From positions 89,938-153,677 of the forward strand of contig KL197746.1 in the NCBI GenBank assembly GCA_000697665.1: DNA of 63,740 nucleotides. Reading direction: 5' to 3'. This document shows, one piece after another, positions 1 through 63,740 of the stretch (the stretch's first letter is position 1; every line of letters begins with the position of its first letter). Both the position numbers and the translations under genes were made by a program. Source of the DNA: Jaapia argillacea MUCL 33604. Taxonomy: Eukaryota > Basidiomycota > Agaricomycetes > Jaapiales > Jaapiaceae. The notes beneath the pieces are model-generated. The model was not told the origin of the DNA. It searched no databases and worked only from the letters and a program-made list of their open reading frames with translations.

Positions 1-578
1 GGTGAACCAACAAGATGAGACCACAAAACCGAGTGCTCGCCGCAAGACCCTGCCCCTCCCCATGCCCTCTCGATACCAGTGTCGCTTCAACTTGCCACAA
101 CACCACCCAATTTCTTGTATTTCTATTCCTTGGTGCCTCTTTGCCACCTGTCTGTTCTCGCCTGCCCTCGTGACGAATTCGAGACCCACTCATATGCAGC
201 CCACCCACCACTCTCACTAAAGCCCCCCTCATCGTGTCCTCGCACCCTCCCCCATTCTTCCGTAGTTGTTTATCATGTCTAATTGTGGTTGAACGTAAAT
301 CTCATCAGAATTGCTCAAATATATTGCTGTTACCCATATCATGGCACTTGAATGGGGATGTGTGAAATGGATTATCAACCACCATTCGAACTCTGAGAGA
401 ACCTTGTGCAAACGACGCTACAGACTTGGAGCTGCAAGGTCACGAAAATCTGACCCCCCAAACCTTGCCATGACATTGGGGTTTGCTAAGCCTGGATTGA
501 TTTTCGTATTTCCATGTTTTCAGACCTTTTCCCAAGGTTGGCCAAGGCTTGGGCAGAAAACCTTTTTTTGACCCCACG
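1..578. other. Left flank, no supported gene
   Basis: No reading frame here has convincing coding character. The last 150 bases hold repeated CCAAGG and CCAAACC/GGTTGG motifs and two copies of a T- or A-rich run followed by TGACCCC (near 450 and 570). Homology to the other A-family copies begins abruptly at about 578-590, so this stretch is foreign to the module. It could be the end of another mobile element, but no terminal repeat partner is visible. Confidence 0.4.
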
Positions 579-589
579 CTAAATCGGTG

Positions 590-1245
590 GTGTAGACCCC
601 GGATGCTCTGATCTATGGATCGACTCCTTGTCAACATCGAGCCTCGCACCAACACAGGATGGAACACAACTATTGTAGGTGAGTGATTTGATAGGTTTCG
701 GTATCGCCACGGTGCCGATGGAGACGCACAGAGTTTCGGCAGTTGTGGAGGCACCTATCCTCATCGAATCTGGGGTGGTGCGCCGTGAGATTGTCTATCT
801 CCGAACCACCAGACATTTCTGTATCTTCGATTGTGGTTAGAACAGCGCTTTCTATCACTTTGCCCACTCCAAAGACGAAACGGTATGATCGAAGGTCCCT
901 CTTTCGGAATGTCTCCTCTCCTTTTCGGGTCCATTGTCCGAACTCCTCATCGACCACTTCAAGCATTCATCTCGAAGGATCCAACCATCATTCCTCTCGT
1001 TCTCTCTGGAGATCCGGTCGATTGGGCCACAAGTAGAGGCACCCTCGCAATTGGTACATCGCTGCCTTCCTAAAATCCACGATTATTAACAGTGTCATCC
1101 GAACATAGGCGCAGTCGCAATTGAGTTTGCTGCTATGACGAAGACACTGTAGATGAAGGTTCTAACCTCCTCCCCACTTCCTGGATCGATGGGCTGCGAC
1201 AGTGGACGAGATCATCGTGAAGGAGAGAGCATATAAAGGCCAATC
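590..1245 (+). pseudogene. Family A copy 1, 5' half (split by TE1)
   Basis: This is the 5' part of the first A-family copy; product unknown. It aligns by eye with 24830-25455 and 40490-41130. A likely first exon starts with ATG at 615 (MDRLLVNIEP) and ends at a GTGAGT donor near 680; the acceptor is CACAG near 730. A later conserved block (about 1130-1245) matches the acidic, Cys-containing exon found in all A copies, but here that frame has an in-frame TAA near 1233. A 4-bp deletion near 950 also sets it apart from the other copies. The copy is cut at 1245 by TE1 and resumes at 7471. Family membership is clear from the shared sequence; exon frames are only partly certain. Confidence 0.6.
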
Positions 1246-1269
1246 CATCAGCAAAACTACAAATCACTT
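1246..1269 (+). repeat. TE1 left terminal inverted repeat
   Basis: The first 24 bases of TE1 pair with 7447-7470 in inverted orientation with three mismatches. The same end sequence recurs at 63261, where TE2 starts. Confidence 0.85.
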
Positions 1270-1289
1270 CCACACCTTGTGAGTCTTGG

Positions 1290-1430
1290 ATGAGTTGTCG
1301 ACTTGCGCAAGTTGCTCACAAGTCACACCAAGTTGGCCATTGAAGACTAAGTCCCGCAAGTGATCTTAAGGCCAAGTCTGCAAGTTCCAGTCTACGAAAG
1401 TTGACTAAGTCATATTCCCGCAACTGAACC
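1290..1430. repeat. TE1 left subterminal ACTTG/CAAGT cluster
   Basis: About ten copies of the pentamer ACTTG or its complement CAAGT, or one-base variants, lie within 140 bases in both orientations. The right end has a matching cluster. In DNA transposons such subterminal arrays usually bind the transposase; that role is inferred here. Confidence 0.55.
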
Positions 1431-2610
1431 AGCCTACACAACGAGCATGTCAAGATTTACGAATAGAATTATAATTGAGAGTTGCATCTGGGATGGTACA
1501 GAAAGGTACAGTACATAGCATAGGAAACATTATGTATAAACTGAGATATGTAAATGGAGCCAGCACGAGCCATTGAGAGATAAGAGTGGTATGTTCGAGT
1601 GTTTAATGTTCGGACCGCCTACTCATTGTCTTTGGTCATGTAAGGTCGACAAGACGATGGGTGCGGGCGTGGACGCACGGGAGATCATCGTCGAAGGTAG
1701 ACTTGAGATGCCAGTGTATCGACACACTGGCTGGCCATGGAACCATAGCGAAATGGTTGCGGCGTCGGAGGGGACAGATCGACTCAGGAGAGAGGACAGA
1801 CAAGACGCAGCCGTGGGCGCACCAGCGAAGGCATCAGATCATCAGGCCCGGAGTGATGTGAGCTTCAGAGATGAAGCGAAGGCAGGAGTCAGAGAAGAAT
1901 GGGGGGTAGGCGACAGCATGCACAACATTGGCCATCTCAATCTTTCCTCCCCTGCCTCCCCTCCCAGGGTGCTTGGATAATCCTGGGCATTCGAGAGGAC
2001 TTGGGCAATATAGCGATGTGAGAATTTGAGGAGTTGGTGGAGGATGCTGAATACTTCTGAAACGGAGGGAAGGGGTAAAGAATTTGCTTGGGTTGCTAGG
2101 GGATAGGACACGGCATTACTATCACACGCGTAGTTCTTATCACCGTACATCAATCTTAGCGATCCACAAATTCGTCTCTTGCGCCTTCAATTCTGCATGG
2201 ATTGAGCTACAATTCGAGATATAAGATCTTTACAATATTCCCGTAGGGCCTATCAACTTGGAATATCGAAAACCTGCTTCGTCTTGACAGGGGAAGCAGT
2301 AACTTTTGCATACCCCCCCTGCCTAAACGGGCTGCTGAGCAGATCCCAGGTCGACAACTTCACCAGCCACTACGAATTACAGGATATCCAACATTCACCT
2401 ACATAGCTATGTCCCTGCACTCATCGATTGGGATGTGCTGGTGTGGAAGCTCTCAGATTGCAGCTGAGGGTGGTGTTGTTCTCCTCATCCGCCACCCAGC
2501 GTGACAGTGTTGAATCTCCGTTCCAAGTGCCGCTGATGGTGGCTGAGGGAGGAGCAAGGTCATTTTCATGGGGGTGCAACGGCTCGTCTCGCCCCCTCCC
2601 CCAATTTTTA

Positions 2611-4899
2611 ATGGTTCGAAAGGCTCAAAAAAATTCCTCGAGGTCAGGCAAGGCGAAGGTCTGCCAACCTGACGAGAAAAAGCTTGCCGCCGCTGTTGCC
2701 TATCTGAAAACTCTCCCTCATGCTTCCGTTAACTTTACGGAAACTGGTCAAAATTTCGGTGTAGATCGCAATACCTTACGAAACCGCTATCTCGGCAACA
2801 CGAAATCCCACAAGGTCGCTCACGAAAACCAGAAAATTCTCTCCTCTGCCCAGGAAGAGACTTTACTCGAATGGATGTGTCATTTTGCGGAAGAGGGACG
2901 TCCGTGGGGGAGGGAAGCCCTTCAGGTGAAGGTGCATCAGCTCACTGGGCATAAGCCCTCAACCCAGTGGGCATCTGGCTTCATGAGGCGCCATCGAGAG
3001 GTGCTGAAGTTCTGCGGAACTTCAGGGTTGGACCCCAAGCGAGCCCAAGCCTTCAACCCGAATGTGATGGCAGATTACTTCAAGAAGTTAAAAGCAGCCA
3101 TGGATGAGCACCAGTACGAACTGGGAAATATCTATAATTTCGACGAGACGGGAATGCAGATTGGGGGAGGAAGGAAGCGCACAGGAAAGAAGTTCTTCAT
3201 TCCACGTAGTTCTCGGGCAAGGTACAGGAAGCGCGATGGGAATCTGGAGTTGGTGACAGTTGTGGAGTGCGCTTGTGCCGATGGTACGATGCTGGAGCCT
3301 GGTTTCATCTTCCAAGGAAAGATGTGGGACCGAGGATGGGTGAAGAACCACCCTGACATTTCGTGAGTCTTCCTAGAACAGTGATTAAGTTTGTGCCCAT
3401 CTGATCCACAGTACAGGGTCGGACTTACTGAGAACGGCTGGACCGATAACTTCCAGGGCACTGAGTGGTTGACGAAGTCGTTCATCCCACAAGCGCGTGC
3501 AAAGGCGGGGAACGCAGAAGATCGCATTCTGCTCATATTTGATGGCCATGGATCTCACCTGACCCAAGAGTTCCGCGATGCAGCGAGGAACAACAAGGTC
3601 GATCTTTTCATGCTTCCCGCTCACACCACCCACAAGAGCCAACCATGTGATGTGGGGTGTTTCGGTCCATTGCAGAAGGTGTGGATAGATCGTGTTGAGA
3701 GAATTGCGGTCGATACAGATGCGGGGATGCCAAAACATGACTTTGTCAACGAGTACATGGAGATACGAAAACTGGCAATCAAACCTGAAACCGTGAAGGC
3801 CGCCTTTCGAAAAACGGGCATCGCGCCCTTCAATGCCAATATCTTCACAGAGGCCGACTTCGCACCAAGTCGAACAACATCTACCAAAGCATCTTTTCCA
3901 CCCTCATTCCCATCTCCATCAATTTCCCTCTCCGAGTCCTCCGAGATGGACATCGACATACCAGGACCATCGGGACTGCTCGAAGATGACATGCCTGTGG
4001 ATTCCAAGTTGCATCCCACCACTAGCACCAGCGAAGCCGGTTGTGCTTTGGGTCCTGATGGACAACTTCTTGAGCCCAACGAAATCGTCTGGTATTACGA
4101 TGCGGATGACAGCGAGCCAATGGCCGGTATCGAGCCAACGATCACATCCTCGTCTATCACAGTTGCACCAGACACCCCCACCAAGTCCGATACATCCGGT
4201 GGCGAGCCATCATCAACGGAGTTACCGTCAATTCCGGCCTCTACAGACCCCCGATTCGAGCTGCCCCATTCAAGAGAAGCACCCACCTCCATTGCCGAAC
4301 CCCTTCCCTCACTGCCGTCTACACCTTCCACTTCATGGGGTCCGAAATTGCCCCAGTTCACGCGCTCGTTCGTTGATAAACGCTTCTCGCTACAAGTTCA
4401 GATTGAGCTTCTTAAAGATGACCTTCGGCGGCTCGAGGACCTTTATCACCAGGAGTTTCGACGACGACAGAGCTTGGAGATGCATTGTGAGATGGCTCAC
4501 GGTGAGATTGAGAAGTTGAAGACAAAGCTGAACTTAAAACGGGACAAGGCAGAGGGTCGGAAGGCCAATCAGTTCCAGACTGAGGCCAAGTTTTTGACAG
4601 GAGCGGAGTGCGATGAATATTTCGAGAAGATAGCCGAGGAAAAGCGGGAGAAGGCTCAAGTTGAAGCTGAGAAGAATGCTGCGAAGAAAGTCCTCGAGAA
4701 GCAGCTCGCCGATGAACGATCGCGTATCGTCAACGATGCGACATTTCGCTTTTCTGGTAATCTCAAGTCACAGAAGAAGCTGTATATTCAAAACCTCGCA
4801 TTCGTGCTCTCCCTATCGACTGAAGGAACCGTGTCAGAGCTCACTGAGGCCGTCATTCAGAAGCTCAATGATAACCCCGATCTCGCTAACAGCCCTTGA
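2611..4899 (+). CDS. DDE superfamily (pogo-type) transposase
   Basis: This is the transposase of TE1, 744 residues in two exons. Exon 1 is 2611-3362 and exon 2 is 3417-4899; the 54-nt phase-2 intron starts GTGAGT and ends TACAG, giving PDIS-VGLTENGW across the join. The N-terminus is basic, followed by a psq-type helix-turn-helix (about residues 20-60) and a CENP-B-type helix-turn-helix (about 75-130). The DDE_1 catalytic core has D178 (YNFDETGM), D293 (LLIFDGHGSH) and D329 (SQPCDVGCFGPL), a DD35D spacing. A Ser/Pro-rich linker (about 410-570) leads to a charged coiled coil (about 585-700). The ATG at 2611 is preferred because it sits just before the basic start of the DNA-binding region; an in-frame ATG at 2536 is possible. 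No break is seen up to the TGA at 4897, so the enzyme may be active, but see the extension that follows. Confidence 0.9.
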
Positions 4900-5325
4900 T
4901 ATGTTGGCATTCGTCACCCCTCACTCAAATCACATCACGACAGTGATGCATCGCATGGCGTCGCTGTCTCTCCGACTCACTCCCATGACCTACCTGAAGA
5001 TACCAACGACCTCTCATCCACACAATTAGTGACGGCTGTCCCTCTTGCGCCACGTCAAGCCACCTCATCAGCTAGACCTCGTTCTCGACCGATACACAAA
5101 GGTGTCGTCTCTTCGACACACTCTTCAAATATACCCGATGAGATTGAAAATATCACTCTTCCCGACCCCGGACCCTCAAGTTCTCTGCAGCCTAGCATCT
5201 TGAGAGTTCGTCAAAGATCTTTACATGACCCTATTCCTCCCACTCAGTTCTACAACCTTCCGAGGCCATATAGTCCTCTGCCTGTGCCCACTATCCATCA
5301 ACCCCCATATCCTTGGGACTCGTAA
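4900..5325 (+). other. 141-codon open extension in frame with the transposase
   Basis: After the transposase TGA (4897-4899) the same frame stays open for 141 codons to a TAA at 5323-5325. The translation is rich in Pro, Ser and His, for example PLAPRQATSSARPRSRP near 5041-5091 and LPRPYSPLPVPT near 5254-5289. It could be an original C-terminal tail cut off by a nonsense mutation, a readthrough product, or a chance open frame. No domain is recognised. Confidence 0.4.
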
Positions 5326-7240
5326 CACTCTCGGGAATGCCCTGTACACCCTAGTTGTTTATAATCCTCACAATCCATGTTCTATTCCATGCACAGTACC
5401 TAAATTTCGTGTATTTTCCATTATACTTTCCATCAATAATCACGCCCTCTCTCCCCTGACTCCAGTCGTTTTGCACACAAGTCCCCATTTTCTCCTGCCG
5501 AAGCGGACTTTGAACGTGCCGCTGTGACAAAGAGTGACCGATCGCTCAGAACTGTATACAGTGTACGCGGAATCCTGCCGAGTTGACTATTTCGCTGCCG
5601 ACACACGCTCTGCCCATAATTCTCTCTCCTTCTCTGATGTATGTGAAAGAGTGAACAATATTGCATAGGATTGCCATAAATTTACAGGCAAAAGTGTCCA
5701 GATGACGGAGGGAGAGGGCAAACACTCAATCACCGATAAGAACTACGTGTGTGATAGTAGGGGGAGAACACAATTGGAATGCGGAGACGACGGACCTTGT
5801 TTGGTATTCTCCCACCGAACTACCAACCGACTCTTGCCTAGCTCTGATCCATACTACAGGGTGCTTGCTTGAAAATGTCGTCGTAGTCACTGGATACCCT
5901 GATACATGTCGGAGGTCCAAAGTTCTTTCGGGAAGCTGAGGGCGGTGCGAGTGGTAGGTCATAGGGGTCGTAACTGTTGTCAACGTGAGTGGTGATGTGG
6001 ACATGATTGATTGAGAAGACAGGTTGCAGGCCAAGTGGAGTCAAAGACATGCCAAAACTAGTGGCGAGGAGTGCGAGCGGTGGGAGCAGCGGTAACCAGA
6101 CGAGCCTCGGGAGATGATACTGTGCGTGATGGTTCGGCTTGAGTTGGGCGACAAGTCTGGCAATCACGTGCATGTTGAACTGTGTCAACCAATCGTTGTC
6201 GGCGACTCATCTTCCAGATGCTCTTTCGTTCCGAACAGCGATGTCTCCATCGCTTTCACTGTTGTACCTCCTCACTTCTCGTCAGCTTGACAACATTCCA
6301 CCTTTCCGTGTCCTCTACCACAAGTTCTAGGCAATCACAGTTCTCATCACAGACTGTTAACTGCACGACGTGTTGCGGCAGCGCTATCCAATCTTTGGCG
6401 CCCTCAAGAGCTCTTGCGTTGCGTCACCTCCCCATCTCCCGCTTGAATCTCCTTAGGCGTATGCCATTGCCCCAAGATTCAATGATCTAGCGCTGCCACA
6501 ATAGCACACTGAGGCTCCTTGCTCGTTGTTGCCCCCGTACCACATCTCGACCTGGCGCTCGGAGAAGGCACTGTCTAGTCCACCACACTCCGTGCTCTGA
6601 CTGTGTGATGGACCCCTAGGATGACTGGTTGTTTCCCACACCATTGATGAGTCTCGCTTGCAGCCCTTCCACACCATTCTCTCGTCCTGCCAGGTCTCCG
6701 CTGTCCACCACCCTCCCTCGCCTGTAATGTTCTGTCTCTCTGTCCATCCATCCCATCTTCTGTCCGGTTTTGTCACCATTCATTCAAGTGCTGGGTGTGC
6801 TTGGCCCTCCAGCTCAGGTAGCCCTTCCGGTTACTCCCGTCTTACCGGATCGATGGCCTGTTCATGGGAAAGCCTCTGTCTCTCATATACTCTGCCCTTC
6901 GTGATTGCCATGGTCTCGTCTGTGCCCCTCACATCCTGTTGTCTGTCTTGATACTCTCAACTATCCAAACCTCCATTAGCATTCAACACCCATGAGGTCC
7001 CAGCAAATGCCACAATTTGGCTCCAGATCCAGTTGTGCACTTCCGGTGTTGGCTTTCCATCCGCGGAAGCTCTTTCAACCACCATCATACTCCCGCTCAC
7101 CTCGGGTTATGGTGTTCCTTGTTACACGGCAACGGGTCAGCTGGAGAGTATGATATTCGATTTGCAGTAGATGTACATTGTGTAGAGTAGCTCGCAGCCT
7201 GGAATATATATCCGCTTGATGCACTTTTTTCGATCCATTT
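5326..7240. other. TE1 3' body without an assignable gene
   Basis: About 1.9 kb inside TE1 between the transposase and the right subterminal cluster. The longest candidate is a minus-strand frame at 5838-6188 (116 aa) with one hydrophobic stretch (LPRLVWLPLLPPLALLATSF), but it has no recognisable domain and no clear splice context. A Gly/Trp-rich minus frame at 6453-6779 is equally unassigned. It may be non-coding, or cargo captured by the transposon. Confidence 0.35.
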
Positions 7241-7259
7241 GTGAATTGGACTGTCTTTA

Positions 7260-7445
7260 AGGTCCTTGTGTGGGACTTGTCCTTGTAACCATGCACTTGC
7301 GCTCGCAACTTGCACTTGGAGATCCGACTTGGTCGACTTGGGCAAGTTCTACCCAACTTGACAAGAAATGGACCTACTGATACAAGACCTCAAAACTTGT
7401 GTCTTGCGGAGCTTTCAAGGCTTGTACAAGACCACCAAGACCTGA
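7260..7445. repeat. TE1 right subterminal ACTTG/CAAGT cluster
   Basis: Dense ACTTG and CAAGT motifs mirror the left end. A segment of about 32 bases at 7356-7387 is almost identical, in reverse complement, to 63343-63376 in TE2, which shows TE2 is the same family in opposite orientation. Confidence 0.6.
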
Positions 7446-7446
7446 A

Positions 7447-7470
7447 AAGAGATATGTAGTTTTCCTGATG
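7447..7470 (-). repeat. TE1 right terminal inverted repeat
   Basis: This is the inverted partner of 1246-1269. It is followed directly by TC (7471-7472), the apparent second copy of the target-site duplication. Confidence 0.85.
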
Positions 7471-9060
7471 TCGAAATTGTGAGTCTCTCTTCTGCATATC
7501 GGCCACTCAATCATAGTTCGTCTCTAGCAACGACGTGTTTTCCAATGCAAGTGAAACTGTCTCTTTGCCCGGCTCTGGTACTAGTGACTCAGGGTAAGCA
7601 AAGCGTGCATATCTTCTCAGTACCATTTCAGTAACCCCAGCTTTCTTCCGACATCTCTCTTTTCCCACTTGTATGCTGTTTCAACAGACAATTCCTGCCC
7701 TACTAGTGCCGATTTTGTCGATCGCCTGCACATATATACTTACCTTAAATCCCAAACTCGCTGTTGCGTCGGGGAAAAGACGAGTACTGCTGTCAACCCA
7801 GTCGATGTGAGATCGTGTATGCGCCGGGGTATTTGAAGTTCGGGACGCCCGCGATTTTGGTGAGTGGCGTTAATTTGGGCGCGCCTGACTATCTGTGGAA
7901 TCATCCCATTCGTCTAGCCTGAGATTTGACAGTGAAACCTTCCTCCGCAATGCCTAGACACGCTTTGACTCCGTCGTTCGGCTACTCCGCGAACCAGTGA
8001 CTCGTCCATCCAGCTTGTAAGTATATGTTCTCCTCCGATCTGCGATCGTCTTTACTTAATTTCTTCAGGACATGAATCAAGCTTAATGGCTTTGATGTGA
8101 CCACCACAGTTCATCTCGATTCGCGCAAGACCCTCGCTGAAGTCGAGGTGGAGGAATACATGGGGAAGGGATATTTTATAGGACATGAGTCTTCACTATC
8201 ATCCAGGTGAGTATCTTCCTTCCCTTTTCCTCTCGATCTCCGTAATCGAACGCACCATCGGATGGAGTTTAAATGTCTCACATTTATAGGTCAAGCCCTT
8301 CGTCGCTCGCAGAGCACGTCACTGGAAAATACGGGGGGTTCTCTAGTACGCGTTGGCGGAACCGTTACCAACGAAGCCCAGCCGACAACATCCAAGATTA
8401 ACTCGATTTTTATCGCTCAAATGTCCCTTCGTTGCCACCAGTGCAGCGTCCACCATTCGAGACATCGTCAAATCCCACTTCTCTCTGGGTATCGAGAGGA
8501 AGGCCGAAGACGATGACCTTTTCGATCACGCAGCTCTCCCCTCACCCCATACCCTCCATACCACCGAGAAAGTTGCAGTCGTTGCGACACTTATTTCCAT
8601 CGAAGCCGGTCATGGAGCTCCCGAAGTCCGAAACTGAGGTATTTCTTCGATTCTTCCCTACGAGGGTCCACGAGAGCGCCAGCGTCTATTCGGAGGGGGA
8701 AAGCGAAACTTGTCACGGGAGAGATGGGGAAGATCAAGTGCTGAAGTAGATGGGAAGAATGCTTTGGAGGGCCTTGGGGTGAAGGAGAGTTCGAAACGAT
8801 TCCAGTCTGGTGTTGAGGCCACGACTACTCTTGGTCCACGATTTACCACACATCTGGCAGGACTCGCCTCTCTAATCTTTTCTAGTTGAGGCCTGACCCT
8901 CACCGGTTTCTCATGAATGTCGTCTTTACTGTTGTATTTGTGTTTCTTCGGGTGGATTTCCGTTTGTATGACCCCCAGTCTTGTCGCATTGTCGTCCGGC
9001 AACCCTTTCAACTACTGAAAGATCTGTCGGTCGTGTTTCAGAGCACAGCGCAAGTGAGAG
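7471..9060 (+). pseudogene. Family A copy 1, 3' half
   Basis: This continues A1 after TE1. The next exon (7528-7590; NDVFSNASETVSLPGSG) is shared by all A copies and ends at a GTAAGC donor; the intron closes with CTTCCGACATC. Later blocks include an exon ending at GTGAGT near 8208 (frame ending YFIGHESSL) and a block at 8290-8640 whose frame RKAEDDDLFDHAALPSPHTL is conserved in A2, A3 and A6. The distal end (8780-9060) matches A3 closely but lacks the coiled-coil exon seen in A5 and A6. Frameshifts and stops separate the blocks. Product unknown. Confidence 0.6.
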
Positions 9061-9890
9061 ATAAATGATATCTGCTGGAACGGGGCCAGTAATGTATTGG
9101 AAGAAAAGGTTACAAGGAGAGCTACGACGTCGTCCAGTCATGGGACATCGACAGCACACTGCCACTCCAAGGTGGATGACAGCTGAGATGATCAGCTTTC
9201 GAGCTTGGATGGAGGTGAGAAGAATCCCATCTCTCGTGGAGGTTGAGGCGAGCATTGTACAGTTTTGAGAGAGACAAATATTGAGCGGAGTTGAGACGAC
9301 TCACCTCAAGGTTGTCGTACAATCCAAGACCATCTCTCCCACTTAATGCAAAACGAAGGTTCGAATAACATAGCTTTTAGTGCATATTTGCCGACTGAAC
9401 GGCTCGTGCTCGCATCTAGGAGACTACGACCAGATCAACGAGACAGATCAGTGACGGGCTTCTCACGGACTGAAGCGACATTTACCAACCACCGAACCAT
9501 GATATGGATCTGGGTGACCTGCTCATCTCCGAACTTGACCTGAGCTGTGCTCACTCGGTTCATCCCCTCCGGCAGGGACACTCTTGGCACTTCTGAACGC
9601 CGTTCATCAACCTCACATGTAAAGGGGGTGAACCCAATGGAACGTGTAGCCAGATCAGTACGTGGTGTGGACTGTAAGCTGGATAGTGAAGGTCAGTAAC
9701 AACGAAACAAGGCAAGGGTGAATCAAATGCTGATGTGGATGAATAAAAACCAAGGGGATAACACCAAAGAGACCGAGAAAAAAACACAAAGATGTCGTGC
9801 CGTTGTCCACTGACAGTCGCAGTCACAACGAGTGTTTCATGGCATGGAACGAGTAACATGGCGGTGAACAGACACACAAAGCATGCTAAG
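9060..9890 (-). pseudogene. Family B copy 1 with H block
   Basis: Minus-strand B-family remnant. It has the hallmark end AAAGGTTACAAGGAGAGCTA (plus strand near 9107), found in every B copy, and an exon ending YDNLE at a GTGAGT donor near 9300-9350. From about 9690 comes the H block, an A-rich stretch also found at 15820, 32080, 44340, 56930 and 58870. No uninterrupted protein can be built. The usual C, F and D genes are missing between this block and the next B copy, so one module has lost its middle. Confidence 0.45.
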
Positions 9891-12000
9891 GGGCATTGCA
9901 GACCGGCGACATCTGAAACAAAAGTCCGCACGGCCTCCTTCCCATCCGTAACCTCGACTTATGCACCTTCCAGAAATGTAGTCACTCATTACGGCTGGGC
10001 GAGACGGTATACGGCATTGTAGACGACGACGATCGGATGTGAGGTTCGGTGTATTCATCGATCCTAAGGTGCACATTGTCGATGCGCAGGAGAGAAACCC
10101 TGAAAAAACATTCGCGTTTTCGTAGGGGGCGGGAGGATGGTCTTATCGCTCTGATCGTCGGTCCAGATAGTGGGAGGAATCGGCTGTCGATGGGCGCGTC
10201 GCTGATACTTACGATGATCCAGGGCACCCTAAACCGGCGGGGTCCTGGAACGCCGAGAACTACCAGGGCTGAAGGGGTTACTGTTAGGATGCGGCCGAAG
10301 TTAGTGAGAGATACAGGGGATAGAATAGAAGAGGACAGACATTGCATTACTACGGAGAGCTACAAACGGAATCCGGATGAGACATCGACCACAAGCCACC
10401 ACCCCGACTTCTTGATACGGATGAACACGGAGAAGATCGGCTCTCAAGGCTGGGAACGGGTGGAATCCCTGTCCATGTGGCGAGGTTTGAGTTGAACATT
10501 GTCCACCTTGAAGTGAGTGTATTCGCGATCGAGAACGGAGGTGTCGTGAGAGTGAGAAGTAATTCACAGAAGACAGATGATCGTGAGACGATTGTTGATG
10601 AGCAGAGTGGAGATGACTTACCCCAAGGTTGAGTTACATATTGAAGACGATCTCTCCGCCCCTTTCAAAATGAGGGTTAGTTCTCGGCGGTTACTCACCG
10701 ACTGAACGGGGTATAACTCGTAACTCGGACCCTACGACGACCAGCGAGACAGATAAGCAGGGTGTTCAACCGGACAGTGAGAGTCAACGGAGACTCACCT
10801 GCAAATGAACCGTGATTCACATCCGATTGACCTTGAACCTTTCATCTACAAACTCGACCTGAGTCCTATTCCCTTCGTCCATCGACTCCATCTCTTGCAT
10901 CTCCTGACACCTGAGTGTTATATGTCGGCCAAAGAGCGGCAGTGGACGCGAGGATGCGAAGAGAGGGTGGACTGGACGAAAGCATCGGAGAGGTTGAATA
11001 AGAAAGGACGAGAGGTAAGCTAGGGCGCCCGACCAAATGCATTGATCGTATGAGATTGGTGGGGTTGAAAGTGTCCACGAGATTGAAAGGATAGATGGTG
11101 CTGATTGGGGAGAATTGGAAGTGTTGGCTGATGAGATCGATAAAAGAGGGTCTGTAGATGAGGACGGCGAGAGAAGGATGCGTGGACTGTGACTGAGGGA
11201 GCGGGGCAACGGGGTAGGGTTCTGGGATATGGACCCTCGAAGAGGAAGGACGATTGACCAGACTCATCGAAAACCCCGCGTCTGGTAAGTAACCGTTTCC
11301 AATCGCCTCCAACCTTGAAGAAAAATCAGCTGTCGCACCCTCAGATGACGTCCCAGTACTCACGTACTCACACGCTCCAGATCGACTCTCAGCGATTCCA
11401 TGGCTGATTTACACCAATTATCCAACCAGAAACTTCATAACCGACCTGATGTACAAGATTGCAGCCCAAACTCCAACGCGATCGAGTATCCAACCGTTAA
11501 CGTTCAACGACCGGAGAGTGTTGTATGACGGAAGGCCTGAGGGTCGAAGGGGAGGGAGGACTGGGTGCAGGACATTGGAGATGTTCGAATCAGATTAGAT
11601 GGTAGGTGAGCTGGGCTGTTCGATTGAAGACATTGCTCGCATGGGATCGGTGGGGATTACGAGTGTTCAAAGCGTTGATTGGATGGATGTGCTGGTTGGG
11701 GAGACTCGATAGAAGCTGCGATCAGATCAAACTCAAAACCTTAAAACCCTAACCATCTCCTTAGCATTTAGGCTCCGCTTGTATTCTGCCCACCTCCAGC
11801 TGCCCAATTGCAAGCGACTCGAAACACCCGTAAGTCCAAGCGCCGTCTGATGTCTCCCAATGACGCGTCAAATCCATTTCAGCGCCCTCATAGCTGTGAT
11901 TGCATCTGATAAGCACATCCCGGACTTTTTGGATGCTCAAAACGCTCACATTCGATGACGTGGTCACCTTAGATTGACGACATGGCTGGGGAGAACGCAC
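9890..12000 (-). pseudogene. Family B copy 2
   Basis: B-family member on the minus strand, alignable with 22730-24570, 38370-40215 and 50820-52830. Conserved splice blocks are visible: a GTGAGT donor after an exon ending near 10812 with its acceptor CGTAG near 10730, an exon with ILKGAERSSSI ending at GTAAGT near 10620, and a 5' block near 11761-12000 starting MRSPQPCRQSKVTTSSN. Here the region matching the VVRISYEIAE exon of other copies carries stops and an 8-bp repeat of the donor GTGAGTAC. It is probably not functional; product unknown. Confidence 0.5.
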
Positions 12001-12129
12001 AGACAGGTGCGTAGAATTTGTCCAATCACATGAAGGTCTTCTTGTGAAAACTGATCACTATATGTGACTAGACACTGGAATCTCTGATCTTTTGATGTAC
12101 TCCGTGTCATCCTTACACCTTTCACCAAC

Positions 12130-14560
12130 ACAGGATCAATCACACTCTAGGTGGGCGGTGATTTGATAGCTTTCGATGCCACCATGATACTGATGAAACT
12201 GCGTAGAGCTCAGTTTGTTGCGGAAGTCCCATCCTCATCGAATAGCTCCAATTTGGTGTATTCAGGTTCTAAGGCCTTCAGTATGCTCTGCGTTTTCGTG
12301 CTATCCTTCGAAGGGAGCCTAACTATCCCTTTGTTTCAGCTTCTTCCCAGGGATTAATCCCCCGAATTCAAGGGTCGGCCAGCTTCGTACCGTGGATGGT
12401 GCACCATGAGATTGCGTATCTCCAAAACGTCGGACATCTCTGAAAATTCGGTATTGGTTCGAACGTCGGTTTCGCCCACTCTGAACACCCCAAGCTACTA
12501 TGGGAGGACTGTCCTTCAAAATGCATGCTTTTGGTTTCGGGCCCATGGTCTGAAATCATTCCTCGACCACTCCAAGGATTCATGATGTACCCCGAAGTAC
12601 CCAACTACATCACTCTCATGCTCTCCGACTCTTGTGGTTGACGGTACCACAAATAGACGCACCCTCACAATCGGTATGTCGCCGACTTGTCAAAATTCAC
12701 GATTATTCACGGTGTTATCTGAATGCAGCCAAGGTCGTAACTGAATACTGGTCTGACAAAGTCGCCGTAGATGAAGGTCACCCCCACACGCTCACTTCCT
12801 TCATAGGCTGCGACGGACGGATGAGATGATTGTGAAAGGGAGATCATACGGTGGCCATTCAAATTTGTGAGTCTCCTTTTCTTGACCGCACCACTTCGTC
12901 TGAGCTCTTCTGTAGCAACAGCGCCTTTATAAGTACAGATCAAACCATCACGTTGCTCTGCTCTTGTACTAGCGAGAGTAAGCGAACCATCCCTATCTTC
13001 TCAACTGCCCTTTATTGATTCATACTTTCTTCCGACAGCCTTCTTTTGCAGCCTCTACGCCCATCCGATAGACGTCCATCGTTTTCAATAAGAACCGAAC
13101 GCATATATCCTTCTCGAATCCCTGTGATACCAATCCCAACCTCACTTTCGTATCTGAGGAAGACGGGTACCCTCTCAACTCCAACGATGTTGGTGATTTC
13201 GTGTATGCTTGGGCGTCTGGAGTTGGGGAACCCATCGATCTAGGTGAGCATCTTCATTCGGGCGCATGGCTATTCCTGAAATCATCCAATTCATCTCGAT
13301 TAGACGGCAACACCTTCCTCCACAAAGCAAACACACATCGACTGCAGACATTGGGCTACTCCGGGAACACATGAATCGTCCATCCGGCTTGTAAATGTGC
13401 GTTTCTCCTCCGATCTACGATTGTTTCGCAAGTTACTCGAATCCTTCAGGTGACGAATCAAGCTCGATGACTTTGGTGTCCAACTCGAAGGGAAGGAATT
13501 CATGTGGAACCGGGGATATTTGATAGGAGATGAGCACTGCCGTCTAGGTGAGTATCCTCTTAGACTCTTCCTCGAGATCTCCGTGATCGAACCGCCATCA
13601 AATCGAGTCTAAATCCTCCTTGTCTATAGGGCATGATCTTCGCGGCTTGCAGATCATGCAACTGGGAAATGGCAGAAACCATTGCCAACAAAGCCCAGTG
13701 GACAACATCCGCAGTCGACTCGATTTTTATCGCTCAAATGTACCATCATTGTACAACCTACCATCCGAGACCTTGCCGAATCCCATTTCTCTCTGCGTAT
13801 GGATGGAAGGCCGAAGGCGGTGATCTTATCAATAACTCGGCTCTCCCCTCGCGTCATACCCTCCACGCCACCGAGAAAGCTGTAGTCGTCGCGACAGCTA
13901 TTTTCATCGAAGAAAGTTATGGAGTGCCTGAAGTCCGGGGCTGATGTATCCATTCGATTGGTCACTAGACGGTTCACGAGAGCGCCAGTGTCTATTCGGA
14001 TGAGAAAGCGAAACCTGTCAGGCGAGTGATGGGGAAGTTTGGGAGTGTTTATGTCGGGGTGAAGAGTGCTTTGGGACGCCTTGGGGTGAAGGAGGGTTCA
14101 AAACCATTCAAGTCGATCGTTGAGGGTGGAGTGAAAGAAGAGGTTCCCCTTGAGGATCGAAGGTGCAGAGAGGATATGGTGGAGGATCGAAAGTATATCA
14201 AGAGACTCAGAACTCGGGTCCTGGCTCACTCTCTTAGATCTCGCCGACGCTTCCACTACGGCGCCTTCCATACAAGCGCACCTGACCAATACTGACCGGC
14301 GTCGTGCGACGCCGTTGTCATATCAGGTCGGAGATGTGTTTAGGGAGACGAAGGGTGTACAGGAGAAGAACACAAGTGGGAAATATGTCCAGGAGAATGA
14401 GAAGTCAGGGCTGAATAGGACTTCGCGAGAGGGGTGAGGTATTCAAGGAGATGAAGGAGAGGGTTCCTCGTCTCCCGTCCGCCTCTGGATAGTCGGAGCT
14501 GATTTTTCTTCGCAGACACGTCTCACGTCTTCCACTCCACGGCCGTAACTCAGATATCGA
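12130..14560 (+). pseudogene. Family A copy 2
   Basis: A-family copy most similar by eye to A6 (53000-55640). Visible blocks: the GDLIAFDATM region (12151), the acidic exon (about 12745-12870, VDEGHPHTLTSFIGCD, then shifted), the NSAFISTDQTITLL exon (12917), the exon ending FMWNRGYLIGDEHCRL at GTGAGT (about 13455-13552), the block GGDLINNSALPSRHTLHATE (about 13810-13880), the block VKEGSKPFKSIVEGGV (about 14083-14130) and a coiled-coil remnant near 14330-14440. Several frameshifts and stops separate them. Product unknown. Confidence 0.6.
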
Positions 14561-15470
14561 ACCTATGTCGTTTGTTGCTGAACGGAAGAGTTTGAACTCT
14601 GCCGGGAATAATGTTCCCCATCGTGATTCTTCCTCTGACCCTGTTCGTCATGTCTCGCCTACATCTGCCTACGCGTCGTGACCTCATCCCACCTTACACA
14701 GCTGGCCTTCCCACTCGTCTTCCGACAAATACTCAACCTTCATAACACTCGATTGCGGATCGAAACCGAGAGAACAGCGGAACTTAGTGACGGCCTGTTG
14801 TTTTTTTTAGAGAGAGAACCATTGCGTCCGGCCCGCCGCCTGAGGGAGGTATTGACGCAACGCAAGTACATGCTTTCTATGCGTCGTGTATTATCTTGAG
14901 TTGTCTGACAATGTTTCTCCCACCAGTCAATGTACTCGCCGTCGTCTCCAGTGCGAGTATCCACGGAGTCTTTCCGTAATTGACGATCCATGCATGTTTC
15001 GCCAGAACGTTTCTCATTTCCCGTACGGCTATGAATTTCTATTGCTTTCTATTGCGATCTTGCTCAGCTTATCGTGCCCCTTTCTGAACCCATATTATGT
15101 TTACATGCAGCCGCAGTAGTTACCTATCCTATTCCTGTGTATATGCTCTCTGAATGACCCCGATTTTCACCCAGTACCATACATTGACGCCGTAGATATC
15201 TGAATCATCTACCGTCGTGTTTCCGGTTTCGCGTAGCCGAAGATCTTCGAAAACTCTTCGCGCGGCCTCAACGTCATTGGTTACTCTGAATTGACAATGG
15301 ACATGCGAGGCATCATGGATCAGGATTGATTCTCGTCACCGAAATGAAAGAAATGGAGGAGTACATTCGTCCAATCACTCTGATATTCGTAATCTATGAA
15401 AAAGAGTTGATATAATCTGGTGGAGAAGAATCGAAATCGACAGGCGGCGCCCAAGTTGCATGGTGTATGA
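14560..15470. other. Segment unique to this module, with possible zinc-cluster relic
   Basis: I find no counterpart of this stretch in the other modules. At 14930-14965 the plus strand encodes QCTRRRLQCEYP, which resembles the last C-x6-C part of a fungal Zn(II)2Cys6 DNA-binding domain. A plausible 39-nt intron (GTATTA to CCACCAG with a CTGAC branch site) lies just upstream at 14887-14927. The other four cysteines cannot be found, so this is at most a relic. The rest (15120-15470) shows nothing I can support. Confidence 0.3.
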
Positions 15471-17540
15471 ACGGTTGATTACGCTAGACCGAGGACAAGG
15501 TACCTGCCCTAGAAAGGGCGCCCACGTCCCCATAGCCAACCACAGTCGCCCAGGGATGGATGATACGGGTTCGAGAGGATGGGACCACCAAACCTTGTCC
15601 CAGAGCTCCCGCGAAGCCGGTGTATCTGGGGGAATCAGTTGGGTGATAGACAGAAGGCAATTGTCATCGAGATGAATGCGAGGGCCATGGTGATAACCAA
15701 CTTGTTCGTAACCTACTGATTGTCATGCAGAGAATTGAGCCAACTGTGGGAAGAGTAACATTGAACAGATTAAACCACTAACCCACTGTAGTTAGATAAA
15801 TCTACAATTATCAAAGGATGAGTAAGTGTGAAGGGAACAACAACAAAGGAGATGACAAAAAGAACATAAACACGTCCCGAACACGTGGACCACAGACAGC
15901 CGTAATAACCGGCATCACATACGGGACCACAGCGACATATGACGGAAACCGCAACAGTAGAAGGGTGCGCAAAGAGTACAGACCTGCCTCAGACCAGACC
16001 CGCAGAAGCACAGAGTGCTACCCAGGACGCAACCTCCCTCGCACCCTATCCCTCCCCCCAAAACAACCTGTACTCACCTTCAAAACAACATTAAGATTAC
16101 CCTCCCTCGAGGAAGAAATCCTTGTCATGGGCCTTAAATCAATACGCCGCCTGATTGAGTACGATGTCTCCAAGTTGCGAGTTTAAAGGGCTATCGTATG
16201 GGTCTTCTGCTATGCTGTGACGCGCTGGGAAGTGCAAGGACGTTAGTCTTACTATTTTGAGATGAAGTAGAATGAGGAAATCGAGGACATTGAATGAAAG
16301 AACAAAGTTGGAAGTGGTGATCGAAAAAGATCGGAAACGGGGTGAAAGGGGAAAGCAGACATGGGATGAGGGGAAAACACCTCGAGATGGATGAACGAAT
16401 AAAGATAGGAATAAAATGAAAAGACAATTGGGCGAGCGGAATAGAAATAAGCGACTGACTCATATCGAGGTTATCACAGTCCAAGACCATCTCCCCCATT
16501 CAAGATGAAGGATCGAGTAGCGTAGCTCTTGGTGTGGATTCGCCAACTGAACGAATCATGCTCATAACCCGAACACTAGGACCAGAGCGACAAGACAGAT
16601 CGGCAGGGTCCTCCGCGGACAATGTAGTTCAACGGAGGCTTACCTGAGAACGAACCATCCTACGCATCAGATTGACATTAGGATGTGTCCATCTCCAGAT
16701 TCCACCTGAGTGTCGTTCCCTCGGCCCATCACCTCCTGCAGGGAATGCCATATGTTGTACTCGTCACACTTCTGAACCTTATCCATCGACCAGGGAGAGC
16801 TGTAGGATGGCGAGTGCAAAGGGAGGATGGACTGGACGGTAAGCGTCGGAGAGGGTGCGAGCGGGGTGTTCCACTGAAGGGTTGCTCATATAGTATTTGG
16901 GGTTGAGAGTGTCCAACCTCGTAGTCCGATGGATGAGGCGAGCTGGGCTGAGATTGGGAGACGCAACACGCCGGGAGGGCGTTACACGACCAAGGTTTGT
17001 CCGAGAGCTCCCGCGAGGCTAGAGTATCCAGATGAGATGAATACGAGAGTAATATAGCAACGAATTCTTCGTAGCGTGTGTGGTGGTCATCTGTAGAACT
17101 GCGAATTGTCAGAAATGGACCTACAAATCGAGGGAAGGACGAGAAAAGTGAACTAACCTAATGTAGTCGTATAGGTATTCGATCGTTGTCTGTGTCAGAA
17201 CCAGTGTCAGAACAGTAGAACCTTCGGATCCACGAATGCATGGCTGAACAGGTCAGTACACTCACTTAGTCATGATCTTGCTTCTCTCCGGTAGTGAGGG
17301 GATGTGATGCATTCAGGTCGCTTGCGATCAGTTACTGGGGAGAATGTCGACACGTTAGTCTCATCATGAGATCAAGTCAGGCTGAAAGCGATGAAGTGAG
17401 ATGAAGTAACAAAAATTTGATCGAGGAACCGAGATCAGAAAGAGGCAAATGGACAATGACTGGACACAGGGTGAAGGAATAAGGTCGAAGATGAGATGAG
17501 AAATGAGATTAATGGTTGAATGGAATAGGCATCAACAAGT
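15470..17540 (-). pseudogene. Rearranged B/H blocks
   Basis: Minus-strand remnants of the B and H blocks in scrambled order. The A-rich H block is at 15800-16190, next to a short frame NLNVVLK ending at a GTGAGT donor near 16088. A B-type exon copy (frame YEHDSFSWRIHTKSYATRSF on the minus strand) is at 16480-16560. A second partial H block is at 16950-17300. The long plus-strand frame at 15818-16186 is antisense to the repeated H block and is not taken as a gene. Confidence 0.4.
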
Positions 17541-18130
17541 CTCAGGGCAAAGCAGTTTGCAGTCCGCAATGATAGTCAACCAAAGTCCGAACACCCATAT
17601 GGTCAACCAAAAGCTGAAACCGCGCAAAGCGAACACGAAGCCGTAAACCAGCTCGAAGGCACGTCCAAATTACGAGAGACCGATCCAACCGAACCTCAAG
17701 TTCAGGTCTCCAACAAAAGGAGACGCATCCACGAAAACAAAAGGTATACAAAACACTGAAGGAAACTCAAAACCCACCTGTCTCCCACCAAACGTGGCCT
17801 GGAAACTCTCCGACTCGCCATGCCCATACACATCTCAACACCACAGTCAACCGACATCCCCATCATGAATGACGGGATTTGAAAGGAGCGAAAGGCGCTG
17901 AGCCATGTACAGATGAATATGATGTTTCTGAATTGTTTGGCGAGGGGATGGTTAAGCCTGTGTGGCGGGATGAGACGAGGATGAGGGGGTATGGTGTGAG
18001 GAGGGGGAGGAGGATGATAAAGTGCTGAGGACGTTGGGACGGGATAACAATGGGGTGTTAACTTGAATCTCGCTTGTCGATGCGGTTCTGGAGGCAGCGT
18101 TTTGGGTATGCCAATATCCCCAATTTTTGA
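17540..18130 (-). pseudogene. Family C copy 1 (NT-C2 protein remnant)
   Basis: Degenerate copy of the distal part of C exon 1. The Pro/Ser/His-rich linker is recognisable and is followed by a decayed version of the VVVEMGMG block near 17810-17860. The donor corresponding to C3 lies near 17777 (plus-strand ACTCAAAACCCACCT). The first about 700 bases of the exon, with the N-terminal strand of the NT-C2 domain, are absent. See C3 at 32644 for the reference copy. Confidence 0.5.
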
Positions 18131-18139
18131 ATGGAACGT

Positions 18140-19640
18140 TGTGGAGAACGGGAAAGTGGTCAGATTATTGGTGGGTGGAATGGTGTGGCAGTTGAGGAAG
18201 GCTATGTGTCGTGGTCTGAGCATCCAGGGGGCCAAGGTAGCCACACTCCTTGCACGGAGAGCCTATCCACGAAATATTCCCGGTTTGCGCAGCGATTGGT
18301 TGGTTGGGGTGGTGTCATCGTCCACGTGTCTTAGTCTGGCCATGTGCCGTCGGCTTGGAGTTTGTCGCAAACTCGTTATCTGGTCGGCGTCCTCGTGGGT
18401 CTGCAAAGGACGTCCAACAATGTCAACAAGTGCTGGTGGTTTGGTCGAATGGGCCCAGCGATTTTTATTTGAATGCAGGAGGGACACAGAAAGGCTGTGA
18501 CTGTCACAGACGCCTTGCGAATCAAACCGAAACTTGAACCACATGGCACCCATCCGACATCCACCAACGAGCCAATCCCGTCCACTGATCCTATACCGTA
18601 CCCCCTTGTATTGGTTGTCAGGCCTCAGGCGCCACTCGCCAGCATCGCAGTGGCTATCACTTGATGCGTTACCCATCATTCGTAAAGTTCCTTCCTCGTC
18701 TTTGAATGGCATCTACTAACCACATCCTTACCATTCAAATAGCCCCGCTCCGGCTCTCTCCTCATGACCGCGGAGTGCGCAGTCACTCGAATACCGGACA
18801 CGATGATTTCAAGTCCTTTGGTTTCGAACACCGGCTTGACGCAGGTGTGCTCCCCGCCCTACCGGATTGACGTGTTCAAACTAAATCACCCTACGCAATC
18901 ACTCCCTCCCTCTGTTTTTTTCAATGTCCAGACCTGCTTCCCCGGTCAGTTATGGATCCCTCTACTAGCTCCTCGACCAAAGCTACTCTCAAAAGCACTC
19001 ACCAGCCCCACGGAGAAAAGTCAAGCCAACTCTGATCTGAGATCCCCAGACATGGAGGAACGAGACATTCAGATGGTTTCAACCCGGCAATTTCTCAAAC
19101 AATCATCTGCGCGTGACCCTTACATCCTTATCACCAGATGATACACCACTCGAATTTACGCCCCTCCTCGATCAACGTTGGGCGAGTGCACCCATATGGA
19201 TACCACAGTCCATTGCGAAGCCCCCCGTTCTACTAATATTGAACCTGAACGACCCTTCTATCCTATTCCCTCGAGTCTCGACCTTTCCCAGCCACATCAA
19301 ATACCTACCCCCGCCCGAGATGATGCAATGCCGGTCCCATAGTCTTTGTGGATGTCGGACCATGGTTGATTGGTTAGCAGGCTTGTGACAGATCTCTGAT
19401 GCATCGTCATAGTCACTCCTTACTCGGCTTCTCGGTACTCTCTTTGACGTTCTTATATAGACTCCCGGAATAGCTGTCGGATTCACAGGACTCGACCCTG
19501 AATCAAATGGAGAATTGTTGGGCATCTCTTGTCCCGCGTCCGGCTGATGAAGTTGGATTACAGCTCTTTGCGGGTTGTGGAGGTTGCTCCGTTCTTATGC
19601 ATGACCGGGGCCAGAACTCAAAAGTTGCGAACTCAAGTAA
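18140..19640 (+). pseudogene. Family F copy 1
   Basis: Plus-strand family of unknown product, divergent from C and convergent with D. Recurring blocks are GTGTCGTGGTCTGAGCATCC (18207), the frame RIKPKLEPHGTHPTSTNE (about 18515-18570), a Ser/Thr/Pro-rich frame at 18764-19141, and a distal part where other copies read SHGYHCPLPSSPRF followed by PIVFVDVG. The blocks do not join in one frame in this copy. It is probably a pseudogene, although single blocks are well preserved. Confidence 0.5.
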
Positions 19641-19865
19641 ATATTGCTGTACATTCTAATCAATCTCCCTTGTCAAATTGAACCAGTATCCCTACACCGA
19701 CATCCGAGCGACATCTACCCTTTGTTTGGAGTTCATTGCCACTGCTATCCACAGGTCTCCTCCCACCACTCGCTGCATCGGAAACATGGCCCGTCCACTG
19801 ATTTTATCCATTCCGGAGCTTCACACTCCTCCAAAGTGAAAGCATTCGTGAATCTATGTTGCCCA

Positions 19866-22196
19866 CTAACAAAACAAACCAGTCTGTATCAGTTCCAAAC
19901 CAAGACCTTCATCGAAAACGAAGAGAACCAACCGATTATACCAATATACCTCTGCCAGCTGACCATTGAAGCTACAACCAGTCAAGATATGCAACTCTTC
20001 CTTCTGGAGGGATGCCCATTCCTCTGGAACAACAAGGTCACTTCCTATTGCAAATATGCCAACTTCTCCACGAGAATGGATTGGAATGCCAGCAATGAAT
20101 GTGTCTCTACCATGGCCATCCCCAGTCACTCTCACGGGATTTCGATGGTTTTCCTGTGTGATAAAGTCGGAGACTGGAGTCCAACGTAGAGAACTCTGAG
20201 AACCTAGGAGTAACTCCGGTGCTGGTTCCGACCTGGATCCTGGTTCTCCTATCCGATGCCCATTGTACCCATCGTGAAGATAAACCATAACCTAGGTTCA
20301 TTTGTATCAATACAATTCAAACGGTGTAGGCTATGAGCTACTGTTAAACTTACAGATCGAAGCTGGGAACAGGTGTCAGGTCCCCGGTATATACCAGTAC
20401 ACCATCGGCTGAGATTTTTGGTTTCGAAGAGGGAGAGCAAGGGGGGAGCTGGCCTTGAGGACAGTATCTCACGAAGAGTGGCAATATGATCAGCCTCTAC
20501 ATCTGAGGTGGTTGCAAACTTTTCGAGAAGCTGGGTGAGTGTCTCACGGCATTCGACATCATGGCTTGCAACTCGAGAAATATCTACTGAAGGACATTCA
20601 CCGCTGATTAAGATGCTGAGCATGCTGCAAGATAATGTGTTCAACAGAAGGAAATCCGACTCACCGGAGGACGAGGGCTAAGAGACGGCGACATAGTTGT
20701 GTTCGTGATGGAGATGGAATAGATCGGAGAGGGACAGAGCGTGCGTAAGTGGACAAAACACCGGGGAAGTTCCAATAATGACAAAAAGAACTCCAGATTT
20801 CTTGTGATGGTGAGGCAATTTCTCGCAACTTGGGAAATGTTTCAGTGCCGATGGACAAATGGTCGAAATGGGCTGGCTGAGAAATTATCTCCCTTAGATG
20901 AGCAAGGTCGGACTTGCTTGTAGGACGGTTTGGTTCATATTCACGGCCTAGGCGGTCGATAAGTCGACTAATAAATTCAGCTGGTTCCGGTATGTCTGTT
21001 AGGGATGGGGACACCAGACATGCAAGGCAAAACTCACGATTTCCGCCCTGAATTTTCCGTTGAAGGAGACAGACCAAGAGGGACAGCAGGGCATCATTGG
21101 TGAAAGAAACAAAGGAATACTCCAGCAACTCGTCTATTAGGCTACGGAACATGGCAGAGCACAAGGGATCTGCAGATAGAGCATGATCCACCCATTCGGC
21201 TAGGATTCTCGACGATAATCTGGGTTGGAGAATGTTGGTATTGTCGGTAAAAAATAAACCATCCATGTTTTGGATCAGATGATGAGCAACCAGGATTTGT
21301 GTTTCTGGATTTCTGGGATGGAGCCAACATCAATGAACACCGAGGTAACATTGGGATGTGCTGGATAATTACATACAAAGATAGCTCTAGAAGGTTTGAC
21401 AGGAGTGGGTGACTATGAGCAGACAGATCACATTTATGCTGCCAACTCTTCCGTGTCACCAAATCAAACTCCTTGATTACAGGAAGAGCCTTCGAGTCTG
21501 AGAACATCACCAGTGCTCGCCTTGACGATGCAAGCAGTAATGATTCATCTCGGTTGTCTTTACGGAGCAACGACTGCAAGCGGACGGCGTCGAGAGCTTC
21601 CAGGACATCAAGCTGAACCAAGTGGGGGATGATACCCGGATTGCAACACGCGAGGGCGGTAAGGTAGTAGGTGGCGAGAAGCTGGTTGCCTGATTTGTCA
21701 GATCTGGTCGCCGTCAGTGTTGGATGAGTGGCAGCGGGAGAAGTATGTACCGGAGATAGGATATCAACCTTTGGCAGGAGTTAATGAACACTCGATCCTC
21801 GCACATTTCGACCCGTCGCCACCAATAAGATGTACTGAAAACATCTTCCAGCAGCTGGTCTAAGGGTGGAGGACGTCGAAGGAATTTGCTCGAACGAATT
21901 GGGTAAAACGACGATGGAACACGTGAATGATACGCGCGATCGAGACCTACAAGGCAACGATCCATGGCGGCGTTGGGTCCATTCCCAAATCGTTCAGAAA
22001 TGCCGCCTAGAGCGTTCTCCAAACGACGCCCCATCGATGATATAAAATTATCCAAGGTACGTCCCGGACCGGGCTGGTCAGAAACGAAGCTACTATCGCC
22101 GTCGGTGATGGAGTAGGTTTCATTGAGGTGGTTCACTACATCGAGGACGTCGTCGTTGTCGAGTTCGAGGACGATTCGGGGTTCTTGAGAGGGCAT
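19866..22196 (-). CDS. Family D copy 1: intact 705-aa protein of unknown function
   Basis: Five exons join without any stop: 22196-21751, 21703-21377, 21312-20665, 20624-20354 and 20291-19866. The introns are 47, 64, 40 and 62 nt with donors GTACAT, GTATGT, GTGAGT and GTAAGT, all ending in AG. Phases are 2, 2, 2 and 0, and the summed length is divisible by three. The N-terminus starts MPSQEPRIVLELDNDD. The middle (about residues 150-470) is Leu-rich and probably all-helical, like an ARM/HEAT-type solenoid (LLATYYLTALACC, ILVAHHLIQNM). The last exon is rich in beta-prone sequence (VRVTGDGHGRDTFIAGIPIH). I see no signal peptide, transmembrane helix or catalytic motif I recognise. The same structure recurs in three other copies, which supports it as a real gene. 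Function unknown. Confidence 0.82.
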
Positions 22197-22342
22197 GATG
22201 GTAGTTCAGAGGAGAGATGTGGAAAGCTGGGCAAGCGCTGAAGGGCTGAGGGTGAACGCAGTGCAGAACACTGAAGCTGTGCATACCGATACCACGCAGC
22301 TGACACGCTGTGACCATTAAGCACTCGAGGTTGAGGCCTCTC

Positions 22343-22371
22343 GGACCGGTCCATGTTTACGATACGTATCG
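22343..22371. promoter_or_regulatory. Palindromes upstream of D1
   Basis: GGACCGGTCC (22343-22352), a perfect 10-bp palindrome, lies 147 bp upstream of the D1 start codon. It is followed by the 12-bp palindrome CGATACGTATCG (22360-22371). The first is conserved at 37984-37993 (D2) and 50458-50467 (D3) at nearly the same distance; the second is degraded there. It includes CGG-A-CCG, a spacing seen in some fungal zinc-cluster sites. A regulatory role is inferred. Confidence 0.4.
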
Positions 22372-22399
22372 ATAGGGGCGATTGGATGGCGATTGGACG

Positions 22400-24570
22400 A
22401 GCTTTGCGACTTGCGCCAAGTCAATTCTTCGACCTGATTTCAAAGATTGCAAAAGTCCCTCATCTCTACGAAACCTTTTCTGATTGGCAAGTTGGTGCTC
22501 TGAATATACACTTGACATTCAGCAAACTCGGGATCGCAAAGAGAAATACACCCCTCCAACCTGCGAGATACTCGAGGTTCGCACACATGTCCCTGAGGAA
22601 ACGAATGGGTCTCGTAAACGTATCATCCCCTACCATCCACCAGTATGCATTCGTAGGTATGCTTCGAGTCCACCATAACGAAGTCAAGTTGAGTCCCATC
22701 ACTTGACTTCAAAATATACAGCAAACGAGGCCTTGCAGACTGACGACATTTGAAACTGAGGTCCGCCAAGCCGCCTTCCCATTTGCAACTTCGAGCTATG
22801 CGCCTTCCCGATATGTAAGTCAATCATGACTGCTAGGCAAGACTATATCACGCGTCGTCGACTAAGAGGACCGGAGGTTCGGTTCGATGTGTTCATCCAT
22901 CCGGAGCTAGGATCGTCGATGTGAGGGAGAGACAACACGCAAATAGTTCACGCGATCTCGTCGGGGGCGAGAGGATGGTCTTGTCGCTCTGATCGTCGGT
23001 CTAGATGGTGGGCGAAATCAGCTGTAGATGGCGGCATTGCTGGTAGCCTACCAGGACTGAAGGCACCCGAAAGCCAATGGGCTCTTGGTACGCTGAGAGC
23101 TACGAGTGCTGAAGAGGTTACTGCTAGGACGTGGCCGAAGTTAGTAAGAGATGCGGGGGATCGAATAGTGGAGGACAAACATTTCATTGATATGGAGAGC
23201 TACCAACACCATCCAGATGAGATATCGACCCTAAGCCACCACGTCACTCCGACTTCTCGATACGAATGAATGCCGAGAGGATCAGCACTCAAGAGTGGAG
23301 ACGGGTGGAATCCTAGTCCCGATGGCGAGCATTGAGCGTGAAGCGAGCATGTCCGCGAGTGAGAACAGAGGTGTCGAGGGTGAGCAGTAATTCAGAAAAG
23401 ACAGATGATTGTAAGATGATTATTGACTAGTGGAGTCGAGACAACATACCCTAAGGCTGGCTTATATATTGAAGAAGATCTCTCCGCTTCTTTCAGGATG
23501 ATCGAGAAACGGTTGTCGGCGGACACTCGCCTGCTGAGCAGGTCGTGCTCGTAACTCGGACCTTATGACCAGATCGGCGAGACACATAAGCGGGGGTATT
23601 CAAGCGGACAGCGAGAGCCGATGGAGACTTACCTACTAACACACCACGATATGGATCCAATTGACCTCGGAACCTTTCATTTCCAAACTCGACCGGAGGA
23701 CCACTTCCTTCCTACAGGACCACTCCATCTCGTGCATTCTCCTGAGTTCCAAATGTTATATGTTGTCCAGAGAGTGCCAGAGCATGGGAGGACGCGAAGA
23801 GAGCATGGATTTGACGGACGCATCGGAGAGTTCGAATAAGAATAGACGGGGAGGCGATGGGACGCTCGACTGAAGGGATTGATCGTATGAGATCGGTAGG
23901 GTTGGTATCCACGATGTCGATTGGATAGATGCTGCTTGGCGAGAATCAGAGTGTTGGTTAATGGCAACGATAGAAGAGGGTCTGGAGAGGAGAGCGGCGA
24001 GACGAGGACGCGTGGACTGAGACAGAGGGACATGGGGAGTCGGACCGAGATAGCTTCCGCGATAAGCATAGGTCCTCGAAGAGTGTAGGATGATCGAATC
24101 GAATCATCCCAAGCCACCCGCGCCTGGTACCCAGGACCAATCGCCTCCAACCCTGAAGCACAATCAGCTGTCGCACCCTTCGATGCCTCCTAGTACTCAC
24201 ATGCTCCAGATCTACTCTCAGCTATTTCGTAGCTGATTCGCACTACATATCCAATATGAACCTCCGCAACAGACCTAATCTCCAAACTGCATCCCAAATC
24301 CAGCGCATTCGAAGATCCAAGCTTCAACGTTTCAACGACCAGAGAGGGTCAGAGGACGGGAGGGTGCGACTGAGAGTGGACTGGGCGGACGTCATTGGAC
24401 GGGTCGAATCAGACGAGACCGGAGGTGCGATGGGGAGGATTGCTCGCCTGAGATCGGTGGGGATGAGATTGTTGAAGGCGTTGATTGGATGGATGTGTTG
24501 GCTGGGGAGACTCGAGGCAAGGCACACTCTGAGAGCGGATCAAACTCAAAGCCTAAAACCCTAACCACCG
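22400..24570 (-). pseudogene. Family B copy 3
   Basis: B-family copy upstream of D1 on the same strand. Better preserved exons read GYVVRISYEIAESRSGAC (about 24265-24210), a 48-nt intron (GTGAGTAC to TTCAG with GCTGAT as branch site), then LEAIGPGYQARVAWDDS (about 24150-24100). A further exon holds YEHDLLSRRVSADNRF (23555-23500). The 3' part (22620-22830) is interrupted by stops. No complete frame is possible, and the product is not recognised. Confidence 0.5.
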
Positions 24571-24599
24571 CATGGCATTTACGCTCCGCTGGTCCGCCG

Positions 24600-24830
24600 C
24601 GGCCAAGTTCAAACCTCCCAAGCTTCCGGCTACCAAGACCTATCCATCAAGCTGACTACTGTGCCCTCGAAGCTGTGAGTGAATATAATCGACAACTCCC
24701 AGCTTTATTGGACTCCCAGAACGTTCACATTGGGTTACCTGGTCACCTCAGGTCGACGATGGCCCAACCTAACTCCAATCGCGTCGAGATCTGCTTCTGT
24801 TTGCTAGGTGACTAGACGCCGGAGGCTTTG
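24600..24830. other. Shared B-A spacer
   Basis: Spacer between the B and A families, also present at 40250-40490. It contains the conserved stretch ACCTGGTCACCTCAGGTCGA (24739-24758) and no supported gene. Confidence 0.4.
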
Positions 24831-27030
24831 ATCTATGGATCGACTCCTTGTCAACATCGAGCCTCTCACCGACTCGGGATGGAACACAACTATGGTCTAC
24901 TACTGTAGGTGAGTGATTTGATAGGTTTCGGTATCGCCATGGTGCTGATGGGGGCTCGCAGAGTCTCGGCAGTTGCGGAGGCACCTATCTTCATCGAATC
25001 TGGGGTGTTGCACCATGAGATTGTACATCTCCGAACCGCCAGACTACCTGTATCTTCGATTTCGGTTGGAACATCCCCTTCCATCACTTTGCCCACTCCG
25101 AAGACCGAAAGATACAATAGAAGGTCCCTCTTCCAGATATACCATCCTTTTCGGGCCCATTGTCCGAAGTCCTCATTTTCCGACCACTTCAATCATTTAC
25201 GCCAAATGATCGAGCCATCATTTCTCTCGTTCTATTCGGAGATCCAGTCGATAGGGCCACAAGTAGAGGTACCCTCACGATCGGTATGTGGCCGCCTTCC
25301 CAATATACACGATGATTGACGGTGTTATCTGAACATAGGCTACTATGACGAAGATACCGTATATGAAGGTTCAACCCTCCCCCCCACTTCCTGGATGAGC
25401 TCCGACAGCGGGCGAGATCATCGTGAGGGCGAGAGCATACAAAGACCAATCGAAATTGTCAGTCTCCCTCTTCTCCATAGCAGACATTCCATCTTATTTC
25501 TTCTCTAGCGACAATGTGTTTGTCAAGGCAGGTGAAACTATCGCTTTGCCCGGTTCTAGTCCTGGCGAAAATAAGCAAAGCCTGTATATCTTCTCAATAT
25601 CGTTTCAATAGGCCCCTAATTTCTTCCGATAGCCCTCTTTCACCACTTGCATGCCATGTCGATAGATTATTTCTGCCCTATACCGATTTCATCGAGAGCC
25701 TGCACGCACATACCTACCTATAACGACACAAATCCGAAACTCGCTGTTGCGTCTGGGAAAAGGCGAGTACCGCCGTCAATCGAGCCGATGTGAGGTTGTG
25801 TATGCGCCTGGATGTTTGGAGTTCGGGATGCCAACGACCTTGGTGAGTAGCGTTAATTTGGGCGCGCCTGGGTCTTCCTGAAATTATCCCATTCGTCTCG
25901 ATTAGACTGTGAAACCTTCCTCCGCAATACCTACACACTTTGAATCCAGTCGTTGGGCTACTCCGCGAACCAGCGACCCGTCCATACGGCTTGCAAGCGT
26001 ATGTTCTCCGATCTGCGATCGTCTTTACTCAAATCATGCAGGAGATGAATCAAGCTCAATGGCTTTGATGTGACCACTGCAGTTCATCTCGATTCGCACA
26101 AGACCCTCGTTGAAGTCGAAGCGGAGGAATTCATGAGGAAGGGATATTTCACAGAAGATTAGTGTTCACTACGGTCCAGGTGGGTACCCTCCTCCCCTCT
26201 TCCTCTCGATCTCTGTCATCAAATACGCTATTAGATCGAGTCTAAACATCTCACATTTGTAGGTCAAGCTCTTCGGCGCTCGCGGAGCATGCCACTGGAA
26301 AATGTGGGGGTCCTCTAGTACGCGTTGGTGGAACCGTTACCAACTAAGCCCAGCTGACAATTCACGATTGGCTCGATTTTTATCACTCAAATGTCCCTTC
26401 GCTGCCATCAGTGCAGGGTCCACCACCCGAAACACCTTCGAAGCCCACTTCTCTTTGCGTATCGAGAGGAAGGCCGAAGACGATGACCTTTTCGATCACG
26501 CGGCTATCCCCTCACCCCATAACTTCCATACTACCGAGAGAGTTGCCATCGTTGCGACACTTATTTTCATCGAAGCCGGTTATAGAGCTCCTGAAGCCTG
26601 AAACTGAGGTATTCATTCGATTCGTCCCTATGAGGGTTCACGAGAGCGCCAGCGTCTATTCGGAGGGGAAAGCGAAACTTGTCAGGAGAGAGATGGGGAA
26701 GATCAAGTGGTGAAGTAGACGGGAAGAATGCTTTGGAGGGCCTTGGGGTGAAGGAGGGTTCGAGAAGATCCCAGTCTGGCGTTGAGGCCACGACTACTCT
26801 TGGTCCACGATTTACCACCCATTTGGCAGGACTCCCCTCTCCAATCTTTTCTAGTTGAGCCTGACCCTCACCGGCTTCTCATGAATGTCGTCTTTACTCT
26901 TGTATTTGTGTTTCTTCGGGTGGATTTCCGTTTGTGTGAGCCCCAGTCTTGTCGCATTGTCGTCCGGCAACCCATTCAACTACTGAAAGACCGTTCGGTA
27001 GTGTTTCAGAGCACAGCACAAGTGAGAGAT
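24830..27030 (+). pseudogene. Family A copy 3
   Basis: A-family copy. The first exon starts MDRLLVNIEP at 24836 and ends at GTGAGT near 24910. A long second block stays open from 24909 to a GTATGT donor near 25283. After a 55-nt intron the acidic exon (25340-25450) reads YYDEDTVYEGSTLPPTSW. About 20 bases present in A1, A4 and A6 are missing at the start of that exon. The following exon is DNVFVKAGETIALPGSS (25510-25560). The distal block RKAEDDDLFDHAAIPSPH (26468-26520) is conserved. The end (26760-27030) matches A1. It is disrupted overall; product unknown. Confidence 0.6.
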
Positions 27031-27300
27031 AAATGATATCTGATTGAACCGGACAGTAGTGTATTGGAAGAAAAGTTTACAATGAGCGCTACAACGTCGT
27101 CCAGTCACACGACATCGACAGCGCACTGCCACTCCAAGGTGGATGACAGCTGAGATGATCAGCTTTCGAAATCGGATGGAGGTGAGTAGGATCCCATTTC
27201 TCGTGGGGGTTAAGGCGAACATTGTACACCTTGGAGCTCGACAACATGAACCCATAATCCTCAGAAATAATATTGACTAAGAAAAAAATAGGCATCAGCA
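27030..27300 (-). pseudogene. Family B copy 4, short remnant
   Basis: About 270 bases matching B1 (9060-9280), including the GGTTACAAGG-like hallmark and the minus-strand frame YNVRLNPHEKWDPTHLHP. It is truncated at about 27270, where it joins the region downstream of C2. Confidence 0.45.
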
Positions 27301-27399
27301 ATTCGCAAAAGTGCATCGCAGCGCAAACCAGGGCGAAGGCACGTCAAAACCACAAGAAACCACCGAACTCCAAGTTCAGATCTCCGACCAAAGAGCATA

Positions 27400-27740
27400 C
27401 ACCTACCAAAGGTAGAATGAGAGGAAATTCACCTGTGTAACATCAAGTCTAACCTCACAAGCTTTCAACTCGCCATCCGTTGCCATCCCTCCCAAAGATC
27501 GCGATCGACGAAAACTCGGAGTCCGATGTCGAGCTATGCGACTCGAGAGGAGCGAAGGCGTTGAGCCTCGTGCGGATGGATGTAATGTTTGTGGTCTTGT
27601 TTGGCGAGGAGATGGTGGAGTTTGGTTAGAGGGATGGAACGAGGGTGAGGGCGGGTGGTATAAGGAGGCGAGGGAGGACAATAAGGCCCTGTGAGGAGGT
27701 TTGGATGGGATAACGATGGGTGTTGGCTCCAGCCGGATTG
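27400..27740 (-). pseudogene. Family C copy 2 (NT-C2 protein remnant)
   Basis: Distal part of C exon 1 only. The minus strand reads PPSPRQT...SARGSTPSLLSSR, then DGELKACEVRLDVTQ before a GTGAAT-like donor near 27436. Compared with C3 the central SKWEFPLNVVVEMG part is garbled, and the N-terminal 5' half of the exon is absent. Confidence 0.55.
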
Positions 27741-27839
27741 TGGGTAGAATCCTGGAAGATGGAGGGCAGGCAGATCGCGGAGGATTGAGAAGCAGTCAGA
27801 TTGAATCAGGCATGGCGGTGGGTGGAACGGTGATGCGGA

Positions 27840-28060
27840 GATCAGGAGGATCCGTGTCATGGTGGTCTGAGCATCCAGAAGGCCAGGCTAGGGAATATCC
27901 CAAAGACTATTGCTGGTATTGTCGACGTGTCTGGGCACTGGCAGGCGTGCAATGTGCATCCAACCCAGAGTTCGTGTCAGAGGTTGGCCAACGCCGAATC
28001 CAACGATTCGTCGCTGAAGCTCCGAAGTTTCGAACCATGTGGCATCTATCTGACCAAGAA
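27840..28060 (+). pseudogene. Family F fragment
   Basis: Only the first about 200 bases of family F remain, starting GTGTCATGGTGGTCTGAGCA. It is cut off and joined directly to A4, so the rest of F and all of D are missing from this module. Confidence 0.5.
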
Positions 28061-28129
28061 TCCCATCTTCCATGTTTGCTCACTCATAAATCGTCGCTGA
28101 ACCCGCTATATCTGCCATCCTTCATGGAA

Positions 28130-30850
28130 GTTCCTTGACTCCGGATTGAACACGACTACTCATAGGTGAGTGAGCTGATACGTTTAAATGTCGCTATGGT
28201 ACTGATTCAAACACATATAGCTTCGTCAGTTGGAGGCGCTTCTAGTATCCACATTGGACCACTTCGATTGGTGTCTTCGAGGTCGATAACCAGCCTTTCC
28301 GTATGCCATTCTTTGCATTCTAGCTATTTTTCTAAGGCATCCTGACTATCTCACCGTCCACCCTTTCTTTCAGCTTCGTCCCAGGGAAACTGCATCAAAT
28401 GCAAGGGTCAATCGCTTTCACCGTGACACATTATATCTCTGAACTGCCAGACAATCCTGAAGATTTGGTATTGGGTCGGAGAGCAGTTTTCATTATCTCC
28501 CCCACTCTGAACGCTCCAAGCTACGATTGAAGGACATCCTTTGAAAATGTATGCTCTCCTTTTGGGACCCATTATCCGAACTCCCCACTTCTCGAACCCT
28601 TCAAGCATTCACGATACAACCTGAGGGAGCCGACCCTAACTCTTTCCATGTTCTCCAGACATCCTGTCAACGGAACCACAAGTGGAGGACCGTCACCATC
28701 GGTACGTCGCTGACTTCCCCCAAATACACGATTATTGACGGTGTTATCTGAACACAGGCAAAGTCACAACTCAGTTTGCCACTATAACGAAGACACCTTT
28801 GACAATGATACCAACCACCTCGCCACTTCCAGTTTGGGCTACGACGACGGACGAGACCATTGTGAAGGAAGAACATACAACGTCCATTCGAAATTGTGAG
28901 TCTCCGTCTTCTTCATACTGACCACTTCATCTTAGATCTTCGATAGCAACGGCGTGTTTGCCGATGTAGGCAAAACAAATGTTTCGCTCGGCTCTGGTAC
29001 TGGCGAGGGTAAGTAAAGCATGTCTATCTTCTTAATGACCTCGTAACAACCCCTGCTATCTTCCGAAAGCCCTCTTTCCCATTCCTCATTTGGGGAACCT
29101 GGATATTCCAGATATAATCCCAACTGTCTCAATTAGACGGCGACTCGGACGCCTTCCTTCGCAAAGCGTATACATATTTCGACTACGGAAGTTGGGGGAA
29201 CTATTGTCGAGATTATACGGCTTGTAAACGTGGCGTTCTCCTTCGATCTGCGATCATGTAGTATCTTACTCAAATCCTTCAGCGACGAATCAAATCAGAT
29301 GACTTCGATGTCGCCTTCAGCGTTTGTCTCGAATCTTACAATAACACAATCGAAGTGAAGAAATTCACGAGGAAGGGGGTATTTGGAAGGAATCGAGCCA
29401 CCACCATCCCAGTTAGTACCCTTCCCCACTCTCCCCCACAATCACCACGATCAAACACACCATCCGATGAAGTCTAAATATTCCACGTCTATAGGTCAAC
29501 ATCGTGTCGGCTCGATGATCACAGAACTGGAAAACACGGGTATACGCTTTACGTTGATAAAATCCACGGCCGTCGATTGTTATCACTCAAGATGTACCCA
29601 TCCCTGCTACGGAGACCTTACCAAATCCCGCCTCTCTACATACGGAGCCAAAGGCTGGAAGACGACGATCTTATCGATAGCGCAGTTCTCCCCTCACCAC
29701 ATACCCTCCAGGTCAAAACTGTATATGGAGCCCCTGAAGTCCGAAACTGATGTTCTCATTCGCCGATTGGTCCCTACGAGCATTCACGACAGCGCCAGCG
29801 TCTATTCGGAAGAGAAAGCAATATCTGTCGGGGAAGAGGTTGGGGCATTGAGTGTGTTCAAGTAGAGGTGACGAATGCTTTGGATGGCTTTGAAATTTGG
29901 GGTGAAGGAGCATTCAAACGATTCATGTCGATCATTGAGGATGGAGTCGAAGACGAGGCGTCACTTGAATATAAAGATATTGCACGGGGATTTCGAGGGT
30001 ACGCCATGGTTATACGGAAGCTAGGTATGGGGCAGCGTGATTACCGTCAGCTCTCAATATTTGGGTACGCCTGACTCGTTGATATCTTTCAGGAAAGGTT
30101 TTCAGCTCTATCACGATTTTCACAGACTATCTAGCCTTTTGAAACAAACTTGGAAAACTCTGTGTCGAGCAGGATGGCAGAGCGTCGATTCGTTGGTCCC
30201 TCGGCAGAAACTCAGGGGCATATCTTATCTGCATCCTCAAGTATCCCTGCTCCTTCGCAGACAAACTTTCCGTACCGTTACCGCCACTCCTTCTATCCTG
30301 GTTAACTGCTGTACTGCAATGAACATTGGTGGATTTGGTCCCTTGTCACCGCTGTTATCCCTACGAATTGACCAGAAAGGTGATCCGAACCCCACACCCT
30401 TCACCAGTCATCTTCTACTAACCATAGTCACTGTTGCAATGCCCACCTCAGCCACATCCCGTTTCTCGCAACCTACATGCCCTTCCACATCCCCACGACT
30501 GCCTAGCCTTCCAATCTGGCTTGATGGCTCGAAATGGTTTTTGAACCTTGGTGGAATATGGTAAAGCCAAATCACCATACGACGTTGCTCTGCGATGGCA
30601 GTCTACTTCGAGGCTAAGCCAAGGGGAATATTTATTACTCTTGGTCCGCGATTTAACGTTGCCGGCTGTAGCCAACGATGCATCCGGCAGGCTCGCCTGT
30701 CTAACTTTTCGTGGGCGAGCCTCATCCCCACTGGCTTCTCATCGTGTTATTTTACTGTTGCATTTATGTTTCTTCGGGCGTAGTTCAACTCTTTGTAACA
30801 ACCCCGAGTTCCTACTTCTTGCATAGTCTTCCTCCTCCCTCACCGGCCTC
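28130..30850 (+). pseudogene. Family A copy 4
   Basis: This is the most divergent A copy. Its acidic exon (28775-28895) reads YNEDTFDNDTNHLATSSLGY and can be joined in phase to the next exon (28948-29010, NGVFADVGKTNVSLGSGTGE), which ends at GTAAGT. A later block (29145-29230) reads DAFLRKAYTYFDYGSWGNYC, clearer than in other copies. The block 29720-29870 reads SIHDSASVYSEEKAISVGEE. It has its own segment at 30060-30560. Some intermediate exons are lost (29060-29130 is shortened). Product unknown. Confidence 0.55.
30060..30560. other. Segment found only in A4
   Basis: This half kilobase has no counterpart in the other A copies. A plus-strand frame stays open for 175 codons (30037-30564), and another frame starts MAERRFVGPSAETQGH at 30175. 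Neither shows a recognised domain. It could be an insertion or ancestral sequence lost elsewhere. Confidence 0.35.
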
Positions 30851-31009
30851 ACCATTGCCTCGCTGATCCTGCTCTTTCTGGTAGCCCTTTCGACTGCTGG
30901 AAGATTCTTTATACATGTTCTGATTTACTCCAGACCCTTCGACCACAGGCACGATTCTAGCTGACTGCCACTGAGGCATTGAAGGCGAAACGATCATCTG
31001 TAACATTCT

Positions 31010-32340
31010 GTTCGACGTTACCAGCGTCTTGTCGAGCTCAGCTCCATCAAGCCCGAATGAGTATTACATTGATAAAATAAAGATTACAAGGGGAGTTACC
31101 AACGTCATCCAGCTATGCAACATCCACAAAAAGCCACCACCTTGATAAAGCTGAGATAATCGATTTTCGATGTTAGAGGCGGGTGTAATCGTTCTCGTGT
31201 TCAGGCTCTAGTCGAGCGTATTCGAGGATGGGAGCAGGTCGAGTCACGTGAGGGTTGGCAGTCATTGAGAGAAGGCGGAGGATCGTGAGATGTTGTGGAC
31301 GAGCCGAGTCGAATAACACGCCCAAAAGGTATCATAATAGTCCAGCACCAGGATAAAACATCGAGCAATATGGCGAATACTCACTGAATGAAATAGTCGG
31401 GCTCGTGATCAGGACACTACGACTAAGTGAACAGAACAAATCAGCGGGAGTCACGAGACGAACAGCGAGTCAAGGGTGACTTACCTGTCATCGAGCGACG
31501 ATCGGCATCCCATTGACCTGAAGCACCTATTATCCCCAAACTCAACCTGAGCTCTGTTCCCTCGGTCCATCATCTCCTGCAAGGATGCTCCGTCTCTTGT
31601 ACTCGTACTCTGAATAGACCGGGCAGAAGCAGAGGAGAGGGTCAGATAAGATGAGAGACTGGAAGATGCGACACATCAATAGGGGGCATTGCGCTACCAG
31701 TCCTTATCCAAGAGTTCCCACGAGGCTGGTGTATCCAGAAGAAACGGTACAACACGGTGCGCCTGGTGGTCAAGGTGACTACGAGAGTTATGGGGGTAAC
31801 GAAGTTGTCCGTAGCCTGCTTGGTGGTCATCTGAAAAACTGAGTGAACCGTTGGACATAAACCCTGGGAGTCAAAGTAAAGTTCGAGGAAGGGGAACCCA
31901 CCTGTGGTGGTTGGATAATTATTCTACCGTTATCTGTGCCAGAACGGCAGAACCACCGAATACAGAAATACATGGCCGAATGATCAGTGCATAGACTTAG
32001 CCATAGCCTAACCTTTCTTCAAAGGCGGGGCGATGTACAGCATCTACCTGGATTGACGTGAGTGGTCAGCTGGACAGCGAAAGTCAGTAACAACGTAAAG
32101 GTGAATCAACGTGGAAGCATAAGTATGAAGGGAGCAACAACGGCCGAGACGGAACAAAGAACAAAATGCATCATGAACACGGTGCCCACTGCCATCCGTT
32201 GATCACTGAGGTCACGAACCTGGCTGGTGTGTCTCGCGACACCGCCTGATAATGCAGTGGTGAAATGAGAAATGAGAAATAAGAGAATACTCTGGCAAGC
32301 ATATGCCCAGGTCACAATTCGAACTAGATATCAAAAGAAA
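31010..32340 (-). pseudogene. Family B copy 5 with H block
   Basis: B hallmark AAAGATTACAAGGGGAGTTA (31078-31097), a B exon remnant (31330-31440), then the region around 31660-31900 shared with 15490-15700 and 44040-44200, and the H block at 32080-32250. On the minus strand it follows C3, so it lies where the 3' exons of a C gene would be. No continuous frame. Confidence 0.4.
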
Positions 32341-32643
32341 ACCTCACACCATGATCGGAACACAACGGCCCACCTCAGAATATCCTCCCCAGTAAAAGGA
32401 TGGCCAGCCAAAATTTGAGATCGCGCGCAAAGGCAAATGGAAAAGAGACAGAAAACCATCACGAACGCCCGTCCAAATCAAATTTGTGCGTATCCAGCGA
32501 AACGAGGACATCCCTGTAGCACAGATGTGAATGTTCAACAAGACACTGAGTTCACTTATCCAACCAAACCGACCAAAAGAGACGCACATATCCGCAAAGC
32601 AAAAGAGCGAGCATCAAAGAAAAACAATGGAAACCAAACTCAC

Positions 32644-33687
32644 CTGTCCCACACCAAACCTGACCTCACATCCTTCCAACTCGCCCTCCTTCCCCATTCC
32701 CATCTCAACAACCACATTCAGCGGAAATTCCCATTTGGAACTATGTGATTTGAGAGGGACGTAAGGTGTCGACCCTCTCGCGGACGAATACGACACCTCG
32801 GATTTTGTTTGACGAGGCGATGGTGGAGCTTGGGTCGAAGGATGCGATGAAGATGAGGGTGGATGGTGTGAGGAGGGAAAGGAGGACGATAAGGTGCTGA
32901 GAAGGTTGGGATGGGATATCGATGGGGTGTTGACTCGAGTTCTGTTTGTCGATGGGATCCCGGAGGATGGAGGGAAGGCAGATCCACTACCGCCATGTAT
33001 CGCCGTAAGGGGCGTCATCGGTGACGGCGGTCCAGTGCCAAATGCATATGGCCCGCGCTTCGCATTGTTACCCACCAACAACTCGGTGTTGATGTAGTCG
33101 GAGTACGGATGGGAGGGGGTATGAGGGGAAGATAGGTCGTATACTGTCCCTTGGCTTTTGGATCCGTGGGGTTGGTGAGCGTAAGGGGATGGAGACGATG
33201 GAAAAGGGTAGGAGCGGGAAGATGATGGGCTTGAATTTTCGTGATTGTGCTCTTGTTCTTGCTGGTAACCATTCTCGTCATGGATCCTGATCTCCAACCC
33301 ATCGCCGCCCTCTTTCTCCTTTGCCTTCCCTTTGCCCTTATCGCCGTCCCCCCTCTTCCCTCTGATCCTCCCCAACAACCCACCCCCACTACTAACAACA
33401 TCACTAAACTTCCACTTCACACCAAATTCGCCCTAGACGTAAGGGACGCTCGACAGTTGATGAATAGTGATGGAGACATTAAATTGGGTGTGTTTAGGGA
33501 GGAGGTGATGCAGATGGGTTCGCAGGGTCTGGGCTGTGGTGGTGGTCGTGTTGGCGGGTGTTGGCGTGACGGTTGGCGTTGGAGTGCCGTTCGAATAGGC
33601 AGAGGGAAGGGGGATATGAGTGTGACAGGAGGCGGAAGAAGACGAAGCGTTCATGCTGGGATTCGCAGCGGTCGTTTTGGCTGGCAT
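32644..33687 (-). pseudogene. Family C copy 3: NT-C2 domain protein, full exon 1 with one nonsense codon
   Basis: This is the only C copy with a complete first exon. It starts at the ATG at 33687 with a Ser/Thr/Pro-rich leader. The NT-C2 domain (EEIG1/EHBP1 N-terminal family, C2-like, thought to bind membranes or organelle surfaces) begins at about residue 65: FNVSITIHQLSSVPYV, a TAG at 33435-33433, then GEFGVKWKFSDV. A long low-complexity insert of about 180 residues follows, with a basic KGKGKAKEKEGG patch, and then the second half of the domain: PYVPLKSHSSKWEFPL and NVVVEMGMGKEGELEGCEVR. A GTGAGT donor follows at 32643. Downstream exons are not recognised. The single TAG makes it a young pseudogene unless it is a sequence error. 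Family assignment is from remembered fungal homologues. Confidence 0.75.
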
Positions 33688-33829
33688 GTCTAGAGTCTAT
33701 GGTGCCATTACCACCTCGTAAAGTTGTATCCTTTTCAGTAGGCCAATATTCCCAAGTTTTGGATGGAATAGCGTAGAGGATTGGAAGTGGTCAATTTAAA
33801 TCAGGCATGGCTGTGGTTGCGAGGGAAAG

Positions 33830-35250
33830 GTGGAACAGTGTGGTAGAATCAAGGGGGATACGTGTCGTGGTCTGAGCATCCAGGAGGCCAAGGTGGACGC
33901 ACTCTTTGCTTCGATAGCCTATCCACAGAATATCCCCAAACAGTTCGCACAGCGATTGGTTGGTTGGGGTGGTGTCATCGTCCACGTGTCTCGCCATGTG
34001 CTGTCGGCTCGGACTTTCTTGCAAAGTCGTTATTCCAATCGGCGACATATGGGTCTGCAAAGTGGTCCAACAATGCCAACAAGTGCTAGTGGTTTGGTCG
34101 AACGAAGTGATTTGTATCCGAATACAGGAGCGGCGCAGGAAGGCCGCGACTTTCACAGACGGCTTGCGAATCAAACCGAAACTTGAACCGCATGGCACCC
34201 ATCCGACATCCACCAACGAGTCAATCCCGTCCTCTGATCCATTACCGTACCCCTTGTATCGGTTGTCAGACCTCACTCGCCAGCGTTGTAGTGGCTATCA
34301 CTCGATGTGCTACCCATCATTCGTAAAGTTCCTTCCTCGTCTTTGGACGGCATCTACTAACCACATTCTCATCATTTAAAATAGCTCCGCTCCAGCTCTC
34401 TCCTCATGACTGCAGAGTGCACGTCGCTCGAATACTGGCCAACATGATCTCACCTCCTGTCGCTTCAAACATCTGCGCTGAGGCAAGTATCCTCGCCACC
34501 CTTCCGAATTGTCGTTTTTGAACCAATCCATCCTTCCTAATTGCTCCCTCCAACAATGTTCTCGAGGTCCGGTCCAGCTTCCCCAGTCACTTACAGACCC
34601 CTCTACTCGCTCCTCCACCAAAACTGCTCTCAAATGCGCCTACCAGCTCCGAGTCCCCAACGAAGAAAGGCAAGTCGGCTCTCCTGATGGGGGTATATGT
34701 TAAATGAGGCGTTTCACTGGTCGAGATCCAGCGATTTCTCAAACCATGGCCTTCGTATCCTTGCCCATGGATAATGTGCCACCTTGAAGTTTACACCACT
34801 CCTTGAACATTGGGTGAGTCCACTCACATGCATACCACAGTCTGCTGCCAATTCCCCACGTTTTGCTGATATCGAACCTCAATGGCGCCTCTATCCTATT
34901 CCCTCGAGTCTCGACCTCTGCCAGCCACATCGCATACTTACCCCACTCGAGATGATGTAATGCCGGCCCATTGTCTTTGTGGATGTTGGACCGTGGTCGA
35001 TCAGTTAGTGGGCTCATGACAGATCTCTGACACATGGTCATAGTCGCCCCTTACTCGACTTCTCGATTCTCTTTTCGAAGTTGATCCCGGAATAATTGTC
35101 GCATTCACAAGAGTCAACCTTGAATGGAATTGGGAACCGTTGGGCAACTCTTGTCCGCATCCCTGCTGATGAAGTTGGGTTACGGCTCTTTGCAGGTCGA
35201 GGAAAGTTGATATGTCTCTTGGTTCTTATGCATGGCCAGGTCTCGAGCTT
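33830..35250 (+). pseudogene. Family F copy 2
   Basis: Plus-strand F copy between C3 and D2. Conserved blocks: GTGTCGTGGTCTGAGCATCC (33861-33880), the frame RIKPKLEPHGTHPTSTNESI (34169-34228), a Ser/Thr-rich block near 34600-34680, and a distal block FADIEPQWRLYPIPSSLDL (about 34874-34930) followed by PIVFVDVGPW (34968-35000). Frameshifts separate the blocks. Product unknown. Confidence 0.5.
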
Positions 35251-35433
35251 GAAAGTTCTGAACTCATGGAATTATTATTCTACGTTTTATTAATATCCCT
35301 TCTCAAAGTGAACCAGTATCCCTACACCAATATCGCAACCTCTACCATTTGTTTGGAGGTTATTGCCACTGTTATCTGCTCATCTCCTCCCACCAACTAT
35401 TACAGTCAGAAAGAATGACCCGGCAGGGGCTGC

Positions 35434-37830
35434 TTAACAATTGTATCCATTCCGGAGCTTTACACTCCTCCAAAGTGAAAGCATTTGTGAATCTGTGTTG
35501 CCCACTAATGAAACAAAACCAGTCTGTATCAGTTCCAAACCAAGACCTTCATCGAAAAAGAAGAGAACCAACCGATTATACCAATATACCTCTGCCAGCT
35601 GGCCATTGAAGCTACAACCAGTCAAGATATGCAACTCTTCCTTCCGGCGGGATGCCCATTTCTCTGGAACAACGAGGTCACTTCCTATTGCAAATATGCC
35701 AACTTTTCCTGAAGCATAGATTGGAATGCCAGCAATGAATGTGTCTCTACCACAGCCATCCCCAGTTACTCTCACAGGATTGTGATGGTTTTTGCACCTG
35801 ATAAAGTTGGAGATGGGAGTCCAATGTAGAGAACTTTGATGACCTAGGAGTAACTCTGGTGCTGGTTGTGACCTTGGGTCCGGGTGTTGTATCCAATGCA
35901 CAACGTAAGTGATGTGATCGATGGAAACCTAGGTTCTTTTGTATCAATACAGTTGAAAAGGGGTGGGCTATGAGCTACCTTGAAACTTATGGATTGATCT
36001 TGGGGGCTGGTGCTGGATGCCCGATATATACCAGTACACCATTGATCAAGATCTTTGGTTTGGAAGAGGGACCACAAGTGGGGAGCAGAATTTGCAAGTA
36101 TCTCACGAAGAGGGGCAATATGATCTGCCCCTGAATCTGATGGGGTTGTGGACTTTGCAAGAAGATGGGTGAGTGTCTCATGACATTCAACATCATGGCT
36201 TGCAACTCTAGAAATATCTGCCAAAGTACATTCACCACTGATTGAGATGCTGAGCACACTGCAAGATAATGTGTTCAACAGAGGAAAAATGGACTCACCA
36301 GAGGATGAGGGCTAAGAGACGGCGACATAGTTTTGTTCGTGACAGAGATGAAATAGATCGGAGAGGTATGGAGCTGAAGTGCATGGGAAGAACACCAGGA
36401 AAATTCCAATGACAACAAAAAGCACTCCAGATTTCTTGTGATGGTGAGGCAATTTCTCGCAACTTGGGAAATGTTTCAGTGCCGATGGACAAATGGTCGA
36501 AATGGGCTGGCTGAGAAATTATCTGCCTTAGATGAGGAAGGTTGGACTTGCTTGTAGGACGGTTTGGTTTATATTCATGGCGTAGGCGGTTGATAAGTTG
36601 ACTAACAAATTCAGCTGGTTCCGGTATGTCTATTAGGGATGAGGACACCAGACATGTGAGGCAAAACTCACGATTTCTGCCCTGAGTTTTTCGTTGAAGG
36701 AGACAGACATAGAGGGACACCATGGCATCATTGGTGGAAGAATAAAAGGCATGCCACACCAACTCGTATATTAAGCTACGAAACACAGCAGAGCACAAGG
36801 GATCTGCAGATAGAGCATGATCCACCCATTTGGATAGGATTCTCGATGATAATCTGGGTTGGAGGATGTTGGTATTATCGGTACGAAATATCCTATGTGT
36901 TTTGTCAATCAGATGATGAGCAACCAGGATTTGTGTTTCTGGATTTCTGGGATGGACCCAACGTCAATGAATACCGAGGTAACATTGGGATGCACTGAAT
37001 AAGTACATACAAAGAGAGCTCTAGAAGGTTTGACAGGAGTGGGCGACTATGAGCGGACAGATCACATTTACCCCATCGACTCCTCAGTGTCACCGAATCA
37101 AACTCCTTGATTACAGCAAGAGCTGCCGAGTCTGAGAATATCACCAGGGCTCGCCTTGACGATGCAAGTAGTAATGATCCATCTTGGTCGCCTTTACGGA
37201 GCGACGACTGCAAGCGGACGGCGTCGAGAGCTTCCAGAACATCAAGCTGAACCAAGTGGGGGATGATACCCGGATTGCAAGACGCGAGAGCAGTAAGGTA
37301 GTAGGTGGCGAGAAGCTGGTTCCCTGATTTGTCGGATCTGGTCACCGTCAGTGTTGGAAGAGTGACAGTGGGAGAAGTACGCACCGAAGACACGATATCA
37401 ACCTTTGGCAGGAGTTAGTGAACACTCGATCCTCGCACATTTCGACCCATTGCCACCGATGAGATTTACTGAAAACATCGTCCAGCAGCTGGTCTAAAGG
37501 TGGAGGACGTCGAAGGAATTTGCTGGAACGAACTGGATCATTGAGCCATTCATGGCGTGAATGCCAAGCGCGATCGAAAGCTACAAGGCAACGATCCATG
37601 GCGGCGTTAGGTCCATTCCCAAATCGTTCAGAGATGCCGCTCAGAGCGTTCTCCAAACGACGCCCCATCGATGACATAACGATGCCCAAGGTACGTCCTG
37701 GACCAGGCTGGTCAGAGATAAAGCTACTGTCGGTGTCGGTGATGGAGTAGGTTTCATTGAGGTGGTTCATCACATCGACGACGTCGTCGTTGTCGAGTTC
37801 GAGGAAGATTCGGGGTTCTTGAGAGGGCAT
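35434..37830 (-). CDS. Family D copy 2: intact 731-aa protein of unknown function
   Basis: Five exons: 37830-37385, 37337-37011, 36946-36299, 36258-35979 and 35928-35434. The first three have the same lengths as in D1 (446, 327 and 648 nt), with introns of 47, 64 and 40 nt. The exon 4 donor used in D1 (GTAAGT) is ATAAGT here, but GTAGCT 12 bases downstream is in phase and adds ISFK. The last exon starts VSIDHITYVVHW and keeps GDGCGRDTFIAGIPIY and FAIGSDLVVPEKW. Loss of the stop used in D1 extends the C-terminus by about 22 residues. No stop or frameshift is found. As in D1, a Leu-rich helical middle is visible and no known domain is recognised. Confidence 0.8.
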
Positions 37831-37983
37831 GATGGTGGTTCAGAGTAGAGATGTAGAATGCCGGGCAAGCGCTGAAGGGCTGAGGGTGAACGCCGTGCAG
37901 AGCACTGAAGCTGTGCACCGATACCACGAGGTTGACAAGCTGTGACCGTTAAGCGCTCGAGCTTGAGTGCCTTGAGGCCTCTC

Positions 37984-37993
37984 GGACCGGTCC
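37984..37993. promoter_or_regulatory. Palindrome upstream of D2
   Basis: GGACCGGTCC, identical to the site upstream of D1 and D3, 154 bp upstream of the D2 start codon. The flanks CTCTC and ATGTT are also conserved. Confidence 0.4.
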
Positions 37994-38189
37994 ATGTTAA
38001 TGATGTGTATCCATAGCGGCGATTGGATGGCGAGTGGGCGAGTTTTGCGATTTACCCAATTCGATCCTTCGAATTGATTTCAGACTACGAAATCCCCTCA
38101 GAGTCGTCTTCTGATCTGCAAGTTGGTATCGTGAATGTACATGAGGCGTCCAGTAAAGTCCGAATCGCAAGGATGGAAATACGCCTTTC

Positions 38190-40215
38190 AACCTACGAGA
38201 CCACTCGAGGCTCGCACACGTATCCCTGTGAGGACATCCATGGGTCTCGTAAACATATCATTTCCCACCCCCCACCAGCTCGCGATCGCAAATATGCCTC
38301 GAGTCCACCAAAAGCGAGTGAAGTTGTCTCCGATCGCTTGACTTCGAAGTATTCTGTCAACGGAGCCTCAGACAGGCGATATCTGAAACAGAATTCCGCG
38401 CGGCCTCCTTCCCATCCGTAACCTCGACTTATGCACCTTCCCGTAATGTAGTCACTCATGACTGCTGGGCGAGACGATGTCCAGCGTCGTCGACAAAGAC
38501 GATCGGATGTAGCGTTCAACGCATCATCGATGTGTAGGAGAGACACCTTGCTAAACGTTCGAGGGTTCTCGTCAGGGGCGGGAGGATGATCCTGCCGCTC
38601 TGATTGTCGGTCCAGTTAGTGGGTGGAATCGGTCGTCGATGGGCGCGTTGCTGGCAGTTACCGTGATTGAGGGCACACTAAGGTCAACGCGGTCTTGGTA
38701 CGCCCAGAACTACGAGAGCTGAAGAGGTAATTACGAGGATGCGGCCGAAGTTAGTGATTGATGCAGGGGATAGATAGAATAGGACAGACATGCCATCAAG
38801 ACGGAGAGGTACGAACATAATCCAGATGAGATATCGACCCTAAGCCGCCACGTCACTCCAACTTCTCGATACGAATGAATGCCAAGAGGATCAGCACTCA
38901 AGAGTGGAGACGGGTGGAATTCTAGTCCCGATGGCGAGCATTGAGCTTGAAGCGAGCATATCCGCGAGTGAGAACGGAGGTGTCGTGAGGGTGAGCAGTA
39001 ATCCAGAAAAGACAGATGATCGTAAGATGATTATTGACTAGCAGAGTCGAGACGACATACCCTAAGGTGGGCTGAGATATTGAAGAAGATCCCCTCACTT
39101 CATTACTTGATTCAAGACGATCGAGAAATGGTTGTCGGCAGATACTCGCCGGCTGAGCAAGTCGTGCTCGTAACTCGGACCTTATGACTAGATCGGCGAG
39201 ACACATAAGCGGGGGCATTCAAGCTGACAGCGAAAGCCAATGGAGACTTACCTACAAACAGACCACGATATGGATCCGATTGACCTTGGAACCTTTCATT
39301 TCCAAACTCGACCAGAGGACCACTTCCTTCCTACAGGAACACTCCATCTCTTGCATTCTCCTGAGTTCCAAATGTTATATATTGGCCAGAGAGCGCCGGA
39401 GGATATCGATGAGAGGACGCGAAAAAACATGAACCGGACCGAAGTATTGGAGAGTTCGAACAAGGATAGACGGGGAGTGCGTTGGGACGCTCGACCGAAG
39501 GGATTGATTGTATGAGACTGGTAGGGCTGGTGTCCACGATGTCGATTGGATAGATAGTGCTTCTTGGGGAGACTCATCGGAAGTGTTGGTTGACGGGAAC
39601 GATGGAATAGAGTCGGGAGAGGAGAGCGGTAAGAGAAAGACGCATGGACAGAGACGGAGGGACATAAGGTACGGACCGCGGGATAGGTTTCCGCGATATG
39701 GATTCTCGAAGTGTATAGGATAATCGAACCAAATCATCCCAAGTCACCCGCGCCTGGTACCCAGGACCAATCGCCTCCAACCCTGAAGCACAATCAACCG
39801 TCGCACCATCGAATGCCTCCTAGTAGTACTCACATGCTCCAGATCTACTCTCAGCTATTTCGTAGCTGATTCGCACCACACACCCAATTTGGAGCTCCAC
39901 AACCGACCTAATGTCCAAACTTCATCTCAAATCCAATGGATTCGAAGATCTAATGTTCAACGACCAGAGAGGGTCAGAGGACGGGAAGGTGCAACTGAGA
40001 GTGGACTGGGCGGAGGGCATCGGAGAGCGTCGAATCAGATGACACGGGAGGTGCGATGGGGCATCCAACAAAGGCGTTGATCGCATGAGATCGGTGGGGA
40101 TGAGTGTCCAAGCCGTTGATTGGATGGATGTGTTCGCTGGGGAGACTCGAGGCACGACACGCTCGGAGCAGACAGTGTGATCGGATCAAACTCAAAGCCT
40201 AAAACCCTAACCATC
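38190..40215 (-). pseudogene. Family B copy 6
   Basis: B copy upstream of D2. The minus strand holds GRCISRGYGWEGGRAEFCFR (38440-38380), the exon VVRISYEIAESRSGA (39870-39820) with its GTGAGTAC donor, LEAIGPGYQARVTWDD (39785-39735), and a 5' block MVRVLGFEFDPI (40217-40182). Stops in the region 38560-39060 prevent a full frame. Product unknown. Confidence 0.5.
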
Positions 40216-40489
40216 GCATGGCATTTACGCTCCGCTTGTCTGCCCCGAAGTTCCAACCGCCCAACACTATAAGCCCAAGCACCGGCTTCAGCGTCACCAA
40301 GACCTGTCCGTCAAGCCGGCTACGGTGTCCGAAGTTGTGAGTGAATATAATCGACAACTCCCAGCCTTATTGGACGCTCAGAACGCTCACATTCGATTAC
40401 CTGGTCGCCTCAGGTCGACGATGGCCCAACCTAACTCCAATCGCGTCGAGATCTGCTTCTGGTCGCTAGGTGATTAGACACCAAAAATT

Positions 40490-43130
40490 CCGATCTATGG
40501 ATGACTCCTTGTCAACATCGAGCCTCGCACCAACACAAGATGGAACACTATTACTGTAGGTGAGTGATTTGATAGGTTTCGGTATCGCCACGGTGCTGAC
40601 GGAGACGCGCAGAGTTTCGGCAGTGGCGGAGGCACCTATCCTCGTCGAATATGGGGTGGTGCGCCGTGAGACTGTCTATCTCCGAACCGCCAGACATTTC
40701 TGTATCTTCGATTGCGGTTAGAACAGCACTTTCCATTACTTTGCCCACTTCGAAGACTAGCAGATACGATCGAAGGTCCCTCTTTCAGAATATATGCTCT
40801 CGGTTTCGGGCTCATATTCAGAATCCCTCAATTCTCAACCACTTCAAGTATTCATCTCGAAGGATCCAACCATCATTTCTCTCGTTCTCTCGGGAGATCC
40901 GGTTGATAGGACCACAAGTAGAGATACCCTCGCAATCGGTAAGTGGCCGCCTTCCGAAATCCACGATTATTGACGGTGTTATCTGAACATAGGCAAAGTC
41001 GCAAGTTTGCTGCTATGACGAAGACACCATAGATGAAGGTTCAACCCTCCTCCCCACTTCCTGGATGGGCTGCGACAATGGACGAGATGATTGTGACGGG
41101 GAGAGCATACAACGGCCAATCAAATTTTGAGTCTCTCTCTTCTTCATACCAGCCACTCCATCCTATTTCGTCTCTAGCGACAACACGTTTTCCAACGCAG
41201 GTGAAACGGTCGCTTCTTCCGGCTCCGATACCAGCGAGGGTAAGCAAAGCGTGCATATCTTCTCAATATCGCTTCCAATAGCCCCTGATTTCTCCCGACA
41301 GCCATCTTTTACACACTTGGATGCCGTTTCGATCGATGATTTCTGCCCTACTAGTACCGATTTCGTCGATATCCTGCGCGCATATACTTCCCTGTGATAC
41401 AAATCCCAAACTCACTGTCGCTTCTGACAAAAGACGAGTACCGGTGTCAATCGAGTCGATGTGAGGTCGTGTATGCGCCGGGGTATTTGGAGTTTGGGAC
41501 GCCAAAGATGTAGGTGAGTTGCGTTAATTTGGGCGCGACCGACGATCTTGAATTATCCCATTCGTCTCCATTAGACGGCGAAACCTTCGTCCGCGATGCG
41601 TACACACACTTTGACTCCAGTCATTGAGTTACTCCGCGAACCAGTGACTCGTCCATACCGCTTGTAAGCTTATGTTCTCTTGAGATCTGTGATCGTCTTT
41701 GCTCAAATTCTTCAGGGGGTGAATCAAGTTCAGTGGCTTTGATGTGATCACTAGTAGGGTTCATCTCGATTCGCACAAGAACCTCGTTGAACTCGACGTG
41801 GAGGAATTCATGCGGAACCGGGGATATTTTATAGGATATGAATATTCACTAGCATCCAGGTGAGTATCCTCCTCGCCTCTTCCTCTCGATCTCCGCGATT
41901 GAATGCGCCATCGGATCGAGTCTAAATATTTCACATTTATAGGCCAAGCTCTTCGGCACCCGTAGAGCGTGCAACTGAAAAATGGGGGTTCTCTGGTACG
42001 CGTGGGTGGAACCGTTACCAACGAATCCCAACGGACAGCATCCACCGTCGACTCGATTTGTATCGCTCAAATGACCCTTCGCTGCCATCAGTGTAGGGTC
42101 CACCACCCGAGGCATTCCCGAATCTCACTCCTCTATGTAGGGAGCAGAAGGCCAATGACGATCACGTTGTCGATAACGCGCCGGTTCTCCCCTCACAACA
42201 TACCCTCCACGCTGCCGACAAAACTGCAGTCGTCGCGACAGCTATTTCCATCAAAGACGGTTAGGGAGGACTTGAAGCCCCGAATGAGCGTCCACGAGGG
42301 CGTTAACATTTATTCGGAGAGCAAGCGAAACTTGTCAGGCGAGAGGTTAGGAGGATTGAGAGCACTTAGGTAGAAGTGAAGAGTGCTTTGGAAGGCCGTG
42401 GGGTGAACGAGGGTTCGAAACGATTCAAGTCGATCGTTGAGGGTGCGTGGTGGAAGAAGTGGTTGCGCTTGAGGTTCCAACGTGGAGAGAGGATGTACGG
42501 GTGGTGAAGGATCGAAAGTATTTCGAGAGACTTGGAACTCGGGTCCGAAGCTCACGTTATACCATTCTCACCGAGACTTCTCCTGCAGCGCCTTCGACAC
42601 CGCCAGTGCATCTGACCGACAAACCATTGTTGTGAGATGCGGCCAAAGGATGATGTATCACCTGAGGCCGAAGATGTGTTTAGGGAGACGAACGATGTAC
42701 AGGTCTGGGAATATGTCCAGGAGAGTGTGGAGAAGTTGAGGAGGTTGAACAATATTTCACGTGAGAGGGGTGAGGAAGTGAAGGTTCGTTTTCTCCCATC
42801 CGCCTTCAGACAGCTGGAGCTTATTTTTCTTTGCAGATTCCATCCGATGATGTCTCCCATCTTCTACTCAATGGCCGCAACTCGACTATCGAACCTAGGT
42901 CGTTGGTCATTGAACTAGAGAGGAGCTAGATGGACCTTGCAGGTCGAGGTTCAAGAGCCACGAAGTCGGACGCAAGGGAAAGCGGAAGATGGATATCGTA
43001 TGGCAAGTTTGAGGGTGCATGATGTTTATGTCGAAGTGAGGGATGTGCATAGCGTTAATCCGCGTTTTCTTTACTGTTGCATCCGTATTTCTTCGGACAT
43101 AGTCTTTACCAGTCAAGTACTTATTCTTCC
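40490..43130 (+). pseudogene. Family A copy 5
   Basis: The A copy with the most blocks preserved in order. Intron borders fit at several points: GTAAGTGG to CATAG (40940-40993), GTAAGC to CGACAG (about 41240-41302), GTGAGT near 41860. The acidic exon reads YDEDTIDEGSTLLPTSW (41015-41065), then SDNTFSNAGETVASSGSD (41175-41225). Distally, a coiled-coil exon VQESVEKLRRLNNISRERGE (42715-42774) is followed by a TTTGCAG acceptor and DDVSHLLLNGRNSTIEPRSL (42847-42900). In-frame stops (for example TAG near 42921) and a missing GTGAGT donor (TTGAGT at 41127) suggest it is no longer functional. Product unknown. Confidence 0.6.
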
Positions 43131-43143
43131 TTCTCCCCTGCCA

Positions 43144-45270
43144 TTACCTTTGAAGGGAGGGAGGCATCTTGTTGAGGTAGTTACTGTGGATGCTCACGAG
43201 AGATGCCCTGTGAACATTCGCACTCACGCCTGGGATGAGAACATGTGGATGGAATTCAAATGAGACCACAGCGCATGTGATGTAGGAGACGGACTGGAAC
43301 AGGACAAGCCTTCCGTTGATAAAAAGGTTACAAGGGGAGCTACCAACGTCATCTAGTTTGCGATCTCGATAACAAGCTGCCATACTTTCTGCCCGACAGG
43401 GATCGAAACTGACATGATCAATGTTCGAGGTTGAGGGGGCTAAAATCCCAGTTCTCGTGACCGGGCTTGGTATGAGCATTGAATACATTGGAGAGAGTCT
43501 TCGCGGTCGAGAGTACATGGAGGAGTCCTGAGGGTTGGCAGTAAGTCGGAGAACTGGAAGATTGTAAGATGATAATGGACGAGCGGAGGCGAGATGACTC
43601 ACCCAAAGGTTGTCATAAAAGTCCGGTGCAACGATGTAGGACCGGGTAACGTCACTGACCGACAAGGTTGCGCTGGTAAGCAGGACGCTACGACCGAATC
43701 AACGAAAAAAATCAGCGGGAGTCCTGAGACGCGTCGTGAGTCAAGGGAGACATACCTGATGTTGAACGACAATAGGCATCGGGATGACCTGAAGTAACAG
43801 ACTAAACCTCAGCGCTGTTCTCTTGGTCTATCAACTCCTGTAGGACACTCGATCTTCTGTATTCTTCGTGTCTCTGAGGGTTATAGGCTAGAGGACGGGA
43901 GTGAGCGAACAGAGTATGAATGAGACGGAGGGCGGTGCGATTGGGGCATTCCGCTGGAGAGGTTGCTTGTATGGGTTTTTGGGAATTAGGAGTGACTAAC
44001 GTTGTGGTATGGGCGAATGGGTTGGGTGGGAGGGGCCAAGATCTGGGCGCAACATATCCGAAGAGCGAAGTGTCTCCGAGATCGCCGGCGAAGGTGGAGC
44101 ATCCGGAAGGGTCCGGTGATGGACAGGGTAATGTTGGGTGTTCAAAATGTATACGAGCATCGTAATAACAAAATTCTTCGTGGCGTGCTAGGTGGTCAAC
44201 TGAGCCAATCGTTAGTCATAGTGTTGTTCGTATAGGTATTCGAGCGTTACCTGTACCAGTACCATGACAACCACCTTCTTTAATAGCAAGGTGATGGATA
44301 GGTAGGTGGAGAGGGGTGGTTGGCTGGATAGCGAAGATAAGTAACGGCGAAACACGAAGCAAGGAATCGAGTGATGATACGGATGAATAAGGACATAAGT
44401 CACAACAACAACTGAGATGATATGAAGAGCACAAAGACATCGCAAACACTTGCGACCATAATCACGGCCACGGCGCCTAATGGCGCGGAATGAATAACAC
44501 AATGATGAAAAGAGAGCAAAAAGCCCGCGATGTGTCGGCAATGATTTACCCAATACACGCCTCGAATCCGATAAACAAAAGAAAAACGGACATAATGCTG
44601 TCCAAAAAACATCCTCACACCCAAAGACAACTTTCCTCGAAGAACCCAAACTCACATTAAAACGGTATCAACCTTACTCCCTATAATCCAACAAACAACT
44701 CCTCGCCACCGCTCCGCCCGGAAGATTGAGCACAACATATCCAAGTCATGGGTTTGAGGGCCATTGTTATAGTCGTTTACTATGACGGGCTGGAAGGGCA
44801 AAGGCATTAACCTTGTCATGGTGAGACGAAACAGGGCGAGGAAAGCAGGGAGTAAGGAACACAGGTCGGACATACGATGGGGGAATAAAGCCCCGAGGCT
44901 GGTGAGCGAACAGAGGTGGGAAATAGGACGGATGTGGATTAAGATATACGTATGAGCAAAGACTGGACATGCTTTCCGAAGCAGATCGCAACAGCCCGCA
45001 TATACGAACTCTAGCCCAATCCGAATCGCAGCCACGACCGAAAGCACGTATCTAACCCATATAGAGCAAACAATATCACAAGCCAGAATCCAAAAATGCA
45101 GATGGACAATCAAATCCGAAACTAAGCACGGTCGAACGAAACAAACCGCAGTGGGTCGAAATCACGAAAATCCGTCGAAGCCAACCCCAAGTTCACACCT
45201 CCAACGAGAGGAGACAGATATCTGATTATATCCACCAAACCAAAGGGTACATATATTAAAGCACCGAATG
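43144..45270 (-). pseudogene. Family B copy 7 with H block
   Basis: A minus-strand frame of 173 codons is open at 43144-43665. It contains the exon SDVTRSYIVAPDFYDNLW, ending at GTGAGT (43608), and a block FDPCRAESMAACYRDRKLDD (43415-43356). The same exons recur at 58197-57940 and 56397-56100. The H block follows at 44200-44680. 45000-45270 is A-rich sequence shared with 59560-59860. On the minus strand it lies 3' of C4, so it may include former C-gene exons, but none can be joined in phase. Confidence 0.45.
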
Positions 45271-45279
45271 AAACCAAAC

Positions 45280-45640
45280 TCACCTCATGTCGAACTTGAC
45301 CTCGCCCCTCCAAATCCCCTCATCATACCCATCTCAACAACCATATTCAACGAAAACTTCCATTTTGAACTGGGCTTCGAGCAGTGCGAAAGACATTGAG
45401 CCTTGAGGAGATGGATACGATATTACTGATTTGGTTTGGCGAGAGGATGGTGGAGCTTGGGTGGATGGATGAGACGAAGACGAGTGCGGGCGGTGTGAGG
45501 AGGGAAAGGAAGACAATCAGGTCTTGAGTAGGCTGGGATGGGATAACGATGGGGTGTTGACTCGAATCCTGCTTGTCGATGGGGTTCTGGAGGCAGCGTT
45601 TTCGGTATGCCAGTATCCCCAACTTATGAACAGGACGTTG
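45280..45640 (-). pseudogene. Family C copy 4 (NT-C2 protein remnant)
   Basis: The distal part of C exon 1, with the linker SSSSHPSTQAPPSSRQTK (identical to C3 at most positions) and a decayed domain end near 45300-45360. It lacks the 5' half of the exon; beyond 45600 the sequence joins a short spacer and then F3. Confidence 0.55.
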
Positions 45641-45649
45641 TGGAGAACG

Positions 45650-47130
45650 AGAAAGCAGTCAGATTACTGGTGGGTGGATTGGGTGGCAGTCGAGGAAGGC
45701 TACGTGTCGACGATGGTCTGAGCATCCAGGAGGTGAAGGTGGGCATCCCCAAACAGTTTACACAGCGATTGGTTGGTTGGGGTGGTGTCAAGTTCCACGT
45801 GTCTGGCCATTGCCGTCGGCTCGGAGTTTGTGGCAAACTCGTTATCCCGGTCGACGTCGTTGTGGGTTTGCGAAGCGCATCCAACAATGCAAACAAGTGG
45901 TAGTGGTTTGGTTGAACGAAGTGATTCGTATTCGAATACAGGAGGGACGCAGGAAGGCTGCTACTTTCACAGTCGGCTTGCGAATCAAATCAAAACTTGA
46001 ACCACATGGCACCCATCCGACATCCACCAACCATCCTGTCATCTGCTCCTACACCGTACCACCTTGTATCAGTGTCACAACTCACTAGGCCTCACTCGCA
46101 AGCATCGTAAAGACTCTCACCCAATGCGCTGCCCGTCTTTCGTAAACTTCGTTCCTCATCTTGCAGTGGCATCAACTAACCACATCCTCCCTTATCCAAA
46201 TAACCCCGCTTCAGCTCGCTCATGACCACGGAGTGCGTTTCAAACACAACATGAATACCGGTCACCATGATATCACTTCCTTTGGTTCCAAAAACCCGCT
46301 CTGATGCTTGTATCCTCCCAATCCTTCCGAATCATCGTTTTCGAACTACTCCATCCACAAACGATGCAATCGCTCTCCCTCTTCTGTCCTCGAAATTCAG
46401 AACGACTTACCCACTCAGTTATGGATCCCCCAACCAAATCCTCGACCAAAACTGCTCTCCAATGCACACGGCAACCCCAAGTCCCAAAAGACGAAAGCCA
46501 AGCTGGTTCGATATCCTGACATGGAGGAATACGGTGAACGAGGCGTTTCAATCGTTTCAACCTAGCGATTTCTCAATCTATGGCCTTCGAATCCATGCCC
46601 TCGAATGACGCCACCCCGAAATTTACACCATTCGTCGATGACCGCGTCCAGGTCCATTCGCATGGATACCACTTTCCGTTACCAAGCTCCCCCCGTTTTG
46701 CTGATCTCGAAATCCAACTGGCGCTTCTATCATATTCACTTCAGTCTCGACCTACTCTAAGTGCCTCGCATCCCTTCCCTCCCACAAGACGATGTATCAG
46801 ATCTCGATGCTAATCCCATTGTCTTTGTGGATTTCGGAGGCTTGTCGATCGGTTGGCGGGCTCGCAACAGATCCCCGACATATTGTGATCGTCGCCCCTG
46901 TACTTCTCGATACCCTTTTGATGTTCTTATCTCCCGGAATGACTGTCGGATCCACAGGAGTCGACCTTGAATCAAATAGAGAATTGTTGGACATCTCTCG
47001 TCCAGGCTGATGAAGTCAGGTTACGATGCTTTGCGCACTCTTGAGCTGAAGTCCCGTGGCTCAGACTAGAGGTAGTGAGGGAGGTTGATATGTTGTTCGG
47101 CTCTTATCCATGGCCGAGGGTCGAGCTTCA
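45650..47130 (+). pseudogene. Family F copy 3
   Basis: Plus-strand F copy. An open block at 46267-46608 contains RRKPSWFDILTWRNTVNEAF. The next (46580-46813) contains SNDATPKFTPFVDD and SHGYHFPLPSSPRFADLE. A shifted frame continues DDVSDLDANPIVFVDFGG (about 46780-46835), then RHIVIVAPVLLDTLLMFLSP (46877-46936). F4 preserves the same blocks in the same relative frames, which suggests introns or shared ancestral frameshifts. Product unknown. Confidence 0.5.
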
Positions 47131-47842
47131 AAGTCCTGAACTCAAGAAATTATGGCTCTACATTTTAATCAATCTCCCGAATTGAACCAGTAACCCCTAC
47201 ACCGACATCTGAGTGATATCTACCTTTTATTCGGAATTTGATGCCACTGCTATCTGCAGGTCTCCTCCCACCACTTTCTGCAACTGTATTGGGAACATGG
47301 CCAGCCTGCCAATTTTATCCATTCCAGAGCTTCACACTCCTCCAACATGAAAGCATTCGTGAATCTATGTTGCCCACTAATGAAACCAACCAGTCTGTAT
47401 CAGTTCCAAAGCAAGACCTTTGTCAAAAACAAAGAGAGCCTACCGATTATACCAATATACCTCTGCCAGCTGACCATTGAAGCTACAACCAGTCAAGATA
47501 TGTAACTCTTCCTTCCGGAGGGATGCCCATTCCTCTGGAACAACAAGGTCGCTTCCTATTGCAAATATACCAACTTGCCCATGAGAATGGATTGGAATGC
47601 CAGCAATGAATGTGTCTCTACCATGGCCATCCCCAGTCACTCTCACGGGATTTCGATGGTTTTCCTGTGTGGTAAAGTCGGAGATGGGAGTCCAATGTAG
47701 AGAACTCTTATGACCTAGGAGTAACTCTGGTGCTGGTTCCGACCTGGAGCCTGGTTCTCCTATCCAATGCCCATTGTGCCCAATGTGAAAACCAACCATA
47801 ACCTAGGTTCATTTGCATCAATACAATTCAAATGGTGTAGGC

Positions 47843-48189
47843 TATGAGCTACTGTTAAACTTACAGATCGAAGCTGGGAACAGGTGTCAGGTCCCCGGTA
47901 TATACCAGTACACCATTGGCCGAGATTTTTGGTTTCGAAGAGGGAGAGCAAGGGGGGAGCTGGCCTTGAGGACAGTATCTCACGAAGAGAGGCAATACGA
48001 TCAGCCTCTACATCTGAGATGGTTGCAAACTTTTTGAGAAGCTGGGTGAGTGTCTCATGACATTCGACATCATGGCTTGCAACTCGAGAAATATCTACTG
48101 AAGGACATTCACCGCTGATTAAGATGCTGAGCATGCTGCAAGATAATGTGTTCAACAGAAGGAAATCGACTCACCGGAGGACGAGGGCT
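47843..48189. repeat. Sequence left of the gap, duplicated to its right
   Basis: These 347 bases recur at 48433-48778 with only single-base length differences in homopolymers (CCCC/CCC, TTTTT/TTTT and one C). Comparison with D1 shows each side carries its own deletion, as expected for contig-end sequencing errors. Confidence 0.85.
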
Positions 48190-48432
48190 NNNNNNNNNNN
48201 NNNNNNNNNNNNNNNNNNNNNNNNNNNNNNNNNNNNNNNNNNNNNNNNNNNNNNNNNNNNNNNNNNNNNNNNNNNNNNNNNNNNNNNNNNNNNNNNNNNN
48301 NNNNNNNNNNNNNNNNNNNNNNNNNNNNNNNNNNNNNNNNNNNNNNNNNNNNNNNNNNNNNNNNNNNNNNNNNNNNNNNNNNNNNNNNNNNNNNNNNNNN
48401 NNNNNNNNNNNNNNNNNNNNNNNNNNNNNNNN
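48190..48432. other. Assembly gap, 243 N
   Basis: A run of N inside D3. The flanks are the same sequence, so the true gap is probably zero or negative in size. Confidence 0.99.
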
Positions 48433-48778
48433 TATGAGCTACTGTTAAACTTACAGATCGAAGCTGGGAACAGGTGTCAGGTCCCGGTATATACCAGTAC
48501 ACCATTGGCCGAGATTTTGGTTTCGAAGAGGGAGAGCAAGGGGGGAGCTGGCCTTGAGGACAGTATCTCACGAAGAGAGGCAATACGATCAGCCTCTACA
48601 TCTGAGATGGTTGCAAACTTTTTGAGAAGCTGGGTGAGTGTCTCATGACATTCGACATCATGGCTTGCAACTCGAGAAATATCTACTGAAGGACATTCAC
48701 CGCTGATTAAGATGCTGAGCATGCTGCAAGATAATGTGTTCAACAGAAGGAAATCCGACTCACCGGAGGACGAGGGCT
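48433..48778. repeat. Sequence right of the gap, duplicate of 47843-48189
   Basis: Second copy of the gap-flanking sequence, covering exon 4, intron 3 and the end of exon 3 of D3. Confidence 0.85.
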
Positions 48779-50457
48779 AAGAGACGGCGACATAGTTGTG
48801 TTCGTGATGGAGATGGAATAGATCGGAGAGGGACAGAGCGTGCATAAGTGGAGAAAACACCGGGGAAGTTCCAATAATGACAAAAAGAACTCCAGATTTC
48901 TTGTGATGGCGAGGCAATTTCTCGCAACTTGGAAAATGTTTCGGTGCCGATGGACAAATGGTCGAAATGGGCTGGCTGAGAAATTATCTGCCTTAGATGA
49001 GCAAGGTCGGACTTGCTTGTAGGACGGTTTTGTTTATATTCACGGCCTAGGTGGTTGATAAGTTGACTAACTAATTCAGCTTGTTCCGGTATGTCTGTTA
49101 GGGATGAGGACACCAGATATGTGAGGCAAAACTCACGAGTTCTGCCCTGAGTTTTCCGTTGAAGGAGACAGACCAAGAGGGACAGCACGGCATCATTGGT
49201 GAAAGAAAAAAAGGAAAACTGAAGCAACCTGTCTATTAGGCGGCGGAACACAGCAGAGCACAACGGATCTGCTGATAGAGTAAGATCCACCCAGCTGGCC
49301 AGGATTCTCAATGATAAGCTGGGTTGGAGAATGTTGGTATTATTGGTATAAAATATATTATATGTGTTGTCAATCAGATGATGAGCAACCAGGATTTGTG
49401 TTTCTGGATTTCTGGGATGATGGACCCAACGTCAATGAATACTGAGGTAACATTGGGATGTACTGGATAAGTACATACAAAGAGAGCTCTAGAAGGTTTG
49501 ACAGGAGTGGGCGACTATGAGTGGACAGATCACATCTATCCCAGAAACATTTCAGTGTCACCGAATCAAACTCCTTGATCACAGAAAGAGCCGTCGAGTC
49601 TGAGAAGATCACCAGGGCTCGCCTTGACGATGCAAGCAGTAATGATCCATCTCGGTCGCCTTTACGGAGCAATGACTGCTCCAAGCGCACGGCCTTGAGA
49701 GCTTCCGGAGCGCCAAGCTGAACCAAGTGGGGGATGATACCCGGGACGCAAAACGCAAGGGCAGTAAGATAGTAGGTGGCGAGAAGCTGGGTCCCTGATT
49801 TGTCGGATCTGGTCACCCGTCAGCGTTGGATGAGTGGCAGTGGGATAAGTACGTACAGAAGATACGATATCAACTTTTGGCAGGAGTTAATGAACACTCG
49901 GTCCTCGCACATTTCCAACCATTTCCACAGATAAGATTTACTAAAAACATCGTCCAGCAGCTGGTCTAAAGGTGGAGGACGTCGGAGGAATTTGCTAGAA
50001 CGAACTGGGCCACCGAGCCATTCATAGCGTGAATGCAAAGCGTGATCGAAAGCTACAAGGCAACGATCCATGGTAGCGTTGGGTCCATTCCCAAATCGCT
50101 CAGAGATGCCACTCAGAGCATTCTCTAAACGGCGCCCCATAATCGTTAGCGCTTTGTCCAAGGTGCGTCCTGGACCGGGTTGGTCAGCCACGAAGCTACT
50201 GTCGTCGTCGGCGATGGAGTGGGTTTCGTTGAAGTGGTTGACCACAGCGAGGTTGTCCCCGTCGTCGAATTCAAAGACAATTCGGGGTTGTTGAGCGGGC
50301 ATGGTGGTGGTTCAGAGTAGAGATGCGGAATGCTGGGCAAGCACTGAAGGGCTGAGGGTGAACGCGGTGCAGAGCACTGAAGCTGTGCGCACCGATACCA
50401 CGAGGTTGACGAGCCGTGACCGTTAAGTGCTCGAGCTTGAGCGCCTTTAGGCCTCTC

Positions 50458-50467
50458 GGACCGGTCC
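50458..50467. promoter_or_regulatory. Palindrome upstream of D3
   Basis: Third copy of GGACCGGTCC, 156 bp upstream of the D3 start codon, followed by GCGTATCGATAC, a degraded form of the second D1 palindrome. Confidence 0.4.
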
Positions 50468-50559
50468 ATGTTAATGATGCGTATCGATACCGGCGATTGG
50501 ATGGCGAGTGGGCGAGTTTTGCGATTTACCCAATTCGACTTCGAATTGATTTCATACTA

Positions 50560-52830
50560 CGAAAGCCCCTCCGAGTCGTCTTCTGATCCGCAAGTTGGTA
50601 TCGTGAATGTACATGAGGTGTCCAGCAAAGTCTGAATCGCAAGGATGAAAATACACCCTCTCGAGGCTCGCACACGTCTCCCTGTGAGGACACTCATGGG
50701 TCTCGTAAACATATCATTTCCCACCCTCCACTAGTTTGCGATCGCAGGTATGCCTCGCGTCCACCAAAAGCGAGTCAAGTCGTCTCCGATCGCTTGACTT
50801 CGAAGTATACTGTAAACGGAGCCTCAGACAGGCGACATCTGAAACAGAATTCCGCGCAGCCTCCTTCCCATCCGTAACCTCGGCTTATGCACCTTCCCGC
50901 AATGTAGTCACTCATGACTGCTGGACGAGACGATGTCCAGCGTCATCGACGAAGACGATCAGATGTGGCGTTCGATGTATCATCGATGTGCAGGAGAGAT
51001 ACCTTGCTAAACGTTTGAGGGTTCTCGTCAGAGGCGGGAGGATGATCTTGTTGCTCTGATTGTTGGTCTAGATGGCGAGCGGAATCGGTTGTCGATGTAT
51101 GCGTCGCTGGCAGTTACCGGGGTTGAGGGCACCCTAAAGCCAACGGGGTCTTGGTACGCCGAGAACTACCAGGGCTGAAGGGGTTACAGCGAGGATGCGG
51201 CCGACGTTAGCGAGAGAGCCGGGGGATCAAATAGAGGAGGACAAACATTTACGTTGATACGGAGAGCTACCAACATGATCCAGATGAGACATCGACCATA
51301 CGCCACCACTTCGTCACGCCAACTTCTCGACATGGATGAATGCTGAGGGGATCAACTTTCAAGGATGGAGATGGGTAGAATCCTAGTCCATGTGGTGAGG
51401 TTTGAGTGGAGCATTGTATACATTGAAACGAGCGTATTCGCGATTGAGAATGGAGGTGTCGCAAGGGTGAGCAGCAATTCGTAGAAGACGGATGATTGTG
51501 AGACGATTATTAACGAGCGGAGTCGAGATGACTTACCCTGAGGTTGGCTTGAACATTGAAGAAGATATTTCCACTTCTTTCAAGCCGAGGGATCGATTGA
51601 CGGTTCTCGGTGGATACTCGCCCACTGAGCAGGTCGTGCGCGTAACTCTGGCACTATAACCAGATCAGCGGGACAGATGAGCAGGGGTGTTCAAGGGACA
51701 GTGACAGCCAATGCAGACTCACCTGCAAACGAACCGTGATATGTATCCCATTGATCTTGGAACCTTTCGTCTACAAACCCGACCTAAGGTCCATTCACTT
51801 CGTCCATCGACTCCATCTCTTGCATCTCCTGACCTCTGAGTGTTACATGTCGGCTAAATAGCGGTAGACAACTGAACGCGAGGGCATGAACAGAGCATGG
51901 ACTGAGCGAAAGTGTTGGAGAGGTCGAATAAGAAAGGACAGGAGGCAAGTTGGGGCGCTCGACCGAAGGGATTGATAGTACGAGATTGGTGGGGTTAAAA
52001 GCGTCCACGATGTTGATTGGATGTTGCTACTTGGGGAGAATCGGAAGTATGAGTTGATGAGCGTGATTGAAGAGGAGAGAGGCGAGAGAAGGATGCGTGG
52101 ACTGAGGCGGAGGGACATGGGAAACGGGACCGGGATAGTTTCCGCGATATAGATTCTCGAAGTGTATAGGATAATCGAACTGAATCATCCCAAGCCACCC
52201 GCGTCTGATAACCAGGACCAATCGCCTCCAACCCTGAAGCACAATCAGCTGTCGCACCATTGAATGCCTCCCAGTACTCACGTGTTCCAGATCTCTCAGC
52301 TATTTCATAGCTGATTCGCACCACATATCCGATTTGAACCTCCACAACCGACCTAATGTCCAACTTCAACGACCAGAGAGGGCCAGAGGATGGGAGGGTG
52401 CGACCGAGAGTGGACTGGGCGGAGGGCATCGGAGAGCTTTCGAGTCAGATGCGACGGGAGGTGCGATGGGGACGTTCGACCAAAGGGATTGCTCGCACGA
52501 GATCGGCGTGGGTTCGTAGCATCCAAAGCGCTGATTGGATAGATGTGCTGGTTGGAGAGACTCGAGGCAAGACATGTTCGGAGAAGCTGCAATCGGATCA
52601 AACTCAAAACCTAAAACCCTAACCATCTCCGTAGCATTTAGGCTCTGCTTATACTCTGCCAAGCTCCAACTGCCCAAGCGACTCAGGATACCCGTATACG
52701 CTGTCTGATGCCTCCTAATGACGCGTCGAATCCATCGCAACACCCTCGTAGTTGTGAGCTCATCTGATAAACAACTCCCGAACTTTTGGATCTTCAAAAC
52801 GCTCGTATTCGATGACGTGGTCACCTTAGA
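50560..52830 (-). pseudogene. Family B copy 8
   Basis: B copy upstream of D3. It is the clearest for the exon pair IGYVVRISYEIAERSGT (52335-52285), a 48-nt intron, and LEAIGPGYQTRVAWDDS (52235-52185); they join in phase through an Arg codon. A 5' frame at 52824-52366 begins MTTSSNTSVLKIQKFGS. The 3' part (50700-51240) carries stops. Product unknown. Confidence 0.5.
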
Positions 52831-52999
52831 TCGACGACATGCTTGAGGAGAACACGTAGACAGGTCCGTAGAATTTCTCCAATGAGATCAAACTCTTCTT
52901 GTGGACGTTGATCACTATGTGACTAGACACTGGAATCTCTGATCTTTCGATCGACTCCATGTCATCCTTGCACCTTTCACCAACACAGGATCAACCACA

Positions 53000-55640
53000 C
53001 TCTAGGTGGGCGGCGATTTGATAGCATTTGATGCCAACATGGTACTGATGGAACTGAGTAGAGCTCCGTTAGTTGCGGAAGTACCATCCTCATCGAATCA
53101 CTTCAATTTGGTGTACTCAGGTTCTAAGGCCTTCAGTATGCTCTGCGTGTTTGTGCTACCCTTCGAAGGGAGCCTAACTATCCGTTTGTTTCAGCTTCTT
53201 CCCAGGGAGTAATCCCTCGAATTCAAGGGTCGGCCAGCTTCGTATCGTGGGTGGTGCACCATGAGATTGTGTATCTCCGAACCGCCGGACATCTCTGGAC
53301 ATTCGACATTCAGTATTGGTTCAAACGTCGGTTTCCATTATCCCGCCCACTCTGAATACCCCAAGCTACACAGGACTCCCCTTCACAATGTATGCTTTTA
53401 GTTTCCGGCCCATCCTCCGAACTCATTCCTTGACCACTTCAAGCATCCATGATGGACCCCAAAGTACTGAACTACATCACTCTCGTGTCTCCGACTCATA
53501 TGACTGACAGGACAACAAATAGAACGCACCTTCCCAATCGGTACTTGGTTGACTTGCCAGAATCCACGATTATTCACGTCATTATCTGAACACAGCTAAA
53601 GTCGCAACTGGGTTCGCTGGTCTGACGAAGTCGCTGTAGATGAAGGTTCCACCCACCTGCTCACTTCTTTCATGGGCTGCGACGACGGACGAGATGAATG
53701 TGAAAAGGAGAACATACAGCAGCCATTCAAAAATGTGAGTCTCCTTTTCTTTATCCCTCCACTTCATCTGAGCCCTTCTGTAGAAACGGCGTGTTTATAA
53801 GTGTAGGTCAACTTATCGCCTTGCTCGGCTCTTGTACTAGCGAGAGTAGGCGAACCGTGCCTATCTCCTCAATCGCCTTTTATTGATTCATACTTTCTTC
53901 TGACAGCCCTCTTTTGCCGCCTCTACACCCATTTGATAGACGCCCATCGTTTTCAACAAGAACCGAACACATATATTCTTCCCGAATCCCTGTGATACAA
54001 ATCTCAACGTCACTTTCATATCTGGGAAGGACGAGGACCTTCTCAACCCATTCGATATCGGTGATTTCATGTAATCGCTGGGCGTTTGGAGTTGGGGAAC
54101 CCAGCAATCGAGGTGAGCATCGTTCGTTCGGGCGCGTGGCTATTCCTAAACCATCCTATCCGTCTCGATTAGACAGCAACTCCTTCCTCCACAGAGCGAA
54201 CACACATCGACTGCAGATTTTGGGCTACTCCAAGAACGCATGAATTGTTCATCCAGCTTGTAGATTTGCGTTCCTCCTCCGATCTACGATCATTTCATAA
54301 CTTACTCGAATCCTTCAGGTGATGAATCAAGCTCGATGGCTTTGATGTCGAACTAGAAGGGAAGGAATTCATGCGGAACAGGGGATATTTGATAGGAGAT
54401 GAGCACTGTCGTCTAGGTGAGTATCCTCTTAGACTCTTCCTCGAGCTCTCCGTGATCGAACGTGCCGTCAGATCGAGTATACATCCCCCACGTCTATAGG
54501 GCACGTTCTTCGCGGCTCACAGATCATGCGACTGGGCAATGGCAGAAATCGTTGCCAACGAAGCCCAGCGGACAACATCTGCCGTCGACTCGATTTTTAT
54601 CGCTCAAATGTACCCTCCCTGCCGTCAGTGTACGACCTACCATCCGAGACCTTACCAAATCCCATCTCTGCGTACGGAGCGAAAGGACGAAGATGAAGAC
54701 CTTATTAATAACTCGGCTCTCCCCTCGCGTCATACCCTCCACGCCACCGAGGAAGCCGTAGTCGTTGCGACAGCTGGGAGCGCTTGAAGTTCGGAACGAG
54801 CATTCACGAGAGCGTTAAGATTTATTTGGAGGAGCAAGCAAAATTTCTCAGCGATAGATGGGGAGGTTTGAGAGTGTTTATGCCGGGGTGAAGAGTACTT
54901 TGGAAGGCCTTGGGGTGAAGGAGGGTTCGAAACGATTCAAGTCGATCGTTGAGGGTGGGGTGGAAGAAGAGGTTCCGCTTGAGGATCGAAGGTGGAGAGA
55001 GGATATACGGGTGGTGGATCGAAAGTATTTCAAGAGAGTTGGAGCTTGGGTCCCAACTCACCCTCCGCAGATCTCACGGAGACTTCTGCAGCGCCTTCGA
55101 CACTGTGATTGTACCTGATCGACAAATCAGTGTTGTGAGATGCGCCTTGGGGATTCTGCGTCACCTCAGGCCGAAGATGTATTTAGGGAGACGATGTGGT
55201 TTGGGAATATGTCGGGGAGAGTGGAGAAGTTGAGGAGGTTGAACAATGCCCTGCGCGAGAGGGGTGAAGAAATGAAGGTCCGTCTTCTCCCATCCACCTC
55301 CAGACAGTTGGAGCTGATTTCTCTTTGCACATTCAATCTGATGATGCCTCCCATCTTCTACTCAATGGTCGCAACTCGTCTATCCAATCTATGTCATTTG
55401 CCACTGAACTGGAGAGGAGCTTGAAGGACACTGTAGGACGAGGCCTGAGAGCAACGAAGCCGGACAAAAGCGAAAGCAGAAGGTGGACATCGCATGGCGA
55501 TTTTTGGGGTATACAATAGTTATATGGAAGTGAGGGTAGCGTGAATACGTGTTGTTTTTCCGGGCATAGTTCAAATCTCCATAACAAACCCGAGTCTTTA
55601 TTGGTTACGAACTTATTCTTCCTTCTCCCTGACTGTTACC
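53000..55640 (+). pseudogene. Family A copy 6
   Basis: A copy closely matching A2. Blocks: GDLIAFDANMVLMELSRAPL (53009-53070), the acidic exon (53612-53740; VDEGSTHLLTSFMGCDDGRD), NGVFISVGQLIALLGS (53786-53833), FMRNRGYLIGDEHCRL ending at GTGAGT (54370-54417), EDLINNSALPSRHTLHATEE (54692-54751), VKEGSKRFKSIVEGGVEEEV (54916-54975), the coiled coil RVEKLRRLNNALRERGEEMK (55219-55278) and HLLLNGRNSSIQSMSF (about 55352-55400). Joining exons needs frameshifts at several points, including a missing AG before the last block. Product unknown. Confidence 0.6.
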
Positions 55641-57330
55641 TTTGAAGAGAGTGAGGCATCTTGTTGCAGTTTCAGATTTGGTTGAGTCTTTGACAACGTC
55701 TTTCGATAGGCGAGCATTAGAGACTGATAGTATCGGGTTTGATCGTCGACCTCGACTGTTGAGTAGTGCCAAAGTTATATTGCGGAAGAAAGGGTTTGCG
55801 AACGATAAAACCACGGTAACGGTGTTTGCCAGGAAGTCGTCAATTTCGTCGACATGAGCTATGGAAGAGTAAGTCTCCGCCATGATACAATACTGGAGAA
55901 CTAACCAATCGTAAGCTCCGTTGTTCAGATCGCACTCTCGTCGGGGGTGAGAAGATCGTCTGACCAATACGATTGTCCCTCGGTTTGTGGACGGAATCAA
56001 CTGTCAATGGCAGTGTCTTGGCAAGCTCAGCACCATCAGGACAGATCGAGTCACTCTCAGACCGCAGCGCAAGTGGGGGATGGGTTGGAACATGACATGC
56101 ATTGCATTGATGGAAAAGGTTACAAGGGTAGCTACCAACGTCGTTCAGAATGCGATATTGACAATAAGCGGCCATCCTTTCTTCTCGATATGGATCGAAA
56201 ATGAGATGATCAACTTGCGACGTTGAAGGGGCCAGATTCCTAGTTCTTGTGACCGAGTTTGGGATAAGCATGGGATACATGGGGGAAACTGGATTCATGG
56301 TCGAGAGTAAATGGAGGTGTCGTGAGGATTGGCAGTAATTCAGAGAACACAGAGGATCGTAAGGTGATGATGGAAGAGCGGAGTCGAGATGACTCACACA
56401 AAGGTTGTCATAAAAGTCCGGTGCCAGGATGGAGGACCGAATAAAGTGGCAAATACCCGCTGATTGAAAGGTCCATCATCTTCTCCTATAGGGACACTCC
56501 GTCTCTTGTACTCGTAATTCTGAACATCAATTGTCGACCAGAGAGGGACAGAGGACGGGAGGGCGCGAGGACTGGATAACTGGACGGAGGCGTCACTAAG
56601 ATGAGAGATCGGAAGATGCGACAGGTTCGCGTAAGAAACAGCTGTGTGATGGATAGGATTCATTTGATGATCAAGGGGAATAGGTTGGACAAAGACTCTG
56701 GGAATCAACGTAAAGTTGAGGAAGGGAACCAACCCTGTGGTCGCATAGGTATTGTACGATCAACTATAACATAACCAGGGTCACGGCGACAAAACCCTCG
56801 CCACATATGCACAGCCGAACAGTGAGCGTGCCCCCTTAACCATGATCTTGCCTTTCTCCAGTAGTGAGGTGATTCAAAGTGTTCAGCCGGGTAGGTATGT
56901 GATGGGTGTTGTTGGCTGGATAACGAAGGTCAGCGACGACGAAACGGCAAAACGGCGACATAAGAAATCAAAGGGCGATGCGGATGAAACAAGTACGAAA
57001 GGGACAAAACCATGACTCAAAAAAGCATACAGCCATCGCGAAGATATTACCCATTGACCGAAATCAAAGGCGGAACGAATGCGACCACTGCGACTCGCAA
57101 CGAGGGACGGATATGCAAGGCTGAAAAGGGATATAAAGGACAAGGATACCCCGGAAATGCATATATCCAGAATATGTCTCGGAACTTGCAGGGGAAAAAG
57201 GCGCATGATGTACCCCAGAACGCAACCTCCCCTGTAAAAGCACCTCTCGCACAACGTCAATGCTCCACCCAAAAACTGGTACTAACCTTAGAAAACAACA
57301 CGAACCTTACTTTCCCTTAACAAGTGATTC
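55640..57330 (-). pseudogene. Family B copy 9 with H block
   Basis: A minus-strand frame of 185 codons is open at 55840-56397. It contains FDPYREERMAAYCQYRILND and SVHKPRDNRIGQTIF, and just upstream an exon ending APDFYDNL at a GTGAGT-like donor. An H block is at 56930-57070, and a short exon end before GTTAGTACC lies near 57290. The same exons occur in B7 and B10, so this is a third neighbouring copy of the B/H block within one module. Confidence 0.45.
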
Positions 57331-57454
57331 CTCGTCACATGTTCTTGATCCTAGCACTCCGCCAGAGATTTGCAGAGTGTTAGTTAGGTGGCTTGCAATG
57401 TGTGACTGGGGGGAATGTCGACACGTAAGTCTCGTGATGAGATGAAGAGACGAA

Positions 57455-57615
57455 GAAAGCGCTACCTTCTTCCGCAATGCGTACACACACTTAGACTTCA
57501 GTCGTTGGGCTACTCCGAGCCCGGCAACTTGTTCATACGGCTCTTAAGTGTACGTTCTCCTCCGATCCGCGATCGTCTGATACCTTACTCGAATCTAGTG
57601 AGGAATCGCTAGGAC
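57455..57615 (+). pseudogene. Orphan A-family fragment
   Basis: About 160 bases match the middle of family A (25911-26040, 41575-41710), including TTCCGCAATGCGTACACACA and GTTGGGCTACTCCG. It sits between two B copies with no other A sequence around it. Confidence 0.5.
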
Positions 57616-57639
57616 GATCGTCAACTGCATAGGAGATTA

Positions 57640-59840
57640 TCAACCATGAGGTCTGATAGGTTCACCAATGAAGTAGTCACCGTGAACGCACAGGAGAGAC
57701 GCCCTACATAAGGCTTGTTCAGCGGCGAGAGGATGGTCTTACTAGTCTGACCTTTGCTCCAGTTTGTGGACGGAATCAACTGTGGATGGCAGTGTCTTGG
57801 GAAGCTCGACAACATGAGGTCCGTGCGAGCATTGCATTGAAACGGAGGGTTACGAGGAGAGCTACGAACATTGTCCAGGTACACAATATCGATGAAAAGA
57901 TGCCAACCTGACTTCTCATATGGATTGAAGCTGAGGCAATCAGCTTTCGAGGACCGAAGTTGAAGTTGGGTATTTAGACTTCCAGTTGTCGTGACCAGAC
58001 TTGAGTCGAGCATTACATACAATGGAGAGTCTTCGCGGTTGAGAGTAAGCGGAGGTGTCTTGAGGGTGGGCAGTAATTCGGAGAACTGGAAGATTGTAAG
58101 ATGATAATGGACGAGCGGAGGCGAGATGACTCACCCAAAGGTTGTCATAAAAGTCCGGCGCAACGATGTAGGATCGGGTAATGTCGCTGACCGACAAGGT
58201 TGTGCTGGTAAGCAGGATGCTACTACCGAATCAACGAAAAAAATCAGTGAGAGTCTTGAGATGGACGGCGTGAATCAAGGGAGACATACCTGATGTCGAA
58301 GCATCCAGATGACCTGAAGTACCAGACTGAACCTCAGCGGTGTTCTCTCGGTCCATCAAGTCCTGTAGGGCACTTGATGTTCTGTACTCTTCGTGTTTCT
58401 GAGAGTTATAGGCCAGAAGACGGGAGTGAGCGAACAGAGTATGAACGAGACGGAGGGCGTTGCGATTGGGGCATTCTGCTGGAGAGGTTGCTTGTATGGG
58501 TTTTAGGGATTAGGAGTGACTAACGTCGTGGTAGGATGGGCGATGAATGGTGCGGGTTGGGCGGGCAGGGGCCAAGATCTGGGTGCAACATATCCGAAGA
58601 GCGAAGTGTCTCCGAGACCGCCGGCGAGGGTGGAACATCCGGAAGGGTTGGGTGATGGACAGGGTGTGTTGGGTGTTGAAGATGTATACGAGAGTTGTAA
58701 AAACAAAATTCATCGTGGCGTGCTTGCTGGTCAACTGAGCCAATCGTTAGTCATAGTGTTGGTCGTACAGGTATTCGAGCATTACCTATACCAGAGCCAT
58801 GACAATCGCCTTCTTAAATAGCAAGGCGATGGATAGGTAGGTGGAGAGGGGCGGTTGGCTGGGTAGCGAAGATAAGTAATGACGAAACAGGAAGCAAGGA
58901 ATCGAGTGATGATACAGATGAATAAGGACATAAGTGGCAAAAACAACTGAGATGATACGAAGAGCGCAAAGACATCGCAAACACTTGAAACAATAATCAC
59001 GGCTATGGCGCCTAATGGCGCGGAATGAATAACTCAATGATGAAAAGATGGCGAAAAGAATCCAGGGAAGCGTCGAAAAGACATTTACCCAACACGCCCC
59101 TCGAATCAGATAAGCAAAAGAAAATCGCACATAATTGAATACACCCCGAAGAACATCCTCCCACCCAAAGACAGCTCTCCTCGAAGAAACCTAAACTCAC
59201 TTTCAAATAGCATTGACGTTAATCGCTATAATCCAACATATAATTCCTCGTCACGGAGCCTTATCCACAAGGTCCGCTAGATTGAACACGATATGTTCAA
59301 GTCATATGTTCGAGAGTCGTTGTTAGGGTCGTTTACTATGACGGTCTATAATGGGAAAGGGGTTAGTCTTGTCATAATGAGATGAAGCACGGTGAGGAAG
59401 CAAGGAGTGTGGAGGAAGGAAGGAAGATCGGACATGTGATGGAGAGAAGAAAGCCCGGAGGCTGGTGAACGAGCAGGGGTGGGGGTAGGGTGAACGTGGA
59501 TTAAGATGTATGAACAAGGAATGGACGTTCCTTCCAAACAGATCGCGGGCAATAGCCCGCATATACTAACTCTAGCTCAGTGCAAATGGCGAACAAGACC
59601 GAAGGGACATATTCAACCCAAATCCGCAGACTCATATAGCAAGCCATATCACCAGCCAAAATCCAAACATGCAAATGGGCATTCAAATCCGAAACCAAGC
59701 ACGGTCGGACAAAACAAACCGTAGTCCGATGAAGGTGCGACGAAATGAGGAAAATCCGTCTAAGCAAACCCCAAGTTCACACCTCCGACGAAACGAGACG
59801 GATCTAGGATTATATCCACCAAACCAAAGGGTCTATATAT
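57640..59840 (-). pseudogene. Family B copy 10 with H block
   Basis: Closely matches B7 and its H block (43144-45270) in the same order: exon SDITRSYIVAPDFYDNLW ending at GTGAGT (58140), the region 58290-58740, H block 58870-59170, A-rich tail 59560-59840. Indels and stops break every long frame, and the frame after the first exon is shorter than in B7. Confidence 0.45.
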
Positions 59841-59863
59841 GACAATACTGAACGAAATAAAAC

Positions 59864-60250
59864 TCACTTCGCGCTGAACCTAACTTCATACGCCTCCAAC
59901 TCGCCCTCCTTCCTCACACCCATCTCAACAACCACATTCAACGAAACTCCCATTTCGAACTGGGACTCGAGCGAAGCGAAAGAAAGTGAGCCTCGAGCGG
60001 ATGAATACGATATTTCTGATGTTGTCTGGTGACAATGGTGGACCTTGGGTGGAGGGACGAGACAAGGACGAGGGTGGGTGGTGTGAGGAGGCAAAGGAGG
60101 ACGACCAGGCCTTGATGAGGCTAGGATGGGATAACCATTGGGTGTTGGCTCAAGTCCGGTTTGTCGATGCGACTCTGCAGGATGGATGTAGGGCAGATCC
60201 ACTACGGGTGTGCCCATATCCCCAAGGTGTTGGGGGGATTGATTCAGACA
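59864..60250 (-). pseudogene. Family C copy 5 (NT-C2 protein remnant)
   Basis: The minus strand keeps the second half of the NT-C2 domain well: SYSSARGSLSFASLESQFEM, then NVVVEMGVRKEGELEAYEVR before a donor near 59868 (GTGAGT with flank AAG). The upstream linker is partly out of frame, and the 5' half of the exon, present in C3, is missing. Confidence 0.6.
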
Positions 60251-61690
60251 TTGCAGTGGGTGGATCGGGTGCGGTGGCAGAATCAAGGGGGATACGTGTC
60301 ATGGTCTGAGCATCCAGGAGGCCAAGGTGGACACACTCCTTGCCTCGATAGTCTATCCACGGAATATCCCCAAACAGTTTACACAGCGATTGGTCGATTG
60401 GGGTGATGTCATCGTCCACGTGTCTGGCCAGGCGTCGTCGTGGGTCTGCAGGGCATGCAACGTTCGGCGCTGGTACTGGAGGTTTCTCAAACCCATTGGT
60501 TCAGATTCTGATGCAGGTGGGTAAGGGACGCAGGGAGATCGCGACTATCCCTAACAGCTTAACCATCCTGATGTCTGCTCTTATATCTTAGTACTCCCTT
60601 GTATCGGTGTCACAACTCACTAGGTCTCACTTGCCAGCGTCATATTGGCTCTCACTCGATGCGCTGTCCGTCACTCGTAAAGTTCCTTCCTCGTCTTTGA
60701 GCGGCATACTTCGCCACTTCCTGCCCTATTGAAATACCCCACTCTAGCTCTCTCGTGACCATGGGTTGCACGTCGTTTGAAGGACAACACGAATACCGGC
60801 CACCATGACCTCAATTCCTTGGTTTCATAAACCCACTCTGAGGCAAGTATTCCCCCCTCCCTTCTGAATCGCCGTTTCGAACCAAATCACCCTATGTAAT
60901 CGCTCCCCCAACGACTCTCACTCTGTCGTGCTCGAATTACAGACCAGCTTCCCCAGTCAGATATGGATCTCTCTACTGGACCTTGACCAAAACTGCTCTC
61001 AAATACACATAGCAACCCCAAGGTATCAAAGACGAAAGCCAAGCTGGTTCGATATCCTGACATGGAGGAATACGGTGAACGAGGTGTTTCGATCGTTTCA
61101 ACCCGGCGATTTCTCAATCCATGGTCTTCACATCCTTGCCCTCGAATGACGCCACGCCGAAATTTACACCACTCGTCGATGAACATTCCCGGGTCCACTC
61201 GCATGGGTACCACTGTCCGTTACCAGGTTCCCTCCGTTTTACTGATCTCGAAATCCGACTGGCACTTCTATCATATTCACTTCAGTCTCAACCTATTCTA
61301 AATGCCCCACATCCCTTCCCTCCCACAAGACGATGTATCAGATCTCGATGCTAATCCCATTGTCTTTGTGGATTTCAGAAGCTTGTCGATCGGTTGGCGC
61401 GCTCGCAACAGGTCCTCAACATATTGTCATCATCACCCCTGTACTTCTCGATACCCTTTCGACGTTCTCATCTCCCGGAATGACTGTCGGATCCACAGGA
61501 GTCAACCTCGAGTCGAATAGAGAATGGCTGGACATCTCTTTTCCTGGCTGATGAAGTCAGGTTACAATGCTTTGCGCACTCTTGAGCTGAAGTCCCGTGG
61601 CTCAGACTAGAGGTAGTGAGGGAGGTTGATATGTTGCTCGGTTCTTATCCATGGCTGGGGCTCGAGCTTCAAAGTCCTAAACTCAAGTAA
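60250..61690 (+). pseudogene. Family F copy 4
   Basis: Plus-strand F copy. Blocks: VSWSEHPGGQGGHTPCLDSL (60296-60355), RRKPSWFDILTWRNTVNEVF (61032-61091), SNDATPKFTPLVDE (61142-61183), SHGYHCPLPGSLRFTDLE (61199-61252), DDVSDLDANPIVFVDFRS (61329-61382), IVIITPVLLDTLSTFSSPGM (61425-61484). About 400 bases are missing near 60440-60530 relative to F2. Product unknown. Confidence 0.5.
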
Positions 61691-61968
61691 TTATGGCTCT
61701 ACATTTAATTAATCTCCCCTGTCCGAATTGAACCAGTAACCCCTACACCAACATCTGAGTGATATCTACCCTTTATTCGAAATTTGATGCCACTGCTATC
61801 TGCAGGTCTCCTCCCACCACTTTCTGCAACTGTATCGGGAGCATGGCCAGCCTGCCAATTTTATCCATTCCGGAGCTTCACACTCCTCCAAAGTGAAAGC
61901 ATTCGTGAATCTATGTTGCCCACTAATGAAGCCAACCAGTCTGTATCAGTTCCAAAGCAAGACCTTCA

Positions 61969-63260
61969 TCAAAAAAGAGCCCACCAATTATACCAATATA
62001 CATCTGCCAGCTGACCATTGAAGCTACAACCAGTCAAGATATGCAACTCTTCCTTCCGAAGAGATGCCCATTCCTCTGGAACAATGAGGTCGCTCCCTAT
62101 TGCAAATATGCCAATGTCTCCGCGAGAATGGATTGGAATGCTAGCAATGAATGTGTCTCTACCACAGCCATCCCCAGTCAATCTCATGGGATTGTGATGG
62201 TCTTTCTGCCTGATAAAGTCGGAGATGAGAGTCCAATGTAGAGAACTCCTATGACCTAGGAGTAACTCTGGTGCTGGTCATGACCTCAAGTCCAACACTC
62301 CCATCCAATGCCCATTGTAGGGGGAGTGATTGATCATAACCTAGGTTCATTTGCATCAATACAGTTTAAAAGGGGTGGGTAAGTAATGAGCTACCTTTAC
62401 ACTTGTGGAATGATTTTGGGGGATGGTGCTGGATGCCTGATATATGCCAGCACACCACTGTTGATTGAGATCTTTGGTTTGGAAGAGGGACCACAAGTGG
62501 GGAGCAGACTTCAAAAGTATCTCACGAAGAGGGGTGACATGATCTGCCCCTAGATCTGAGGTGGTTGTGGACTTTGCAAGAAGACAGATGAGTGTCTCAT
62601 GACATTCAACATCATGGCTTGCAATTCGAGAAACATCTGCTGAAGTACATTCACCGCTGATCAAGATGCTGAGCATACTGCAAGATAATGTGTTCAACAG
62701 AGGGAAAATGGACTCACCGGAGGACGAGGGCTAAGAGACGGCGACATAGTTGTGTTCGTGATGGAGATGAAATAGATCGGAGATGGATGTCATCTAAGTT
62801 GCAGGAGGGAACACTGGGAAAATTCCAATGATGACAAAAAGCACTCCAGATTTCTTGTGATGGTGAGGCAATTTCTCGCCACTTGGAAAATGTCTCAGTG
62901 CCAATGGACGAATAGTCGAAGTGGGCTGACTGAGAACATAGCTGCCTTAGATGAGTTAGGCTGGACTTGCTTGTAGGACGGTTTGGTTTATATCCATAAC
63001 CTAGGTGGTTGATAAGTCGACTAACAAATTCAGCTGGTTCCGGTATGTCTGTTAGGGATGAGGACACCAGACATGCGAGATAAAACTCACGATTTCCGCC
63101 CTGAGTTTTCCGTTGAAGGATATAGACAAAGAGGGACAGCACGGCATCATTGGTGAAAGAAAAAAAAGAATACTGCAGCAACTGATCCATTAAGCTACAG
63201 AACGCGGCAGAGCACAAGGAATCCGCTGATTGAGCAAGATCTACCCAGCTGGCTAGGATT
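61969..63260 (-). pseudogene. Family D copy 4: truncated by TE2
   Basis: Only the 3' part of exon 3 (63260-62718), exon 4 (62677-62395) and exon 5 (62340-61969) remain. Exons 1 and 2 and the start of exon 3 would lie beyond the TE2 insertion point, outside the window. Exon 4 uses the same GTAGCT donor as D2. Exon 5 has an in-frame TGA at 62280-62278 and a frameshift near the end (YWYNWWALF, then stop). It is clearly non-functional. Confidence 0.75.
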
Positions 63261-63740
63261 CATCAGCAAAACTACACATCACTTTTGGTGACTTGAGAGG
63301 CTTGTTAAAGTCCAGTAAGGCTCGCAAGGTACAAGCGGTTCGGTCTTGAATCAGTAGGTCCATTTCTTGTCAAGTTTCCCAAAACTTGGTCAAGTTTGGG
63401 GTACTTTAGCAAGGACCGCAAGCTCCCGCAGCAAGCTCAAGTACACAGGGGGAAGACTGTACAAGTTGACATTAATAAGACAGCTGACCAGTACAAAGAC
63501 CAGATAGACTGCTGCAAGACGGTGGCAAGCCCATTTCTGTTCCGACAAGTAACTGAATTCCGCCGAGCGATATTGACAAAATCATTGTTATTAAAAGCGC
63601 TAAACTATCGGTGCTACATGACACCACGAATTACGGAGCACGAGGAGAGGGACTGGGACAAGGTGGCAAAAGGAGGCCAGTACCAGGCAGGACAACGAGT
63701 GAGATCCAAACAATGCATAGGAAACTTCCCGAAGGTCAGT
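63261..63740 (-). mobile_element. TE2: second copy of the TE1 family, partial
   Basis: It starts CATCAGCAAAACTACACATC, matching the TE1 end at 23 of 24 bases, exactly where exon 3 of D4 is interrupted (GGATT before the element; D3 continues GGATTCTCAATG). ACTTG/CAAGT motifs are dense in the first 250 bases. The 63343-63376 segment matches the right end of TE1 in reverse complement, so the transposase, if present, would read toward the window from the right. No coding sequence is visible in the 480 bases seen. Confidence 0.75.

Follow-up and report, generated by a model that had tools for sequence, protein, structure and literature searches.

The window analysed here, a stretch of 63,740 nucleotides, is the middle part of a mosaic tandem array of gene D and its decayed neighbours that covers about 110 kb of contig C38 (approximately positions 80-191 kb) in a genome of 43.7 Mb. 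Our main reading, to which we assign a probability of about 0.7, is that a locus of the order NT-C2 - D - H, together with a chimera termed A, was amplified and shuffled, that the passenger genes decayed and that D was kept and positively selected. An initial annotation had already proposed that a segment was amplified, that most of it decayed and that D was retained; this much stands, with the amendment that recombination has shuffled the modules.

Extent and structure of the array

Self-comparison of the window revealed long collinear off-diagonals in direct orientation, among them 18174-26787 vs. 33829-42442 (80.8% identity over 8.8 kb) and 35969-40264 vs. 48433-52677 (82.5% identity), and thus multi-kilobase collinear direct repeats beyond chance, as is characteristic of a tandem segmental duplication array. 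The divergence between these repeats is 15-30%. The off-diagonals at 12-16 kb spacing on which the initial annotation had staked its case are present, with distances of 15.6, 12.5 and 14.0 kb from D to D. The starts it gave for the blocks termed F and A deviate from those of conserved blocks by no more than about 100 bp, and three of its anchors for D (20665, 36299 and 48764) coincide exactly with ends of exons, the fourth (62718) being located in a broken copy that lacks a complete model.

The array is also larger than had been noted and reaches past both ends of the window. D or fragments of it occur outside the window at C38:83.4-84.1, 160-161, 179.5-182 and 187-189.4 kb, and inverted copies are present at 19.4-22, 70-72.8 and 74.2-76.8 kb of the same contig. 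At the DNA level only three copies reside off the contig, one each on C1, C14 and C31; the copy on C14 brings along about 1.1 kb of 3' flank, and those on C1 and C31 share D alone within the 10 kb examined. When the array is compared with core duplicons, D is the element common to seven array loci, and the blocks of module 1 (593-11782) are present without it.

An assembly in which haplotypes or misjoined contigs had been set in tandem could produce a similar picture, and long runs of N at both window edges as well as a flank of 348 bp repeated at 99.1% identity on either side of a 243-N gap in D4 are in keeping with such an origin. We nevertheless consider it highly improbable, since the modules differ by roughly 10-30% in their DNA, which argues for real copies, and hold different insertions; moreover, the doubled flank is the sole near-identical pair among the 59 window matches of at least 150 bp listed. 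D4 itself is probably one gene that was doubled at a scaffold join.

One of these insertions is a plus-strand DNA transposon with terminal inverted repeats (1246-7470), in which one open reading frame (3391-4899) matches DDE_1 (E 1.3e-18) and another (2428-3366) matches HTH_Tnp_Tc5 just below the cut-off. The same terminal repeat is found in an insertion in D5; this insertion has its left end at 63262-63740, extends as far as approximately C38:159953 and contains 5950 bases read as N.

Gene D and its decayed neighbours

The initial annotation had recognized five gene families. Of these, D is the one repeated gene that keeps its frames, encoded on the minus strand in seven exons specifying about 700 amino acids. 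D2 (19745-22196, 700 amino acids) is open, with exons at 22196-21769, 21703-21377, 21312-21038, 20995-20665, 20624-20354, 20291-19942 and 19865-19745, and so is D3 (35372-37830, seven exons, 706 amino acids), likewise on the minus strand. D4 (47250-50302, minus strand) is open in two pieces flanking the assembly gap at 48190-48432. The fourth window copy, D5, is broken, comprising a 3' part (61802-63261, minus strand) and a 5' part that continues at C38:159954. The earlier view that D stays intact is therefore borne out for three of the four window loci, the fourth carrying a transposon. Complete open models were obtained at eight of 13 loci, and exon 3 measures 275 nt in all ten models that hold it whole; among the seven array copies, three (D5, D6 and D7) lack a complete open model, and N bases interrupt D0. 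These counts of open copies are so partly by construction, because splice sites were picked such that junctions stay open, and certain introns, e.g., in Da, have poor splice sites. A six-exon model was abandoned in favor of seven exons, as older copies reveal an additional intron of about 42-59 nt that can be read through in D2.

F, proposed as a plus-strand gene, is mostly the 3' end of D read in antisense together with the 3' flank. The last two exons of D2 lie antisense within plus-strand F; as evidence to the contrary, over D's last exons in copy 2 the plus frame scored slightly higher (2074 vs. 1980 for the minus frame). Plus-strand F also gave a PH_20 match (E 0.003, 18 bits vs. a cut-off of 27), which was discarded because it is antisense to D's last exons. 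The 3' flanks lie at 18174-19744 for D2, where the flank forms the upstream part of the F block, 33829-35371 for D3, 45745-47249 for D4 and 60591-61800 for D5.

The remaining supposed families (A, B/H and C) resolve into fragments of genes that have open or complete relatives elsewhere. The minus-strand blocks other than D are fragments of two genes, NT-C2 and H. An open NT-C2 gene is present at the left edge of the array; its match to the EEIG1/EHBP1 NT-C2 family (PF10358) falls just short of the cut-off (24.6 bits vs. 25.2, E 2.2e-5). Its best preserved minus-strand copy in the window (32617-33696) has about 92% protein identity to the left-edge gene and retains a third-position bias in spite of an in-frame stop near 33433; minus-strand fragments are located at 17705-18262, 27406-27795, 45337-45516 and 59867-60298. 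An open H frame is found at the right edge of the array, and 13 stop-bearing copies of H exist, all on C38. Within the window, decayed H occupies the minus strand at 9892-11782 (in the module without D), 22250-24600, 37884-40244 and 50356-52649, accompanied by minus-strand fragments at 16499-17029 (six stops) and 31349-31615 (with stops). A second, more distant H-like block, also on the minus strand and common to three modules, lies at 43263-45160, with a further copy at 57848-59776. Kinship of H to C38:77398-78339, suspected by eye, was not used because the blastp match was weak (E 5e-5) and neither genome search linked the two.

A is a decayed chimera of an aspartic protease and a BRO1 gene, the sources of which adjoin each other on contig C13. 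Exon pieces of the protease source (L032) scored 61.3 bits against PF00026 (cut-off 19.9), and the BRO1 source scored 261.4 and 123.4 bits against PF03097 (cut-off 35.1). In seven copies of A, BRO1 starts at the identical base (L032:4151-4152) beside the protease end, about 1.5 kb of C13 being skipped. All window copies are on the plus strand: A1 in module 1 (593-9277), which is split by the transposon into 593-1245 and 7471-9277, A2 (12064-14590), A3 (24808-27244), A4 (28361-29958), which has diverged most, A5 (40489-42915) and A6 (52924-55416). The single-copy version of the locus that the initial annotation had hoped to find in related genomes was thus recovered in part, inside the organism's own genome, with NT-C2 bordering the array on the left, H bordering it on the right and protease plus BRO1 residing on C13.

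Taken together, the starting locus would have consisted of NT-C2, D and H, all on the minus strand, and would have gained A as a chimeric duplicate of the neighboring aspartic-protease and BRO1 genes. Tandem amplification, most likely by unequal crossing-over, may then have produced the mosaic of modules with at least seven D loci, after which recombination and gene conversion would have rearranged the modules. In line with such rearrangement, D0 and D4 share 93 agreeing variable columns in one run, compared to at most 21 in 1000 shuffles. DNA transposons belonging to a single terminal-repeat family also entered A and D, each at least once. The NT-C2, H, protease and BRO1 fragments have decayed within the array, D having kept its seven-exon frame in most copies and apparently having had a minority of its codons changed by positive selection.

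Selection on D

A site model applied to six D copies gave 2dlnL 137, placing 46% of sites at omega 0.20 and some 11% of codons in a class with omega 5.75. Null simulations (n = 7) reached at most 2.8. Real noncoding DNA inflates the test, the ten pseudo-frames used as controls having yielded values of 1.2-22.8. No signal was obtained among the older D paralogues (2dlnL 0.0).

On the assumption of neutral birth and death, the D copies would simply not yet have decayed and their fast change would reflect relaxed constraint. The broken state of D5, D6 and D7 fits this idea, as does pairwise omega, which, corrected for transition bias, amounts to 0.80-0.91 in six pairs among D2-D5 and is indistinguishable from 1. 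We regard it as unlikely, given that the constrained class takes up nearly half of the D sites, with 11% at omega 5.75, as against a constrained class of 5-29% in eight of the ten noncoding frames, the other two having been fitted with a broad class near 0.7, and that stops are abundant in neighboring blocks of the same modules and spare the D frames.

Somewhat more doubtful still is the proposal that gene conversion and recombination instead of selection made the site-model signal. Trees of different blocks disagree with one another, and in D0, D2 and D4 a conversion-like tract extends over the last exons of D. On the other hand, exons 1-3, in which D2, D3 and D4 lie at about the same distance from one another (87.5-88.8%), still gave 2dlnL of 17.9, 20.4 and 46.1 when each exon was given its own tree. 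In this per-exon analysis five of six exons exceeded 9 and one showed no signal (3.7); exon-specific trees lessen and do not abolish the further inflation that recombination can cause. Like the core gene of a core-duplicon-like mosaic, D therefore appears to be under positive, i.e., diversifying selection; recombination may contribute to the signal. Selection on one gene, as originally put forward, holds in an extended form: site model and open frames together indicate diversifying as well as purifying selection.

Relation to known systems and possible role of D

Mosaic segmental duplication around one positively selected gene is well described in primates, and retention of the frame while the protein changes unusually fast is common in genes of evolutionary arms races. 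For the primate core duplicon LCR16a/NPIP, mosaic duplication blocks are described around a positively selected, frame-keeping gene with variable internal repeats, partial copies of neighboring genes being carried along (PMC7419210). The D array appears to share these features, i.e., mosaic blocks, a frame-keeping, positively selected gene with variable internal repeats and partial neighbor genes, but differs in being mostly tandem on one contig, in its fungal host and in D being an unrelated gene, as judged by the absent family match. With tandem birth-and-death multigene arrays it has in common tandem copies, pseudogenes next to intact copies and gene conversion; unlike there, the unit is a multi-gene module of which the passengers decayed and one gene stayed. 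Among the papers listed in literature searches, none described this array or the D family.

The D family comprises at least 64 loci. For the spliced D2 protein, Pfam yielded no match with an E value of 1 or less, hence no NACHT or HET domain was recognized, and querying PDB sequences with alignments of the C-terminal exon gave no convincing match. The predicted structure of exons 3-4 is all helix (a weak model, pLDDT 56), and that of exon 6, also weak (pLDDT 66), is matched best in Foldseek by MFP2B (2bjr; E 0.18, probability 0.87). DM9 pairs have been reported as resembling half of MFP2 (PMC3110756), and a distant member of the D family matches DM9 with an E value of 0.026, which falls short of the cut-off. 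Assignment of D as a DM9 repeat protein was rejected, as it does not reach the PF11901 cut-off, and when the whole genome was searched for DM9 with this model, two loci above cut-off and no D locus were reported.

A recognition role for D is putative. Variety in D may be advantageous, with recognition or conflict as the most plausible setting, and this may be why its copies have been retained. It is a speculative and rather improbable extension that D represents the fast-changing local branch of a fungal family of 60+ loci, so far undescribed and serving in recognition, whose proteins would combine N-terminal motifs in varying number with a middle part made of helices and a C-terminal domain of lectin-like (DM9/MFP2-like) type, and for which the core-duplicon-like array makes variants, dragging along and degrading neighbors. 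The array illustrates how five apparent gene families reduce to one gene plus truncated passengers. It would provide a compact fungal case of mosaic segmental duplication organized around one positively selected gene, and it brings to light a large gene family without Pfam match, the function of which can now be tested.

Extent and composition of the tandem array

Comparison of the window (bases 89938-153677 of the 309,709-base contig C38, in a genome of 43,724,918 bases on 95 contigs) with itself yielded the predicted long direct off-diagonals at 12-16 kb spacing, and comparison across 263,600 bases of C38 placed the tandem array at approximately 80.4 to 191.3 kb. The repeat described in the initial annotation is real, while its genes are fewer and its extent is larger than stated there. 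As runs of N stand exactly at both window ends (5,801 bases at the start, 5,950 at the end), the copy number of the array is a lower bound. A gap of 243 N at window positions 48190-48432 lies inside D4, one array copy of the repeated seven-exon minus-strand gene D. Self-comparison identified its flanks (47843-48189 and 48433-48778) as a 348 bp repeat of 99.1% identity; the gap is probably a scaffold join with doubled ends.

The proposal of five gene families did not hold. Blocks A, NT-C2 and H are pieces of genes whose relatives elsewhere are open or complete, and the plus-strand block F consists of the last two exons of D in antisense plus 3' flank, of which approximately 1.1 kb also travels with D on contig C14. 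When stop-to-stop frames were compared all against all, D pieces on the minus strand were the top scorers. For the last exons of D the minus frame exceeded the plus frame in three copies (2079 vs. 924, 1965 vs. 808 and 1721 vs. 1226), contrary to copy 2, where the plus frame was slightly ahead (plus 2074, minus 1980).

Block A (plus strand) matches exons of an aspartic protease and then part of BRO1, in order. Both genes adjoin on contig C13, where the protease pieces match PF00026 (E 1.3e-16) and BRO1 is found in two pieces (E 1.6e-77 and 1.3e-35). The BRO1 part starts at one and the same position in seven array copies (4151-4152 of L032, a sub-stretch of C13), adjoining the protease end and omitting approximately 1.5 kb of C13; because all seven share this start, the A copies seem to be descendants of a single chimera. 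Relatives of the protease, two copies each, occur on C8:1499000-1508000 (L033) and C12:1179500-1189400 (L034), at most about 12 kb from contig ends, and are possibly subtelomeric. The open frame to which the NT-C2 fragments correspond lies at the array's left edge (C38:80548-81654) and scores 24.6 bits against PF10358, slightly below the cut-off of 25.2; the best copy in the window (32617-33696) retains third-position bias and contains one in-frame stop. For the H blocks, the matching open frame is C38:190766-191482 at the right edge, and all 13 other H matches listed are located on C38 and bear stops.

Open NT-C2 at one edge, open H at the other and truncated copies inside are as expected from unequal crossing-over, which would have acted on a locus for which we infer the ancestral order NT-C2 - D - H. 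Inserts in A1 (window 1246-7470) and in D5 (63262-63740, running to about C38:159953 and mostly N) have a common terminal inverted repeat, and that in A1 encodes a DDE_1 transposase together with a Tc5-type DNA-binding domain slightly below cut-off. A Tnp2-type transposase (Transposase_21, E 3.5e-14) is located in the array right of the window at L019:8771-9892 (C38:172371-173492).

Gene D and its family

Splice models of D comprise seven exons, approximately 700 amino acids and GT/AG introns at corresponding positions, exon 3 measuring 275 nt in all ten models that contain it whole. Complete open models were obtained at eight of 13 D loci (seven in the array, three inverted on C38, one each on C1, C14 and C31), an openness that is partly by construction, as splice sites were picked to keep junctions open. 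The earlier statement that D stays intact applies to three of the four window loci and fails for D5, which is split by an insertion and whose intron 5 has no open splice. In D4 the frame stays open on each side of the assembly gap, except in the doubled exon next to the gap, one of whose two versions is out of frame. D6 is without an open splice at intron 6, D7 terminates at 583 aa, and D0 is interrupted by N. In a six-frame test on 300-base windows, in which the three lowest-omega frames per window were considered, all frames that exceeded 600 codon comparisons and had no more than 0.1% stops were D exons.

D exon 1 has 84 matches in the genome, 82 of them stop-free, grouped as 64 loci on 28 contigs, and at least two motif matches are present at 20 of these loci. 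The motif is doubled in D6 (C38:181602-182252), D7 (188962-189615) and the inverted copy Db (70112-70759), and it occurs twice in each of two distant family members of similar architecture by eye; exon-1 repeat number differs among family members.

No Pfam family was found for the D2 protein, and D does not reach the Pfam DM9 model in profile comparison including a whole-genome search; one distant family member gave E 0.026 against DM9, below cut-off. The predicted structure of exon 6 is a weak model (pLDDT 66) with MFP2B as top fold match at E 0.18; no fold match reached E 0.001. DM9 pairs have been reported to resemble half of MFP2 (PMC3110756), and a possible DM9/MFP2 resemblance of D is taken as a lead only. 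Two DM9 loci above the Pfam cut-off, C12:641274-641579 and C11:768602-768838 (the latter with one stop), are unrelated to the array.

Selection on D and probable exchange between copies

Amplification, decay and selection on D, as initially proposed, are supported, and the selection is of the diversifying type. Before counting, alignment columns close to splice junctions or of poor alignment quality were excluded. Pairwise dN/dS without transition-bias correction was 0.29-0.76; a codon model fitting this bias gave omega 0.80-0.91 for the six D2-D5 pairs (2dlnL at most 2.6 vs. omega 1) and 0.36-0.85 for the remaining 39 pairs. The main site-model set covered 648 codons of D2, D3, D4, D5, D6 and the C14 copy. 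Its sites fell into classes at omega 0.20 (46%), 1 (43%) and 5.75 (11%), with 2dlnL of 137 vs. the nearly neutral model. Subsets gave 36.4 (D2-D4), 72.5 (D2-D5) and 0.0 (five copies that are older or more distant). Exons analysed singly on their own trees gave 17.9, 20.4, 46.1, 12.9, 3.7 and 25.2, the 1% threshold being 9.2 at two degrees of freedom. Null simulations (n = 7) stayed at or below 2.8. Noncoding pseudo-frames (n = 10), drawn from a decayed H block and the 3' flank of D, gave 1.2-22.8, so that real DNA inflates the statistic, though to values still far under 137.

Recombination remains the main caveat on this signal. Trees built from five blocks conflict with one another. The 3' flank places module m4 beside m5, the 3' exons of D place it with m0 and m2, the H block with m2 and m3, and block A with m1; the tree of the 5' exons of D is poorly supported. 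Between D0 and D4, identity is 88-97% over the first three 100-column windows of the 3' flank that allow comparison, 60-80% in its remainder and then 89-100% in the last exons. In this pair, variable columns agree without a break over up to 93 columns, where 1000 shuffles gave no more than 21. The longest such run is 29 for D2-D4 (at most 21 in shuffles) and 40 for D0-D2, a length attained in one of 1000 shuffles; the two other pairs compared, D2-D3 and D4-D6, had no unusual run.

Comparison with known systems and possible role of D

This type of system is already known, core duplicons as described in PMC7419210 being the nearest comparison, in architecture and not in descent. Among the papers listed in literature searches, none described the array or the D family. 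Given its fast change, the variety of its copies and the possible lectin-like domain, our best guess is that D may have a role in recognition or conflict.
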